Source of the DNA: Dysidea avara
Taxonomy: Eukaryota > Porifera > Demospongiae > Dictyoceratida > Dysideidae
Direction of reading: 5' to 3'
Assembly (NCBI RefSeq): GCF_963678975.1
Contig: NC_089281.1
Coordinates: 2,968,926-3,032,925 of the forward strand
Length of the DNA: 64,000 nucleotides
Shown: one piece after another, positions 1 to 64,000 of the stretch
Layout: every line of letters starts with the position of its first letter
How positions within the stretch are numbered: position 1 is the stretch's first letter
The notes under the pieces: model-generated
Told to the model about the DNA's origin: nothing
What the model saw: the letters and a program-made list of their open reading frames with translations, nothing else
Database searches by the model: none
Position numbers and translations under genes: made by a program

Positions 1-384
1 TAGTTTACACTGAGGAACTGTGTGTGCAATTCCTTGACCTCGCACAACTATTTCACTAATCCTGTTTACATCCTTTCACTTTAGATCTAGATCTGCTTAA
101 GGATCATACATTGCCTTAATGATAGGACAATTAATGATAATGTTTAAACACCTGCGTGGGGTTCATATGGCAAAAGGTATAACTATGTGTTACTACAACA
201 TTAGTGCATAGCATACTGAAACTGTGCTATATGTATACACTACCTGTCATGTAGGTATTGCCTTAGCTTTCACGTAGTTTAATTAACACTGCATGTTCAT
301 TATTTCACTATACATAGTTAAAAGAAGGCATAAGGATATGGCATTAAAATGTTTATAGTCCTGCACATAGGGCAGGTACCAATA
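1..384. other. AT-rich sequence with no recognised feature
   Basis: I see no convincing open frame, RNA gene or repeat shared with the rest of the window. It ends where the first Helitron-like repeat copy begins (CTAG at 385-388). Confidence 0.5.
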
Positions 385-390
385 CTAGTA

Positions 391-640
391 TATCAAGGCA
401 CACAGTAGTGTGTTGTGCGGCCCAAGAAGCCAGTGCTCCACACCGTGAGTATATTTACAGGAAGAAAGTAAACGCGATTTTGACACCTTTGTAGCTTCGT
501 GATTCCTTATCCGATTGAAACCAAAGTTGCTACAGATGTGCCGGCTAGGTAGGGGAGTCCACGGTCCAAATTTGAAGAAAATCGCTCCAGCCATTTCCGA
601 GATACAAGCGGCCAAAGTTTGGGTTTTTTTCTTCACTTTG
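391..640 (-). repeat. 3' terminal segment of the Helitron-like family
   Basis: This segment is closely similar to 8085-8335. Its first roughly 120 bp are also similar to 12771-12890. It starts next to a hairpin of the form CACAC-AGTA-GTGTG. The minus strand is open for 83 codons (385-636), but the frame is not preserved between copies, so I do not call a gene. Confidence 0.75.
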
Positions 641-651
641 TTTTTTTTCTT

Positions 652-3580
652 CTTCTATAGGGTCCGTAATGAAAAAAATCGATAATCACAAAATTACTCC
701 CCTACTACATATTTCAACCTGTAGGGCATATCAAAGTATTTTTCTACGTACCAATAAAACTTATTTATCTTTCTCCATATGACGGGAATCGCGATTGTTC
801 TGTGCTGGAAATCGTGAAAAATTGCTCGCTCTCCGGATGAAGCACAGGTTCCTTCCCATACTTGGCATATATAGTCCAGGTCTATACCCGATTATAACCC
901 ACAGCAGAAATAAATCGATTTGCTACTGTGGATTTGGTACGGAGCTACTCTTTGCCAAAAATTGGCCCAAAATCACGTATTTTTGGATTTGGAGCAACTC
1001 AGCAATCAACAAAAGGAAAGCCCACAAACCTTCAATATACAGCAATATAGTTTGGTTATTACTCCATGCAGAGCGTAAGTTTCATATGGATCTAAGCTTT
1101 CCTTCCATCAAACTAAGCGGCATGAAATTTCTTCCTAGCGTGTGTGAGACTAAATGGGAGGTGTGGCTGCAATAACTCCAAGTTTTAGTTTCTCCAGCAA
1201 GTTATTTAGGCTTCAATATCATGTTGTGATGACCTAATGGTATTAGTTTCCAACCAGAAATGGATCACCTGATTATGGATTGATTTTTCGTGTGCATTAT
1301 AGCTATACATGGTTAGCTATGTACAGTAGTGGTATAATCCAGGAAAATTTCACTAGTATTTTTATCAACATCTGACTGTGACACCACTGATGAAACTACT
1401 AGAGTTAGGCACAGTAAAATTTGGGTCCTACCAAAAATGGCAGGGTTGTTTGCATGTAAGATCGAGATACTCTAATAGAATATTCATATAAACAGTTGTG
1501 GTATTTTAACGGATTTGAAGCAGACAGCTGACAATGAGTATTGCATACTATATATTTTTAGAGCCAACAAAAGTCATTTACATCAGTGGTATATATAGAA
1601 GTTTAGCTAGTTTGTACTTAATTTCTTCTTAAAAGTAAGGGAGGTATGTCCTCAATCTTATTTTTTTACAGCAGGCTACAGACAGTTACTCTGTACTATA
1701 TTATATATATGAGCCTTTAATAACAAACAAGTAATTCAGATTTTCCACCCATAGCTGAAGGGTATTACTTATTTTTGGTTTTACCGTGAGAAACCGCACC
1801 AAAGGCCTGTTGGATAACTGTTATACCAACAGCCACAATGTATTGAGTGTTCTATAATATATGTATAACATGCACTTTGTAGAGCTGTTTATGCATGTGT
1901 ATAGACATTCCTGAATTTATGTGAGGTTTATAAGTCATTTATATACATGTACTTTAGAAATCACATTTTAAGTCACATTTAAGGTAATAAATCCATAGTG
2001 GGAAGAGACAGGCCATTGAAACTGCATGTTATACCGAATATCACAAGTCCTTAAACTTATGACTCATAATAAAAAGGATATCTATAGTAAATATCTACAT
2101 CTCACACATGCAATATGTACCAAATATATATATATATATATACCATACACAGTATATATATTTCAACATAAAATTGCATACACATCCTACAAGCAAAACA
2201 GAAATCTAAAAGCTTGCAAAATTAATTAAAATAGCAATAATTATATAGTTATGCATTTGTACCATTAAAATTAAAATTATAATTATAATGCATTGTACTT
2301 ATTACTGTGCAGAGCCTCCACCAGGGAGTATAATTAAGGCACAGGAAAATTACAACTTTGTAGATATTTCTACCATTAAAATTTGACAATCAGTTTGTGT
2401 GATAAATATTTGCTTAGCAGTATACTACGTAGAAGGGCCTATACAAATCGTTACAATTATTGAATGTACAAAACTTACAGTTACAGTTAGTATGAAGGTA
2501 CAGCTAATTAATCAAAAGTGTGAGTTGTGCCATTTAGTAGTGCAAGGTGGCCAATTCATAACAACATTTATTTTTGAAATGCTTCTGCAGCTATATAGAA
2601 TCATTATTGTGGTGAATTGAAACTCCCAGTAATCTGATACTCTTGAGGTTTCTATCCAATTGCACTTTTACCCTGATAATTAATTCTTCCTGTTTATGGA
2701 TTCTACTTTCTTACCAAAGAGAACATATTATAATAGAGAGACTGGAGACTGTTTACATGACTGCTCTATTAGAGTATTTTGATATTACACACAAAGAACC
2801 CTGCCATTTTTGGTACGACCTGAGTTTTTACTATTCCTAACTCCATGCTTCACTAGTGGTGTCTCAGTCAAATGTTGATAAAAATACTAGTGAAATGTTA
2901 CCTGGATTATACCACACTACATGGCTAACCATGTATAGCTATAATCACGAAAAATCAAACCATAATCAAGTGATCCATTTCAGGTTGGAAACTAATACCA
3001 TTATGTTCACAACATGATATTGAAGCCTAAATAACTTGCTGGAGAAACTAAACTTGGAGTTATTGCAGCCACGCCACCCATTTTAGTCTCACACGCGCTA
3101 GGAAGAAATTTCATGCCACTTAGTTTGATGGAAGGAAAGCTCAGATCCATATGAAACTTGCACTGTGCATGAAGTGATAACCAAACTATATTGCTGTATA
3201 GTGAAGGTTTGTGGGCTTTCCTTTTGTTGATTGCTGAGTTGCTCCGAATCCAAAAATACGTGATTTTGGGCCAATTTTCGGCAAAGAGTAGCTCCGTACA
3301 AAATCCACAGTAGCAAATCGACTTATTTCTGCTGTGGATTATAATCAGGTATAGACCTGGACTATATTTGCCAAGTATGGGAAGGAACCAGTGCTTCATC
3401 CAGAGAGCGCACATTTTTTCACGATTTCCAGCACAGAACAATCGCGATTCCCGTCGTATGGAGAAAGATAAACAAGTTTTATTGGTACGTAGAAAAATAC
3501 TTTGATATGCCCTACAGGTTGAAATAGTAGGGGAGTAATTTCGTGATTATCGATTTTTTTCATTGCGGACCCTATCTTCT
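652..3580. mobile_element. 2.9-kb foldback element with ~0.8-kb inverted arms and CTTCT target duplication
   Basis: The element proper is 657-3575, flanked by the direct repeat cttct (652-656 and 3576-3580). Its ends are inverted copies beginning atagggtccg (T/C) aatg. The left arm (657 to about 1480) is the reverse complement of the right arm (about 2740-3575) with scattered substitutions; the middle is about 1.25 kb of AT-rich spacer. Copy 2 of the host repeat reads straight through this site (around 8325-8340), so it is an empty site. Both arms carry the same open frame (plus 795-1175, 126 codons; minus 3441-3007, 144 codons) with no known domain. No transposase is visible, so the superfamily is unassigned. 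Confidence 0.8.
2126..2162. repeat. TA-rich microsatellite in the foldback spacer
   Basis: A short (TA)n tract and a second short TA run lie in the AT-rich middle of the foldback element. This is simple sequence. Confidence 0.8.
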
Positions 3581-4172
3581 ACTTTTTCTTTTCGCACACT
3601 TTGCAAAAGCTGCCATTAAACATGAATGCGTGCTCCAATCGGGCTGACATTTAGCACACTTAAAGGGCTCATTAAGGTGAATCTCAGTACCAAGTTTGGT
3701 AGGAATCCGATAAACATTCACGAAGTTATGACCGATTATTTGCGTAAAATACGATCGAAGGTCTGTCACGCCCACAAGGTAAACCGCTTGAAGGAATGAG
3801 CTGAAAATTGCTATGTAGGTGGAGTAACTATCGTAGGAGTGCCTTTTTGTGGTTTGAAAGGAATCCAGTTAAAGGCCATCGAGATATGACACAAAACCCA
3901 ACCTGTGTCACAATTACGTGATCGATTTTTATGAATAAAAAAACTATTAGTTTTCACGCCTACCAGGCAAACCGCTTAGAGCAGTGAGCTGAAAATCGGT
4001 GTGTAGCTGGAATAATTATCATAGAAAGTCCTTGCAGTAGTACAGAAGAATCGGATTACAAACCACTGAGTTATGATTCCAAAGCCAACTACGTGTAGCA
4101 TATGCGAGATACTCTAATAGAACAGTTACCCTAATAGAGCATTCAGCTACGTTTATAAATTACACCATTATA
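3581..4172 (-). repeat. Helitron-like copy 1, tail continuation after the foldback insertion
   Basis: It is collinear with copy 2 across 8336-8519, 9375-9588 and 9897-10070. Copy 2 carries two insertions here that copy 1 lacks, so this stretch is the empty site for the foldback at 8520-9374 and the MITE at 9589-9896. Confidence 0.8.
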
Positions 4173-5201
4173 GAATTATACAAGGGCGTAGGAACGATTT
4201 TTAGAGTGGGGGGGGGGGGGGGGGGGGGCAAAGGCATCCAAAATCAGCTAACTATAAACTGATCAACACCCATGCAGGCTCACACTGATAGGGCTCCTGT
4301 AGCTCAGTTCATACGTGCGTTTATATATAGGTGTTGTGAAGTGTTATCACTAGCTAATAAATATAACCCTACAGCTATAATGTATGCACAGCTATCTGCT
4401 CACTCCCTATTCTACTAATGGCTGCTATACCTCCTGCACGTGCTCGATGCATGTAGATATCACGTGAGAAATCATGGTCACGTGAAGGTCTTTTCTTTAT
4501 GTTTATTGTACAGTACCTCCACTACAAGGATTATAACATTAACAGTGTTATCCGCTAAGCGAAACATCATAACTTGAAGGAACTGGGTTATCTGCTGTAG
4601 CAGATTCCGACTGTGAGGATCACGTGAACCCCACGCCACTACTGCGTTCATGGCTGGCTACCCTTATTTACATATCCTTGCATGCTTCTCTTTTAGACAA
4701 CTTGATAAATCAACTCTTCACCAAATTCAATAGTCAGTACTCAGAAGTCAGCAACTCCTGTACATTCACACACTACAATGAGACTGCCCTCTTAGATCTG
4801 TTGCTATCCTTCCATTCGAGCGTAAACTTTCCTATCATAATACCACTGATGTGGCATTCTTTCCACTATTTAAGTTTCTCACTGCACAGGCTCCAGGAAA
4901 AATATTTGAACAACAGATGTCACGTGCAAGGACTAATCATAAATAAAATTATAGGCACTTTTGGGTGTAACAGTGAATGGCTTGGCAGTTGTGGAGGACT
5001 CGAGGGGGGGACTGGTGATGCCAGTGCAGGTACGTGGAGTTGTATGGCTTCTCATATGGATGAATGTATTTCTGTGTATATAGTTTTGGCTGATTGTTTC
5101 AACCTGAGCTAGTTGGCCCCCAAAGTTGGGGGGCCAAAACATGCTTTTGAAAATAGTGTGGGAGCCATGGCCCCCCTGGTTCCGACGCCCTTGGAATTAT
5201 A
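4173..5201. mobile_element. hAT-type non-autonomous element with 8-bp target duplication GAATTATA
   Basis: The element proper is 4181-5193, flanked by gaattata (4173-4180 and 5194-5201). Its ends are inverted: CAAGGGCGTAGGAACG on the left, and the complement of GGTTCCGACGCCCTTG on the right, with about two mismatches. An 8-bp duplication with CA..TG termini is characteristic of hAT transposons. The interior has a 21-bp G run (4208-4228) and several CACGTG motifs. A 162-codon open frame (4624-5112) shows no hAT transposase motif and is probably chance, so the element depends on a transposase supplied elsewhere. Confidence 0.75.
4208..4228 (+). repeat. 21-bp poly(G) tract
   Basis: An uninterrupted G run lies 27 bp inside the hAT-type element. 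Such a tract can form G-quadruplex structure and is a likely site of length error in assembly. Confidence 0.9.
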
Positions 5202-5214
5202 TGACATTGCAACT

Positions 5215-7270
5215 TATTCTGTAGGGAGTTAAGCTACAAACAGTTAATCTTATAGACAATTCAGCTACAAGCAAGTCATCCTGTAGAGAGTTCAGCTACA
5301 AATATGTTGCTATAGAGATTCAGAACATTATAAGTCACACTGAAGAGAATTCAGCTATAAACAAGTCACCTTGTAGAGACAACAAATCACTCTGTAGAGA
5401 ATTCAACTATTAAAAAAGTTACAGCGTAAAGGGTTCAGCTACAAAAAAGCTACCCAGTAGAGAGTTCATCTAGATCAACTACATACAAGTTACTTTATGT
5501 AATGTTCAGCTATAAGTAAGTCACTCTGTAAAGAGTTCAGCTATACAAACATGTTATAACTCTATAGAGAAAGTTATAACTCTATAGAGAGATCAGCTAT
5601 AGAAACAATTAGTCATCCAGTAGAGAGATTAGCTAGAAGACATCACCTTATAGAGAGCTTAGTTACAAAGAAACCACCATGTAGAGAGTTCAGCTGCAAA
5701 ACATATTACCCTGTAGAGAGTGCAGCTATGAACAGATCACCCTGTAGAGAGTTCAGCTAGAAACAAGTCACCCTGTAGAGAGTTCAGCTAGAAGAAGTTA
5801 CCTTGTAGAGAGTTCAGCTACAAAGAAACCACCATGTAGAGAGTTCAGCTGCAAACATATTACCCTGTAGAGAGTGCAGCTATGAACAGATCACCCTGTA
5901 GAGAGTTCAGCTAGAAACAAGTCACCCTGTAGAGAGTTCAGCTAGAAGAAGTTACCTTGTAGAGAGTTCAACCACAAACAAATCACCCTGCAGATAGTTC
6001 AGCTACAAACAAGTCACCCTATAGAGAGATCAGCTAGTAGAAGTTACCTTGTACAGAGCTCAGCTACAAAGAAACCATCATATAAAGAGTTCCGCTGCAA
6101 ACAAATCACCCTGTAGAAAGTTCAGCTACGAACAGATCACCCTGTAGAGAGATCAGCTAGAAGAAATCACCTTGTAGAGAGTTCAGCTTCAAAGAAACCA
6201 CCATGTAGAGAGTTCAGCTGCAAACAAATCATCTGTAGAGAGTTCAGCCAGAAACAAGTTCACTCTGTAGAGAGATCAGCTAGAAACAAGTCACCCCATA
6301 GAGAGAGCAGCTACAAAGAAACCATCCTTCAATTACAAACAGATAACCTTTAGAGAGTTCAGTTACAGAAACAAGCCACCGTGAAGAGAGATCAGCTAGA
6401 AACAAGTCATCCAGAGATCAGCTAGAAACAGGTCACCCTGTAGAGAGATCAGCTACAAAGAAACCATCCTGTAGAGAGTTCAATTGCAAACAGAAAACCC
6501 TATAGAGAGTTCAGCTAGAAACAAGTCACCGCATAGAGAGATCAGCTAGAAACAATTAAGTCATCCAGAGGTCATCCTTTAGAGAGATCAGCTAGAAACA
6601 AGTCACCCTGTAGAGAGATCAGCTACAAAGAAACCATCCTGTAGAGAGTTCAATTGCAAACAGAAATCCCTATAGAGAGTTCAGCTAGAAACAAGTCACC
6701 ATGTAGAGAGATCAGCTAGAAACAAGTCATCCAGTGATCAGCTAGAAACAAGTCACCCTGTAGAGAGATCAGCTGGAAACAAGTCACCCTGTAGAGAGAT
6801 CAGCTACAAAGAAACCATCTTTTAGAGAGTTCAATTACAAACAGATAACCCTATAGAGAGTTCAACTAAGAAAGAAGTCATCCAGAGATCAGCTAGAAAC
6901 AAGTCACTCTGTAGCGAGATCAGATAGAAACAAGTCACCCTGTAGAGAGATCCGCTACAAAGAAACCATCCTGTAGAGAATTCAGCTACAATCAAGTTAC
7001 ACTATAGAGGGATCAGCTGGAAACAAATCATCTTTAGAGAGTTCAGTTGCAAACAAATCACCCTGTAGAGAATTCAGCCATCCTGTAGAGACTTCAGCTT
7101 GTACAAGTCACCTTGTAGAGAGTTCAGCTACAAAGAGATCACCATGTAGAGAGCTCAGCTGCAAACAAATCACCCTGTAGAGAGTTCAGCTAGAAACAAA
7201 TCATCCTGTAGAGAGTTCAACTAGAAACAAATCACCGTGAAAAGAGTTCAGCTACAAACCAATGAGAGTT
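5215..7270. repeat. Minisatellite array 1, ~31-bp unit
   Basis: This is about 2 kb of tandem units of 27-31 bp, with a core like TGTAGAGAGTTCAGCTA then AAACAAGTCACCC. Units vary (GTTCAG/GATCAG, CTACAAA/CTAGAAA) and some form longer composite periods, for example the near-identical stretch repeated at about 5690-5800 and 5840-5950. Both ends match array 2, so the array is an inherited internal part of the repeat element. Confidence 0.9.
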
Positions 7271-7482
7271 TCAGCTACAGTTCAGTTATGTATGAAGTCA
7301 CCTTATTAACTACAGTATGTGATAATCATCATTAAATGTTAAATATACAAATAATTATTTCATCAGACAAAAGCTATACACACAATTACTTCCTTTCTTC
7401 CACAATTCCTTGCAAGTTAAAAGGAAGCAGCATCAAAGCCATATGGCCAGCTTTGTGACTTGCAATACAAAAAGAAGTGATA

Positions 7483-7813
7483 TCTAAACCAAAACAGCCA
7501 AGCTGTAAAAAAACGAGTGTGGCCCCCAAGGTGAAAAAAGATATGAAATCCAAGGTGGCGGCCAAGAAATGGCTGTGATGGTAGGTTAATGGCAAAAATT
7601 TTAATTACGACAATTCAGGTGAATTTGGTGCTGAATCTTTGGTGCTGAATCCTTATGGAGGACGCAACACAAATTCACCTGAATTGTCACAATTAAAATT
7701 TTTGCCATTAACCTACCATCACAGCCATTTCTTGGCCGCCACCTTGGATTTCATATCTTTTTTCACCTTGGGGGCCACACTCTTTTTTTACAGTTTGGCT
7801 GCTTTAGTTTAGA
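7483..7813. repeat. Head-to-head inverted repeat of the Helitron-like 5' end
   Basis: Two 144-bp arms (7483-7626 plus, 7670-7813 minus) are inverted copies separated by about 43 bp. Each outer end starts TCTAAAC. The minus arm is the head of copy 1; the plus arm is an extra, opposite-facing head. A third copy of this head is at 11713-11864. The arms could form a long cruciform. Confidence 0.8.
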
Positions 7814-7828
7814 TATATAGAAGGAGCT

Positions 7829-7895
7829 GCCTGGGCTACATTTCGTATGTAGCCGAAATGTAACCCAGCTAGCCGGGCTACATACGAAGTGTAGC
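7829..7895. repeat. Inverted repeats of a GGCTACAT motif
   Basis: Between the two Helitron-like copies lies a compact set of inverted motifs: ggctacatttcgtatgtagcc and a second near-palindrome ggctacatacgaagtgtagcc. I cannot assign a function. The rest of 7896-8075 shows nothing recognisable. Confidence 0.6.
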
Positions 7896-8519
7896 CGAGC
7901 TACAACTGAGCAGTGATTATATAGATGTCGAGGACTAAATCAATTGTAGGGATTAATTAATACTCATGTGATTAGGATGCATGACTTGGATTTCACCATG
8001 AAAACCACTCAGACAGAGAGCGTTTTGTTATCCTCGACATCCTACTGGTTGCAAAACATTGGGCTAAGGTGAAAACTAGTGCTATATCAAGATACACGGT
8101 AGTGTGTCGTGCGGCCGAAGAAGCCGGTGCGCCACACCGTGAGTATATTAACAGGAAGAAAGTAAACGTGATTTTCACACCTTTGTAGCTCTGTGATCCC
8201 TTATCCAATTAAAACCAAATTTGCTACAGATGTGCCGGCAAGGTAGGGAAGCCCACATTCCAAATTTGAAGAATATTGCTCCAGCCATTTCTGAGATATG
8301 AGCGACCACAGTTAGGGGTTTTTTTCTTCTACTTCTTTTCGCACACTTCGCAAAATCCGCCATAAAACACGAATGCTCGCTCCAATCGGACTGAAATGTG
8401 GCACACGTACAGGGCTCATTAAGGCAAATTGCAGTACCAAGGTTGGTAGGAATCCGATGAACATTCACGGGATTATGACCAATTATGTGGTAAAATAAGA
8501 TCGAAGGTCTGTCACACCC

Positions 8520-9374
8520 GGGTACTGATGAAATTTAGATGTCTGAGGGGTTCTAGATCCTCAAAGGGCTCCTTTGGCTACTCTTCAGGATCAGCACCAA
8601 TTGACCTCATTCAAGTAGAGTCAAGACTCCCATTAATTAAGCAGTAACTCTTATTGTATTTTTCCTCTTTTCTTTGTATGTTTAATTTGTTGTTTCTATT
8701 TACGTATAATGAGTATCATCATGAAAGCCGGAATCAATACGGGCGCGCGTCAACTTTTAAAAATCGTTTTAAACAGATTGTGCAGTTTCCAACTTTCACA
8801 CAATAACTAGAATTGTGTTAGAATTAGTTTGCTTCTGCTATAGACATGCTAGAAGTCATTACTCGAAGGTTCCATTTAATGCCCACTGCAAGAATGTGTT
8901 GTACAATCGTCTAAGCTGAACAACGATCATTTAGCTAAGCTGCTAAACTATTTTTTGTAAGCACTGTTAATATAACATACTGCAGTTTGCTAACTCTGGT
9001 AAATCGCTGCCAATAATGGTAGAATTATAGTCGCTTCGGAAACCAGTGACACTTGTACTAAAAAGGTTTGAATACCGCTACAACATGAAAATACTACAGT
9101 AGCTTACCTTTTAGAATGGTAAGGAAGTACTTCTACATCAGGATTGAACTAAACTGGATGGATTTTATTTACACACAACTTACCACGTGGCGGGCATTAA
9201 TAGAACCTTCGAGCGAACGATTACTGGCATGCCTATAAACAGAAATGAACTAATTCTAGTACAATTATAGTTATTGTGTGACAGTTGGAAACAGTGCACA
9301 ATCTGTTTAAAGTGATTTTTAATCTGTCGCGCGCCCCGATTGATTCGGTTCAATTCGTGGTTTCATCAGTACCC
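8520..9374. mobile_element. 0.86-kb foldback element with 14-bp terminal inverted repeats
   Basis: Termini are gggtactgatgaaa at the left and its perfect reverse complement at 9361-9374. Inside, about 8735-8900 is an imperfect reverse complement of about 9180-9345, giving ~165-bp inner arms; the left side carries ~200 bp of extra sequence outside its arm. Copy 1 (around 3775) lacks the insert. Flanks tcacaccc and tcatgtcc could be a decayed 8-bp target duplication, but only 5 of 8 positions match. No transposase frame is seen. Confidence 0.7.
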
Positions 9375-9585
9375 ATCATGTCCACAGGGTAAAATCCTTG
9401 AAGGAATGAGCTGAAAATTGCTATGTAGATGGAGTAACTATCGTAGGAGTGCCTTTTTGTGGTTTGAAAGGAATCTAGTTAAAGGCCATCGAGATATGAC
9501 ACAAAACCCAATCTGTGTCACAATTACGCAATCAATTTTTATGAATAAAAACACTACTAGTTTTCACGCCTACTAAACAAACCGC

Positions 9586-9899
9586 TTATGCACCTATCAA
9601 TGTTTTGCCCCACTACCCCCCCCTCGGGCATATATGAGGCTATAGTGGGGATTTGACACAGTCAAATGTCAAATGCCCCATAGTAGGGCAAACCTATCGT
9701 GTCAAATCCTCACCGTTGGCCCCAGTTGCAACGCGGGATTTGACAAAGCGAAGGAAGTTACAACAAAAAATATTTGGGTGCTTACTGAACATCGTCAAAT
9801 GTCCCATAGTGGGGCAGCAGTTTCGTGTCAATTCCCCCTGTAAAGCCCCACTTACGCCCGAGGGGGGGATGGTGGGGCAATACATTGATAGGTGCATTA
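9586..9899. mobile_element. 308-bp Harbinger-like MITE with TTA target duplication
   Basis: The element proper is 9589-9896, with inverted ends starting TGCACCTATCAATGT and continuing into a GCCCCAC plus C-run block. It is flanked by TTA on both sides (9586-9588 and 9897-9899). The uninterrupted paralogous site in copy 1 has a single TTA (near 3988). A 3-bp TWA duplication points to PIF/Harbinger, though the termini alone do not prove it. An 86-codon frame inside is not coding. A second copy in opposite orientation is split by the BEL/Pao element (28357-34618). Confidence 0.75.
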
Positions 9900-10082
9900 G
9901 AGCAATGCGCTGAAAATCGGTGTGTAGCTGGAATAATTATCATAGAAAGTCCTTGCAGTAGTACAGAAGAATCGGATTACAAACCACTGAGTAATGATTC
10001 CAAAGCCAACTATGTATAGCATATGCGAGATCGAGATACTCTATTAGAACAGTCACCCTAATAGAGCATTCACATTGCAAGT

Positions 10083-11696
10083 TATTCTGTAGGGAGTTCA
10101 GCTACAAACAGTTAATCTTATAGACATTCAGCTACAAGCAAGTCACCCTGTAGAGAGTTCAGCTACAAATATGTCGCTGTAGATATTCAGAACATTATAA
10201 GTCATATTGAAGAGAATTCAGCTATAAACAAATCACCCTGTAAAGAATTCAGCTACAACAAGTCACTTCGTAGAGAATTCAGCTACAAACAAGTCACTGC
10301 GTAGAGAGTTTAGCTACAAAAAAAGCTACCCAGTAGAGAGTTCATCTAGATCAGCTACAAACAAGTTACTCTATACAATGTTCAGCTACAGGTAAGTCAC
10401 TCTGTAGAGAGTTCAGTTACAAACAAGTCACTCTGTAATACAAACAAGTCACTGTGTAGCTGGAGAGTTCAGCAACCAATCAAAAAACCACTCTGTAAAG
10501 AGTTCAGCTATACAAACAAGTTATAACTCTATAGAGAAAGTTATAATTCTACAGAGAGATCAGCTAGAAACAAGTCGTCCAGTAGAGAGATCAGCTAGAA
10601 GACATCACCTTATAGAGAGTTCAGTTACAAAGAAACCACCATGTAGAGAGTTTAACTGCAAACAAATCACCCTGTAGAGCGTTCAGCTATAAACAGATCC
10701 CCCTGTAGAGAGTTCAGCTAGAAAAAGTCATCTTGTAGAGAGATCAGCTGGATCACCTTGGAGAGAGTTCAACTACAAACAAATCACCCTGCAGATAGTT
10801 CAGCTACAAACAAGTCACCCTGTAGAGAGATCAGCTAGAAGAAGTTACCTTGTAGAGAGTTCAGCTACAAAGAAACCATCATATAAAGAGTTCAGCTGCA
10901 ACTAAATCACCCTGTAGAGAGTTCAACTACGAACAGATCACCCTGTAGAGAGATCAGCGAAAAGAAGTCACCTTGTAGAGAATTCAGATACAAAGATACC
11001 ACCATGTAGAGAGTTCAGCTGCTAACAAATCACTCTGTGGAGGGTTCAGCTAGAAACAATTCATCCTGTAGAGAGATCAGCTAGAAAAAGTCATCCTGTA
11101 GAGAGATCAGCTAGAAGGATCACCTTATAGAGAGTTCAGCTACAAACAAATCACCCTGCGGATAGTTCAGCTACAAACACATCACCCTGTAGAGAGATCA
11201 GCTAGAAGAAGTTACCTTGTAGAGAATTCAGCTACAAAGAAACCACCATGTAGAGAGTTCAGCTGCAAACGAATCATTTGTAGAGGGTTCAGCCAGAAAC
11301 ATGTTCACCCTGTAGAGAGATCAGCTAGAAACAAGTCACCCTGTAGAGAGATCTGCTACATTGAAACCATCCTGTAGAGAGTTCAATTACAAACAGATAA
11401 CTTACAGAGAATTCAGCTAGAAACAAGTCACCGTGTAGAGAGATCAGCTAGAAACAAGTCATCCTGTAGAGAGATCAGCTAGAAACAAGTCACCCTGTAG
11501 AGAGATCAGCTACAAAGAAACTATCCTGTAGAGAAATCAGCTAAAATCAAGTTGTACTATAGAGAGATCAGCTAGAAACAAATCATATTGTAGAGAGTTC
11601 AGTTACAAAGAAACCACCATGTAGAGAGTTCAGCTGCGAACAAATCACCTTGTAAAGAGTTCAGCTAGAAACAAATCATCCTGTAGCGAGTTCAGC
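10083..11696. repeat. Minisatellite array 2, ~31-bp unit
   Basis: It has the same unit and the same left-edge sequence as array 1 but is about 0.4 kb shorter. It runs directly into the head segment at 11713, whereas array 1 is followed by about 400 bp of other sequence and an extra head. Confidence 0.9.
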
Positions 11697-11864
11697 GTGG
11701 AGGAGGCAACGCAAATTCACCTGAATTGTCATAATTAAAATTTTCGCCATTAACCTACCATTACAGCCATTTCTTGGCCGCCACCTTGGATTTCACATCT
11801 TTTTTCACCTTGGCCCTTTTGGGAGTTGCACTCTTTTTTTACAGCTTGGCTGTTTTGGTTTAGA

Positions 11865-12100
11865 TATTCTTTACCTGAAAATGTAGTCTACAAACAGTAT
11901 AGCTGCTTAATCACATCACTTTCTCTATTCCTAGCTGTTTACACTACAAACTGCCTTAATAAAAATTAATAACATCATGAACACCCTCCCCCCTTAACGT
12001 CATGACGTTAAGCGTACCAAAATCAGTTTGGAGATGCTCCCTTACCCTGTAGGCGTGACAACATATTGGTGTTATTTTTTGTGAATAATCACTAATAACT
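11865..12100. other. Intergenic sequence with no recognised feature
   Basis: AT-rich sequence after the Helitron-like copy; I see no supported gene, RNA or repeat boundary. Confidence 0.4.
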
Positions 12101-12340
12101 CCTTGACTGCTTATCATATTCCAGCCAAACTTAGTACCAAGATGCGCCTTTATACTCCCTTTTTGTGTGCCAAATGTCAAGGAAATCGGATATTGCATTC
12201 ATGTTTTATGGCAGTTTTTGTAAGTCTGTGAAAAGACGAAGAAAAAAAAGAAACTAAGCCAATTTTTGAAGTCTCATATTTCTTAAAGTGATTTTGCTAA
12301 AATTTGGTTTGTGGGGTGCTTACTGTCTTCAAATTAAATA
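12100..12340 (+). repeat. Diverged relative of the Helitron-like tail, opposite orientation
   Basis: The order of short blocks (accaag..., aaatcggat, cattcatgttttatggc, gtgaaaagacgaagaaaaa, ctcatatttc) follows the reverse complement of 8300-8470, with many substitutions. It reads as an old, degraded copy in the opposite orientation. Confidence 0.45.
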
Positions 12341-12419
12341 AGTTTGTAATGATTGCTACATTCACTACTACATACCGCCATAGTGTGATACTTTTTAGAT
12401 ACCGGAAACCATTTATAAT

Positions 12420-12770
12420 TTTTCAATACCACCCAGCACTATTCTAGAGGCCCTTCTCCTACTATTCTTTGCTTTTAATGTGGTGTAAATGGGCTGAACA
12501 TACGTAGCTGAAAGTGAGGCATTATTGCCACTTCACTGTTGAGTTAGTAATTATTGATAGTTGGGGTGCATGTTCAGATGAAAACACTGGCACCATTCTT
12601 TCTTTTGTTATGGTATGCGTGGGTACAATAATGTTACAAAAAAGTAAAGAAACAAGGGATTATGTAAATGTCCACTAGTATATCTGCAGGTGTAGGCTAC
12701 CTCCCTTGTTTCCCTACTTGTTTCTATGGCCCCTAATCAAACTTAAAATTCATAACTATTTTTCTTTATT
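12420..12770. repeat. Foldback-family segment, interrupted by a Helitron-like fragment
   Basis: This segment is similar to 19440-19915 and 20400-20940, including the blocks gatagttgg, gttcagatgaaaacac, ctgcaggtgtaggc and cccttgtttccctac. It is the central part of the inverted-repeat family described at 19960-21530. Its right side is cut by the repeat fragment starting at 12771. Confidence 0.65.
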
Positions 12771-12890
12771 TATCAAGACACACAGTAGTGTGTCTTGTGG
12801 CCCAAGAAACCGGCATGCAATACCATGAGCATATTGACAGGAAGAAAGAAACACAATTTTCACGCATTCGTAACTCTGTGCTGCCTTTAC
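12771..12890 (-). repeat. Truncated Helitron-like copy 3 with perfect 3' hairpin
   Basis: About 120 bp match the first part of the tails of copies 1 and 2. The hairpin here is perfect: caagacacac, loop agta, gtgtgtcttg (12774-12797). CTAG is not present beyond it, so the extreme end is missing or decayed. The rest of the element is absent. Confidence 0.65.
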
Positions 12891-13280
12891 AAAACACTAT
12901 GATTTTTGCTGTGGAGACACCTGCCCTTTTAACTCATTCCAAGTTACAATTCAAGTTGAATAAATACCACAAGTAAAATGTGCTAAAAGCAAACAGGTTA
13001 CAAATACATTTTACTACTGCAATGGATTGAGACAGTAGGCTGACCCTACACAGGAAGCAGTAAACCTCATGTAGACTTGGGGCATGGGCTTGTAGTCATT
13101 ACTAAACCATCAACACACAACTTAATTAAAAAATGCCAGAATCTCCATGTCTGGCTTCCCCTAAAGACTATGCAATTCATACAAAACTACAGATACCAGT
13201 TACCTTCAATGCTGGATATAGTAAACTATATCTAATAGCCATACCACGGTATGTAAAAATAAGGGTATACCGCCCATCAC
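12891..13280. other. No recognised gene
   Basis: No supported feature. Open frames of 60-90 codons here are not bounded by splice signals and have no recognisable motif. Confidence 0.4.
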
Positions 13281-14010
13281 TACAGTCTACAATCAATCCA
13301 GTCACCACAGAAAATTTGGATGATTCACGTGCCCCAACTATATCAATTACCGAATCAAAACAGAAGTGGCCATTACACTTTGCTTTCAGCTATGTTCAGC
13401 CCATTACACAGTGAAGAACAGTAGGAGAAGCACTTCTGTAATCAATCCAGTCACCATAAGAATGATTTGTGTGCCCTAACTATCAATTACTGACACAAAA
13501 GTGGAACATCCATTAAGCTATATATTGTTCAGCTTATTACACAGCATTACAAATGAAGAACAATAGAAGCGCCTCTGCAATCAATCCAGTCAACACAGAA
13601 ATTACGGATGATTATCATTTTACAAATGTAGGGAAGCTATCGCACTACTGTGGATCGAAACCTTGGGCTGTCAGCAAAATGAAATGGGACACAAAGGACG
13701 ACAAAGGTAAGTCCATGATGCGTGCACTGCACGTACTGTGGTATGCCAAAAAGCACCTGACGGGCTGAAGCAAAATCAAACAGTGGAAAAATCAAGCCTG
13801 TATATAGCCTTAGCCATTATCGAGTTACTGTTGTCTGAAGGCATCAGTCAGTCAGCCAGCAGAAAATTCCACCAAATAAAATTTGTAGTAACTTCTCTGA
13901 AGTGTTTTTAGCCATTCTGGAGATACTTATAGGGCTTAATTCTGCCTAACCAATACTGCCAAGGCACCCTGAAGCTATTGTGAGGCTGATTTTTGTTCAA
14001 TATTTGTTTG
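13280..14010 (+). repeat. Dispersed repeat (family C) with internal ~130-bp tandem modules
   Basis: The left part has two to three diverged modules of about 130 bp starting CAATCAATCCAGTCA and ending near TTACACAG. Then comes a conserved block at about 13675-13770, which in one frame reads WDTKDDKGKS and contains gacaaag followed by a perfect splice-donor-like GTAAGT. A CAGT-rich microsatellite near 13850 and a tail to about 14010 follow. Plus-strand relatives lie at about 16440-16960 and 21010-21530; minus-strand relatives at about 19130-19440 and 19960-20450. Confidence 0.7.
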
Positions 14011-15180
14011 TGAAAAGGTGCTAGCCTCCATTATCCTTTATATAGTTATACAATGGCCACAAGTGCTCTGCCTGATATAAACGCACGAGCCTGAGGGCCA
14101 TTAGGCCCGAAGGCAAGTACGTTTATACAGGCAGAGCATGAGTGCACGTTGTATAACTGTTATGTACCACTCACCTAATAGGTGGGGTGAGTCTCACAAG
14201 ACAGCTGTAACACTTATAAAGGCCAGGTTTCTAACATCGATTGTGGGTAACCAAGCCAGACGTTGCGATGACGTCCCCCCTGCAGTACTGCAGCCACCTG
14301 AGATAATGAAAGCTAGTACGCTATGGGTTATATCACTAACCTGCATTTGCCGTTCGACTCTCATCATGTAGTGCTCAGCATGCCAGTGTGCCATATAGAC
14401 TAAGCACCAGACTAATCACCATAGTGATTCTCTCGAGTGAAAAAAAGCAGCTAAATATAAACAAAACCTAACTACTAAATGATACTAGTCTAATTCTTAC
14501 TATTTACACTGGCTAAACTCGAATCTGGTGGCATGACAAAACTGGTTCCCACAATCGAACGTAAAGGTTAGAGTATATTTGTTTTATTGAGTCATTGTCG
14601 AAGCGGACTACAGTTTAATCTGGGCTAAGATGGCACTAGACTAGTAAGGTGTATAAGTACGTTTATATATGTAGACTAGAGTTGTGGCCACCCGCGTTGG
14701 CTTTTTCAATCGCCATTGGCTGCTTGAAAACGTTATACGTACTGGTGACGTTATGGCCCACAATCAACCTTTACACGTCAGGCTATAAAAGAATTCGAGT
14801 GATCTGTGAAGTGTCTTTCCACCTATTAGGTGAGGTGTCGTAGTGGTCTTCGCCACCGGCACTTGTGCTATGCTGCACAAAACCGCAGCCAGTGCAATAT
14901 CTGTATATTGCACTGCGGTCAGTGCATTATAACTTATAATGCACTCGTTGTGGTCTACAAAACCGCAACCAGTGCATTATAAGTTATAATGCACTCGCTG
15001 CGGTCTGCAGCAGTGCAATATACAAATTATGGCACTGGCGGTGCCTTTGAACTGCCCACGCAGAGTGGTACATATAAATATATACCACTTTAGCGTGGGC
15101 GTTCAAAGGTGCTAGCCTCCATGATCCTTATAAATATATACCACTTTAGCATGGGTGTTCAAAGGTGCTGCTCGGTGTTT
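14010..15180. repeat. Composite region of nested palindromes
   Basis: The unit ggtgctagcctccat occurs near both ends (about 14019 and 15107). Inside are an imperfect hairpin (about 14045-14155, centre gggccattaggccc), the 13-bp palindrome-like cacctaataggtg (near 14172) and cacctattaggtg (near 14820). Two 25-bp palindromes AGTGCATTATAA-C/G-TTATAATGCACT (about 14920 and 14970) are exact inverses of each other. A GCCCACGC...GCGTGGGC palindrome lies at about 15055-15102. Open frames here read through hairpins and are not called. Confidence 0.65.
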
Positions 15181-15359
15181 AACTCACACATTGCCTTGGC
15201 AATATCATGGGAAAGCGGTTTGCCAATGACTTTGATGCCCAGCCAGTTCAAAGAAACGATACACTTTGACTCGTTATATTGAGCGACATAGAGCTTTGCA
15301 TTGTGGGACTCGATTTTGTAGTGGTTGCTAAACTGAGTATATTCTTTAAGATGGACTAG

Positions 15360-15600
15360 TTATTATTATTATTTGGGGGAAAAGGGCAGACAGCAAAGCT
15401 GATTAAGCCCAAACAATTACAAACTATAAGTGCTGTTCAATCAAGTTTGAAAATGTAGCTAGAGTGTTCAGTTCAATTAGATGCGGTGGCAGTGAATTCC
15501 ATTCCCAGATGGTTCTTGGAAAGTAGCTTGTCATGTAGGTGGTGGTATTTGTTGGTGGTTGGTTGTTAGTAAGGATAATGAAGGCACAAAATAAATGTTT
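15360..15600 (-). pseudogene. 3' end of a CR1/Jockey-type LINE, 5'-truncated and frameshifted
   Basis: The minus strand encodes a C-terminal reverse-transcriptase-ORF tail: SYFPRTIWEWNSLPPHL, then ELNTLATFSNLI and a stop. The F-PRT-I-WN-LP pattern is typical of the last residues of CR1/Jockey-group LINE ORF2. After the stop comes a short 3' UTR and an (AAT)n tail, seen as TTATTATTATTATTT at 15360-15374. Upstream, the frame breaks within about 60 codons, so this is a dead 5'-truncated fragment. I could not find a clear target duplication. Confidence 0.65.
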
Positions 15601-15980
15601 GGGCGATCATGGATGCGTATTCCTACCCACCGCGTATCAGCCTTTGAACAGACCACAGAATGGAAAAACTACTACTGCTATGCTGAAATAGGTTAGTAAC
15701 TTACAGTCCTAAGTATTTAACTTTAATATAATAACTTGCTTACGTATACTGTCCCAATAGCGAAGTTAGTTGGCTTAACTTAGTACAAAAATGATAACAA
15801 TATAAACTCAATCCCACAATCGCAAGTTTTCTAACATAGCGTGTTGAAGCATAGTAACATATTAATGACGTTTTAATGTATGGACAACATTTTGATGGCT
15901 ATTAGTCCACGCTTTTAAAACCACAATCGATTTTCAGATGCTACTGTATAAAACAAATGGGATGAGTTCTCATTAGTTCT
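15601..15980. other. No recognised feature
   Basis: AT-rich sequence between the LINE fragment and the next hairpin; nothing supported. Confidence 0.4.
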
Positions 15981-16108
15981 TTCACCTATTAGGTGAGTGC
16001 ACCCCAAGTGATATATATCACTTATACCACAGCTGCTTGGGATTTTGCCGACATACACACCCACAGCCCTCGGGCCACATCCCTCACAGCCGTGGTATAA
16101 CTATTAAA
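15980..16108. repeat. Hairpin-rich element with CACCTATTAGGTG
   Basis: It contains cacctattaggtg (near 15987), the palindrome gtgatatatatcac, and outer arms ttataccacagctg and cagccgtggtataa that are inverted copies. The layout resembles the hairpins in 14010-15180, so it is probably another member of that palindromic family. Confidence 0.55.
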
Positions 16109-16208
16109 AATAAATAAATAGATATGTGCATGCTTTTGTTTACAGAAATCTACAACTATGCATCCACAATGTACTCTCTATACATTACCACACTTCTGAT
16201 GAACTCAC

Positions 16209-16424
16209 ACTAAATATAACATATCCCGTTTTATCAGTATTGTTACGAAAATGGTTTCTTTCCCTAACTGGAACAATTTGTTCATTACTGGGAGTTGCAG
16301 TCACATCCAGGTTGGGTAATTTTTCATCTTCACTACAATTGTGAGGGGAGGAAATATTTAAAATAATTGTAGCAATATTATATTATCATTACCTGGCACA
16401 GTGTAGTTCTAATTTTGCCATGAA
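16209..16424 (-). pseudogene. Duplicated exon-intron fragment of the gene at 17888-18693
   Basis: On the minus strand this repeats the last ~32 bp of the larger exon (16424-16393), the 60-bp intron with its GT and AG (16392-16333), and the whole 124-nt second exon (16332-16209) with its GTGAGT donor. Similarity is high but not complete. The exon copy stays open in the same phase, with a few amino-acid changes. Similarity stops abruptly inside the larger exon at about 16425, where family C sequence begins. I read it as a partial duplicate; a functional alternative exon is possible. Confidence 0.7.
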
Positions 16425-16439
16425 CATAGCCACTTCGTT

Positions 16440-16960
16440 GTTGGCTATGTTCAACCCGTTACACAGCAGTACGAATCAAGAACTGTTAGAAAAGCACCTC
16501 TGATATCAAAATAGCCACTGTGACAAATACGGATGATTTCCAATACGAAGGGAAGCCATCACGTGCTATTGCCAAATCAACACTTTTTGCTGTCAGCAAA
16601 GATGAATGGGACACAAAGGAGGACACTGGTAAGTCCACGAAGAATGCATTGTACATACTGCGGTATGCCAAAAAGCACCTGTAGGGCAGAAGCGACGTCG
16701 AACAGTGAAAAAATCAAGCCTGTAGCCGCCATTATTGAGTTACGTTTGTCTGAAGGCATCAGTTAGTCAGTCAGTCACTAGAAAATTCCATTAAATAATT
16801 TAAAAAAAAATTCCGTAGCAACTTTTGAAAGCGTTTCGGGTCAATCTGAAAGCTTGTTTGGGCTTAGTTTTACCTAACCAATACTGCCTCATTGTCACCA
16901 GGGGAAACAGAGGCTGTTTTTTTGGTTGATATTATTTTGTGGGCCATGCCTACTCCTTTG
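16440..16960 (+). repeat. Family C dispersed repeat copy
   Basis: It is similar to 13540-14010: the end of the module with ACACAG, the block gtcagcaaagatgaatggg with ggacactg followed by GTAAGT (about 16590-16636), gtatgccaaaaagcacctg, the CAGT microsatellite near 16760, and the cctaaccaatactgcc tail. Confidence 0.7.
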
Positions 16961-17580
16961 TGGTCCCTACTATACAGTAACTATCGTACTGTATGATATG
17001 TTTGTATATTTGTTTGTCTTTCTGCACCCACATGAGCAAAGTGGCTTATGCTAAAAGCAGGCAGCATAGAACCAGTATAAATTTCCTAGCAGGTAAGCTT
17101 TCATTTTGAGGTGGTTTTATTTGTGCCAACTTCAAAAAACAGGTGAAGCGAGTTCCTGAAGACACTATGAATGCCTTTCACAATTGGCTATATGGGCATA
17201 ATACAACTACATAACACTGGCCTTGTAGGCTATGATAAATAATGAATTCCTTCAAAGAGAAAGGGGTGTGTTGCATACTTATGTACACAAAAATGAAGGG
17301 CAGCCTAGAGGCTTTCTCTAAACAATTTGTGTGTGAGACAACATGATAGACACACTACAAAACAGTTGAGAAAATTCTTCAGTGTGTAATTTGTAGTTTA
17401 AAGTGAGTTACGCTTCCTTAGCTAAATTAGTATGCTAAATTACAGTATTTACAAATCTAATTATCTAGCTGAATTAATAACAGCAATAGCATGAATATTA
17501 ACTAAATTATATACATGATTGATTAATTACCTAATTAGTTAGAATGTGATAGTATAAATTGCATGGGAACCTGGTCTGCT
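16961..17580. other. No recognised feature
   Basis: AT-rich, no supported gene. A short palindromic run around 16970-17000 (actatcgtactgtatg) resembles one near 19080. Confidence 0.4.
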
Positions 17581-17584
17581 GTAT

Positions 17585-17685
17585 TGATGTTAGATGGACT
17601 AATAATATTCTGTAAAGTTTTTATTGAGTAAGATGACATTGTCTCTAGAATGACTTTTAAAGGTGGCAATTTGGGTGGAGACTAT
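17585..17685 (+). repeat. Short dispersed repeat shared with 23455-23542
   Basis: The stretches beginning ttagatggactaat and ending aatgacttttaaaggtggca (17590 onward) recur at 23457-23542 with about 80-85% similarity by eye. The element type is unknown. Confidence 0.6.
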
Positions 17686-17887
17686 CAAGTTAGGAGTGAT
17701 ACTTACTTGATATAAATACATACATACACAGGAGTGCACAGCGCTGGAAGGCATAGTGTTTATGTACTCATGGCATCATCAATAATCCTACTACATGTAC
17801 AGTCCAGCCCTACAACAGTACAAATACCTCACTGTGTAGGATAAGGTTGTTACAAGAATTTTGATACAAATAACAACAGTGACTCAC

Positions 17888-18693
17888 ACTAAATATGACA
17901 TATCCTGTCTTATCAATATTAGAACGAAAATGTTTCCTTTCCCTAACTGGAACAATTTGTTCATTACTGGTAGTTTCAGTCACATCCAGGTTGGGTAACT
18001 TTTCATCTTCACTACAATTGTGAGGGGAGGAAATATTTAAAATAATTGTAGCAATATTATATTATCATTACCTGGCACAGTGTAGTTCTAATTTTGCCAT
18101 GAAACGGCCAGGACTAATTTCTGTTCTCACTTTCACTAAATATTTTGTTGCTTTTGGAAGTGATAATAATTTAGGATCTAAACTGTATTGTTCATACTTG
18201 TGCACTACACATGCTTTACGAGGAAATCTCTGTAGTTTGTCAACATGAGGACGGGAAGTATGAGGCACAGGATGTGGTATAGCAAAACTGTCTGGAGGCA
18301 TTGGTACTGTCTCTGGTCGAGGAGAACGTGTTCTTACAATGCTATGAGTTGCATGTTCATCTTGTAATGCTAATGGTTTAAAATTTGAATTACTGTAAGT
18401 GTTGTCTTGTTGCTGACCTAGCCCATCACAAGAACCAGCACTTTGAGTGATTGCAGATGGATTTATTCCACCTGGGATTTGTTTATCAGAATCTATTGTT
18501 GTGCTTGGCTGAAACAGTACAGATCTTTCTTCAGATAATGTTTGATATATCCCATGATTGGTTTTTCCTGTTTCTTTTTGTCTCTTATCAGGTGATCTCT
18601 CAGTATCAATGCAGTTTGCAGGTAAAACTGCAATATGTTCACAAACATTATCAATAGGATCAGTATCCATTGTCAATGGGGAATTGAACCATC
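17888..18693 (-). CDS. Two-exon fragment of an unidentified protein-coding gene
   Basis: The larger exon (18693-18072) follows an acceptor (ctttacatag then GATGG) and is open for ~207 codons. It ends ...GCCAG before GTAATG. A 60-nt intron (18071-18012) with acceptor CACAATTGTAG leads to a 124-nt exon (18011-17888) that stays in frame and ends at a GTGAGT donor. Both outer edges are splice sites, so these look like internal exons of a longer gene; the other exons were not found. The predicted chain is hydrophilic and rich in Ser, Thr, Pro and charged residues, with a Pro-rich stretch (PRPETVPMPPDSF) and then KYLVKVRTEISPGRFMAKLE, the only part that looks folded. I do not recognise a family. 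Preserved phase across the junction and a near-identical exon duplicate at 16209 support real exons, though it could be a decaying gene. Confidence 0.55.
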
Positions 18694-18699
18694 CTATGT

Positions 18700-18945
18700 A
18701 AAGATGGTAAGTATATTCATATACGTACTGATCATACAGTATGGTAGTACATTATAGTTAGAGGCCAACCATGAGGATCTTTGTGATTTTATTTAAAACC
18801 TGAAGTGAAGCAGAGGGTGTTTAAAGCATGAAGATCTGATTGGGTAGTCTCCAACTGACTTAGAAATGCTGGAGGTGTTTATTTATACCATAATATCTTG
18901 CACAAAATGTAAACCCACAATCATTTTACACATTGTTATAAAAGA
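18700..18945. other. No recognised feature
   Basis: Sequence upstream of the exon pair; no further exon could be supported. Confidence 0.35.
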
Positions 18946-18954
18946 AAGATCAAT

Positions 18955-19120
18955 GATCTGCTATGCCCCCTGAGGGAGGTATAGCAGAGCAGTGATCATT
19001 AGTGAGATCTGCAGCACAGCAGCGATCATTAGTGCAATGTGCTGTGAGTTGGCTCCCTCAACTGGAGATATACAGTACTATCGTACAGTATCATACAGTA
19101 TGGTAGTACTGTATATTATA
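18955..19120. repeat. Hairpin pair
   Basis: A hairpin ctgctatgccccctgaggg with the matching aggtatagcag (about 18959-18990) is followed by a second inverted repeat, atacagtacta and tagtactgtat (about 19070-19112). Function unknown; similar hairpins lie at 14045 and 16980. Confidence 0.55.
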
Positions 19121-19129
19121 AGGTTTGGG

Positions 19130-19930
19130 CTTTTCTGGCCAAATTTATTACCCTAAAACCAGCCTCACAATACCTTCATGGCACCTTGGCAGTGTTGGTT
19201 AGGTATATTATAACCAAGCCTAAAAATAAAAGTGCCCTTAAATGCTAATTTCAAAAAGTTAATTAGTAGAATTTTCTACTGACTGACTGACTGATTGACT
19301 GACTATTGCAGGCAAGTGAAACTTGATAATGACTAAGATGATGGCTTCCCTATGTATGACGGGAATTGCCCAAGTTTTCTATTGAGACTGGCAGAGGTCC
19401 TTTTCGTAATGTTCTTTATTTGTAACACCGTATAATATAGCTGAAAACAAATATTATAATGACCACTTTGTTAAATTAAGTAATTGATAGTTGGGACATA
19501 TGTTCAGATGAAAACAATAAGCCTGGCACCATACCTTCCATTCTAACATGGTATGCATGGGTCATTAGTCAAGTCATTAGGTCTAAGTCCCTGAAATTAG
19601 GTTAGGTAATCCTAAGGCTGCAGCACATGTTGCTGTCAGACCTTCAGTGCTGGTCACTGTAAAGTGCTAATAATAATAAATAATACTTAGTCATAATAAT
19701 GATACAAAACGTAAACAAACAAGTATAAGGAAAATTTTAAGTTTGATTAGAGATCATATGTAGAAAAAAAGTAGTGAAACAAGGAAGGTCATCTACACCT
19801 AAAGATATACTAGTGGACATTCAATCCATTATTGACTGAAATACGGCTTTAATGTCCACTACGCAACCTCCCTTGTTACTTTTCTATGATTCCTAATCCC
19901 TTAAAAGTCTTATACTGGTGATATCAGGGA
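19130..19930 (-). repeat. Family C repeat plus foldback-core segment, minus orientation
   Basis: 19130-19440 is the reverse of the family C tail (cagcctcacaatacc, cagtgttggttagg, GACT microsatellite at about 19280-19305). 19440-19930 matches the core at 20400-20940, including the inverted pair around gattagagatcatatg and ctatgattcctaatc. This copy lacks the pogo-like MITE present at 20488, so it provides the empty site. Confidence 0.65.
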
Positions 19931-19959
19931 TCACGGAGGTTTGCACTTTCTAACAAAAA

Positions 19960-21530
19960 TTGTTGACCAGAAACCAGTCTCACAATACATTCATGCAAGG
20001 AACCTTGGCAGTATTAATATGACCCAAAATATTTCCAATAGATTGCTACAAAATTTTATTTAGTAAATATTCTACTGAATGAATTACTGACTGACTGACT
20101 AATGCCTTTAAACAAGCATTACTCAATAATAGCTAAAGCTACAGTCTTGATTTTTTTCACTATTTGGAATCGTTTCTGCCAAACAGCTGCCTTTTTGGCA
20201 TGCCGTAGTATGTAAAATACATGTTCACAGACTTACTTTTTTCCTCCTTGTGCCATTTCTTTTTAAGGTGTCAATTCATGTGAATGCATGATGGCTTATC
20301 TATGCTAGAAATGGGAATTGTCTGAGTTTTCCATACTGGGGGCAGTGAGTGGATTGATTGCAGAGGTACTTTTCGTACTATTCTTCACTTGTAATGCTGT
20401 ATAACAGGTCAAATGTAGCTGAAAACAAAGTGTAATGGCCACTCAACTGTTTCAGTAATTGATAGTTGGAACACATGTTCAGACATACAGTGGAACCCAT
20501 TAATCAGGACACTTGAAAATGCGGACACCTCCATAATCTGGACACTTTGTGATGGTCCCTTAGTATGTAAGCTGACCTGGAAAATTAGGACACCTTGATA
20601 ACCAGGACACTTTTGGTCTGTCCCAAGGTGTCCTTAATACACACGCAGAGGTTTCACTGTAAACAATAAGTCTGGCATCATTTTTTCTTTTGATGTGGTA
20701 CTGGTATGTGCAGGTTCACCAGTCATAATAATGCTACAAAAATGTGAATAAACAAGTAAAAATAAGGAATTTTAAGTTCAATTAGGGATCATAGAAAATA
20801 GTATGAAAACAAAGTAGGGATTAAATGTTCACTAGTATAATAATATCTGCAGGTGTAGGCGACCTCCCTTGTTTCCCTACTTCATTCTATGATCCCTAAT
20901 CAAACTTGAAATTCCTAATTTTCCTTATACTTGTTTGTTTGTTTACTTTTGTAACAATATTATGACTGGAGAACCCGCACATACTGCATCAAAAGAAAGA
21001 ATGGAATGTTTTCATCTCAATGTGCGCACCAGCTATCAATTATTGCATTGAAAGTAAAGTGGCCAGTAGGCCTTGCTTCAGCTATGTTCAGCCCATTGCA
21101 CAGTGATACAAATGAAGAACGGCAGAAGAACAGCAGAAGAAGCACCTCTGCAATCACACCGAAAAATATGAGCGATTCACATACCCGAACTATCAATTAC
21201 TGGCTCGAAAATGAAGTGGTCAGTATGCTTTGTTTTCACCTATTTTCAGCTAGTTATACAGCATCACAAACAAAGATGTCACTGTGATTTGAGACGATTC
21301 TCATTTACAAATGGGAAGCCATGCATTATGCTACCGCGAATTGGCACTTGGACTGTCAGCAAAAAGAAATGGGACACAAAGGAAGACAAAGGTAAGTCCA
21401 TGATGCATGTATTTTATATACTGCGGTATGCCAAAAGGCACATCTATGGATAAAGCGATGTTGAACAATAAGCCCGTAGCCTTAGCCGTTTTCGAGTTAT
21501 GCTTCTCTGAAGGCATCAGGCGGGCGGGCG
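19960..21530. mobile_element. ~1.6-kb foldback arrangement with ~0.65-kb arms
   Basis: The left part (19960 to about 20820) is an imperfect reverse complement of the right part (about 20870-21530), centred near 20845. The innermost arms (about 20755-20825 and 20870-20935) pair well: aattagggatcatagaa against ttctatgatccctaat. The outer arms are family C in minus (left) and plus (right) orientation. The left arm is longer because it contains a 172-bp MITE. No target duplication was found, so a chance head-to-head pair of repeats remains possible, but the same core with its inverted pair recurs at 12420 and 19440. Confidence 0.6.
20486..20661. mobile_element. 172-bp pogo/Tc1-type MITE with TA target duplication
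   Basis: The element proper is 20488-20659, with inverted ends CAGTGGAACC and the complement of GGTTTCACTG, flanked by TA on both sides. Inside, ggacac motifs repeat in both orientations. The paralogous core at about 19510-19525 lacks it. TA duplications and CAGT termini fit pogo/Tigger-like MITEs. Confidence 0.75.
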
Positions 21531-21557
21531 GGCGGGCAGGCAGGCCGGCAGGCACAG
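21515..21557 (+). repeat. GGGC/GGCA microsatellite
   Basis: A (CGGG)n run followed by CAGG-type units replaces the CAGT microsatellite found at the same place in other family C copies. Confidence 0.8.
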
Positions 21558-22350
21558 AATGGCCATAACTTAGGTGGTCCTGTGAAATGCCTGGCCCAAT
21601 GAGAGCCTTCGTCTGTTACTAAATTATTGCCAAATTCAAAAGTATATAGAACTAGATGTGAAAAAACTAAAAATCATAAAATAATATACAAATCATGGCA
21701 TAATTGTGGTTGTTGCCATAGTAACCTTTGTACAAATAGCTACAGGTGCATGAGAATAATGACGTACAAAAATATAATTAAGATGTCTGGTGTAGATCTG
21801 AATTTATAATAAAAATATGAAATTTAACTTTTTGAAAGTTTATGCCCAGTTGCACCATAGTCATCCTTTTTGTCACACTAAGCATTTTGGATCACAATCA
21901 TAAATAGTCATGTATATCACAGATCCTTGCCACACTGGGGATTATTGGCTACAGATTACAAACAGGTGCTTATAATCTCTAAATGATAAACCCCAGCAAG
22001 AAGAGTTGAGACTGACTGACAGAATGTTTTATTTTTGAAGGATGGTGCACACTATATAAGTTGAAGTTCTTTGTTTCCCACTATAGTGCAAGGCCGATAA
22101 CAGGTTTTCACTAGTGCAGCACATGAAGCCCCACCATTCAGACATTTCCACAGACGGATCATAAAAATTCCAAAGACTAGTCACACACTATCCAAGTTAA
22201 CACAAAAAGTAACTGTTTATGAAAAATATTATTGTTCTGGCAATCACATGAATATAAAAATACAACTTAACACAAAAATGAAATAAACAAACTGCAAATC
22301 TAACCTGTGACCTCTAGGGTGTGAATCCAAAGTGGTAACTACTAGTATTT
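21558..22350. other. No recognised gene
   Basis: AT-rich sequence without a convincing feature. Confidence 0.4.
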
Positions 22351-22354
22351 AAAG

Positions 22355-22610
22355 AAATGTTAATTTAAAAATGAAGTAGGGATCTATGCAATAAAATGTA
22401 GTGAAACAAGAGATGAATGATGGTATTACAGCATGGCTTGATGGGAAAGTCCGTACTTTGATACATTAGCTATAATTTTGCTCAATGCCAAAGTAGGGAC
22501 TTTCCCACCGAGCTATGCTGTAATACCATCACTCATCTCTTGTTTCATCACTTTTTATTGTGTAGATCCCTACTTCATTTTTACATTAACAATTTTTTTT
22601 AAAATACTAG
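22355..22610. repeat. ~255-bp palindromic element with ~108-bp arms
   Basis: The left arm (about 22355-22462) is a near-perfect reverse complement of the right arm (about 22490-22600), separated by about 28 bp. Shared blocks include gaagtagggatct, gaaacaagagatga and gatggtattacagca. The outer block gtagggatc...gaaacaag resembles the core at 20755, so it may be a short relative of that foldback family. No open frame. Confidence 0.75.
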
Positions 22611-22741
22611 TTTGTTTAGTTTTTTGTTGTAGCACAGCTAGTTACAGTGTAACTTGTGAGCTAGCTATTGAGTTCCTGTACAGCTTATTAAAGTACATAC
22701 TGTACCAAAATTGGAAGCATGTAGGCCCGTAGTAGCGTGCA

Positions 22742-23279
22742 TAGCTTATAGCTTTGATTGTAGTAGCAGTGGCACTCAGATCTATGACCTGTCTCAGTAC
22801 GATGGTCCGCGTTCTATTCACCCAGGCTGGAAGTTGTTCGAATGAACAGGCCCTTTCAGTTGTCTGGAACGTAGTCAACAGGCTATCCAATTATGCACCT
22901 GATCTCACCATCTGGCACAGTGTGTTCAGAGGAACAAGCCATTGAGTATAAGTCCGTCTATTAAGTAACAAATCTCTTCGTCAATTGCAGTCCATGTGTT
23001 GGCAAAAGTCGAAGCGACAACTCAGCAGCCTTAATGTTTCAGGTGTCACACTTGAAATTATAAATGCCCTGCTCTCTCAGCAGCATAAGCGCTTTCTGAA
23101 GTATTTTCGTGGTGTTTACAGTGAAGTCTACAGAAAAGTGGTGATAAGGAAAATTAATGCCACGGTATGGTTTTGATACTTGAAGAAGGAAGACAATCAA
23201 CCTGATTCAAGATAAAAGGAAAGACAAAGCGCACAGGGCGTACACTCGTCGGAACCCCAAAAGGCACATCCAACAGGTG
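22742..23279 (+). pseudogene. Candidate exons of an unidentified gene or gene remnant
   Basis: Three stretches look exon-like. 22750-22945 is open (...SVVWNVVNRLSNYAPDL...) after an acceptor-like TTGATTGTAG. A second begins at about 22991 after ATTGCAG and is open to 23173 (GVTLEIINALLSQQHKRF...). A third ends at 23279 with CAACAG before GTGAGT. A possible 50-60-nt intron (GTATGG...TTCAAG) would join the second and third in frame. The junction between the first two leaves a stop (TGA just before GTATAAG), so the model is not clean. No domain recognised. Confidence 0.25.
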
Positions 23280-23339
23280 AGTTTGTTGTTGTGCCATAAT
23301 ATGATGAGTGTGCATAGCTTCGTTTGGGCTCTAGGCCTG

Positions 23340-23372
23340 CAACTGTGGTCAGTGAGTGAGTGAGTGAGACGA
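23340..23372 (+). repeat. GAGT microsatellite
   Basis: A run of about five GTGA units follows ctgtggtca. Confidence 0.7.
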
Positions 23373-23454
23373 AATTTTAAGTTTTGAAGATTTAAAAAAA
23401 ATTCTATATCCAGTCAATGGTAAGTGTTTTCTTGTTTATAATACTGTATTTCAT

Positions 23455-23542
23455 GTTAGATGGACTAATATTATTCTGTAAAGGTGATTTTTGTGGCGTA
23501 AGATGTCTCTAGGATGACTTTTAAAGGTGGCATTTAGGCGGA
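23455..23542 (+). repeat. Second copy of the short dispersed repeat at 17585
   Basis: It matches 17590-17685 with small indels. The flanks are unrelated, so it is dispersed. Confidence 0.6.
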
Positions 23543-24050
23543 ACGCATCATTTTTGATGGATCCTTACTACCGTACTGTTTGATTATGTTATGCCGCTGC
23601 CAGCTTTGCACCCTCCAACCCTTAGCTCACCTCAAACTCAACAAAACTTCCCTTCCAACATAATAGAACACCTTTAAACAGGCTGTAGGACCAGGTGTCC
23701 TACAGACTTTCAGCATTTGTGCTGTAAAGCCTTAATATATAAACAGCTAATGTGTTTCACAATGTAGTGGACTTCTGGAGCAGTACCCCTAGCAAAGTGC
23801 ATTTTGACTAGCTGCCACAATAGCAATTTCGGTGTGAAAAGCTATGACCTAGGTATGCAATACAATCCATCCACCAGTTGCTGATATGGGTGTGTACAGA
23901 CTGGCAGACATCTTTTCAAAGAGAAAATTAAGCACACCCACGTCAGCCTGTTGTGGGCGCTTCTGGTTAAATAGTTGGCTATTGATATTTAGCTGGTCAT
24001 TGCAATTTAGAAAAATTGTGACACAAGAAGGTATAATAAACAAAGAAAAA
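23543..24050. other. No recognised feature
   Basis: No supported gene or repeat boundary. Confidence 0.4.
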
Positions 24051-24059
24051 AGACTAACA

Positions 24060-24135
24060 CAACTGGGATTCGAACTTGGACGTCAAGGTTTGGAGTACTA
24101 CACCCTACCACTGTACAACCGGTACTTGCTGGCTA
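24060..24135 (-). repeat. tRNA-like fragment, probably tRNA-derived SINE or pseudogene
   Basis: On the minus strand there is CAGTGGTAGGGTGTAGTAC (A-box-like) and, about 40 nt later, AAGTTCGAATCCC, a good B box. The acceptor stem does not pair cleanly, so it is not called as a functional tRNA gene. A T-rich run follows on the 3' side. Confidence 0.4.
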
Positions 24136-24179
24136 CCTCTTGATTTTGTACTAATTAAATTTTACAAATAATATTATAG

Positions 24180-24300
24180 TCTAACCCATACCATAAACGC
24201 TAAAAACCATTCCCTAATCCTAGTTACACATCTTCCTAATCCTAAGAGCATTGCTAGGAGTGCTGTTCCTAATTCTAGGAACACTTTTCCTAACCCTAGG
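24180..24300 (+). repeat. CCTAA-rich degenerate minisatellite, left part
   Basis: Degenerate units such as cctaatcctagga, cctaattctagga and cctaaccctagga alternate with agtgctgtt. The tract continues at 24662-24740 beyond the hAT MITE, so the MITE inserted into it. Confidence 0.65.
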
Positions 24301-24669
24301 ACAGAGTCGCCCACAGGGGGCAACTGGGGCATTTTGCCCCAGGCCCCAGCCTGAAAGGAGCCCCAGGAAACCCCATGAAGGGCCCCTTGAATACCTGTTT
24401 AAAAGATCGATATACTTTAACAGAGCAGTCAGATCTAGATACTCTTTATAGAGCAGTCACAGTATTCTTTGGAGGAGCTGCATAGCAAGCTTAGAAATGA
24501 GGAGATATGGTTGGTGAGGGGTAGCTATTGTCATTATCAGCATTTAATGACCTTCTTTTGTAGCTTGGGTAGAGTTGTGATTCAGAATGGAAACCTCCTT
24601 GTCCCTGGGGCTCCACTTTAACTCTTTGCCCTGGGCCCCTTAATTTCTCTGGGTGGCCCTGCCCTAGGA
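24294..24669. mobile_element. 360-bp hAT MITE with 8-bp target duplication CCCTAGGA
   Basis: The element proper is 24302-24661, flanked by a perfect ccctagga direct repeat (24294-24301 and 24662-24669). The termini are CAGAGTCGCCCA at the left and the complement of TGGGTGGCCCTG at the right. Subterminal GGGGCA/TGCCCC and ggagccccagg blocks are also inverted between the two sides. CAGRG ends plus an exact 8-bp duplication identify hAT. No transposase. Confidence 0.85.
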
Positions 24670-24740
24670 GCACTTTTTCCTAACCCTAGGAGTGCTATTT
24701 CTAATTCTAGAAGTGCTGTTCCTAATGTTATGACCATGTT

Positions 24741-25600
24741 TCTTAACCAGTTATAGGGATGAATTCCTAAGGCCAGGAAAACTTGATTACTTTTTTTCAT
24801 CCCTGCCTACATCTCTTAACCCCACTACCTCTAATAACATTATTGCTCTTATCGATTACAGGCCAGTACACTTATTTTGATGCTAAGAAGGCTGGCTATC
24901 ATTTATCATTACAGCAGATGTCACTTGCACCACAGAAACGGCAGTAAAATGTAAACACTAGTTCTTAAAAGGCTTTAGCTAACCTTTGTAGTAACAGATA
25001 GCTTGACTTGGAGTATTTTCTTTAATGAATAATCAAAAATGACTTTCCGCCTACATGAAAATCCAAATTTTTGTGGATGAGAAACAAGTAATCAAGGTTG
25101 CCTGGCCTACTGTATATATAACATCTAGCTAAATGACCTGCTAAATAAATATTTGCACTGTGACCAGTTAAATATCCACTTTGTAAATAGTTTCGTCCAG
25201 CCACCTACGCGTGGATTGATCACGCGAAGGTTGTCTGATGACTTGACAGTGGTCGAACTCATAATGGCCCATGAAGCAACCGAGCTAAGTGCGCATTAGT
25301 TAATATTGAAAATACTGCGGTACCTGATAACTAGCTTACTAGTTGCTATAAGGTCTTCTTTCCATTGATTATTGCAAGTGGAATTATAAAAGGTTTCCGT
25401 ACATTATTAACCCTAACAGGTTTCCGTACATTATAAAGCGGTAGAAGGAACCATCATTATTAAATGATGCAGAAAGTGTACAAAAACAAAAATAAAGACA
25501 GGTAGCTCTGAGCTCTAGACAGGTAGCAGCTGAGTCGGTAGTCATGGGGTATTACTCTTTTCACCCTATTTCATACGGTAACCAAAAATAATAGTGCAAT
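24741..25600. other. Unassigned sequence with a short direct repeat
   Basis: No gene recognised. A 20-bp stretch beginning aggtttccgtacatta occurs twice (about 25389 and 25420), separated by an ACCCTAAC motif. Confidence 0.4.
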
Positions 25601-25604
25601 CCTG

Positions 25605-25680
25605 ATGGCGGATCAAACCCGAGATCCCAGTGTGATAGTCCAGTGTACTACTGATTATGCTACCACTGCTAGCTCACTTG
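25605..25680 (-). repeat. tRNA-like fragment 2
   Basis: The minus strand has AGCAGTGGTAGCATAATC and, further on, GGGTTTGATCC, a B box with one mismatch. It shares GGTAG and GTAGTAC with the fragment at 24060, which suggests one tRNA-derived SINE family. No clean cloverleaf. Confidence 0.35.
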
Positions 25681-25734
25681 ATTCCCTTCTTTCTATCTTA
25701 TAAAATGTGACTCACGAAGTAACCTGTATATAAG

Positions 25735-25795
25735 AACCTAACCCTAAAGGTGAAGAAGAAACCAAAGTTGAACTCTAGCCCTAACCCTAACGCTA
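25735..25795 (+). repeat. Short CCCTAA-like motifs
   Basis: A few CCTAACCCTAA units occur in two short runs. Too short and degenerate to be a telomere. Confidence 0.5.
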
Positions 25796-25796
25796 A

Positions 25797-25913
25797 TAGA
25801 CGCTTCCCCTAAAGTCAACTACTCGTGGCAACTACTGGACGCTTCCCCTGAAGTCGACTACTCACGGGAACTACAATACGCGTGCCCTAAAGTCGAAGAG
25901 AGAGAGCAACTAC
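25797..25913 (+). repeat. Three-copy 39-bp minisatellite
   Basis: Units at 25797-25835, 25836-25874 and 25875-25913, each ending in ACTAC, with core cgcttcccctaaagtc. The first two are close; the third is diverged. Confidence 0.8.
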
Positions 25914-26213
25914 AGTTAGGAAGTCTGGAGGCTTTTGAGCTTGATATTACGTAAGCGTTATAAAAGGTGGTGAAGAGTAAAACCCAGTAGTCATGTCGGC
26001 GGAGGTAACAAAAACTCTCCTGTAGTAGTTAAGCGGCTTCTTATGAATGTAACCACGAGAAGCACTTTTGATATACTGAGGCCAAGTCAGTCGCGTGCGC
26101 GACTGGGGACGTGATTGAACCGCATGCTTTGTGGTTTCAAAATGGCGATAACTGCCACATCACTGTTATTATCCGCACTCGATATATAACGCATGCATAT
26201 ACATCATAGTGGT

Positions 26214-27683
26214 AGTTACTCATATGTTTTTTTTTGTTTTTTTTTATTTTATTTTATTTTTTTTTTACCCGGGCTTGATGGACTGCCCTTGCCTACCACC
26301 CCCAGCACATAAATGGCCTGTGCTGGACAAACCGGGACTTTCTTAGTCCACGGCAAACTGAGACTCTGCCCGAATCAGCTCCACAATTGGGGGAGTCTTA
26401 ACATAGTGACCGATGGATGAGCGGGCTCCGCGGATGCATTGTATGGAGGACCGCAAGAGAGAAAAAGATAGACAGCACCTTAACCACCCCATGACAACAG
26501 AGTAATCATCGCCCCACTTGTTTGAAAGTTGATGAGCCAAGCGTTGATAAAAAACAGAAGCCTCATGAGCCAGACCACCAGAGGCAGACATTACCAGGGG
26601 GGTAAAAGAGGCATGCTCCTCCTCACGAATTCTCTGAGCATACGCACGTTTCTTAATGTTCTCGTGCCTCCGATAACAGGAGGCCAGTGATGAGGACGCA
26701 TTAGAAGCAGCCAGAGGGTTGAACACCCGCACATCCACAAAACATCTTTCACTTCTTCCACCCCAAAAACCATTCATGGCGATGTCAAGACGGGCACCAT
26801 CTTGGATATTGGCAGAAGCAGGGTAGTCCTGCTGTGAAACCGGCTGGAGCTCTGGTTCAACAGCTACCTGAGAGCATACTTCAGTCAACAGGGTAGCAGT
26901 TAGATCTCTGATCTCATTGTGTCGGATAGAAGGTAAGCCACCCTTGGGACAGGATAAAGCATGCTCCACTGAAAAGGAAGTCCCACATGCACAGTGAGCA
27001 GGAGTCCGCTGAGGAGACCACCCATAACGTAGTGCCACGGCATCGTGAAACGCGGACTTATGCAGTGCAAAGCCATGTTCCTGTAGGGGCCGGGTGGTAA
27101 GCCAGTTGGAGGCCCCTTTGGCTGAGGCTAGATCTAAAGCGCGTTGAGAGGAGGGATCTAAGTGGGTACGCAAACTGGAAGATCTATCCGAATAGTTGGA
27201 AGATTTGGAATTGCGGATTGCGGACTTGCGAGATAGCTGTTCTGTTTTAACAATAGCCGAATTGATACCCCGGTCCAGAATGAATTGTGAAAGAGGCTCA
27301 GCAATGTGACACGAGGCTGAATACTCCTCAGCTGCAATAAGAGTTGGGTTTATGATACCCAAACCACCATATCGAGGTGGAAGGGCAAATAATTTACGGA
27401 TTGTGTCATTTGGTGGAGAGCAACCCATCAAAGTAGGGATAAGTACCAGCCGGATGTTGTCCTCAAGGGGTTGTAAAGCCTCTGATATGTTTGGAGTAGT
27501 GCGACAAAGGTAGAGCCAATGGCTTGACAAGCCATGAGTGAGAGCGGAATAAGCAGCATGCGGCTGAACTTGTGCGAACTTGGCAAGCCGTGTAATCTCT
27601 GCTGACCAACCAACAACCTTGTCCCTCACAAATTCCTGGACATAAGCGTTTGAACCAATGGCAGCCCCAAGTTACTCATATGT
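26214..27683 (-). mobile_element. 5'-truncated non-LTR retrotransposon with poly(A) tail and 14-bp target duplication
   Basis: The insert proper is 26228-27669, flanked by the direct repeat agttactcatatgt (26214-27 and 27670-83). At the left, the minus-strand 3' end is an A-rich tail of about 40 nt (T-rich on plus, 26228-26266). The right end cuts into an open frame, the mark of a 5'-truncated target-primed insertion. The protein part is described separately. The tail, duplication and open frame indicate a fairly recent event. Confidence 0.85.
26343..27669 (-). CDS. Retroelement ORF, C-terminal part: zinc-finger and restriction-like endonuclease-type domain (5'-truncated)
   Basis: This is the C-terminal ~440 residues of a retrotransposon polyprotein. 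The frame is open to the truncation point at 27669; the first in-frame stop upstream lies in the flanking target duplication, so there is no genuine start. Residue numbers count from the GTG codon at 27629. Residues 1-100 look like the end of the RT/thumb region (VQPHAAYSALTHGL; PPRYGGLGIINP). A CxC...H...C cluster (C213, C215, H223, C227) precedes RHNE (236-239). Then LDI (281-283) and FVDVRVFNP (297-305) resemble a PD-(D/E)xK endonuclease core, and SFTPLVMSASGG follows. The zinc cluster plus HN motif plus nuclease order is that of elements with a C-terminal restriction-like endonuclease. The exact clade is uncertain. It is a relic as it lacks the RT core. Confidence 0.75.
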
Positions 27684-28353
27684 AAGTTCATACAGGGCCC
27701 GGCGACCATCTACTGCCGGATTTAATATCTCGATATCTTTCACAACTGACGGACTTAGCCCGCGCCAGCCTGTGGACTGGTATGGAAAAGTATACTAGTT
27801 CTTACACTCTAGCTCCAGTGAAACCGGAAAATAAGAGCTGGATTAGTCCATAACCTCTCCACCTCAGCGAAACCACCTACAAATAAATATACCCCACAAA
27901 TATTCTAGAACAATCTTGCGCGCGCGTATCCGTCTTAGACGGTGGTTGCGAATAAATTCTTAGTGAACCACGTGACACGTACTCAAACGGAAGCTAAAAA
28001 AGTCTGTAGCTACATATACGGGTATACTCATCCCACAATACCTGGCTGTATATATTACAGTTAAACACGGTTAGCTACGAGGGATATAAGCAGGCTCTCG
28101 GAAATCCTGCGTATAGCTAGACCTCTTGTTAAGGGTGTGGCACTTTTTACTTTACGAAATGATCACGTGAACGCACCTTTTGTAGGGCAAAAGAAGTAGT
28201 GATGGAAATGAGTGATTACGTACGAGAAATAGATCATGAAGCAAGGTAACATTATTGTTTGAAGCTACATATTGTTAATGAAGGTTTTAGTACTGTTGTA
28301 AATGAGTTGGAACAGTGCTCAGGCGGAAAATCTAAATCTGAAGTGTGGCGACG
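27684..28353. other. Unassigned sequence between two retroelements
   Basis: No gene, RNA or repeat recognised. Confidence 0.4.
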
Positions 28354-28470
28354 TAATGCACCTATCAATGTATTGCCCCACCACCCCCCCTCGGCCGTAA
28401 GTGGGGCTTTACAGGGGGAATTGACACGGAACTGCTGCCCCACTATGGGGCATTTGACGATCGTTCAGTA

Positions 28471-28725
28471 TGTAGCGGGGTATGACAATATAGCCGACGT
28501 ACCTGTCACAGCACCAAAAATGTGTTGGTAGAATTGTAGTACGCCGAGGTTCCACTAACGATTGGCGGAATAGGGGAGGATTCAAGACTGGTCGTGAAGC
28601 CAAGCACCTCGTGTTAATGCCACAATCGAACCTGATTCTTATCACGTGAACCGCATACGTGCGACATACTAATAGTGTTACATAATAGGTGTATGTAAAG
28701 GTTCTACAGTTCCTCCTCCACGACA
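28471..28725 (-). repeat. 3' LTR of the BEL/Pao element (255 bp)
   Basis: It starts TGTAGCGGGG and ends CCACGACA on the plus strand. By eye it is identical to 34160-34414. The integrase frame runs about 48 bp into it before stopping. On the coding strand, the bases just before it read cccccccggagga, so the polypurine tract is short and weak. Confidence 0.92.
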
Positions 28726-30531
28726 TCCTCCGGGGGGGCAGAAAGAAGTCTGACCCATTCCTTCACTTGATCTGTGGCCTTCCTTGCAGAAGCTCGCTGT
28801 GGGCGACTGCTCACTCCCAGAGTTGTCTGGATCAGGAGTAATGTTATCTGAATTGGTAGTAGCAGTAAGACTCTTCTCCACCCCTAGTTCCTTCTCTTCT
28901 GTTGCATTGAGGTACAGCTTAGTTATTGGTCTGGTCGTGTTCCCATTAGCAGTGCGTATTACAGCAGCTCGTATCAGCCCATCTCTTCCAGCAATCAAAT
29001 CCGTCACTACAGCCATTCTCCAAGTTGCTCGAGGGGTGTCATCGTGAACAACGACTACATCACCTTCTCTTATACTCTGTTTGTTGTTCCCAGATGCCCT
29101 GTGGTACTCCCTTAATGCTGTTAAGTACTCATGACACCACCTCTTGCGAAAATCTCTCAGTATGGCTGCCTGGACCTTGGCTTTCTTCTGAAGTTGACTA
29201 GTCTCTCTGTAGCTTGGGTCTATAAGTTCATCCATCTCCACCAACTGATGTGGTAGGCAAGTGATTCTGCGGCCGTGTAGAAGGTGAGCAGGCGTCAAGG
29301 GTTCTGGATCACCTAATTCAGAAGAGACGAACGTGAGTGGCCTGTCATTGAGTGTAGCCTCTACTTCTACAGTAATAGTCTCTAAGGTTAGCAGTGAGAC
29401 ATGCCTCCTTCCTAGAACCTTCTTTATTGCAGACTTGGATAGGCCAATCAATCGTTCCCAGAACCCCCCAAACCAGGGGGCCCTCTTCGGTATGAATCGC
29501 CATGAAACACTTCTACCAAGTTCCTCCTTGACTGTTGGTGACTCCATTAGGGAACGTAGCTCTGATGCCGCTGATAGGTAGGTTGAACCATTGTCTGACA
29601 TCATGATTGTTGGTAGTGATCTTCTTCCTGCAAACTTACGAAAAGCCATCAAGAACGTATCAGCTGTCAAGTCCTGGACTATCTCCAGGTGGACGGCACG
29701 TGTAGTGGCACAAGTGAAGAGACACAGATATACCTTGACCTCCTCCTTGCCTTGTTGTACATACAGGGCCCCAGTGAAATCCACTCCTGTAAATGTGAAT
29801 GGGTGGACGTCCTGTGTTCTCAGTTGAGGCAAAGGAGGAGGGTCAGGTGCAGCATATGGTCTTCCATTCACCTTGTGGCATGTGACACAGTGATGTAGGA
29901 TGGACTTGACATACTGGCGTGCAGCAGGAATCCAGAAGGATTGACGTAAACCAGTTAGGGTTGCATTGGTGCCTGAGTGACATAGCTTGATGTGTATGTC
30001 TAGGATGATCAGCCTTGACAATGGATGTTTCGGGGGTAACAGGAAAGGAAACTTGGCAGTCTCACTAACGGGAGCATTGTGGATGCATCCACCACAGCGT
30101 AGCAGTCCATCTGAGTCTAGGAACAGCCGTAGTTGTCGAACTAGTGACAGTCTAGCTGTTTTAGGCTGCTTTGTTGTCATCTGGAGGTTGTTGATCTCCT
30201 TCCAGTAGATGGACTGTTGTGCATCCTTAATCCACCTGAGGCTCACCCGTTGAAGTTCCTCTGCATTGACTGGTCCACTCAACCTCTGCTGCGGTTGTGT
30301 TCTGAGATTATCTATAAAACGGTAGACATACGCAGTGACTGACAGTAACTTGGTAAGAGAACTATGGCGATCAATAGAGATGGCACAGTGTAACCCAAGA
30401 TCTGGTGGTGCCTGCTTCATGGCACAAACTCTGTTGCCACTGCTGCTGCCAAAACCATTGGTGGCAAATGTGGTGGTTGAAGAGATGGCCAATAGTCTGG
30501 TGTTGTGAGCCACTTGGGGCCATGTTGCCAT
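28678..30531 (-). CDS. BEL/Pao integrase region (C-terminal Pol)
   Basis: Inserts the retrotransposon cDNA into chromosomes. Residue numbers count from the first Met of the frame (30531). An integrase zinc-binding domain is at 165-220 (H180, H185, C215, C218). The catalytic rve core has D251 (TGVDFTG), D313 (MSDNGS) and E359 (GGFWERLIG), so the DDE triad is intact. DUF5641-like C-terminal domain spans about 480-545 (TWRMAVVTDLI, ITKLYLN). The start is arbitrary: residues 1 to about 37 overlap the end of the upstream frame, and family-like sequence begins around residue 38 (KQAPPDLGLHC). The last residues are encoded in the LTR. The frame is -1 relative to the upstream ORF, so the protein needs a frameshift or was joined before a single-base change. 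No stop interrupts the domain set. Confidence 0.9.
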   Translation of the reverse strand: MATWPQVAHNTRLLAISSTTTFATNGFGSSSGNRVCAMKQAPPDLGLHCAISIDRHSSLTKLLSVTAYVYRFIDNLRTQPQQRLSGPVNAEELQRVSLRWIKDAQQSIYWKEINNLQMTTKQPKTARLSLVRQLRLFLDSDGLLRCGGCIHNAPVSETAKFPFLLPPKHPLSRLIILDIHIKLCHSGTNATLTGLRQSFWIPAARQYVKSILHHCVTCHKVNGRPYAAPDPPPLPQLRTQDVHPFTFTGVDFTGALYVQQGKEEVKVYLCLFTCATTRAVHLEIVQDLTADTFLMAFRKFAGRRSLPTIMMSDNGSTYLSAASELRSLMESPTVKEELGRSVSWRFIPKRAPWFGGFWERLIGLSKSAIKKVLGRRHVSLLTLETITVEVEATLNDRPLTFVSSELGDPEPLTPAHLLHGRRITCLPHQLVEMDELIDPSYRETSQLQKKAKVQAAILRDFRKRWCHEYLTALREYHRASGNNKQSIREGDVVVVHDDTPRATWRMAVVTDLIAGRDGLIRAAVIRTANGNTTRPITKLYLNATEEKELGVEKSLTATTNSDNITPDPDNSGSEQSPTASFCKEGHRSSEGMGQTSFCPPGGCRGGGTVEPLHTPIM

Positions 30532-33500
30532 AGGTGTGATGACATAAGCAGTTTGGTAGTGGTACCCCTTGAGAGAAGATCAGCCGGGTTATCGGCAGTA
30601 GGGCAGTAATTCCAATTGGCACTTGGTAATAAGGAATTAATTTCTGTGGTACGGTTCCGTATGAACACCGGAAGAGGCTTCTGGCTCTTGATCCAGTGGA
30701 GCACAATCTGACTATCGGACCACATAAAAACTAATGAATTAGAGACAGGAATTGCCTCAATCACAAAGTGTGCCAGACGAGTGCCAACCAGAGCTGCCAT
30801 GAGCTCTAAGCGTGGGATGGTGAGTGTCTTCAAGGGTGCCACACGGGTCTTTGCTGCTACAAATGACACTTCATTGCCCTGGGTGAGGAATACTACTGCA
30901 CCATATGCGTGTTTGCTTGCATCAACAAAACAGTGCACAACTGGACATGTCATGCGTGCAATAAAGTAACATCTACTTACTGAGAAAGCTGTTGCAGTCT
31001 TAAGATCACCAGCAGTGTCCTTCCATTGGGCTTGGATGTTCTCTTGTAGTGGCTCATCCCATGTGACCTTAAGTTGCCACAGTGTCTGCATCAGCATCTT
31101 GGCACGAATTACTACTGGTGCCACAAATCCCAAGGGGTCGAATACTTTAGAGAGATCTTGTAAAACTTCCCGCTTGGTCACAAGGTGGTCATTAGTTAGA
31201 ATGGATGGTTTAGCAGCCAGGTGGAGCTTGTCTGACCCAGGGATCCAACGAAGTCCCAAGATATTAACTGATACGGCTTTCTCGGCAGTGTTATCCTTGG
31301 TGGCTATTGTGGTCAGTGCAACACTATTGGAGGACCAGCTGCGGAGATTCAGTCTGGCATCACACATGATGGCTCTTGCTTCTCGGTAATAGTTCACCAC
31401 ATCTTGCTCCACATCACAGCCAGTAATGATGTTGTCGACGTAAAGGTTGGAGCACATATCAAGTGATACAGGTGTGCTGTATTGTCTGAGGTGATACTGA
31501 AGCACTGCATTGAGCATGAATGGCGAGCTGGTGGCTCCAAAGGGCACTACCTTGAAACGGTACACACAAAATTGACTTGAGGGATCTGTTGGATTAGATA
31601 ACCAAAAAAAGCGGGTATAGTTCCTATCATCAGGATGTAGCCGTATGTGAAGGAAGGCCTTCTCAATATCAGTAGATATTCCAAAACAATGTGATCTAAA
31701 ACGAATCAGAATTGCACATAAATCATTATCACATGTTGAACCTATTATCAGACAATCATTAAGACAGGGGCTGTTGGCAGATTCACGGCAACTGCAGTCA
31801 AAGACAATTCGTATCGGCGTTGTTGTAGAATCCTTTTCTACAGCATGGTGTGGGATGTAGTGTACTCCAGAGCGTGATGTGGAGTGGTTGTCCACACGTT
31901 CAATGAAGCCCCTAGTCTCCTGCTCACTTATGATTTGGTGATACGTCGTCAGTAGATCAGGATTTTTGGATAGACGCTTGACTAGCTGGCGGGTTCTCTG
32001 CTTGGCTACAGTTACATTGGTTGGAAGTGCAGGGTGGTCTGGTTTCCAGGGGAATCTGGCAACATACGCTCCGCCCTGATCTCGTTGAACACACGAAGTT
32101 AAATAGTGGTTCAGCACATTGTCTCCTAGGCTGTCATCAGTGGGGATTACTCCCACAGATTCTAGATCCCAAAACCGCTCCAAGTTGAACTCACTTGGGG
32201 GGATGGTCAACATCATGACGCTGTTGATACTGGTGAAAAATTGTCCGGTTGTTAATGGAGCTGGTCCAGATAGCAGGTAACCCAGCTTTGATTCAACTGC
32301 AGTTGGTCCATCACCTCTTATAACACGGTCTCCGACAATGTCCCAGTAGTGGTCAGCCCCTACTAAAATAGAGATGTCAAATTCCTTGTCAGTGGTCAGT
32401 GGGTGGTCCAGAGGGAGATTCCGGAGGTGTGGAAGTCGAGTAACACTGGAGGTCACTGTGTTCTGTATAGGTGTTGCAATACGAGGTACTACAAGTACAG
32501 TGAGTGGTATGGCTTGGTCGGACATGGTAATCAAACTGATAACAGCAACATTCACCTCACGATTCACTTGACACTGTGCGCCGAATGACGAAACTGTGAT
32601 GTCTTCTTTACAGAATGGTAGTAGAGCAAGGGTCTTAGCTAGCTCTTGAGTGATGAATGACCGCTGAGAACCTTCATCAAACAGCAGGTTAGCCTTGGTC
32701 AGGTTGCTTCCATTTGTGACAGTTGCCACAGCTGTTTTCAGACGGCATACACCGTTTTGTGGTGATGGGATGGTCATTGACAGGGAGGCAGTGTCCATTG
32801 AGTGTGTAATGGTAGCAACGGCAGACTGACTAGGTAGGGTGGTGTTCTGCTGTGCGGTGCTTGTAGAGGGGCCAGATTGGTCTGCAGGGTTGTCTTGCCT
32901 AGAAGTACATAGGCTGGTATGATGTTTACGCTGGCAGTTGTGGCAGCGATGTCTAGAGTTACACTGAGACACTCTATGGTGTCCTAGGCAATTAAAACAA
33001 AGTTTGTTCTGTCGTACTATATCACAGCGTTGCTTTGGATCCTTGAATGACTCACAAAGTGAAGGAATGTGTGACCCTGCACAGAATGGGCACCGCGGTT
33101 TGCCTTTAGTAGTTGTGGACTTCTTAGTACCTGCAAGAAATGAAGCAGTAGGTGGGGGTGGGGAACTGCGTGGTTCTGCTGATCCCATCTCAAGAATGTA
33201 CAGTTCGTTGAGAATAGCTGCTTGTAATTCTGTAATGGACCACTCCTTCCTGCCATGTGATCTGATTAAATTCTTCTTGGTTTGGGAGGGCAGTTTTCCC
33301 AAGAGAATAGGTATGAGTAAAGTGCCATACGAGTCCTCTGGTTTCCCAAGTGTTGCCAGGCTACGGATGTGTGCCTCAGTAGAATCATAGAATTCTCGCA
33401 AGCTGGAGATTGTGTTGCTTGGGACAGGAGTGTCAATCAAAGCTTGCATATGGGCGTCAACTTGTGTGTAGGTCTGACCAAACCGTTCCTTCAACAAGGT

Positions 33501-34088
33501 AACTGAATCAATGTAGCTATCGTTTGTTAACTGGAAGCCAGCGATGACACGGGCAGCATCTCCACGGAGCTGTGCACGAAGGTAACTAAGTTTCTGCACC
33601 CCGGTCAAGGAAGTGTTGTTGTGGATTGCCGCCTCGAAGCAGTCCCAGAAGGAGTGCCAATGAAGGGGGTTGCCAGCAAACTGTGGTAGCTCTAATTTGG
33701 GTAATCGAGTTACTTGTGGTACCGCAGCAGGAGGAGGTGATGTATGGTCAGGGAATGTGTGCCCTTCTGTAGTTGTGGATACTGACCTAAGGCGTTCAGT
33801 GATTTTCACCTTAGCTGAGGATATGGAGGAGTTTACTTCTTCAGTCTGTAGTACTTCTGCTTCTATCTCCTCATCGTTTGTGGTGGCTTCCAGTATCTTG
33901 GCGTCTAGCCCTGAAATCAATTCTTGTTTCCGCTGGAGTTGTTCGTGGAGGTCCTTCAAACTGGCGATGTTATCCTCAGTGAGCGGTTGTGACGCATTAG
34001 TTAGAATCTCAGTCAAACTCTGTAGCAACTTCGTAAGATGCGCTCGGAATCCCCGTCTAGACGAGATCAGTCTCTTTAATTCCGCCAT
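30417..34088 (-). CDS. BEL/Pao Gag-protease-RT-RNase H polyprotein
   Basis: 1223 residues. Residues 1-100 are charged and probably coiled-coil. A DUF1759-type Gag domain spans about 130-295 (LPKLELPQFAGNPLHWHSF). Three zinc knuckles of CX2CX3HX4C form follow: C333-C345, C364-C376, C382-C394. An aspartic protease (DUF1758-type) has its active-site DEGS at 471-474. Reverse transcriptase runs about 755-900, with D807 in STDIEKAF and YVDN at 883-886, where the second catalytic Asp reads Asn. The Pao/A17-type region continues to about 1040. RNase H has D1056, E1095, D1125 and D1170. The ATG at 34088 lies right after the primer-binding site. The frame ends at residue 1223 exactly where integrase-like sequence starts in the -1 frame. 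Otherwise uninterrupted. Confidence 0.93.
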   Translation of the reverse strand: MAELKRLISSRRGFRAHLTKLLQSLTEILTNASQPLTEDNIASLKDLHEQLQRKQELISGLDAKILEATTNDEEIEAEVLQTEEVNSSISSAKVKITERLRSVSTTTEGHTFPDHTSPPPAAVPQVTRLPKLELPQFAGNPLHWHSFWDCFEAAIHNNTSLTGVQKLSYLRAQLRGDAARVIAGFQLTNDSYIDSVTLLKERFGQTYTQVDAHMQALIDTPVPSNTISSLREFYDSTEAHIRSLATLGKPEDSYGTLLIPILLGKLPSQTKKNLIRSHGRKEWSITELQAAILNELYILEMGSAEPRSSPPPPTASFLAGTKKSTTTKGKPRCPFCAGSHIPSLCESFKDPKQRCDIVRQNKLCFNCLGHHRVSQCNSRHRCHNCQRKHHTSLCTSRQDNPADQSGPSTSTAQQNTTLPSQSAVATITHSMDTASLSMTIPSPQNGVCRLKTAVATVTNGSNLTKANLLFDEGSQRSFITQELAKTLALLPFCKEDITVSSFGAQCQVNREVNVAVISLITMSDQAIPLTVLVVPRIATPIQNTVTSSVTRLPHLRNLPLDHPLTTDKEFDISILVGADHYWDIVGDRVIRGDGPTAVESKLGYLLSGPAPLTTGQFFTSINSVMMLTIPPSEFNLERFWDLESVGVIPTDDSLGDNVLNHYLTSCVQRDQGGAYVARFPWKPDHPALPTNVTVAKQRTRQLVKRLSKNPDLLTTYHQIISEQETRGFIERVDNHSTSRSGVHYIPHHAVEKDSTTTPIRIVFDCSCRESANSPCLNDCLIIGSTCDNDLCAILIRFRSHCFGISTDIEKAFLHIRLHPDDRNYTRFFWLSNPTDPSSQFCVYRFKVVPFGATSSPFMLNAVLQYHLRQYSTPVSLDMCSNLYVDNIITGCDVEQDVVNYYREARAIMCDARLNLRSWSSNSVALTTIATKDNTAEKAVSVNILGLRWIPGSDKLHLAAKPSILTNDHLVTKREVLQDLSKVFDPLGFVAPVVIRAKMLMQTLWQLKVTWDEPLQENIQAQWKDTAGDLKTATAFSVSRCYFIARMTCPVVHCFVDASKHAYGAVVFLTQGNEVSFVAAKTRVAPLKTLTIPRLELMAALVGTRLAHFVIEAIPVSNSLVFMWSDSQIVLHWIKSQKPLPVFIRNRTTEINSLLPSANWNYCPTADNPADLLSRGTTTKLLMSSHLWQHGPKWLTTPDYWPSLQPPHLPPMVLAAAVATEFVP

Positions 34089-34105
34089 TGGTTACCACAG
34101 CACCA
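34088..34105 (-). promoter_or_regulatory. Primer-binding site of the BEL/Pao element
   Basis: On the coding strand, TGGTGCTGTGGTAACCA begins 4 nt after the 5' LTR end, where a tRNA 3'-CCA would pair. It abuts the Gag start codon, so the leader is almost absent. I do not assign the tRNA. The same first ten bases also occur within the LTR and in the extra 50-bp unit. Confidence 0.6.
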
Positions 34106-34109
34106 TAAA

Positions 34110-34414
34110 TGTAGCGGAGTATGACAATATAGCCGACGTACCTGTCACAGCACCATAAATGTAGCGGGGTATGACAATATAGCCGACGTACCTGTCACAG
34201 CACCAAAAATGTGTTGGTAGAATTGTAGTACGCCGAGGTTCCACTAACGATTGGCGGAATAGGGGAGGATTCAAGACTGGTCGTGAAGCCAAGCACCTCG
34301 TGTTAATGCCACAATCGAACCTGATTCTTATCACGTGAACCGCATACGTGCGACATACTAATAGTGTTACATAATAGGTGTATGTAAAGGTTCTACAGTT
34401 CCTCCTCCACGACA
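34110..34414 (-). repeat. 5' LTR with an extra 50-bp tandem unit at its inner end
   Basis: 34160-34414 matches the 3' LTR over 255 bp. 34110-34159 is a near-copy of the adjacent 50 bp (differences: cggag for cgggg, and ataaa for aaaaa at the inner edge). The 3' LTR has only one copy of this unit, so the two LTRs differ by the extra repeat. As written, LTR boundaries TG..CA fit either with or without the extra unit. Confidence 0.85.
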
Positions 34415-34618
34415 CAGTAAGCACCCAAATATTTTTTTTGTTGTAACTTCTTTCGCTATGTCAAATCCCGCGTTGCAACTGGGGCCAACGGTGGGGATTT
34501 GACACGATAGGTTTGCCCTACTATGGGGCATTTGACATTCGGCTGTGTCAAATCCCCACTATAGCCCCATATATGCCCGAGGGGGGGGGGATAGTGGGGC
34601 AATACATTGAAAGGTGCA

Positions 34619-35470
34619 TAGACAAGTATGGAACGCCAAATGCGACAAAAATCAGGTAAAATTTGTATTTAACATCGATATTTTGAATTCGATAAAAACC
34701 GTCACATCGATGTTTTTTACTCGATGTGATCATAGATACTACACCCACCAGGGATTGGAAACTGGTTGTTTATGACAGCTCTATCCGCACCTCCGTTGAC
34801 ACCTTTCTACACGAAATAAATCTATGCTCTGCCAAGTTATCTTCACACTGCCGATACTGTAGTAACAATAACGAAGCAGTAACAGTAAAAGAAACTTTCA
34901 AGGAAGCACCAAAGTGGTTGCGAACAACGTAATTCCTGCGCGTTCAACTGAAACAGTAATATTTTATGCAGTTGACACGCGTAGTGACTTTTTAAAAATA
35001 GAATTTTTTTGTTTTCAAGGCTGTAGTTGAGTTTCAAACTGTGCTGGTTCGATTAACTGATGTCTTATCTATCAGGAAATGACGCGGTAACTTCCACAGG
35101 ACATCGATTCGTTACGCTAGAGCTAGCAAAAAAAGACCTGGGCTAGAGCGCAAAAGCTGAAAAACGCCTTTGTGATGAAGGAAGCTTTTTACAATTACGC
35201 TGGTTCAATTCGTCGTACCAAGTTACTTGTACAGCACAAAATTGGCTTTTGTAGAAACGGCCATTTGAGACTTAGAGCTAGCAAAAGTTTGAGTGCGGCC
35301 ACAGGAGTAAAGAAAACGTAAGATCCTTGTTTGAGCAGGCAGCTCACATTGCTGTGTCCTGTTCTTACAGAATTTTTAATTCTAGAGCCTCCCCGGGCTG
35401 GGATCTTTTAGACCACCTTAGGTAAACTTTAAGTATTACATATAATATTATGTAGATATGGTTTTTTTTT
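34619..35470. other. Unassigned sequence before the satellite array
   Basis: No gene recognised. A small hairpin cacatcga...tcgatgtg lies at 34703-34728. The rest shows no repeat shared with the window. Confidence 0.45.
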
Positions 35471-36073
35471 GCCGGAGTATAATTTTTCTCTGTGAATAAC
35501 AAAGAGCCAGCATTATCCATTGGTACCCATGGTGAGTGTGGACATGTCAGTTCACTATTGGGCAGAATAGGTCCTTTCATTTTCATGTGTAAGACGTCAA
35601 AATTCCCCTGCCGTTAAAACTGTACATTTTAGCTAAACTTTGCATATCTCAGCTTTCTTTCTTTCTTTTTTTTTTTTTTAAACTTTTCCTGGGTCTGACA
35701 AGGGTTATCCATTGGTACCCATGGTGAGTGTGGACATGTCAGTTCACTATTGGGCAGAATAGGTCCTTTCATTTTCATGTGTAAGGCGTCAAAATTCCCC
35801 TGCCGTTAAAACTGTACATTTTAGCTAAACTTTGCATATCTCAGCTTTCTTTCTTTTTAAAAAAAAACTTTTCCTGGGTCTGACAAGCATTATCCATTGG
35901 TACCCATGGTGAGTGTGGACATGTCAGTTCACTATTGGGCAGAATAGGTCCTTTCATTTTCATGTGTAAGGCGTCAAAATTCCCCTGCCGTTAAAACTGT
36001 ACATTTTAGCTAAACTTTGCATATCTCAGCTTTCTTTTTTTTTTTTTAAAACTTTTCCTGGGTCTGACAAGGG

Positions 36074-36214
36074 TTAACCATTGGTACCCATGGTGAGTGT
36101 GGACATGTCAGTTCACTGTTGAGTAGAATTGGTCCATATTTACGGCTTATCATGTACTTTACTTTCCCTTACTCAGGAGTATAATTTTTCTATGTGAATA
36201 ACAAAGAGCCAGCA
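36074..36214. repeat. 141-bp variant monomer (first complete of about 20)
   Basis: It shares the first ~55 bp with the standard monomer (TTAACCATTGGTACC...), then diverges: GTTGAGTAGAATTGG, ATATTTACGGCTTATCATG, and GTGAATAACAAAGAGCCAGCA at the end. Copies start near 36075, 36586, 37103, 38364, 39621, 40689, 41573, 42642, 43525, 44399, 46201, 47627, 49778, 51206, 53546, 55355, 56966, 58753, 60555 and 61981. Intervals equal 141 bp plus a whole number (2-12) of ordinary monomers. Confidence 0.9.
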
Positions 36215-39200
36215 TTATCCATTGGTACCCATGGTGAGTGTGGACATGTCAGTTCACTATTGGGCAGAATAGGTCCTTTCATTTTCATGTGTAAGGCGTC
36301 AAAATTCCCCTGCCATTAAACTGTACATTTTAGCTAAACTTTGCATATCTCAGCTTTCTTTCTTTTTTTTTTTTTTTAAACTTTTCCTGGGTCTGACAAG
36401 GGTTATCCATTGGTACCCATGGTGAGTGTGGACATGTCAGTTCACTATTGGGCGGAATATGTCCTTTCATTTTCATGTGTAAGGCGTCACAATTCCCCTA
36501 CCGTTAAAACTGTACACTTTAGCTAAACTTTGCACATCTCAGCTTTTTTTTTTTTTTTTTAAACTTTTCCTGGGTCTGACAAGGGTTAACCATTGGTACC
36601 CATGGTGAGTGTGGACATATCAGTTCACTGTTGAGTAGAATTGGTCCATATTTACGGCTTATCATGTACTTTACTTTCCCTTACTCGGAGTATAATTTTT
36701 CTCTGTGAATAACAAAGAGCCAGCATTATCCATTGGTACCCATGGTGAGTGTGGACATGTCAGTTCACTATTGGGCAGAATAGGTCCTTTCATTTTCATG
36801 TGTAAGGCGTCAAAATTCCCCTGCCGTTAAAACTGTACATTTTAGCTAAACTTTGCATATCTCAGCTTTCTTTCTTTTTTTTTTTTTTTAAACTTTTCCT
36901 GGGTCTGACAAGGGTTATCCATTGGTACCCATGGTGAGTGTGGACATGTCAGTTCACTATTGGGCGGAATAGGTCCTTTCATTTTCATGTGTAAGGCGTC
37001 AAAATTCCCCTGCCGTTAAAACTGTACATTTTAGCTAAACTTTGCATATCTCAGCTTTCTTTCTTTTTTTTTTTTTAAACTTTTCCTGGGTCTGACAAGG
37101 GTTAACCATTGGTACCCATGGTGAGTGTGGACATGTCAGTTCACTGTTGAGTAGAATTGGTCCATATTTACGGCTTATCATGTACTTTACTTTCCCTTAC
37201 TCAGGAGTATAATTTTTCTCTGTGAATAACAAAGAGCCAGCATTATCCATTGGTACCCATGGTGAGTGTGGACATGTCAGTTCACTATTGGGCAGAATAG
37301 GTCCTTTCATTTTCATGTGTAAGGCGTCAAAATTCCCCTCCCATTAAACTGTACATTTTAGCTAAACTTTGCATATCTCAGCTTTCTTTCTTTTTTTTTT
37401 TTAAACTTTTCCTGGGTCTGACAAGGGTTATCCATTGGTACCCATGGTGAGTGTGGACATGTCAGTTCACTATTGGGCGGAATATGTCCTTTCATTTTCA
37501 TGTGTAAGGCGTCACAATTCCCCTGCCGTTAAAACTGTACACTTTAGCTAAACTTTGCACATCTCAGCTTTTTTTTTTTTTTTTTTAACTTTTCCTGGGT
37601 CTGACAAGGGTTATCCATTGGTACCCATGGTGAGTGTGGACATGTCAGTGCACTATTGGGCAGAATAGGCCCTTTCATTTTCATGTGTAAGGCGTCACAA
37701 TTCCCCTGCCGTTAAAACTGTACATTTTAGCTAAACTTTGCATATCTCAGCTTTCTTTCTTTTAAAAAAAAAAAACTTTTCCTGGGTCTGACAAGCGTTA
37801 TCCATTGGTACCCATGGTGAGTGTGGACATGTCAGTTCACTATTGGGCAGAATAGGTCCTTTCATTTTCATGTGTAAGGCGTCAAAATTCCCCTGCCGTT
37901 AAAACTGTACATTTTAGCTAAACTTTGCATATCTCAGCTTTCTTTTTTTTTTTTTTTTTAAAACTTTTCCTGGGTCTGACAAGGGTTATCCATTGGTACC
38001 CATGGTGAGTGTGGACATGTCAGTGCACTATTGGGCAGAATAGGCCCTTTCATTTTCATGTGTAAGGCGTCACAATTCCCCTGCCGTTAAAACTGTACAT
38101 TTTAGCTAAACTTTGCATATCTCAGCTTTCTTTCTTTTTTTTTTTTTTTAAACTTTTCCTGGGTCTGACAAGGGTTATCCATTGGTACCCATGGTGAGTG
38201 TGGACATGTCAGTTCACTATTGGGCGGAATAGGTCCTTTCATTTTCATGTGTAAGGCGTCAAAATTCCCCTGCCGTTAAAACTGTACATTTTAGCTAAAC
38301 TTTGCATATCTCAGCTTTCTTTCTTTTTTTTTTTTTTTAAACTTTTCCTAGGTCTGACAAGGGTTAACCATTGGTACCCATGGTGAGTGTGGACATGTCA
38401 GTTCACTGTTGAGTAGAATTGGTCCATATTTACGGCTTATCATGTACTTTACTTTCCCTTACTCAGGAGTATAATTTTTCTCTGTGAATAACAAAGAGCC
38501 AGCATTATCCATTGGTACCCATGGTGAGTGTGGACATGTCAGTTCACTATTGGGCAGAATAGGTCCTTTCATTTTCATGTGTAAGGCGTCAAAATTCCCC
38601 TCCCATTAAACTGTACATTTTAGCTAAACTTTGCATATCTCAGCTTTCTTTCTTTTTTTTTTTAAAACTTTTCCTGGGTCTGACAAGGGTTATCCATTGG
38701 TACCCATGGTGAGTGTGGACATGTCAGTTCACTATTGGGCGGAATATGTCCTTTCATTTTCATGTGTAAGGCGTCACAATTCCCCTGCCGTTAAAACTGT
38801 ACACTTTAGCTAAACTTTGCACATCTCAGCTTTTTTTTTTTTTTTTTAACTTTTCCTGGGTCTGACAAGGGTTATCCATTGGTACCCATGGTGAGTGTGG
38901 ACATGTCAGTGCACTATTGGGCAGAATAGGCCCTTTCATTTTCATGTGTAAGGCGTCACAATTCCCCTGCCGTTAAAACTGTACATTTTAGCTAAACTTT
39001 GCATATCTCAGCTTTCTTTCTTTTTAAAAAAAAAAACTTTTCCTGGGTCTGACAAGCGTTATCCATTGGTACCCATGGTGAGTGTGGACATGTCAGTTCA
39101 CTATTGGGCAGAATAGGTCCTTTCATTTTCATGTGTAAGGCGTCAAAATTCCCCTGCCGTTAAAACTGTACATTTTAGCTAAACTTTGCATATCTCAGCT

Positions 39201-42200
39201 TTCTTTTTTTTTTTTTTTTAAACTTTTCCTGGGTCTGACAAGGGTTATCCATTGGTACCCATGGTGAGTGTGGACATGTCAGTGCACTATTGGGCAGAAT
39301 AGGCCCTTTCATTTTCATGTGTAAGGCGTCACAATTCCCCTGCCGTTAAAACTGTACATTTTAGCTAAACTTTGCATATCTCAGCTTTCTTTCTTTTTAA
39401 AAAAAAAAAACTTTTCCTGGGTCTGACAAGCGTTATCCATTGGTACCCATGGTGAGTGTGGACATGTCAGTTCACTATAAGGCAGAATAGGTCCTTTCAT
39501 TTTCATGTGTAAGGCGTCAAAATTCCCCTGCCGTTAAAACTGTACATTTTAGCTAAACTTTGCATATCTCAGCTTTCTTTCTTTTTTTTTTTTTTAAACT
39601 TTTCCTGGGTCTGACAAGGGTTAACCATTGGTACCCATGGTGAGTGTAGACATGTCAGTTCACTGTTGAGTAGAATTGGTCCATATTTACGGCTTATCAT
39701 GTACTTTACTTTCCCTTACTCAGAGTATAATTTTTCTCTGTGAATAACAAAGAGCCAGCATTATCCATTGGTACCCATGGTGAGTGTGGACATGTCAGTT
39801 CACTATTGGGCAGAATAGGTCCTTTCATTTTCATGTGTAAGGCGTCAAAATTCCCCTGCCGTTAAAACTGTACATTTTAGCTAAACTTTGCATATCTCAG
39901 CTTTCTTTCTTTTTTTTTTTTTTAAACTTTTCCTGGGTCTGACAAGGGTTATCCATTGGTACCCATGGTTAGTGTGGACATGTCAGTTCACTATTGGGCA
40001 GAATAGGTCTTTTCATTTTCATGTGTAAGGCGTCAAAATTCCCCTGCCGTTAAAACTGTACATTTTAGCTAAACTTTGCACATCTCAGCTTTCTTTCTTT
40101 TCTTTTTTTAAAAACTTTTCCTGGGTCTGACAAGGGTTATCCATTGGTACCCATGGTAAGTGTGGACATGTCAGTTCACTATTGGGCGGAATATGTCCTT
40201 TCATTTTCATGTGTAAGGCGTCACAATTCCCCTGCCGTTAAAACTGTACACTTTAGCTAAACTTTGCACATCTCAGATTTTTTTTTTTTTAACTTTTCCT
40301 GGGTCTGACAAGGGTTATCCATTGGTACCCATGGTGAGTGTGGACATGTCAGTGCACTATTGGGCAGAATAGGCCCTTTCATTTTCATGTGTAAGGCGTC
40401 ACAATTCCCCTGCCGTTAAAACTGTACATTTTAGCTAAACTTTGCATATCTCAGCTTTCTTTCTTTTTTAAAAAAAAAAACTTTTCCTGGGTCTGACAAG
40501 CATTATCCATTGGTACCCATGGTGAGTGTGGACATGTCAGTTCACTATTGGGCAGAATAGGTCCTTTCATTTTCATGTGTAAGGCGTTACAATTCCCCTG
40601 CCGTTAAAACTGTACATTTTAGCTAAACTTTGCATATCTCAGCTTTCTTTTTTTTTTTTTTTTAAACTTTTCCTGGGTCTGACAAGGGTTAACCATTGGT
40701 ACCCATGGTGAGTGTGGACATGTCAGTTCACTGTTGAGTAGAATTGGTCCATATTTACGGCTTATCATGTACTTTACTTTCCCTTACTCAGGAGTATAAT
40801 TTTTCTCTGTGAATAACAAAGAGCCAGCATTATCCATTGGTACCCATGGTGAGTGTGGACATGTCAGTTCACTATTGGGCAGAATAGGTCCTTTCATTTT
40901 CATGTGTAAGGCGTCAAAATTCCCCTGCCATTAAACTGTACATTTTAGCTAAACTTTGCATATCTCAGCTTTCTTTCTTTTTTTTTTTTAAACTTTTCCT
41001 GGGTCTGACAAGGGTTATCCATTGGTACCCATGGTGAGTGTGGACATGTCAGTTCACTATTGGGCGGAATATGTCCTTTCATTTTCATGTGTAAGGCGTC
41101 ACAATTCCCCTGCCGTTAAAACTGTACACTTTAGCTAAACTTTGCACATCTCAGCTTTTTTTTTTTTTTTTTTTAACTTTTCCTGGGTCTGACAAGGGTT
41201 ATCCATTGGTACCCATGGTGAGTGTGGACATGTCAGTGCACTATTGGGCAGAATAGGCCCTTTCATTTTCATGTGTAAGGCGTCACAATTCCCCTGCCGT
41301 TAAAACTGTACATTTTAGCTAAACTTTGCATATCTCAGCTTTCTTTCTTTTTAAAAAAAAAAACTTTTCCTGGGTCTGACAAGCGTTATCCATTGGTACC
41401 CATGGTGAGTGTGGACATGTCAGTTCACTATTGGGCAGAATAGGTCCTTTCATTTTCATGTGTAAGGCGTCAAAATTCCCCTGCCGTTAAAACTGTACAT
41501 TTTAGCTAAACTTTGCATATCTCAGCTTTCTTTTTTTTTTTTTTTTTTAACTTTTCCTGGGTCTGACAAGGGTTAACCATTGGTACCCATGGTGAGTGTA
41601 GACATGTCAGTTCACTGTTGAGTAGAATTGGTCCATATTTACGGCTTATCATGTACTTTACTTTCCCTTACTCAGAGTATAATTTTTCTCTGTGAATAAC
41701 AAAGAGCCAGCATTATCCATTGGTACCCATGGTGAGTGTGGACATGTCAGTTCACTATTGGGCAGAATAGGTCCTTTCATTTTCATGTGTAAGGCGTCAA
41801 AATTCCCCTGCCGTTAAAACTGTACATTTTAGCTAAACTTTGCATATCTCAGCTTTCTTTCTTTTTTTTTTTTTTAAATTTTTCCTGGGTCTGACAAGGG
41901 TTATCCATTGGTACCCATGGTGAGTGTGGACATGTCAGTTCACTATTGGTCAGAATAGGTCTTTTCATTTTCATGTGTAAGGCGTCAAAATTCCCCTGCC
42001 GTTAAAACTGTACATTTTAGCTAAACTTTGCATATCTCAGCTTTCTTTCTTTTTTTTTTTTTAAAACTTTTCCTGGGTCTGACAAGGGTTATCCATTGGT
42101 ACCCATGGTGAGTGTGGACATGTCAGTTCACTATTGGGCGGAATATGTCCTTTCATTTTCATGTGTAAGGCGTCACAATTCCCCTGCCGTTAAAACTGTA

Positions 42201-44398
42201 CACTTTAGCTAAACTTTGCACATCTCAGATTTTTTTTTTTTTTAACTTTTCCTGGGTCTGACAAGGGTTATCCATTGGTACCCATGGTGAGTGTGGACAT
42301 GTCAGTGCACTATTGGGCAGAATAGGCCCTTTCATTTTCATGTGTAAGGCGTCACAATTCCCCTGCCGTTAAAACTGTACATTTTAGCTAAACTTTGCAT
42401 ATCTCAGGTTTCTTTCTTTTTAAAAAAAAAAAACTTTTCCTGGGTCTGACAAGCATTATCCATTGGTACCCATGGTGAGTGTGGACATGTCAGTTCACTA
42501 TTGGGCAGAATAGGTCCTTTCATTTTCATGTGTAAGGCGTCAAAATTCCCCTGCCGTTAAAACTGTACATTTTAGCTAAACTTTGCATATCTCAGCTTTC
42601 TTTTTTTTTTTTTTTTAAACTTTTCCTGGGTCTGACAAGGGTTAACCATTGGTACCCATGGTGAGTGTGGACATGTCAGTTCACTGTTGAGTAGAATTGG
42701 TCCATATTTACGGCTTATCATGTACTTTACTTTCCCTTACTCAGGAGTATAATTTTTCTCTGTGAATAACAAAGAGCCAGCATTATCCATTGGTACCCAT
42801 GGTGAGTGTGGACATGTCAGTTCACTATTGGGCAGAATAGGTCCTTTCATTTTCATGTGTAAGGCGTCAAAATTCCCCTGCCATTAAACTGTACATTTTA
42901 GCTAAACTTTGCATATCTCAGCTTTCTTTCTTTTTTTTTTAAAAACTTTTCCTGGGTCTGACAAGGGTTATCCATTGGTACCCATGGTGAGTGTGGACAT
43001 GTCAGTTCACTATTGGGCGGAATATGTCCTTTCATTTTCATGTGTAAGGCGTCACAATTCCCCTGCCGTTAAAACTGTACACTTTAGCTAAACTTTGCAC
43101 ATCTCAGCTTTTTTTTTTTTTTTTTTTAACTTTTCCTGGGTCTGACAAGGGTTATCCATTGGTACCCATGGTGAGTGTGGACATGTCAGTGCACTATTGG
43201 GCAGAATAGGCCCTTTCATTTTCATGTGTAAGGCGTCACAATTCCCCTGCCGTTAAAACTGTACATTTTAGCTAAACTTTGCATATCTCAGCTTTCTTTC
43301 TTTTTAAAAAAAAAAACTTTTCCTGGGTCTGACAAGCGTTATCCATTGGTACCCATGGTGAGTGTGGACATGTCAGTTCACTATTGGGCAGAATAGGTCC
43401 TTTCATTTTCATGTGTAAGGCGTCAAAATTCCCCTGCCGTTAAAACTGTACATTTTAGCTAAACTTTGCATATCTCAGCTTTCTTTTTTTTTTTTTTTTT
43501 TAACTTTTCCTGGGTCTGACAAGGGTTAACCATTGGTACCCATGGTGAGTGTAGACATGTCAGTTCACTGTTGAGTAGAATTGGTCCATATTTACGGCTT
43601 ATCATGTACTTTACTTTCCCTTACTCAGAGTATAATTTTTCTCTGTGAATAACAAAGAGCCAGCATTATCCATTGGTACCCATGGTGAGTGTGGACATGT
43701 CAGTTCACTATTGGGCAGAATAGGTCCTTTCATTTTCATGTGTAAGGCGTCAAAATTCCCCTGCCGTTAAAACTGTACATTTTAGCTAAACTTTGCATAT
43801 CTCAGCTTTCTTTCTTTTTTTTTTTTTTAAACTTTTCCTGGGTCTGACAAGGGTTATCCATTGGTACCCATGGTAAGTGTGGACATGTCAGTTCACTATT
43901 GGGCGGAATATGTCCTTTCATTTTCATGTGTAAGGCGTCACAATTCCCCTGCCGTTAAAACTGTACACTTTAGCTAAACTTTGCACATCTCAGATTTTTT
44001 TAACTTTTCCTGGGTCTGACAAGGGTTATCCATTGGTACCCATGGTGAGTGTGGACATGTCAGTGCACTATTGGGCAGAATAGGCCCTTTCATTTTCATG
44101 TGTAAGGCGTCACAATTCCCCTGCCGTTAAAACTGTACATTTTAGCTAAACTTTGCATATCTCAGCTTTCTTTCTTTTTTAAAAAAAAAACTTTTCCTGG
44201 GTCTGACAAGCATTATCCATTGGTACCCATGGTGAGTGTGGACATGTCAGTTCACTATTGGGCAGAATAGGTCCTTTCATTTTCATGTGTAAGGCGTTAC
44301 AATTCCCCTGCCGTTAAAACTGTACATTTTAGCTAAACTTTGCATATCTCAGCTTTCTTTTTTTTTTTTTTAAAACTTTTCCTGGGTCTGACAAGGGT

Positions 44399-47300
44399 TA
44401 ACCATTGGTACCCATGGTGAGTGTGGACATGTCAGTTCACTGTTGAGTAGAATTGGTACATATTTACGGCTTATCATGTACTTTACTTTCCCTTACTCAG
44501 GAGTATAATTTTTCTCTGTGAATAACAAAGAGCCAGCATTATCCATTGGTACCCATGGTGAGTGTGGACATGTCAGTTCACTATTGGGCAGAATAGGTCC
44601 TTTCATTTTCATGTGTAAGGCGTCAAAATTCCCCTGCCATTAAACTGTACATTTTAGCTAAACTTTGCATATCTCAGCTTTCTTTCTTTTTTTTTTTTAA
44701 ACTTTTCCTGGGTCTGACAAGGGTTATCCATTGGTACCCATGGTGAGTGTGGAAATGTCAGTTCACTATTGGGCGGAATATGTCCTTTCATTTTCATGTG
44801 TAAGGCGTCACAATTCCCCTGCCGTTAAAACTGTACACTTTAGCTAAACTTTGCACATCTCAGCTTTTTTTTTTAACTTTTCCTGGGTCTGACAAGGGTT
44901 ATCCATTGGTACCCATGGTGAGTGTGGACATGTCAGTGCACTATTGGGCAGAATAGGCCCTTTCATTTTCATGTGTAAGGCGTCACAATTCCCCTGCCGT
45001 TAAAACTGTACATTTTAGCTAAACTTTGCATATCTCAGCTTTCTTTCTTTTTAAAAAAAAAAACTTTTCCTGGGTCTGACAAGCGTTATCCATTGGTACC
45101 CATGGTGAGTGTGGACATGTCAGTTCACTATAAGGCAGAATAGGTCCTTTCATTTTCATGTGTAAGGCGTCAAAATTCCCCTGCCGTTAAAACTGTACAT
45201 TTTAGCTAAACTTTGCATATCTCAGCTTTCTTTCTTTTTTTTTTTTTAAACTTTTCCTGGGTCTGACAAGGGTTATCCATTGGTACCCATGGTGAGTGTG
45301 GACATGTCAGTTCACTATTGGGCGGAATATGTCCTTTCATTTTCATGTGTAAGGCGTTACAATTCCCCTGCCGTTAAAACTGTACACTTTAGTTAAACTT
45401 TGCACATCTCAGATTTTTTTTTTTTAACTTTTCCTGGGTCTGACAAGGGTTATCCATTGGTACCCATGGTGAGTGTGGACATGTCAGTGCACTATTGGGC
45501 AGAATAGGCCCTTTCATTTTCATGTGTAAGGCGTCACAATTCCCCTGCCGTTAAAACTGTACATTTTAGCTAAACTTTGCATATCTCAGGTTTATTTCTT
45601 TTTTTTTTTTTAAAACTTTTCCTGGGTCTGACAAGGGTTATCCATTGGTACCCATGGTAAGTGTGGACATGTCAGTTCACTATTGGGCGGAATATGTCCT
45701 TTCATTTTCATGTGTAAGGCGTCACAATTCCCCTGCCGTTAAAACTGTACACTTTAGCTAAACTTTGCATATCTCAGCTTTCTTTCTTTTTTTTTTTTTA
45801 AAACTTTTCCTGGGTCTGACAAGGGTTATCCATTGGTACCCATGGTAAGTGTGGACATGTCAGTTCACTATTGGGCAGAATAGGCCCTTTCATTTTCATG
45901 TGTAAGGCGTCACAATTCCCCTGCCGTTAAAACTGTACATTTTAGCTAAACTTTGCATATCTCAGCTTTCTTTCTTTTTTAAAAAAAAAAACTTTTCCTG
46001 GGTCTGACAAGCATTATCCATTGGTACCCATGGTGAGTGTGGACATGTCAGTTCACTATTGGGCAGAATAGGTCCTTTCATTTTCATGTGTAAGGCGTTA
46101 CAATTCCCCTGCCGTTAAAACTGTACATTTTAGCTAAACTTTGCATATCTCAGCTTTCTTTTTTTTTTTTTTTTAAACTTTTCCTGGGTCTGACAAGGGT
46201 TAACCATTGGTACCCATGGTGAGTGTGGACATGTCAGTTCACTGTTGAGTAGAATTGGTCCATATTTACGGCTTATCATGTACTTTACTTTCCCTTACTC
46301 AGGAGTATAATTTTTCTCTGTGAATAACAAAGAGCCAGCATTATCCATTGGTACCCATGGTGAGTGTGGACATGTCAGTTCACTATTGGGCAGAATAGGT
46401 CCTTTCATTTTCATGTGTAAGGCGTCAAAATTCCCCTGCCATTAAACTGTACATTTTAGCTAAACTTTGCATATCTCAGCTTTCTTTCTTTTTTTTTTTT
46501 AAACTTTTCCTGGGTCTGACAAGGGTTATCCATTGGTACCCATGGTGAGTGTGGACATGTCAGTTCACTATTGGGCGGAATATGTCCTTTCATTTTCATG
46601 TATAAGGCGTCACAATTCCCCTGCCGTTAAAACTGTACACTTTAGCTAAACTTTGCACATCTCAGCTTTTTTTTTTAACTTTTCCTGGGTCTGACAAGGG
46701 TTATCCATTGGTACCCATGGTGAGTGTGGACATGTCAGTGCACTATTGGGCAGAATAGGCCCTTTCATTTTCATGTGTAAGGCGTCACAATTCCCCTGCC
46801 GTTAAAACTGTACATTTTAGCTAAACTTTGCATATCTCAGCTTTCTTTCTTTTTAAAAAAAAAAAACTTTTCCTGGGTCTGACAAGCGTTATCCATTGGT
46901 ACCCATGGTGAGTGTGGACATGTCAGTTCACTATAAGGCAGAATAGGTCCTTTCATTTTCATGTGTAAGGCGTCAAAATTCCCCTGCCGTTAAAACTGTA
47001 CATTTTAGCTAAACTTTGCATATCTCAGCTTTCTTTCTTTTTTTTTTTTTTAAACTTTTCCTTGGTCTGACAAGGGTTATCCATTGGTACCCATGGTGAG
47101 TGTGGACATGTCAGTTCACTATTGGGCGGAATATGTCCTTTCATTTTCATGTGTAAGGCGTTACAATTCCCCTGCCGTTAAAACTGTACACTTTAGCTAA
47201 ACTTTGCACATCTCAGATTTTTTTTTTTTAACTTTTCCTGGGTCTGACAAGGGTTATCCATTGGTACCCATGGTGAGTGTGGACATGTCAGTGCACTATT

Positions 47301-47700
47301 GGGCAGAATAGGCCCTTTCATTTTCATGTGTAAGGCGTCACAATTCCCCTGCCGTTAAAACTGTACATTTTAGCTAAACTTTGCATATCTCAGGTTTCTT
47401 TCTTTTTAAAAAAAAAACTTTTCCTGGGTCTGACAAGCATTATCCATTGGTACCCATGGTGAGTGTGGACATGTCAGTTCACTATTGGGCAGAATAGGTC
47501 CTTTCATTTTCATGTGTAAGGCGTCAAAATTCCCCTGCCGTTAAAACTGTACATTTTAGCTAAACTTTGCATATCTCAGCTTTCTTTTTTTTTTTTTTTT
47601 AAACTTTTCCTGGGTCTGACAAGGGTTAACCATTGGTACCCCATGGTGAGTTTGGACATGTCAGTTCACTGTTGAGTAGAATTGGTCCATATTTACGGCT
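44399..47700. repeat. Satellite block duplicated at 58753-62054
   Basis: Three successive variant monomers (44399, 46201, 47627) recur at 58753, 60555 and 61981, each offset by exactly 14354 bp. They share private marks: GGTACATATT in the first, and CCCCATGGTGAGTTTGG in the third. Equal offsets including homopolymer tracts imply a recent block duplication. Confidence 0.85.
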
Positions 47701-50700
47701 TATCATGTACTTTACTTTCCCTTACTCAGGAGTATAATTTTTCTCTGTGAATAACAAAGAGCCAGCATTATCCATTGGTACCCATGGTGAGTGTGGACAT
47801 GTCAGTTCACTATTGGGCAGAATAGGTCCTTTCATTTTCATGTGTAAGGCGTCACAATTCCCCTGCCGTTAAAACTGTACACTTTAGCTAAACTTTGCAC
47901 ATCTCAGCTTTTTTTTTTTTTTTTTTAACTTTTCCTGGGTCTAACAAGGGTTATCCATTGGTACCCATGGTGAGTGTGGACATGTCAGTGCACTATTGGG
48001 CAGAATAGGCCCTTTCATTTTCATGTGTAAGGCGTCACAATTCCCCTGCCGTTAAAACTGTACATTTTAGCTAAACTTTGCATATCTCAGCTTTCTTTCT
48101 TTTTAAAAAAAAAAACTTTTCCTGGGTCTGACAAGCGTTATCCATTGGTACCCATGGTGAGTGTGGACATGTCAGTTCACTATTGGGCGGAATATGTCCT
48201 TTCATTTTCATGTGTAAGGCGTCACAATTCCCCTGCCGTTAAAACTGTACACTTTAGCTAAACTTTGCACATCTCAGCTTTTTTTTTAAACTTTTCCTTG
48301 GTCTGACAAGGGTGATCCATTGGTACCCATGGTGAGTGTGGACATGTCAGTGCACTATTGGGCAGAATAGGCCCTTTCATTTTCATGTGTAAGGCGTCAC
48401 AATTCCCCTGCCGTTAAAACTGTACATTTTAGCTAAACTTTGCATATCTCAGCTTTCTTTCTTTTTAAAAAAAAAAAACTTTTCCTGGGTCTGACAAGCG
48501 TTATCCATTGGTACCCATGGTGAGTGTGGACATGTCAGTTCACTATAAGGCAGAATAGGTCCTTTCATTTTCATGTGTAAGGCGTCAAAATTCCCCTGCC
48601 GTTAAAACTGTACATTTTAGCTAAACTTTGCATATCTCAGCTTTCTTTCTTTTTTTTTTTTTAAACTTTTCCTGGGTCTGACAAGGGTTATCCATTGGTA
48701 CCCATGGTGAGTGTGGACATGTCAGTTCACTATTGGGCGGAATATGTCCTTTCATTTTCATGTATAAGGCGTCACAATTCCCCTGCCGTTAAAACTGTAC
48801 ACTTTAGCTAAACTTTGCACATCTCAGCTTTTTTTTTTAACTTTTCCTGGGTCTGACAAGGGTTATCCATTGGTACCCATGGTGAGTGTGGACATGTCAG
48901 TGCACTATTGGGCAGAATAGGCCCTTTCATTTTCATGTGTAAGGCGTCACAATTCCCCTGCCGTTAAAACTGTACATTTTAGCTAAACTTTGCATATCTC
49001 AGCTTTCTTTCTTTTTAAAAAAAAAAAACTTTTCCTGGGTCTGACAAGCGTTATCCATTGGTACCCATGGTGAGTGTGGACATGTCAGTTCACTATAAGG
49101 CAGAATAGGTCCTTTCATTTTCATGTGTAAGGCGTCAAAATTCCCCTGCCGTTAAAACTGTACATTTTAGCTAAACTTTGCATATCTCAGCTTTCTTTCT
49201 TTTTTTTTTTTTAAACTTTTCCTGGGTCTGACAAGGGTTATCCATTGGTACCCATGGTGAGTGTGGACATGTCAGTTCACTATTGGGCGGAATATGTCCT
49301 TTCATTTTCATGTGTAAGGCGTTACAATTCCCCTGCCGTTAAAACTGTACACTTTAGCTAAACTTTGCACATCTCAGATTTTTTTTTTTTAACTTTTCCT
49401 GGGTCTGACAAGGGTTATCCATTGGTACCCATGGTGAGTGTGGACATGTCAGTGCACTATTGGGCAGAATAGGCCCTTTCATTTTCATGTGTAAGGCGTT
49501 ACAATTCCCCTGCCGTTAAAACTGTACATTTTAGCTAAACTTTGCACATCTCAGATTTTTTTTTTTTAACTTTTCCTGGGTCTGACAAGGGTTATCCATT
49601 GGTACCCATGGTGAGTGTGGACATGTCAGTTCACTATTGGGCAGAATAGGTCCTTTCATTTTCATGTGTAAGGCGTTACAATTCCCCTGCCGTTAAAACT
49701 GTACATTTTAGCTAAACTTTGCATATCTCAGCTTTCTTTTTTTTTTTTTTAAAACTTTTCCTGGGTCTGACAAGGGTTAACCATTGGTACCCATGGTGAG
49801 TGTGGACATGTCAGTTCACTGTTGAGTAGAATTGGTACATATTTACGGCTTATCATGTACTTTACTTTCCCTTACTCAGGAGTATAATTTTTCTCTGTGA
49901 ATAACAAAGAGCCAGCATTATCCATTGGTACCCATGGTGAGTGTGGACATGTCAGTTCACTATTGGGCAGAATAGGTCCTTTCATTTTCATGTGTAAGGC
50001 GTCAAAATTCCCCTGCCATTAAACTGTACATTTTAGCTAAACTTTGCATATCTCAGCTTTCTTTCTTTTTTTTTTTTAAACTTTTCCTGGGTCTGACAAG
50101 GGTTATCCATTGGTACCCATGGTGAGTGTGGAAATGTCAGTTCACTATTGGGCGGAATATGTCCTTTCATTTTCATGTGTAAGGCGTCACAATTCCCCTG
50201 CCGTTAAAACTGTACACTTTAGCTAAACTTTGCACATCTCAGCTTTTTTTTTTAACTTTTCCTGGGTCTGACAAGGGTTATCCATTGGTACCCATGGTGA
50301 GTGTGGACATGTCAGTGCACTATTGGGCAGAATAGGCCCTTTCATTTTCATGTGTAAGGCGTCACAATTCCCCTGCCGTTAAAACTGTACATTTTAGCTA
50401 AACTTTGCATATCTCAGCTTTCTTTCTTTTTAAAAAAAAAAAACTTTTCCTGGGTCTGACAAGCGTTATCCATTGGTACCCATGGTGAGTGTGGACATGT
50501 CAGTTCACTATAAGGCAGAATAGGTCCTTTCATTTTCATGTGTAAGGCGTCAAAATTCCCCTGCCGTTAAAACTGTACATTTTAGCTAAACTTTGCATAT
50601 CTCAGCTTTCTTTCTTTTTTTTTTTTTTAAACTTTTCCTTGGTCTGACAAGGGTTATCCATTGGTACCCATGGTGAGTGTGGACATGTCAGTTCACTATT

Positions 50701-53700
50701 GGGCGGAATATGTCCTTTCATTTTCATGTGTAAGGCGTTACAATTCCCCTGCCGTTAAAACTGTACACTTTAGCTAAACTTTGCACATCTCAGATTTTTT
50801 TTTTTTAACTTTTCCTGGGTCTGACAAGGGTTATCCATTGGTACCCATGGTGAGTGTGGACATGTCAGTGCACTATTGGGCAGAATAGGCCCTTTCATTT
50901 TCATGTGTAAGGCGTCACAATTCCCCTGCCGTTAAAACTGTACATTTTAGCTAAACTTTGCATATCTCAGGTTTCTTTCTTTTTAAAAAAAAAAAACTTT
51001 TCCTGGGTCTGACAAGCATTATCCATTGGTACCCATGGTGAGTGTGGACATGTCAGTTCACTATTGGGCAGAATAGGTCCTTTCATTTTCATGTGTAAGG
51101 CGTCAAAATTCCCCTGCCGTTAAAACTGTACATTTTAGCTAAACTTTGCATATCTCAGCTTTCTTTTTTTTTTTTTTTTAAACTTTTCCTGGGTCTGACA
51201 AGGGTTAACCATTGGTACCCCATGGTGAGTTTGGACATGTCAGTTCACTGTTGAGTAGAATTGGTCCATATTTACGGCTTATCATGTACTTTACTTTCCC
51301 TTACTCAGGAGTATAATTTTTCTCTGTGAATAACAAAGAGCCAGCATTATCCATTGGTACCCATGGTGAGTGTGGACATGTCAGTTCACTATTGGGCAGA
51401 ATAGGTCCTTTCATTTTCATGTGTAAGGCGTCAAAATTCCCCTGCCATTAAACTGTACATTTTAGCTAAACTTTGCATATCTCAGCTTTCTTTCTTTTTT
51501 TTTTTAAAACTTTTCCTGGGTCTGACAAGGGTTATCCATTGGTACCCATGGTGAGTGTGGACATGTCAGTTCACTATTGGGCGGAATATGTCCTTTCATT
51601 TTCATGTGTAAGGCGTCACAATTCCCCTGCCGTTAAAACTGTACACTTTAGCTAAACTTTGCACATCTCAGCTTTTTTTTTTTTTTTTTTTAACTTTTCC
51701 TGGGTCTAACAAGGGTTATCCATTGGTACCCATGGTGAGTGTGGACATGTCAGTGCACTATTGGGCAGAATAGGCCCTTTCATTTTCATGTGTAAGGCGT
51801 CACAATTCCCCTGCCGTTAAAACTGTACATTTTAGCTAAACTTTGCATATCTCAGCTTTCTTTCTTTTTAAAAAAAAAAACTTTTCCTGGGTCTGACAAG
51901 CGTTATCCATTGGTACCCATGGTGAGTGTGGACATGTCAGTTCACTATTGGGCGGAATATGTCCTTTCATTTTCATGTGTAAGGCGTCACAATTCCCCTG
52001 CCGTTAAAACTGTACACTTTAGCTAAACTTTGCACATCTCAGCTTTTTTTTTAAACTTTTCCTTGGTCTGACAAGGGTGATCCATTGGTACCCATGGTGA
52101 GTGTGGACATGTCAGTGCACTATTGGGCAGAATAGGCCCTTTCATTTTCATGTGTAAGGCGTCACAATTCCCCTGCCGTTAAAACTGTACATTTTAGCTA
52201 AACTTTGCATATCTCAGCTTTCTTTCTTTTTAAAAAAAAAAAACTTTTCCTGGGTCTGACAAGCGTTATCCATTGGTACCCATGGTGAGTGTGGACATGT
52301 CAGTTCACTATAAGGCAGAATAGGTCCTTTCATTTTCATGTGTAAGGCGTCAAAATTCCCCTGCCGTTAAAACTGTACATTTTAGCTAAACTTTGCATAT
52401 CTCAGCTTTCTTTCTTTTTTTTTTTTTTAAACTTTTCCTGGGTCTGACAAGGGTTATCCATTGGTACCCATGGTGAGTGTGGACATGTCAGTTCACTATT
52501 GGGCGGAATATGTCCTTTCATTTTCATGTATAAGGCGTCACAATTCCCCTGCCGTTAAAACTGTACACTTTAGCTAAACTTTGCACATCTCAGCTTTTTT
52601 TTTTAACTTTTCCTGGGTCTGACAAGGGTTATCCATTGGTACCCATGGTGAGTGTGGACATGTCAGTGCACTATTGGGCAGAATAGGCCCTTTCATTTTC
52701 ATGTGTAAGGCGTCACAATTCCCCTGCCGTTAAAACTGTACATTTTAGCTAAACTTTGCATATCTCAGCTTTCTTTCTTTTTAAAAAAAAAAAACTTTTC
52801 CTGGGTCTGACAAGCGTTATCCATTGGTACCCATGGTGAGTGTGGACATGTCAGTTCACTATAAGGCAGAATAGGTCCTTTCATTTTCATGTGTAAGGCG
52901 TCAAAATTCCCCTGCCGTTAAAACTGTACATTTTAGCTAAACTTTGCATATCTCAGCTTTCTTTCTTTTTTTTTTTTTAAACTTTTCCTGGGTCTGACAA
53001 GGGTTATCCATTGGTACCCATGGTGAGTGTGGACATGTCAGTTCACTATTGGGCGGAATATGTCCTTTCATTTTCATGTGTAAGGCGTTACAATTCCCCT
53101 GCCGTTAAAACTGTACACTTTAGCTAAACTTTGCACATCTCAGATTTTTTTTTTTTAACTTTTCCTGGGTCTGACAAGGGTTATCCATTGGTACCCATGG
53201 TGAGTGTGGACATGTCAGTGCACTATTGGGCAGAATAGGCCCTTTCATTTTCATGTGTAAGGCGTCACAATTCCCCTGCCGTTAAAACTGTACATTTTAG
53301 CTAAACTTTGCATATCTCAGGTTTCTTTCTTTTTAAAAAAAAAAAACTTTTCCTGGGTCTGACAAGCATTATCCATTGGTACCCATGGTGAGTGTGGACA
53401 TGTCAGTTCACTATTGGGCAGAATAGGTCCTTTCATTTTCATGTGTAAGGCGTCAAAATTCCCCTGCCGTTAAAACTGTACATTTTAGCTAAACTTTGCA
53501 TATCTCAGCTTTCTTTTTTTTTTTTTTTTAAACTTTTCCTGGGTCTGACAAGGGTTAACCATTGGTACCCCATGGTGAGTTTGGACATGTCAGTTCACTG
53601 TTGAGTAGAATTGGTCCATATTTACGGCTTATCATGTACTTTACTTTCCCTTACTCAGGAGTATAATTTTTCTCTGTGAATAACAAAGAGCCAGCATTAT

Positions 53701-56700
53701 CCATTGGTACCCATGGTGAGTGTGGACATGTCAGTTCACTATTGGGCAGAATAGGTCCTTTCATTTTCATGTGTAAGGCGTCAAAATTCCCCTGCCATTA
53801 AACTGTACATTTTAGCTAAACTTTGCATATCTCAGCTTTCTTTCTTTTTTTTTTTAAAACTTTTCCTGGGTCTGACAAGGGTTATCCATTGGTACCCATG
53901 GTGAGTGTGGACATGTCAGTTCACTATTGGGCGGAATATGTCCTTTCATTTTCATGTGTAAGGCGTCACAATTCCCCTGCCGTTAAAACTGTACACTTTA
54001 GCTAAACTTTGCACATCTCAGCTTTTTTTTTTTTTTTTTTTAACTTTTCCTGGGTCTAACAAGGGTTATCCATTGGTACCCATGGTGAGTGTGGACATGT
54101 CAGTGCACTATTGGGCAGAATAGGCCCTTTCATTTTCATGTGTAAGGCGTCACAATTCCCCTGCCGTTAAAACTGTACATTTTAGCTAAACTTTGCATAT
54201 CTCAGCTTTCTTTCTTTTTAAAAAAAAAAACTTTTCCTGGGTCTGACAAGCGTTATCCATTGGTACCCATGGTGAGTGTGGACATGTCAGTTCACTATTG
54301 GGCGGAATATGTCCTTTCATTTTCATGTGTAAGGCGTCACAATTCCCCTGCCGTTAAAACTGTACACTTTAGCTAAACTTTGCACATCTCAGCTTTTTTT
54401 TAAAACTTTTCCTTGGTCTGACAAGGGTGATCCATTGGTACCCATGGTGAGTGTGGACATGTCAGTGCACTATTGGGCAGAATAGGCCCTTTCATTTTCA
54501 TGTGTAAGGCGTCACAATTCCCCTGCCGTTAAAACTGTACATTTTAGCTAAACTTTGCATATCTCAGCTTTCTTTCTTTTTAAAAAAAAAAAACTTTTCC
54601 TGGGTCTGACAAGCGTTATCCATTGGTACCCATGGTGAGTGTGGACATGTCAGTTCACTATAAGGCAGAATAGGTCCTTTCATTTTCATGTGTAAGGCGT
54701 CAAAATTCCCCTGCCGTTAAAACTGTACATTTTAGCTAAACTTTGCATATCTCAGCTTTCTTTCTTTTTTTTTTTTTTAAACTTTTCCTGGGTCTGACAA
54801 GGGTTATCCATTGGTACCCATGGTGAGTGTGGACATGTCAGTTCACTATTGGGCGGAATATGTCCTTTCATTTTCATGTGTAAGGCGTTACAATTCCCCT
54901 GCCGTTAAAACTGTACACTTTAGCTAAACTTTGCACATCTCAGATTTTTTTTTTTTAACTTTTCCTGGGTCTGACAAGGGTTATCCATTGGTACCCATGG
55001 TGAGTGTGGACATGTCAGTGCACTATTGGGCAGAATAGGCCCTTTCATTTTCATGTGTAAGGCGTCACAATTCCCCTGCCGTTAAAACTGTACATTTTAG
55101 CTAAACTTTGCATATCTCAGGTTTCTTTCTTTTTAAAAAAAAAAAAACTTTTCCTGGGTCTGACAAGCATTATCCATTGGTACCCATGGTGAGTGTGGAC
55201 ATGTCAGTTCACTATTGGGCAGAATAGGTCCTTTCATTTTCATGTGTAAGGCGTCAAAATTCCCCTGCCGTTAAAACTGTACATTTTAGCTAAACTTTGC
55301 ATATCTCAGCTTTCTTTTTTTTTTTTTTAAACTTTTCCTGGGTCTGACAAGGGTTAACCATTGGTACCCCATGGTGAGTTTGGACATGTCAGTTCACTGT
55401 TGAGTAGAATTGGTCCATATTTACGGCTTATCATGTACTTTACTTTCCCTTACTCAGGAGTATAATTTTTCTCTGTGAATAACAAAGAGCCAGCATTATC
55501 CATTGGTACCCATGGTGAGTGTGGACATGTCAGTTCACTATTGGGCAGAATAGGTCCTTTCATTTTCATGTGTAAGGCGTCAAAATTCCCCTGCCATTAA
55601 ACTGTACATTTTAGCTAAACTTTGCATATCTCAGCTTTCTTTCTTTTTTTTTTTAAAACTTTTCCTGGGTCTGACAAGGGTTATCCATTGGTACCCATGG
55701 TGAGTGTGGACATGTCAGTTCACTATTGGGCGGAATATGTCCTTTCATTTTCATGTGTAAGGCGTCACAATTCCCCTGCCGTTAAAACTGTACACTTTAG
55801 CTAAACTTTGCACATCTCAGCTTTTTTTTTTTTTTTTTTAACTTTTCCTGGGTCTAACAAGGGTTATCCATTGGTACCCATGGTGAGTGTGGACATGTCA
55901 GTGCACTATTGGGCAGAATAGGCCCTTTCATTTTCATGTGTAAGGCGTCACAATTCCCCTGCCGTTAAAACTGTACATTTTAGCTAAACTTTGCATATCT
56001 CAGCTTTCTTTCTTTTTAAAAAAAAAAACTTTTCCTGGGTCTGACAAGCGTTATCCATTGGTACCCATGGTGAGTGTGGACATGTCAGTTCACTATTGGG
56101 CGGAATATGTCCTTTCATTTTCATGTGTAAGGCGTTACAATTCCCCTGCCGTTAAAACTGTACACTTTAGCTAAACTTTGCACATCTCAGATTTTTTTTT
56201 TTTAACTTTTCCTGGGTCTGACAAGGGTTATCCATTAGTACCCATGGTGAGTGTGGACATGTCAGTGCACTATTGGGCAGAATAGGCCCTTTCATTTTCA
56301 TGTGTAAGGCGTCACAATTCCCCTGCCGTTAAAACTGTACATTTTAGCTAAACTTTGCATATCTCAGGTTTCTTTCTTTTAAAAAAAAAAAAAACTTTTC
56401 CTGGGTCTGACAAGCATTATCCATTGGTACCCATGGTGAGTGTGGACATGTCAGTGCACTATTGGGCAGAATAGGCCCTTTCATTTTCATGTGTAAGGCG
56501 TCACAATTCCCCTGCCGTTAAAACTGTACATTTTAGCTAAACTTTGCATATCTCAGCTTTCTTTCTTTTTAAAAAAAAAAACTTTTCCTGGGTCTGACAA
56601 GCGTTATCCATTGGTACCCATGGTGAGTGTGGACATGTCAGTTCACTATTGGGCGGAATATGTCCTTTCATTTTCATGTGTAAGGCGTCACAATTCCCCT

Positions 56701-59700
56701 GCCGTTAAAACTGTACACTTTAGCTAAACTTTGCACATCTCAGCTTTTTTTTTAAACTTTTCCTTGGTCTGACAAGGGTGATCCATTGGTACCCATGGTG
56801 AGTGTGGACATGTCAGTGCACTATTGGGCAGAATAGGCCCTTTCATTTTCATGTGTAAGGCGTCAAAATTCCCCTGCCGTTAAAACTGTACATTTTAGCT
56901 AAACTTTGCATATCTCAGCTTTCTTTTTTTTTTTTTTTTAAACTTTTCCTGGGTCTGACAAGGGTTAACCATTGGTACCCCATGGTGAGTTTGGACATGT
57001 CAGTTCACTGTTGAGTAGAATTGGTCCATATTTACGGCTTATCATGTACTTTACTTTCCCTTACTCAGGAGTATAATTTTTCTCTGTGAATAACAAAGAG
57101 CCAGCATTATCCATTGGTACCCATGGTGAGTGTGGACATGTCAGTTCACTATTGGGCAGAATAGGTCCTTTCATTTTCATGTGTAAGGCGTCAAAATTCC
57201 CCTGCCATTAAACTGTACATTTTAGCTAAACTTTGCATATCTCAGCTTTCTTTCTTTTTTTTTTTAAAACTTTTCCTGGGTCTGACAAGGGTTATCCATT
57301 GGTACCCATGGTGAGTGTGGACATGTCAGTTCACTATTGGGCGGAATATGTCCTTTCATTTTCATGTGTAAGGCGTCACAATTCCCCTGCCGTTAAAACT
57401 GTACACTTTAGCTAAACTTTGCACATCTCAGCTTTTTTTTTTTTTTTTTTTAACTTTTCCTGGGTCTAACAAGGGTTATCCATTGGTACCCATGGTAAGT
57501 GTGGACATGTCAGTGCACTATTGGGCAGAATAGGCCCTTTCATTTTCATGTGTAAGGCGTCACAATTCCCCTGCCGTTAAAACTGTACATTTTAGCTAAA
57601 CTTTGCATATCTCAGCTTTCTTTCTTTTTAAAAAAAAAAACTTTTCCTGGGTCTGACAAGCGTTATCCATTGGTACCCATGGTGAGTGTGGACATGTCAG
57701 TTCACTATTGGGCGGAATATGTCCTTTCATTTTCATGTATAAGGCGTCACAATTCCCCTGCCGTTAAAACTGTACACTTTAGCTAAACTTTGCACATCTC
57801 AGCTTTTTTTTTTAACTTTTCCTGGGTCTGACAAGGGTTATCCATTGGTACCCATGGTGAGTGTGGACATGTCAGTGCACTATTGGGCAGAATAGGCCCT
57901 TTCATTTTCATGTGTAAGGCGTCACAATTCCCCTGCCGTTAAAACTGTACATTTTAGCTAAACTTTGCATATCTCAGCTTTCTTTCTTTTTAAAAAAAAA
58001 AAACTTTTCCTGGGTCTGACAAGCGTTATCCATTGGTACCCATGGTGAGTGTGGACATGTCAGTTCACTATAAGGCAGAATAGGTCCTTTCATTTTCATG
58101 TGTAAGGCGTCAAAATTCCCCTGCCGTTAAAACTGTACATTTTAGCTAAACTTTGCATATCTCAGCTTTCTTTCTTTTTTTTTTTTTTAAACTTTTCCTG
58201 GGTCTGACAAGGGTTATCCATTGGTACCCATGGTGAGTGTGGACATGTCAGTTCACTATTGGGCGGAATATGTCCTTTCATTTTCATGTGTAAGGCGTTA
58301 CAATTCCCCTGCCGTTAAAACTGTACACTTTAGCTAAACTTTGCACATCTCAGATTTTTTTTTTTTAACTTTTCCTGGGTCTGACAAGGGTTATCCATTG
58401 GTACCCATGGTGAGTGTGGACATGTCAGTGCACTATTGGGCAGAATAGGCCCTTTCATTTTCATGTGTAAGGCGTTACAATTCCCCTGCCGTTAAAACTG
58501 TACATTTTAGCTAAACTTTGCACATCTCAGATTTTTTTTTTTAACTTTTCCTGGGTCTGACAAGGGTTATCCATTGGTACCCATGGTGAGTGTGGACATG
58601 TCAGTTCACTATTGGGCAGAATAGGTCCTTTCATTTTCATGTGTAAGGCGTTACAATTCCCCTGCCGTTAAAACTGTACATTTTAGCTAAACTTTGCATA
58701 TCTCAGCTTTCTTTTTTTTTTTTTTAAAACTTTTCCTGGGTCTGACAAGGGTTAACCATTGGTACCCATGGTGAGTGTGGACATGTCAGTTCACTGTTGA
58801 GTAGAATTGGTACATATTTACGGCTTATCATGTACTTTACTTTCCCTTACTCAGGAGTATAATTTTTCTCTGTGAATAACAAAGAGCCAGCATTATCCAT
58901 TGGTACCCATGGTGAGTGTGGACATGTCAGTTCACTATTGGGCAGAATAGGTCCTTTCATTTTCATGTGTAAGGCGTCAAAATTCCCCTGCCATTAAACT
59001 GTACATTTTAGCTAAACTTTGCATATCTCAGCTTTCTTTCTTTTTTTTTTTTAAACTTTTCCTGGGTCTGACAAGGGTTATCCATTGGTACCCATGGTGA
59101 GTGTGGAAATGTCAGTTCACTATTGGGCGGAATATGTCCTTTCATTTTCATGTGTAAGGCGTCACAATTCCCCTGCCGTTAAAACTGTACACTTTAGCTA
59201 AACTTTGCACATCTCAGCTTTTTTTTTTAACTTTTCCTGGGTCTGACAAGGGTTATCCATTGGTACCCATGGTGAGTGTGGACATGTCAGTGCACTATTG
59301 GGCAGAATAGGCCCTTTCATTTTCATGTGTAAGGCGTCACAATTCCCCTGCCGTTAAAACTGTACATTTTAGCTAAACTTTGCATATCTCAGCTTTCTTT
59401 CTTTTTAAAAAAAAAAACTTTTCCTGGGTCTGACAAGCGTTATCCATTGGTACCCATGGTGAGTGTGGACATGTCAGTTCACTATAAGGCAGAATAGGTC
59501 CTTTCATTTTCATGTGTAAGGCGTCAAAATTCCCCTGCCGTTAAAACTGTACATTTTAGCTAAACTTTGCATATCTCAGCTTTCTTTCTTTTTTTTTTTT
59601 TTAAACTTTTCCTGGGTCTGACAAGGGTTATCCATTGGTACCCATGGTGAGTGTGGACATGTCAGTTCACTATTGGGCGGAATATGTCCTTTCATTTTCA

Positions 59701-62700
59701 TGTGTAAGGCGTTACAATTCCCCTGCCGTTAAAACTGTACACTTTAGTTAAACTTTGCACATCTCAGATTTTTTTTTTTTAACTTTTCCTGGGTCTGACA
59801 AGGGTTATCCATTGGTACCCATGGTGAGTGTGGACATGTCAGTGCACTATTGGGCAGAATAGGCCCTTTCATTTTCATGTGTAAGGCGTCACAATTCCCC
59901 TGCCGTTAAAACTGTACATTTTAGCTAAACTTTGCATATCTCAGGTTTCTTTCTTTTTTTTTTTTAAAACTTTTCCTGGGTCTGACAAGGGTTATCCATT
60001 GGTACCCATGGTAAGTGTGGACATGTCAGTTCACTATTGGGCGGAATATGTCCTTTCATTTTCATGTGTAAGGCGTCACAATTCCCCTGCCGTTAAAACT
60101 GTACACTTTAGCTAAACTTTGCATATCTCAGCTTTCTTTCTTTTTTTTTTTTTAAAACTTTTCCTGGGTCTGACAAGGGTTATCCATTGGTACCCATGGT
60201 AAGTGTGGACATGTCAGTTCACTATTGGGCAGAATAGGCCCTTTCATTTTCATGTGTAAGGCGTCACAATTCCCCTGCCGTTAAAACTGTACATTTTAGC
60301 TAAACTTTGCATATCTCAGCTTTCTTTCTTTTTTAAAAAAAAAAACTTTTCCTGGGTCTGACAAGCATTATCCATTGGTACCCATGGTGAGTGTGGACAT
60401 GTCAGTTCACTATTGGGCAGAATAGGTCCTTTCATTTTCATGTGTAAGGCGTTACAATTCCCCTGCCGTTAAAACTGTACATTTTAGCTAAACTTTGCAT
60501 ATCTCAGCTTTCTTTTTTTTTTTTTTTTAAACTTTTCCTGGGTCTGACAAGGGTTAACCATTGGTACCCATGGTGAGTGTGGACATGTCAGTTCACTGTT
60601 CAGTAGAATTGGTCCATATTTACGGCTTATCATGTACTTTACTTTCCCTTACTCAGGAGTATAATTTTTCTCTGTGAATAACAAAGAGCCAGCATTATCC
60701 ATTGGTACCCATGGTGAGTGTGGACATGTCAGTTCACTATTGGGCAGAATAGGTCCTTTCATTTTCATGTGTAAGGCGTCAAAATTCCCCTGCCATTAAA
60801 CTACATTTTAGCTAAACTTTGCATATCTCAGCTTTCTTTCTTTTTTTTTTTTAAACTTTTCCTGGGTCTGACAAGGGTTATCCATTGGTACCCATGGTGA
60901 GTGTGGACATGTCAGTTCACTATTGGGCGGAATATGTCCTTTCATTTTCATGTATAAGGCGTCACAATTCCCCTGCCGTTAAAACTGTACACTTTAGCTA
61001 AACTTTGCACATCTCAGCTTTTTTTTTTAACTTTTCCTGGGTCTGACAAGGGTTATCCATTGGTACCCATGGTGAGTGTGGACATGTCAGTGCACTATTG
61101 GGCAGAATAGGCCCTTTCATTTTCATGTGTAAGGCGTCACAATTCCCCTGCCGTTAAAACTGTACATTTTAGCTAAACTTTGCATATCTCAGCTTTCTTT
61201 CTTTTTAAAAAAAAAAAACTTTTCCTGGGTCTGACAAGCGTTATCCATTGGTACCCATGGTGAGTGTGGACATGTCAGTTCACTATAAGGCAGAATAGGT
61301 CCTTTCATTTTCATGTGTAAGGCGTCAAAATTCCCCTGCCGTTAAAACTGTACATTTTAGCTAAACTTTGCATATCTCAGCTTTCTTTCTTTTTTTTTTT
61401 TTTAAACTTTTCCTTGGTCTGACAAGGGTTATCCATTGGTACCCATGGTGAGTGTGGACATGTCAGTTCACTATTGGGCGGAATATGTCCTTTCATTTTC
61501 ATGTGTAAGGCGTTACAATTCCCCTGCCGTTAAAACTGTACACTTTAGCTAAACTTTGCACATCTCAGATTTTTTTTTTTTAACTTTTCCTGGGTCTGAC
61601 AAGGGTTATCCATTGGTACCCATGGTGAGTGTGGACATGTCAGTGCACTATTGGGCAGAATAGGCCCTTTCATTTTCATGTGTAAGGCGTCACAATTCCC
61701 CTGCCGTTAAAACTGTACATTTTAGCTAAACTTTGCATATCTCAGGTTTCTTTCTTTTTAAAAAAAAAAAACTTTTCCTGGGTCTGACAAGCATTATCCA
61801 TTGGTACCCATGGTGAGTGTGGACATGTCAGTTCACTATTGGGCAGAATAGGTCCTTTCATTTTCATGTGTAAGGCGTCAAAATTCCCCTGCCGTTAAAA
61901 CTGTACATTTTAGCTAAACTTTGCATATCTCAGCTTTCTTTTTTTTTTTTTTTTAAACTTTTCCTGGGTCTGACAAGGGTTAACCATTGGTACCCCATGG
62001 TGAGTTTGGACATGTCAGTTCACTGTTGAGTAGAATTGGTCCATATTTACGGCTTATCATGTACTTTACTTTCCCTTACTCAGGAGTATAATTTTTCTCT
62101 GTGAATAACAAAGAGCCAGCATTATCCATTGGTACCCATGGTGAGTGTGGACATGTCAGTTCACTATTGGGCAGAATAGGTCCTTTCATTTTCATGTGTA
62201 AGGCGTCAAAATTCCCCTGCCATTAAACTGTACATTTTAGCTAAACTTTGCATATCTCAGCTTTCTTTCTTTTTTTTTTTAAAACTTTTCCTGGGTCTGA
62301 CAAGGGTTATCCATTGGTACCCATGGTGAGTGTGGACATGTCAGTTCACTATTGGGCGGAATATGTCCTTTCATTTTCATGTGTAAGGCGTCACAATTCC
62401 CCTGCCGTTAAAACTGTACACTTTAGCTAAACTTTGCACATCTCAGCTTTTTTTTTTTTTTTTTTAACTTTTCCTGGGTCTAACAAGGGTTATCCATTGG
62501 TACCCATGGTGAGTGTGGACATGTCAGTGCACTATTGGGCAGAATAGGCCCTTTCATTTTCATGTGTAAGGCGTCACAATTCCCCTGCCGTTAAAACTGT
62601 ACATTTTAGCTAAACTTTGCATATCTCAGCTTTCTTTCTTTTTAAAAAAAAAAACTTTTCCTGGGTCTGACAAGCGTTATCCATTGGTACCCATGGTGAG

Positions 62701-64000
62701 TGTGGACATGTCAGTTCACTATTGGGCGGAATATGTCCTTTCATTTTCATGTGTAAGGCGTCACAATTCCCCTGCCGTTAAAACTGTACACTTTAGCTAA
62801 ACTTTGCACATCTCAGCTTTTTTTTTAAACTTTTCCTTGGTCTGACAAGGGTGATCCATTGGTACCCATGGTGAGTGTGGACATGTCAGTGCACTATTGG
62901 GCAGAATAGGCCCTTTCATTTTCATGTGTAAGGCGTCACAATTCCCCTGCCGTTAAAACTGTACATTTTAGCTAAACTTTGCATATCTCAGCTTTCTTTC
63001 TTTTTAAAAAAAAAAAACTTTTCCTGGGTCTGACAAGCGTTATCCATTGGTACCCATGGTGAGTGTGGACATGTCAGTTCACTATAAGGCAGAATAGGTC
63101 CTTTCATTTTCATGTGTAAGGCGTCAAAATTCCCCTGCCGTTAAAACTGTACATTTTAGCTAAACTTTGCATATCTCAGCTTTCTTTCTTTTTTTTTTTT
63201 TTAAACTTTTCCTGGGTCTGACAAGGGTTATCCATTGGTACCCATGGTGAGTGTGGACATGTCAGTTCACTATTGGGCGGAATATGTCCTTTCATTTTCA
63301 TGTATAAGGCGTCACAATTCCCCTGCCGTTAAAACTGTACACTTTAGCTAAACTTTGCACATCTCAGCTTTTTTTTTTAACTTTTCCTGGGTCTGACAAG
63401 GGTTATCCATTGGTACCCATGGTGAGTGTGGACATGTCAGTGCACTATTGGGCAGAATAGGCCCTTTCATTTTCATGTGTAAGGCGTCACAATTCCCCTG
63501 CCGTTAAAACTGTACATTTTAGCTAAACTTTGCATATCTCAGCTTTCTTTCTTTTTAAAAAAAAAAAACTTTTCCTGGGTCTGACAAGCGTTATCCATTG
63601 GTACCCATGGTGAGTGTGGACATGTCAGTTCACTATAAGGCAGAATAGGTCCTTTCATTTTCATGTGTAAGGCGTCAAAATTCCCCTGCCGTTAAAACTG
63701 TACATTTTAGCTAAACTTTGCATATCTCAGCTTTCTTTCTTTTTTTTTTTTTAAACTTTTCCTGGGTCTGACAAGGGTTATCCATTGGTACCCATGGTGA
63801 GTGTGGACATGTCAGTTCACTATTGGGCGGAATATGTCCTTTCATTTTCATGTGTAAGGCGTTACAATTCCCCTGCCGTTAAAACTGTACACTTTAGCTA
63901 AACTTTGCACATCTCAGATTTTTTTTTTTTAACTTTTCCTGGGTCTGACAAGGGTTATCCATTGGTACCCATGGTGAGTGTGGACATGTCAGTGCACTAT

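Follow-up and report, generated by a model that had tools for sequence, protein, structure and literature searches.

A satellite-like array of Dysidea avara, probably grown from one end of a composite non-coding mobile element

How did an array built of blocks of very unequal length, joined to one another in a nearly constant way, arise and grow in the genome of the sponge Dysidea avara? The question was raised by the window, a stretch of 64,000 nucleotides (C10:2968926-3032925) of the host genome (550.8 Mb, 108 contigs), in which a sequence-only reading had noticed a 141-bp monomer recurring about 20 times among ordinary monomers. The D. avara genome paper, in the part available, describes 575 Mb in 162 scaffolds, with 15 chromosomes, obtained from PacBio HiFi and Omni-C (PMC12909245); that assembly differs in size and scaffold number from the one analysed here.

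The window and the following 19 kb of C10 were searched with anchor sequences for the monomer and for the left and right block ends. These delimit an array of 46,059 bp, from 35474 to 81532 in window-based numbering (C10:3004399-3050457), which is cut by the window end, so that about 17.5 kb of it lies outside. The array consists of 35 complete head-to-tail blocks, each made of a left end, 2 to 12 monomers and a right end, with 223 full monomers in total. The part inside the window (35474..64000, + strand, as for all array features given below) holds the whole of blocks 1-20 and the beginning of block 21. On both sides the array runs into non-array sequence: its left boundary reads ..TTTTTTTTTG, then CCGGAGTATAA, and its right boundary reads CTTACT, one full copy of a second element, hereafter INT, then GGGGTGTG. 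A retrotransposon is a neighbour of the array.

The numbers of full monomers are 3, 2, 2, 6, 6, 5, 4, 5, 4, 4, 9, 7, 11, 7, 12, 9, 8 and 9 in blocks 1-18, and 9, 7, 12, 9, 8, 12, 9, 6, 3, 3, 6, 3, 5, 4, 6, 4 and 4 in blocks 19-35. The ordinary monomer measures about 188 bp (usual lengths 175-189 bp), the length difference lying largely in a T/A run; the first two, at 35517..35893, measure 192 and 185 bp. The left end of block 1 (GGAGTATAATTTTTCTCTGTGAATAACAAAGAGCCAGC..., 35474..35516) forms the left edge of the array, and dispersed copies elsewhere have this left end too. What had been called a 141-bp monomer is a joint, made of the right end of one block and the left end of the next; the first in the window (36078..36218) comprises a partial last monomer, the right end (..ATTTACGGCTTATCATGTACTTTACTTTCCCTTACT), CAG and the next left end. 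Taken as the stretch between the final monomer anchor of one block and the initial one of the block that follows, joints are 141 bp long in 26 of 34 cases and 140 bp in the other 8. Twenty of them lie in the window, in agreement with the earlier count, and the 19 intervals listed at that time as whole monomer numbers are exactly those of blocks 2 to 20.

These intervals had also been described as short on the left and long on the right, which was taken as a directional history of unequal exchange. This trend fails beyond the window, since the correlation of block size with block index drops from 0.79 (blocks 1-20) to 0.07 when all 35 blocks are included, and size falls again from block 18 to block 35 (Spearman -0.72). 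Block size instead follows the distance to the nearer array edge (Spearman 0.77, 35 blocks); neighbouring blocks are not independent, and the P values of these correlations are formal. The left-to-right gradient is a window-edge effect, the blocks being short at both edges and long in the middle, and directional growth does not fit the rest of the array. The case shows that a trend seen in a truncated array may be misleading. The exchange part of the claim fits the data: blocks differ by whole-monomer steps, and runs of blocks are repeated with 0-2 substitutions.

To describe the inner order of the array, twelve sites were used to sort the 223 monomers into 18 haplotypes, gaps being counted as differences, and these were compared with 53 dispersed monomers from 13 loci (L011-L023; spacing 150-210 bp). 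Four haplotypes of the array, which account for 61 of its monomers, are also carried by 31 of the 53 dispersed monomers, and the five commonest private types (43, 38, 20, 19 and 18 array monomers) occur in none of them. These shared haplotypes occupy the first place in 34 of 35 blocks, the last place in 21 of 35 and interior places in 6 of 153 (Fisher, 3e-31); with one block retained per near-identical group, the figures are 25/26, 14/26 and 6/94 (5e-18). They are also commoner at the array edges. The zone at the left edge (35474..44497; blocks 1-10, with 2-6 monomers per block) has 20 among its 41 monomers, the central zone (blocks 11-26, 6-12 monomers each, of which blocks 11 to part of 21 lie in the window at 44498..64000) has 25 among 144, and blocks 27-35 have 16 among 38. 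Shared haplotypes are thus found mostly at block ends, and private types fill the interiors. Because some single-site variants of the private types do occur in dispersed monomers (G at one site in 7/53, C at two others in 6/53 and 5/53), these types are in part new combinations, and not all of them new mutations.

The central zone bears recent multi-block duplications. Among same-size pairs, blocks 15/21/24 and 17/23 show no substitution and blocks 11/19, 12/14/20 and 16/22/25 show 0-2; moreover, exact repeats of 1.5-2.7 kb recur at offsets of 5.8, 8.1, 10.8, 13.1 and 16.5 kb. At a smaller scale, units of two or three monomers seem to have been duplicated within blocks, as seen in block strings such as GABEDFC, HABABEDFC and HABABEABEDFC. 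Unequal exchange was simulated at constant rate with 12 parameter sets (971 kept runs) and, in a second round requiring 20-60 blocks, with 24 sets, 10 of which had more than 15 kept runs and gave 485. The edge correlation of 0.77 was reached in 0/971 and 0/485 of the kept runs, mean edge correlations ranging between -0.26 and 0.07. Since the simulations never attained the observed value, they speak against a uniform, steady process as sufficient in the forms tried, the models being crude.

We then considered where else the sequence occurs. A 33-base monomer pattern gave, at up to 3 mismatches, 250 matches in the 550.8-Mb genome and none for the reversed control, which excludes chance for the recurrence of the monomer. 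The 83-kb stretch with the array holds 221 of these matches (137 of them in the window), and 29 lie outside it. In this genome pattern search, a large array of the monomer was found on C10 only. Centromeric satellites are marked by CENP-A chromatin, and their arrays usually occur on most chromosomes; the suggestion that the array is centromeric or heterochromatic found no support here, given the single large array and a CENP-B-box-like pattern that, with up to one mismatch allowed, matched the window nowhere; the array may nevertheless be a chromosome-specific centromere. Searches for phage DNA, Rfam families and tRNAs found nothing.

A 30-base left-end pattern, also at up to 3 mismatches, matched the genome 50 times (control 0), with 35 matches in the array and 15 elsewhere. 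The latter belong to a dispersed element, hereafter the core, which consists of a left end, about 1-5 full monomers of ~188 bp and a right end, and whose ends are the same as those of the array blocks. The C10 array itself opens with a core left end and closes with a core right end. At 16 loci (L011-L026, with L026 at the very limit), one or other end was readable at up to 11 mismatches. At 10 of them (C2, C3, C4, C5, C7 (L022), C9, C11, C12, C82 and C104) core and INT adjoin exactly, and no INT was found beside the core at the remaining 6 (L016, L021, L023, L024, L025 and L026). The order core-INT-core is found at C2, C5 and C82, the second core of the C82 copy being truncated; C2 also carries a core-core tandem with the joint TTACTC-AGTATAG. 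That the unit is a dispersed, mobile element explains the fixed 141-bp joint.

INT is 1.52 kb long and has terminal inverted repeats of 15 bp; it starts with CAATACCAGAAATTT or CATTACCAG and terminates in the inverted match. The copy at C10 has no reading frame over 69 aa; a diverged copy lies on C7. A first look at the genome gave 626 candidates, which makes INT a high-copy element; 40 of these were scored, and most of the 56 matches listed begin at the INT start, without core letters. We read the flanks of 19 standalone copies drawn from this list of 56, and the same single base flanks both sides in 17 of them (binomial 2e-8, assuming 0.27 per site). By eye, an INT inside another INT on C11 and an INT inside a 31-bp satellite (L072/L073) likewise fit a 1-bp duplication when compared with the unbroken sequence and the satellite consensus, respectively. 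None of the named DNA-transposon superfamilies considered is known to have a 1-bp target duplication, and a literature search on such duplications found nothing but one unrelated paper; this feature of INT may be worth studying separately.

Core and INT can also move together. In a paralogue at L031:8820, sequences matching the two flanks of the C12 core and INT directly adjoin each other, the empty site reading GAATGAGTCG-GAAGCTC and the filled one GAATGAGTCG, then CCTATAATTTTTC..core..INT..GGTATTG, then GGAAGCTC. The paralogue lacks both core and INT, and one G is doubled at the filled site, as in a 1-bp target duplication. Joint insertion is shown at this one locus, and the mobility of INT alone is seen in the 17 of 19 copies above. 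A G also stands on both sides of the C10 array and its INT. It is compatible with a 1-bp duplication but is of little weight as proof, given that loci vary in the bases that precede AGTATAA; moreover, the fit depends on where the variable left terminus is placed.

The structure of the composite does not match two familiar classes. LTR elements carry an internal part between two LTR copies and make a 4-6-bp target duplication; no core follows INT at C10, C3, C12 or C11, and comparison with the empty site shows a 1-bp duplication and a single core. Helitrons and Helentrons have TC...CTRR ends and no target duplication; the ends here are AGTATAA...TTACT (core) and CAATACC...GGTATTG (INT), with a 1-bp duplication.

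Taken together, these data make it likely that the satellite-like array grew in place out of one end of a composite non-coding mobile element (core and INT) inserted once at C10. We counted in favour the shared ends, INT at 10/16 loci, the C12 empty site, the one INT after the array and the haplotype pattern; against it stand the joint insertion seen at one locus, the dependence of the C10 duplication on the placing of the left terminus, the 6/16 loci where no INT was found, the single-site variants that private types share with dispersed monomers and the simulations without layering. After insertion of one core with INT, the core would have been duplicated head to tail, and the copies would have grown by out-of-register exchange at two scales, namely the duplication of a few monomers within a block and that of several entire blocks in a row. 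Older layers would remain at the edges and at block ends, with the middle renewed, probably in bursts. As judged from the sequence, the shared haplotypes favour this polarity, from element to array. We found nothing that the array codes for, and it is most likely without host function.

A wider proposal, which we regard as doubtful, is that core and INT represent an undescribed group of animal DNA transposons with single-base target duplications, whose composite carries its own satellite and regularly seeds higher-order arrays, excision of INT from core-INT-core leaving head-to-tail cores. The bases between CTTACT and GAGTATAA in the joints (CAG in 26 of 34, CG in 4 and CA in 4) are each readable as the INT end bases C, A and G, and may be remnants of such excisions; three bases are weak evidence.

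The near uniformity of these joints, together with the core-core tandem on C2, would also suit an origin of the head-to-tail cores by rolling-circle replication or by reinsertion of extrachromosomal circles instead of unequal exchange. We consider this unlikely, as insertion of one multimer would give uniform blocks, and the observed blocks vary widely in size, with growth in steps of one to three monomers and in runs of blocks. A circle could have made the first core tandem.

It is quite improbable that an ordinary satellite came first and that INT inserted beside it and spread short pieces through the genome. Such an order would account for the array being by far the largest reservoir of monomers, and for the high copy number of INT. 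However, dispersed cores have the same two end points as the blocks, they mostly carry the block-end haplotypes, and the five main private types are missing from all 53 dispersed monomers. Moreover, an INT jumping to the core end would repeat the last T of the core, and the base after INT at C10, C3, C12 and C11 is G, A, G and A. This base and the C12 empty site disfavour a core that existed as a free satellite beside which INT landed. Finally, that block order or number is in part an assembly artefact is very unlikely: central stretches identical over up to 2.7 kb could be mis-joined, but the 83,375 bases of C10 examined contain no N, the edge blocks differ from one another and non-array sequence lies on both sides.

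The preferred reading, growth from one inserted core and INT, would place several stages of transposon-to-satellite conversion in one genome: dispersed ancestor-like copies, the core-core tandem on C2 and the 46-kb array, which appears old at its edges and new in its middle, within blocks as within the array. Our literature searches found no paper joining Dysidea avara, or Porifera or sponge with tandem repeat, to satellite DNA.

Comparable systems are known elsewhere, as far as the available parts of the following papers describe them. In Drosophila virilis, the ~220-bp repeats of Tetris/TIR-220 form satellite-like arrays of up to 66 copies; Tetris is likewise a non-coding inverted-repeat transposon with a few tandem repeats near its end and also long arrays, but there amplification concerns only the monomers and takes place inside the terminal inverted repeats (PMC4079207), whereas in D. 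avara it concerns whole blocks with both their ends, and it is the adjoining INT that bears the inverted repeats. The Ogre-derived satellites of Lathyrus sativus resemble our case in that short arrays in dispersed elements occasionally become long satellites; they derive from LTR retrotransposons and lie mainly at the primary constrictions of many chromosomes (PMC7004042), in contrast to the one locus found here. The Helitron satellites of Crassostrea gigas, another marine invertebrate, share conserved end boxes, a short central array of ~165-bp monomers and dispersal; they have Helitron ends, and the available part of the source describes no inverted-repeat partner (PMC8268682), unlike INT with its inverted repeats and mostly 1-bp target duplication. 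Plant Cassandra arrays are also long tandem arrays of a small non-autonomous element, in which LTR and internal domain alternate (PMC7215508), whereas INT occurs once, at the right end of the D. avara array. Higher-order arrays of alpha-satellite share the divergent periphery and homogeneous interior, but are centromeric and of megabase scale (PMC9859433); the D. avara array measures 46 kb, has a higher-order unit of variable length and gave no evidence of a centromere. Further short arrays borne by transposons and growing into satellites are tabulated in PMC6947457. Because transposon-borne arrays and old-edge layering are known from these systems, we regard the D. avara array as belonging to a known kind, a clear and mostly ordinary example of the route from transposon end to satellite; its special points are the amplification of whole ended blocks and the layering at two scales.

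INT, the inverted-repeat element of which one full copy directly follows the array (C10:3050458-3051980, corresponding to positions 159-1681 of the fetched stretch L029), is a 1.52-kb non-coding transposon bounded by 15-bp inverted repeats. Reading the flanks of standalone copies (stretches L045-L064 and L066-L083) revealed a single-base target duplication at 17 of the 19 copies; a 1-bp duplication is not known to be characteristic of any named superfamily.

One INT copy on contig C4 (L072/L073) is flanked by a CTGTAGAGAGTTCAGCTACAAACAAGTCACC-like 31-bp repeat, which is known from the window, where units of this kind form two arrays (5219-7263 and 10087-11696), both with longer periods of 112-173 bp as well. 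Similar LINE-like reading frames, recognised by eye only, adjoin the dispersed core element and INT on C3 (L015/L039) and the INT-core pair on C7 (L035). Pieces of core and INT also lie at the ends of the small contigs C82 (L017:5734-6471, in inverted order) and C104 (L019); these are perhaps alternative haplotypes or assembly ends.

Weak monomer-like anchors (11 mismatches of 34) were observed on C8 near 25.8 Mb (L027) and on C9 near 10.24 Mb (L028), six at each locus and mostly spaced about 163-170 bp apart. The anchor scan found no core ends at either, and these repeats are possibly an old relative of the ~188-bp monomer, in tandem.

The left edge of the array is preceded, at a distance of some 1 kb, by a minus-strand BEL/Pao retrotransposon (window 28470-34414) that carries gag-pol-like frames (Peptidase_A17, DUF1759, RVT_1 and Integrase_H2C2) and two 256-bp direct repeats (LTRs) identical to each other; it looks recent.
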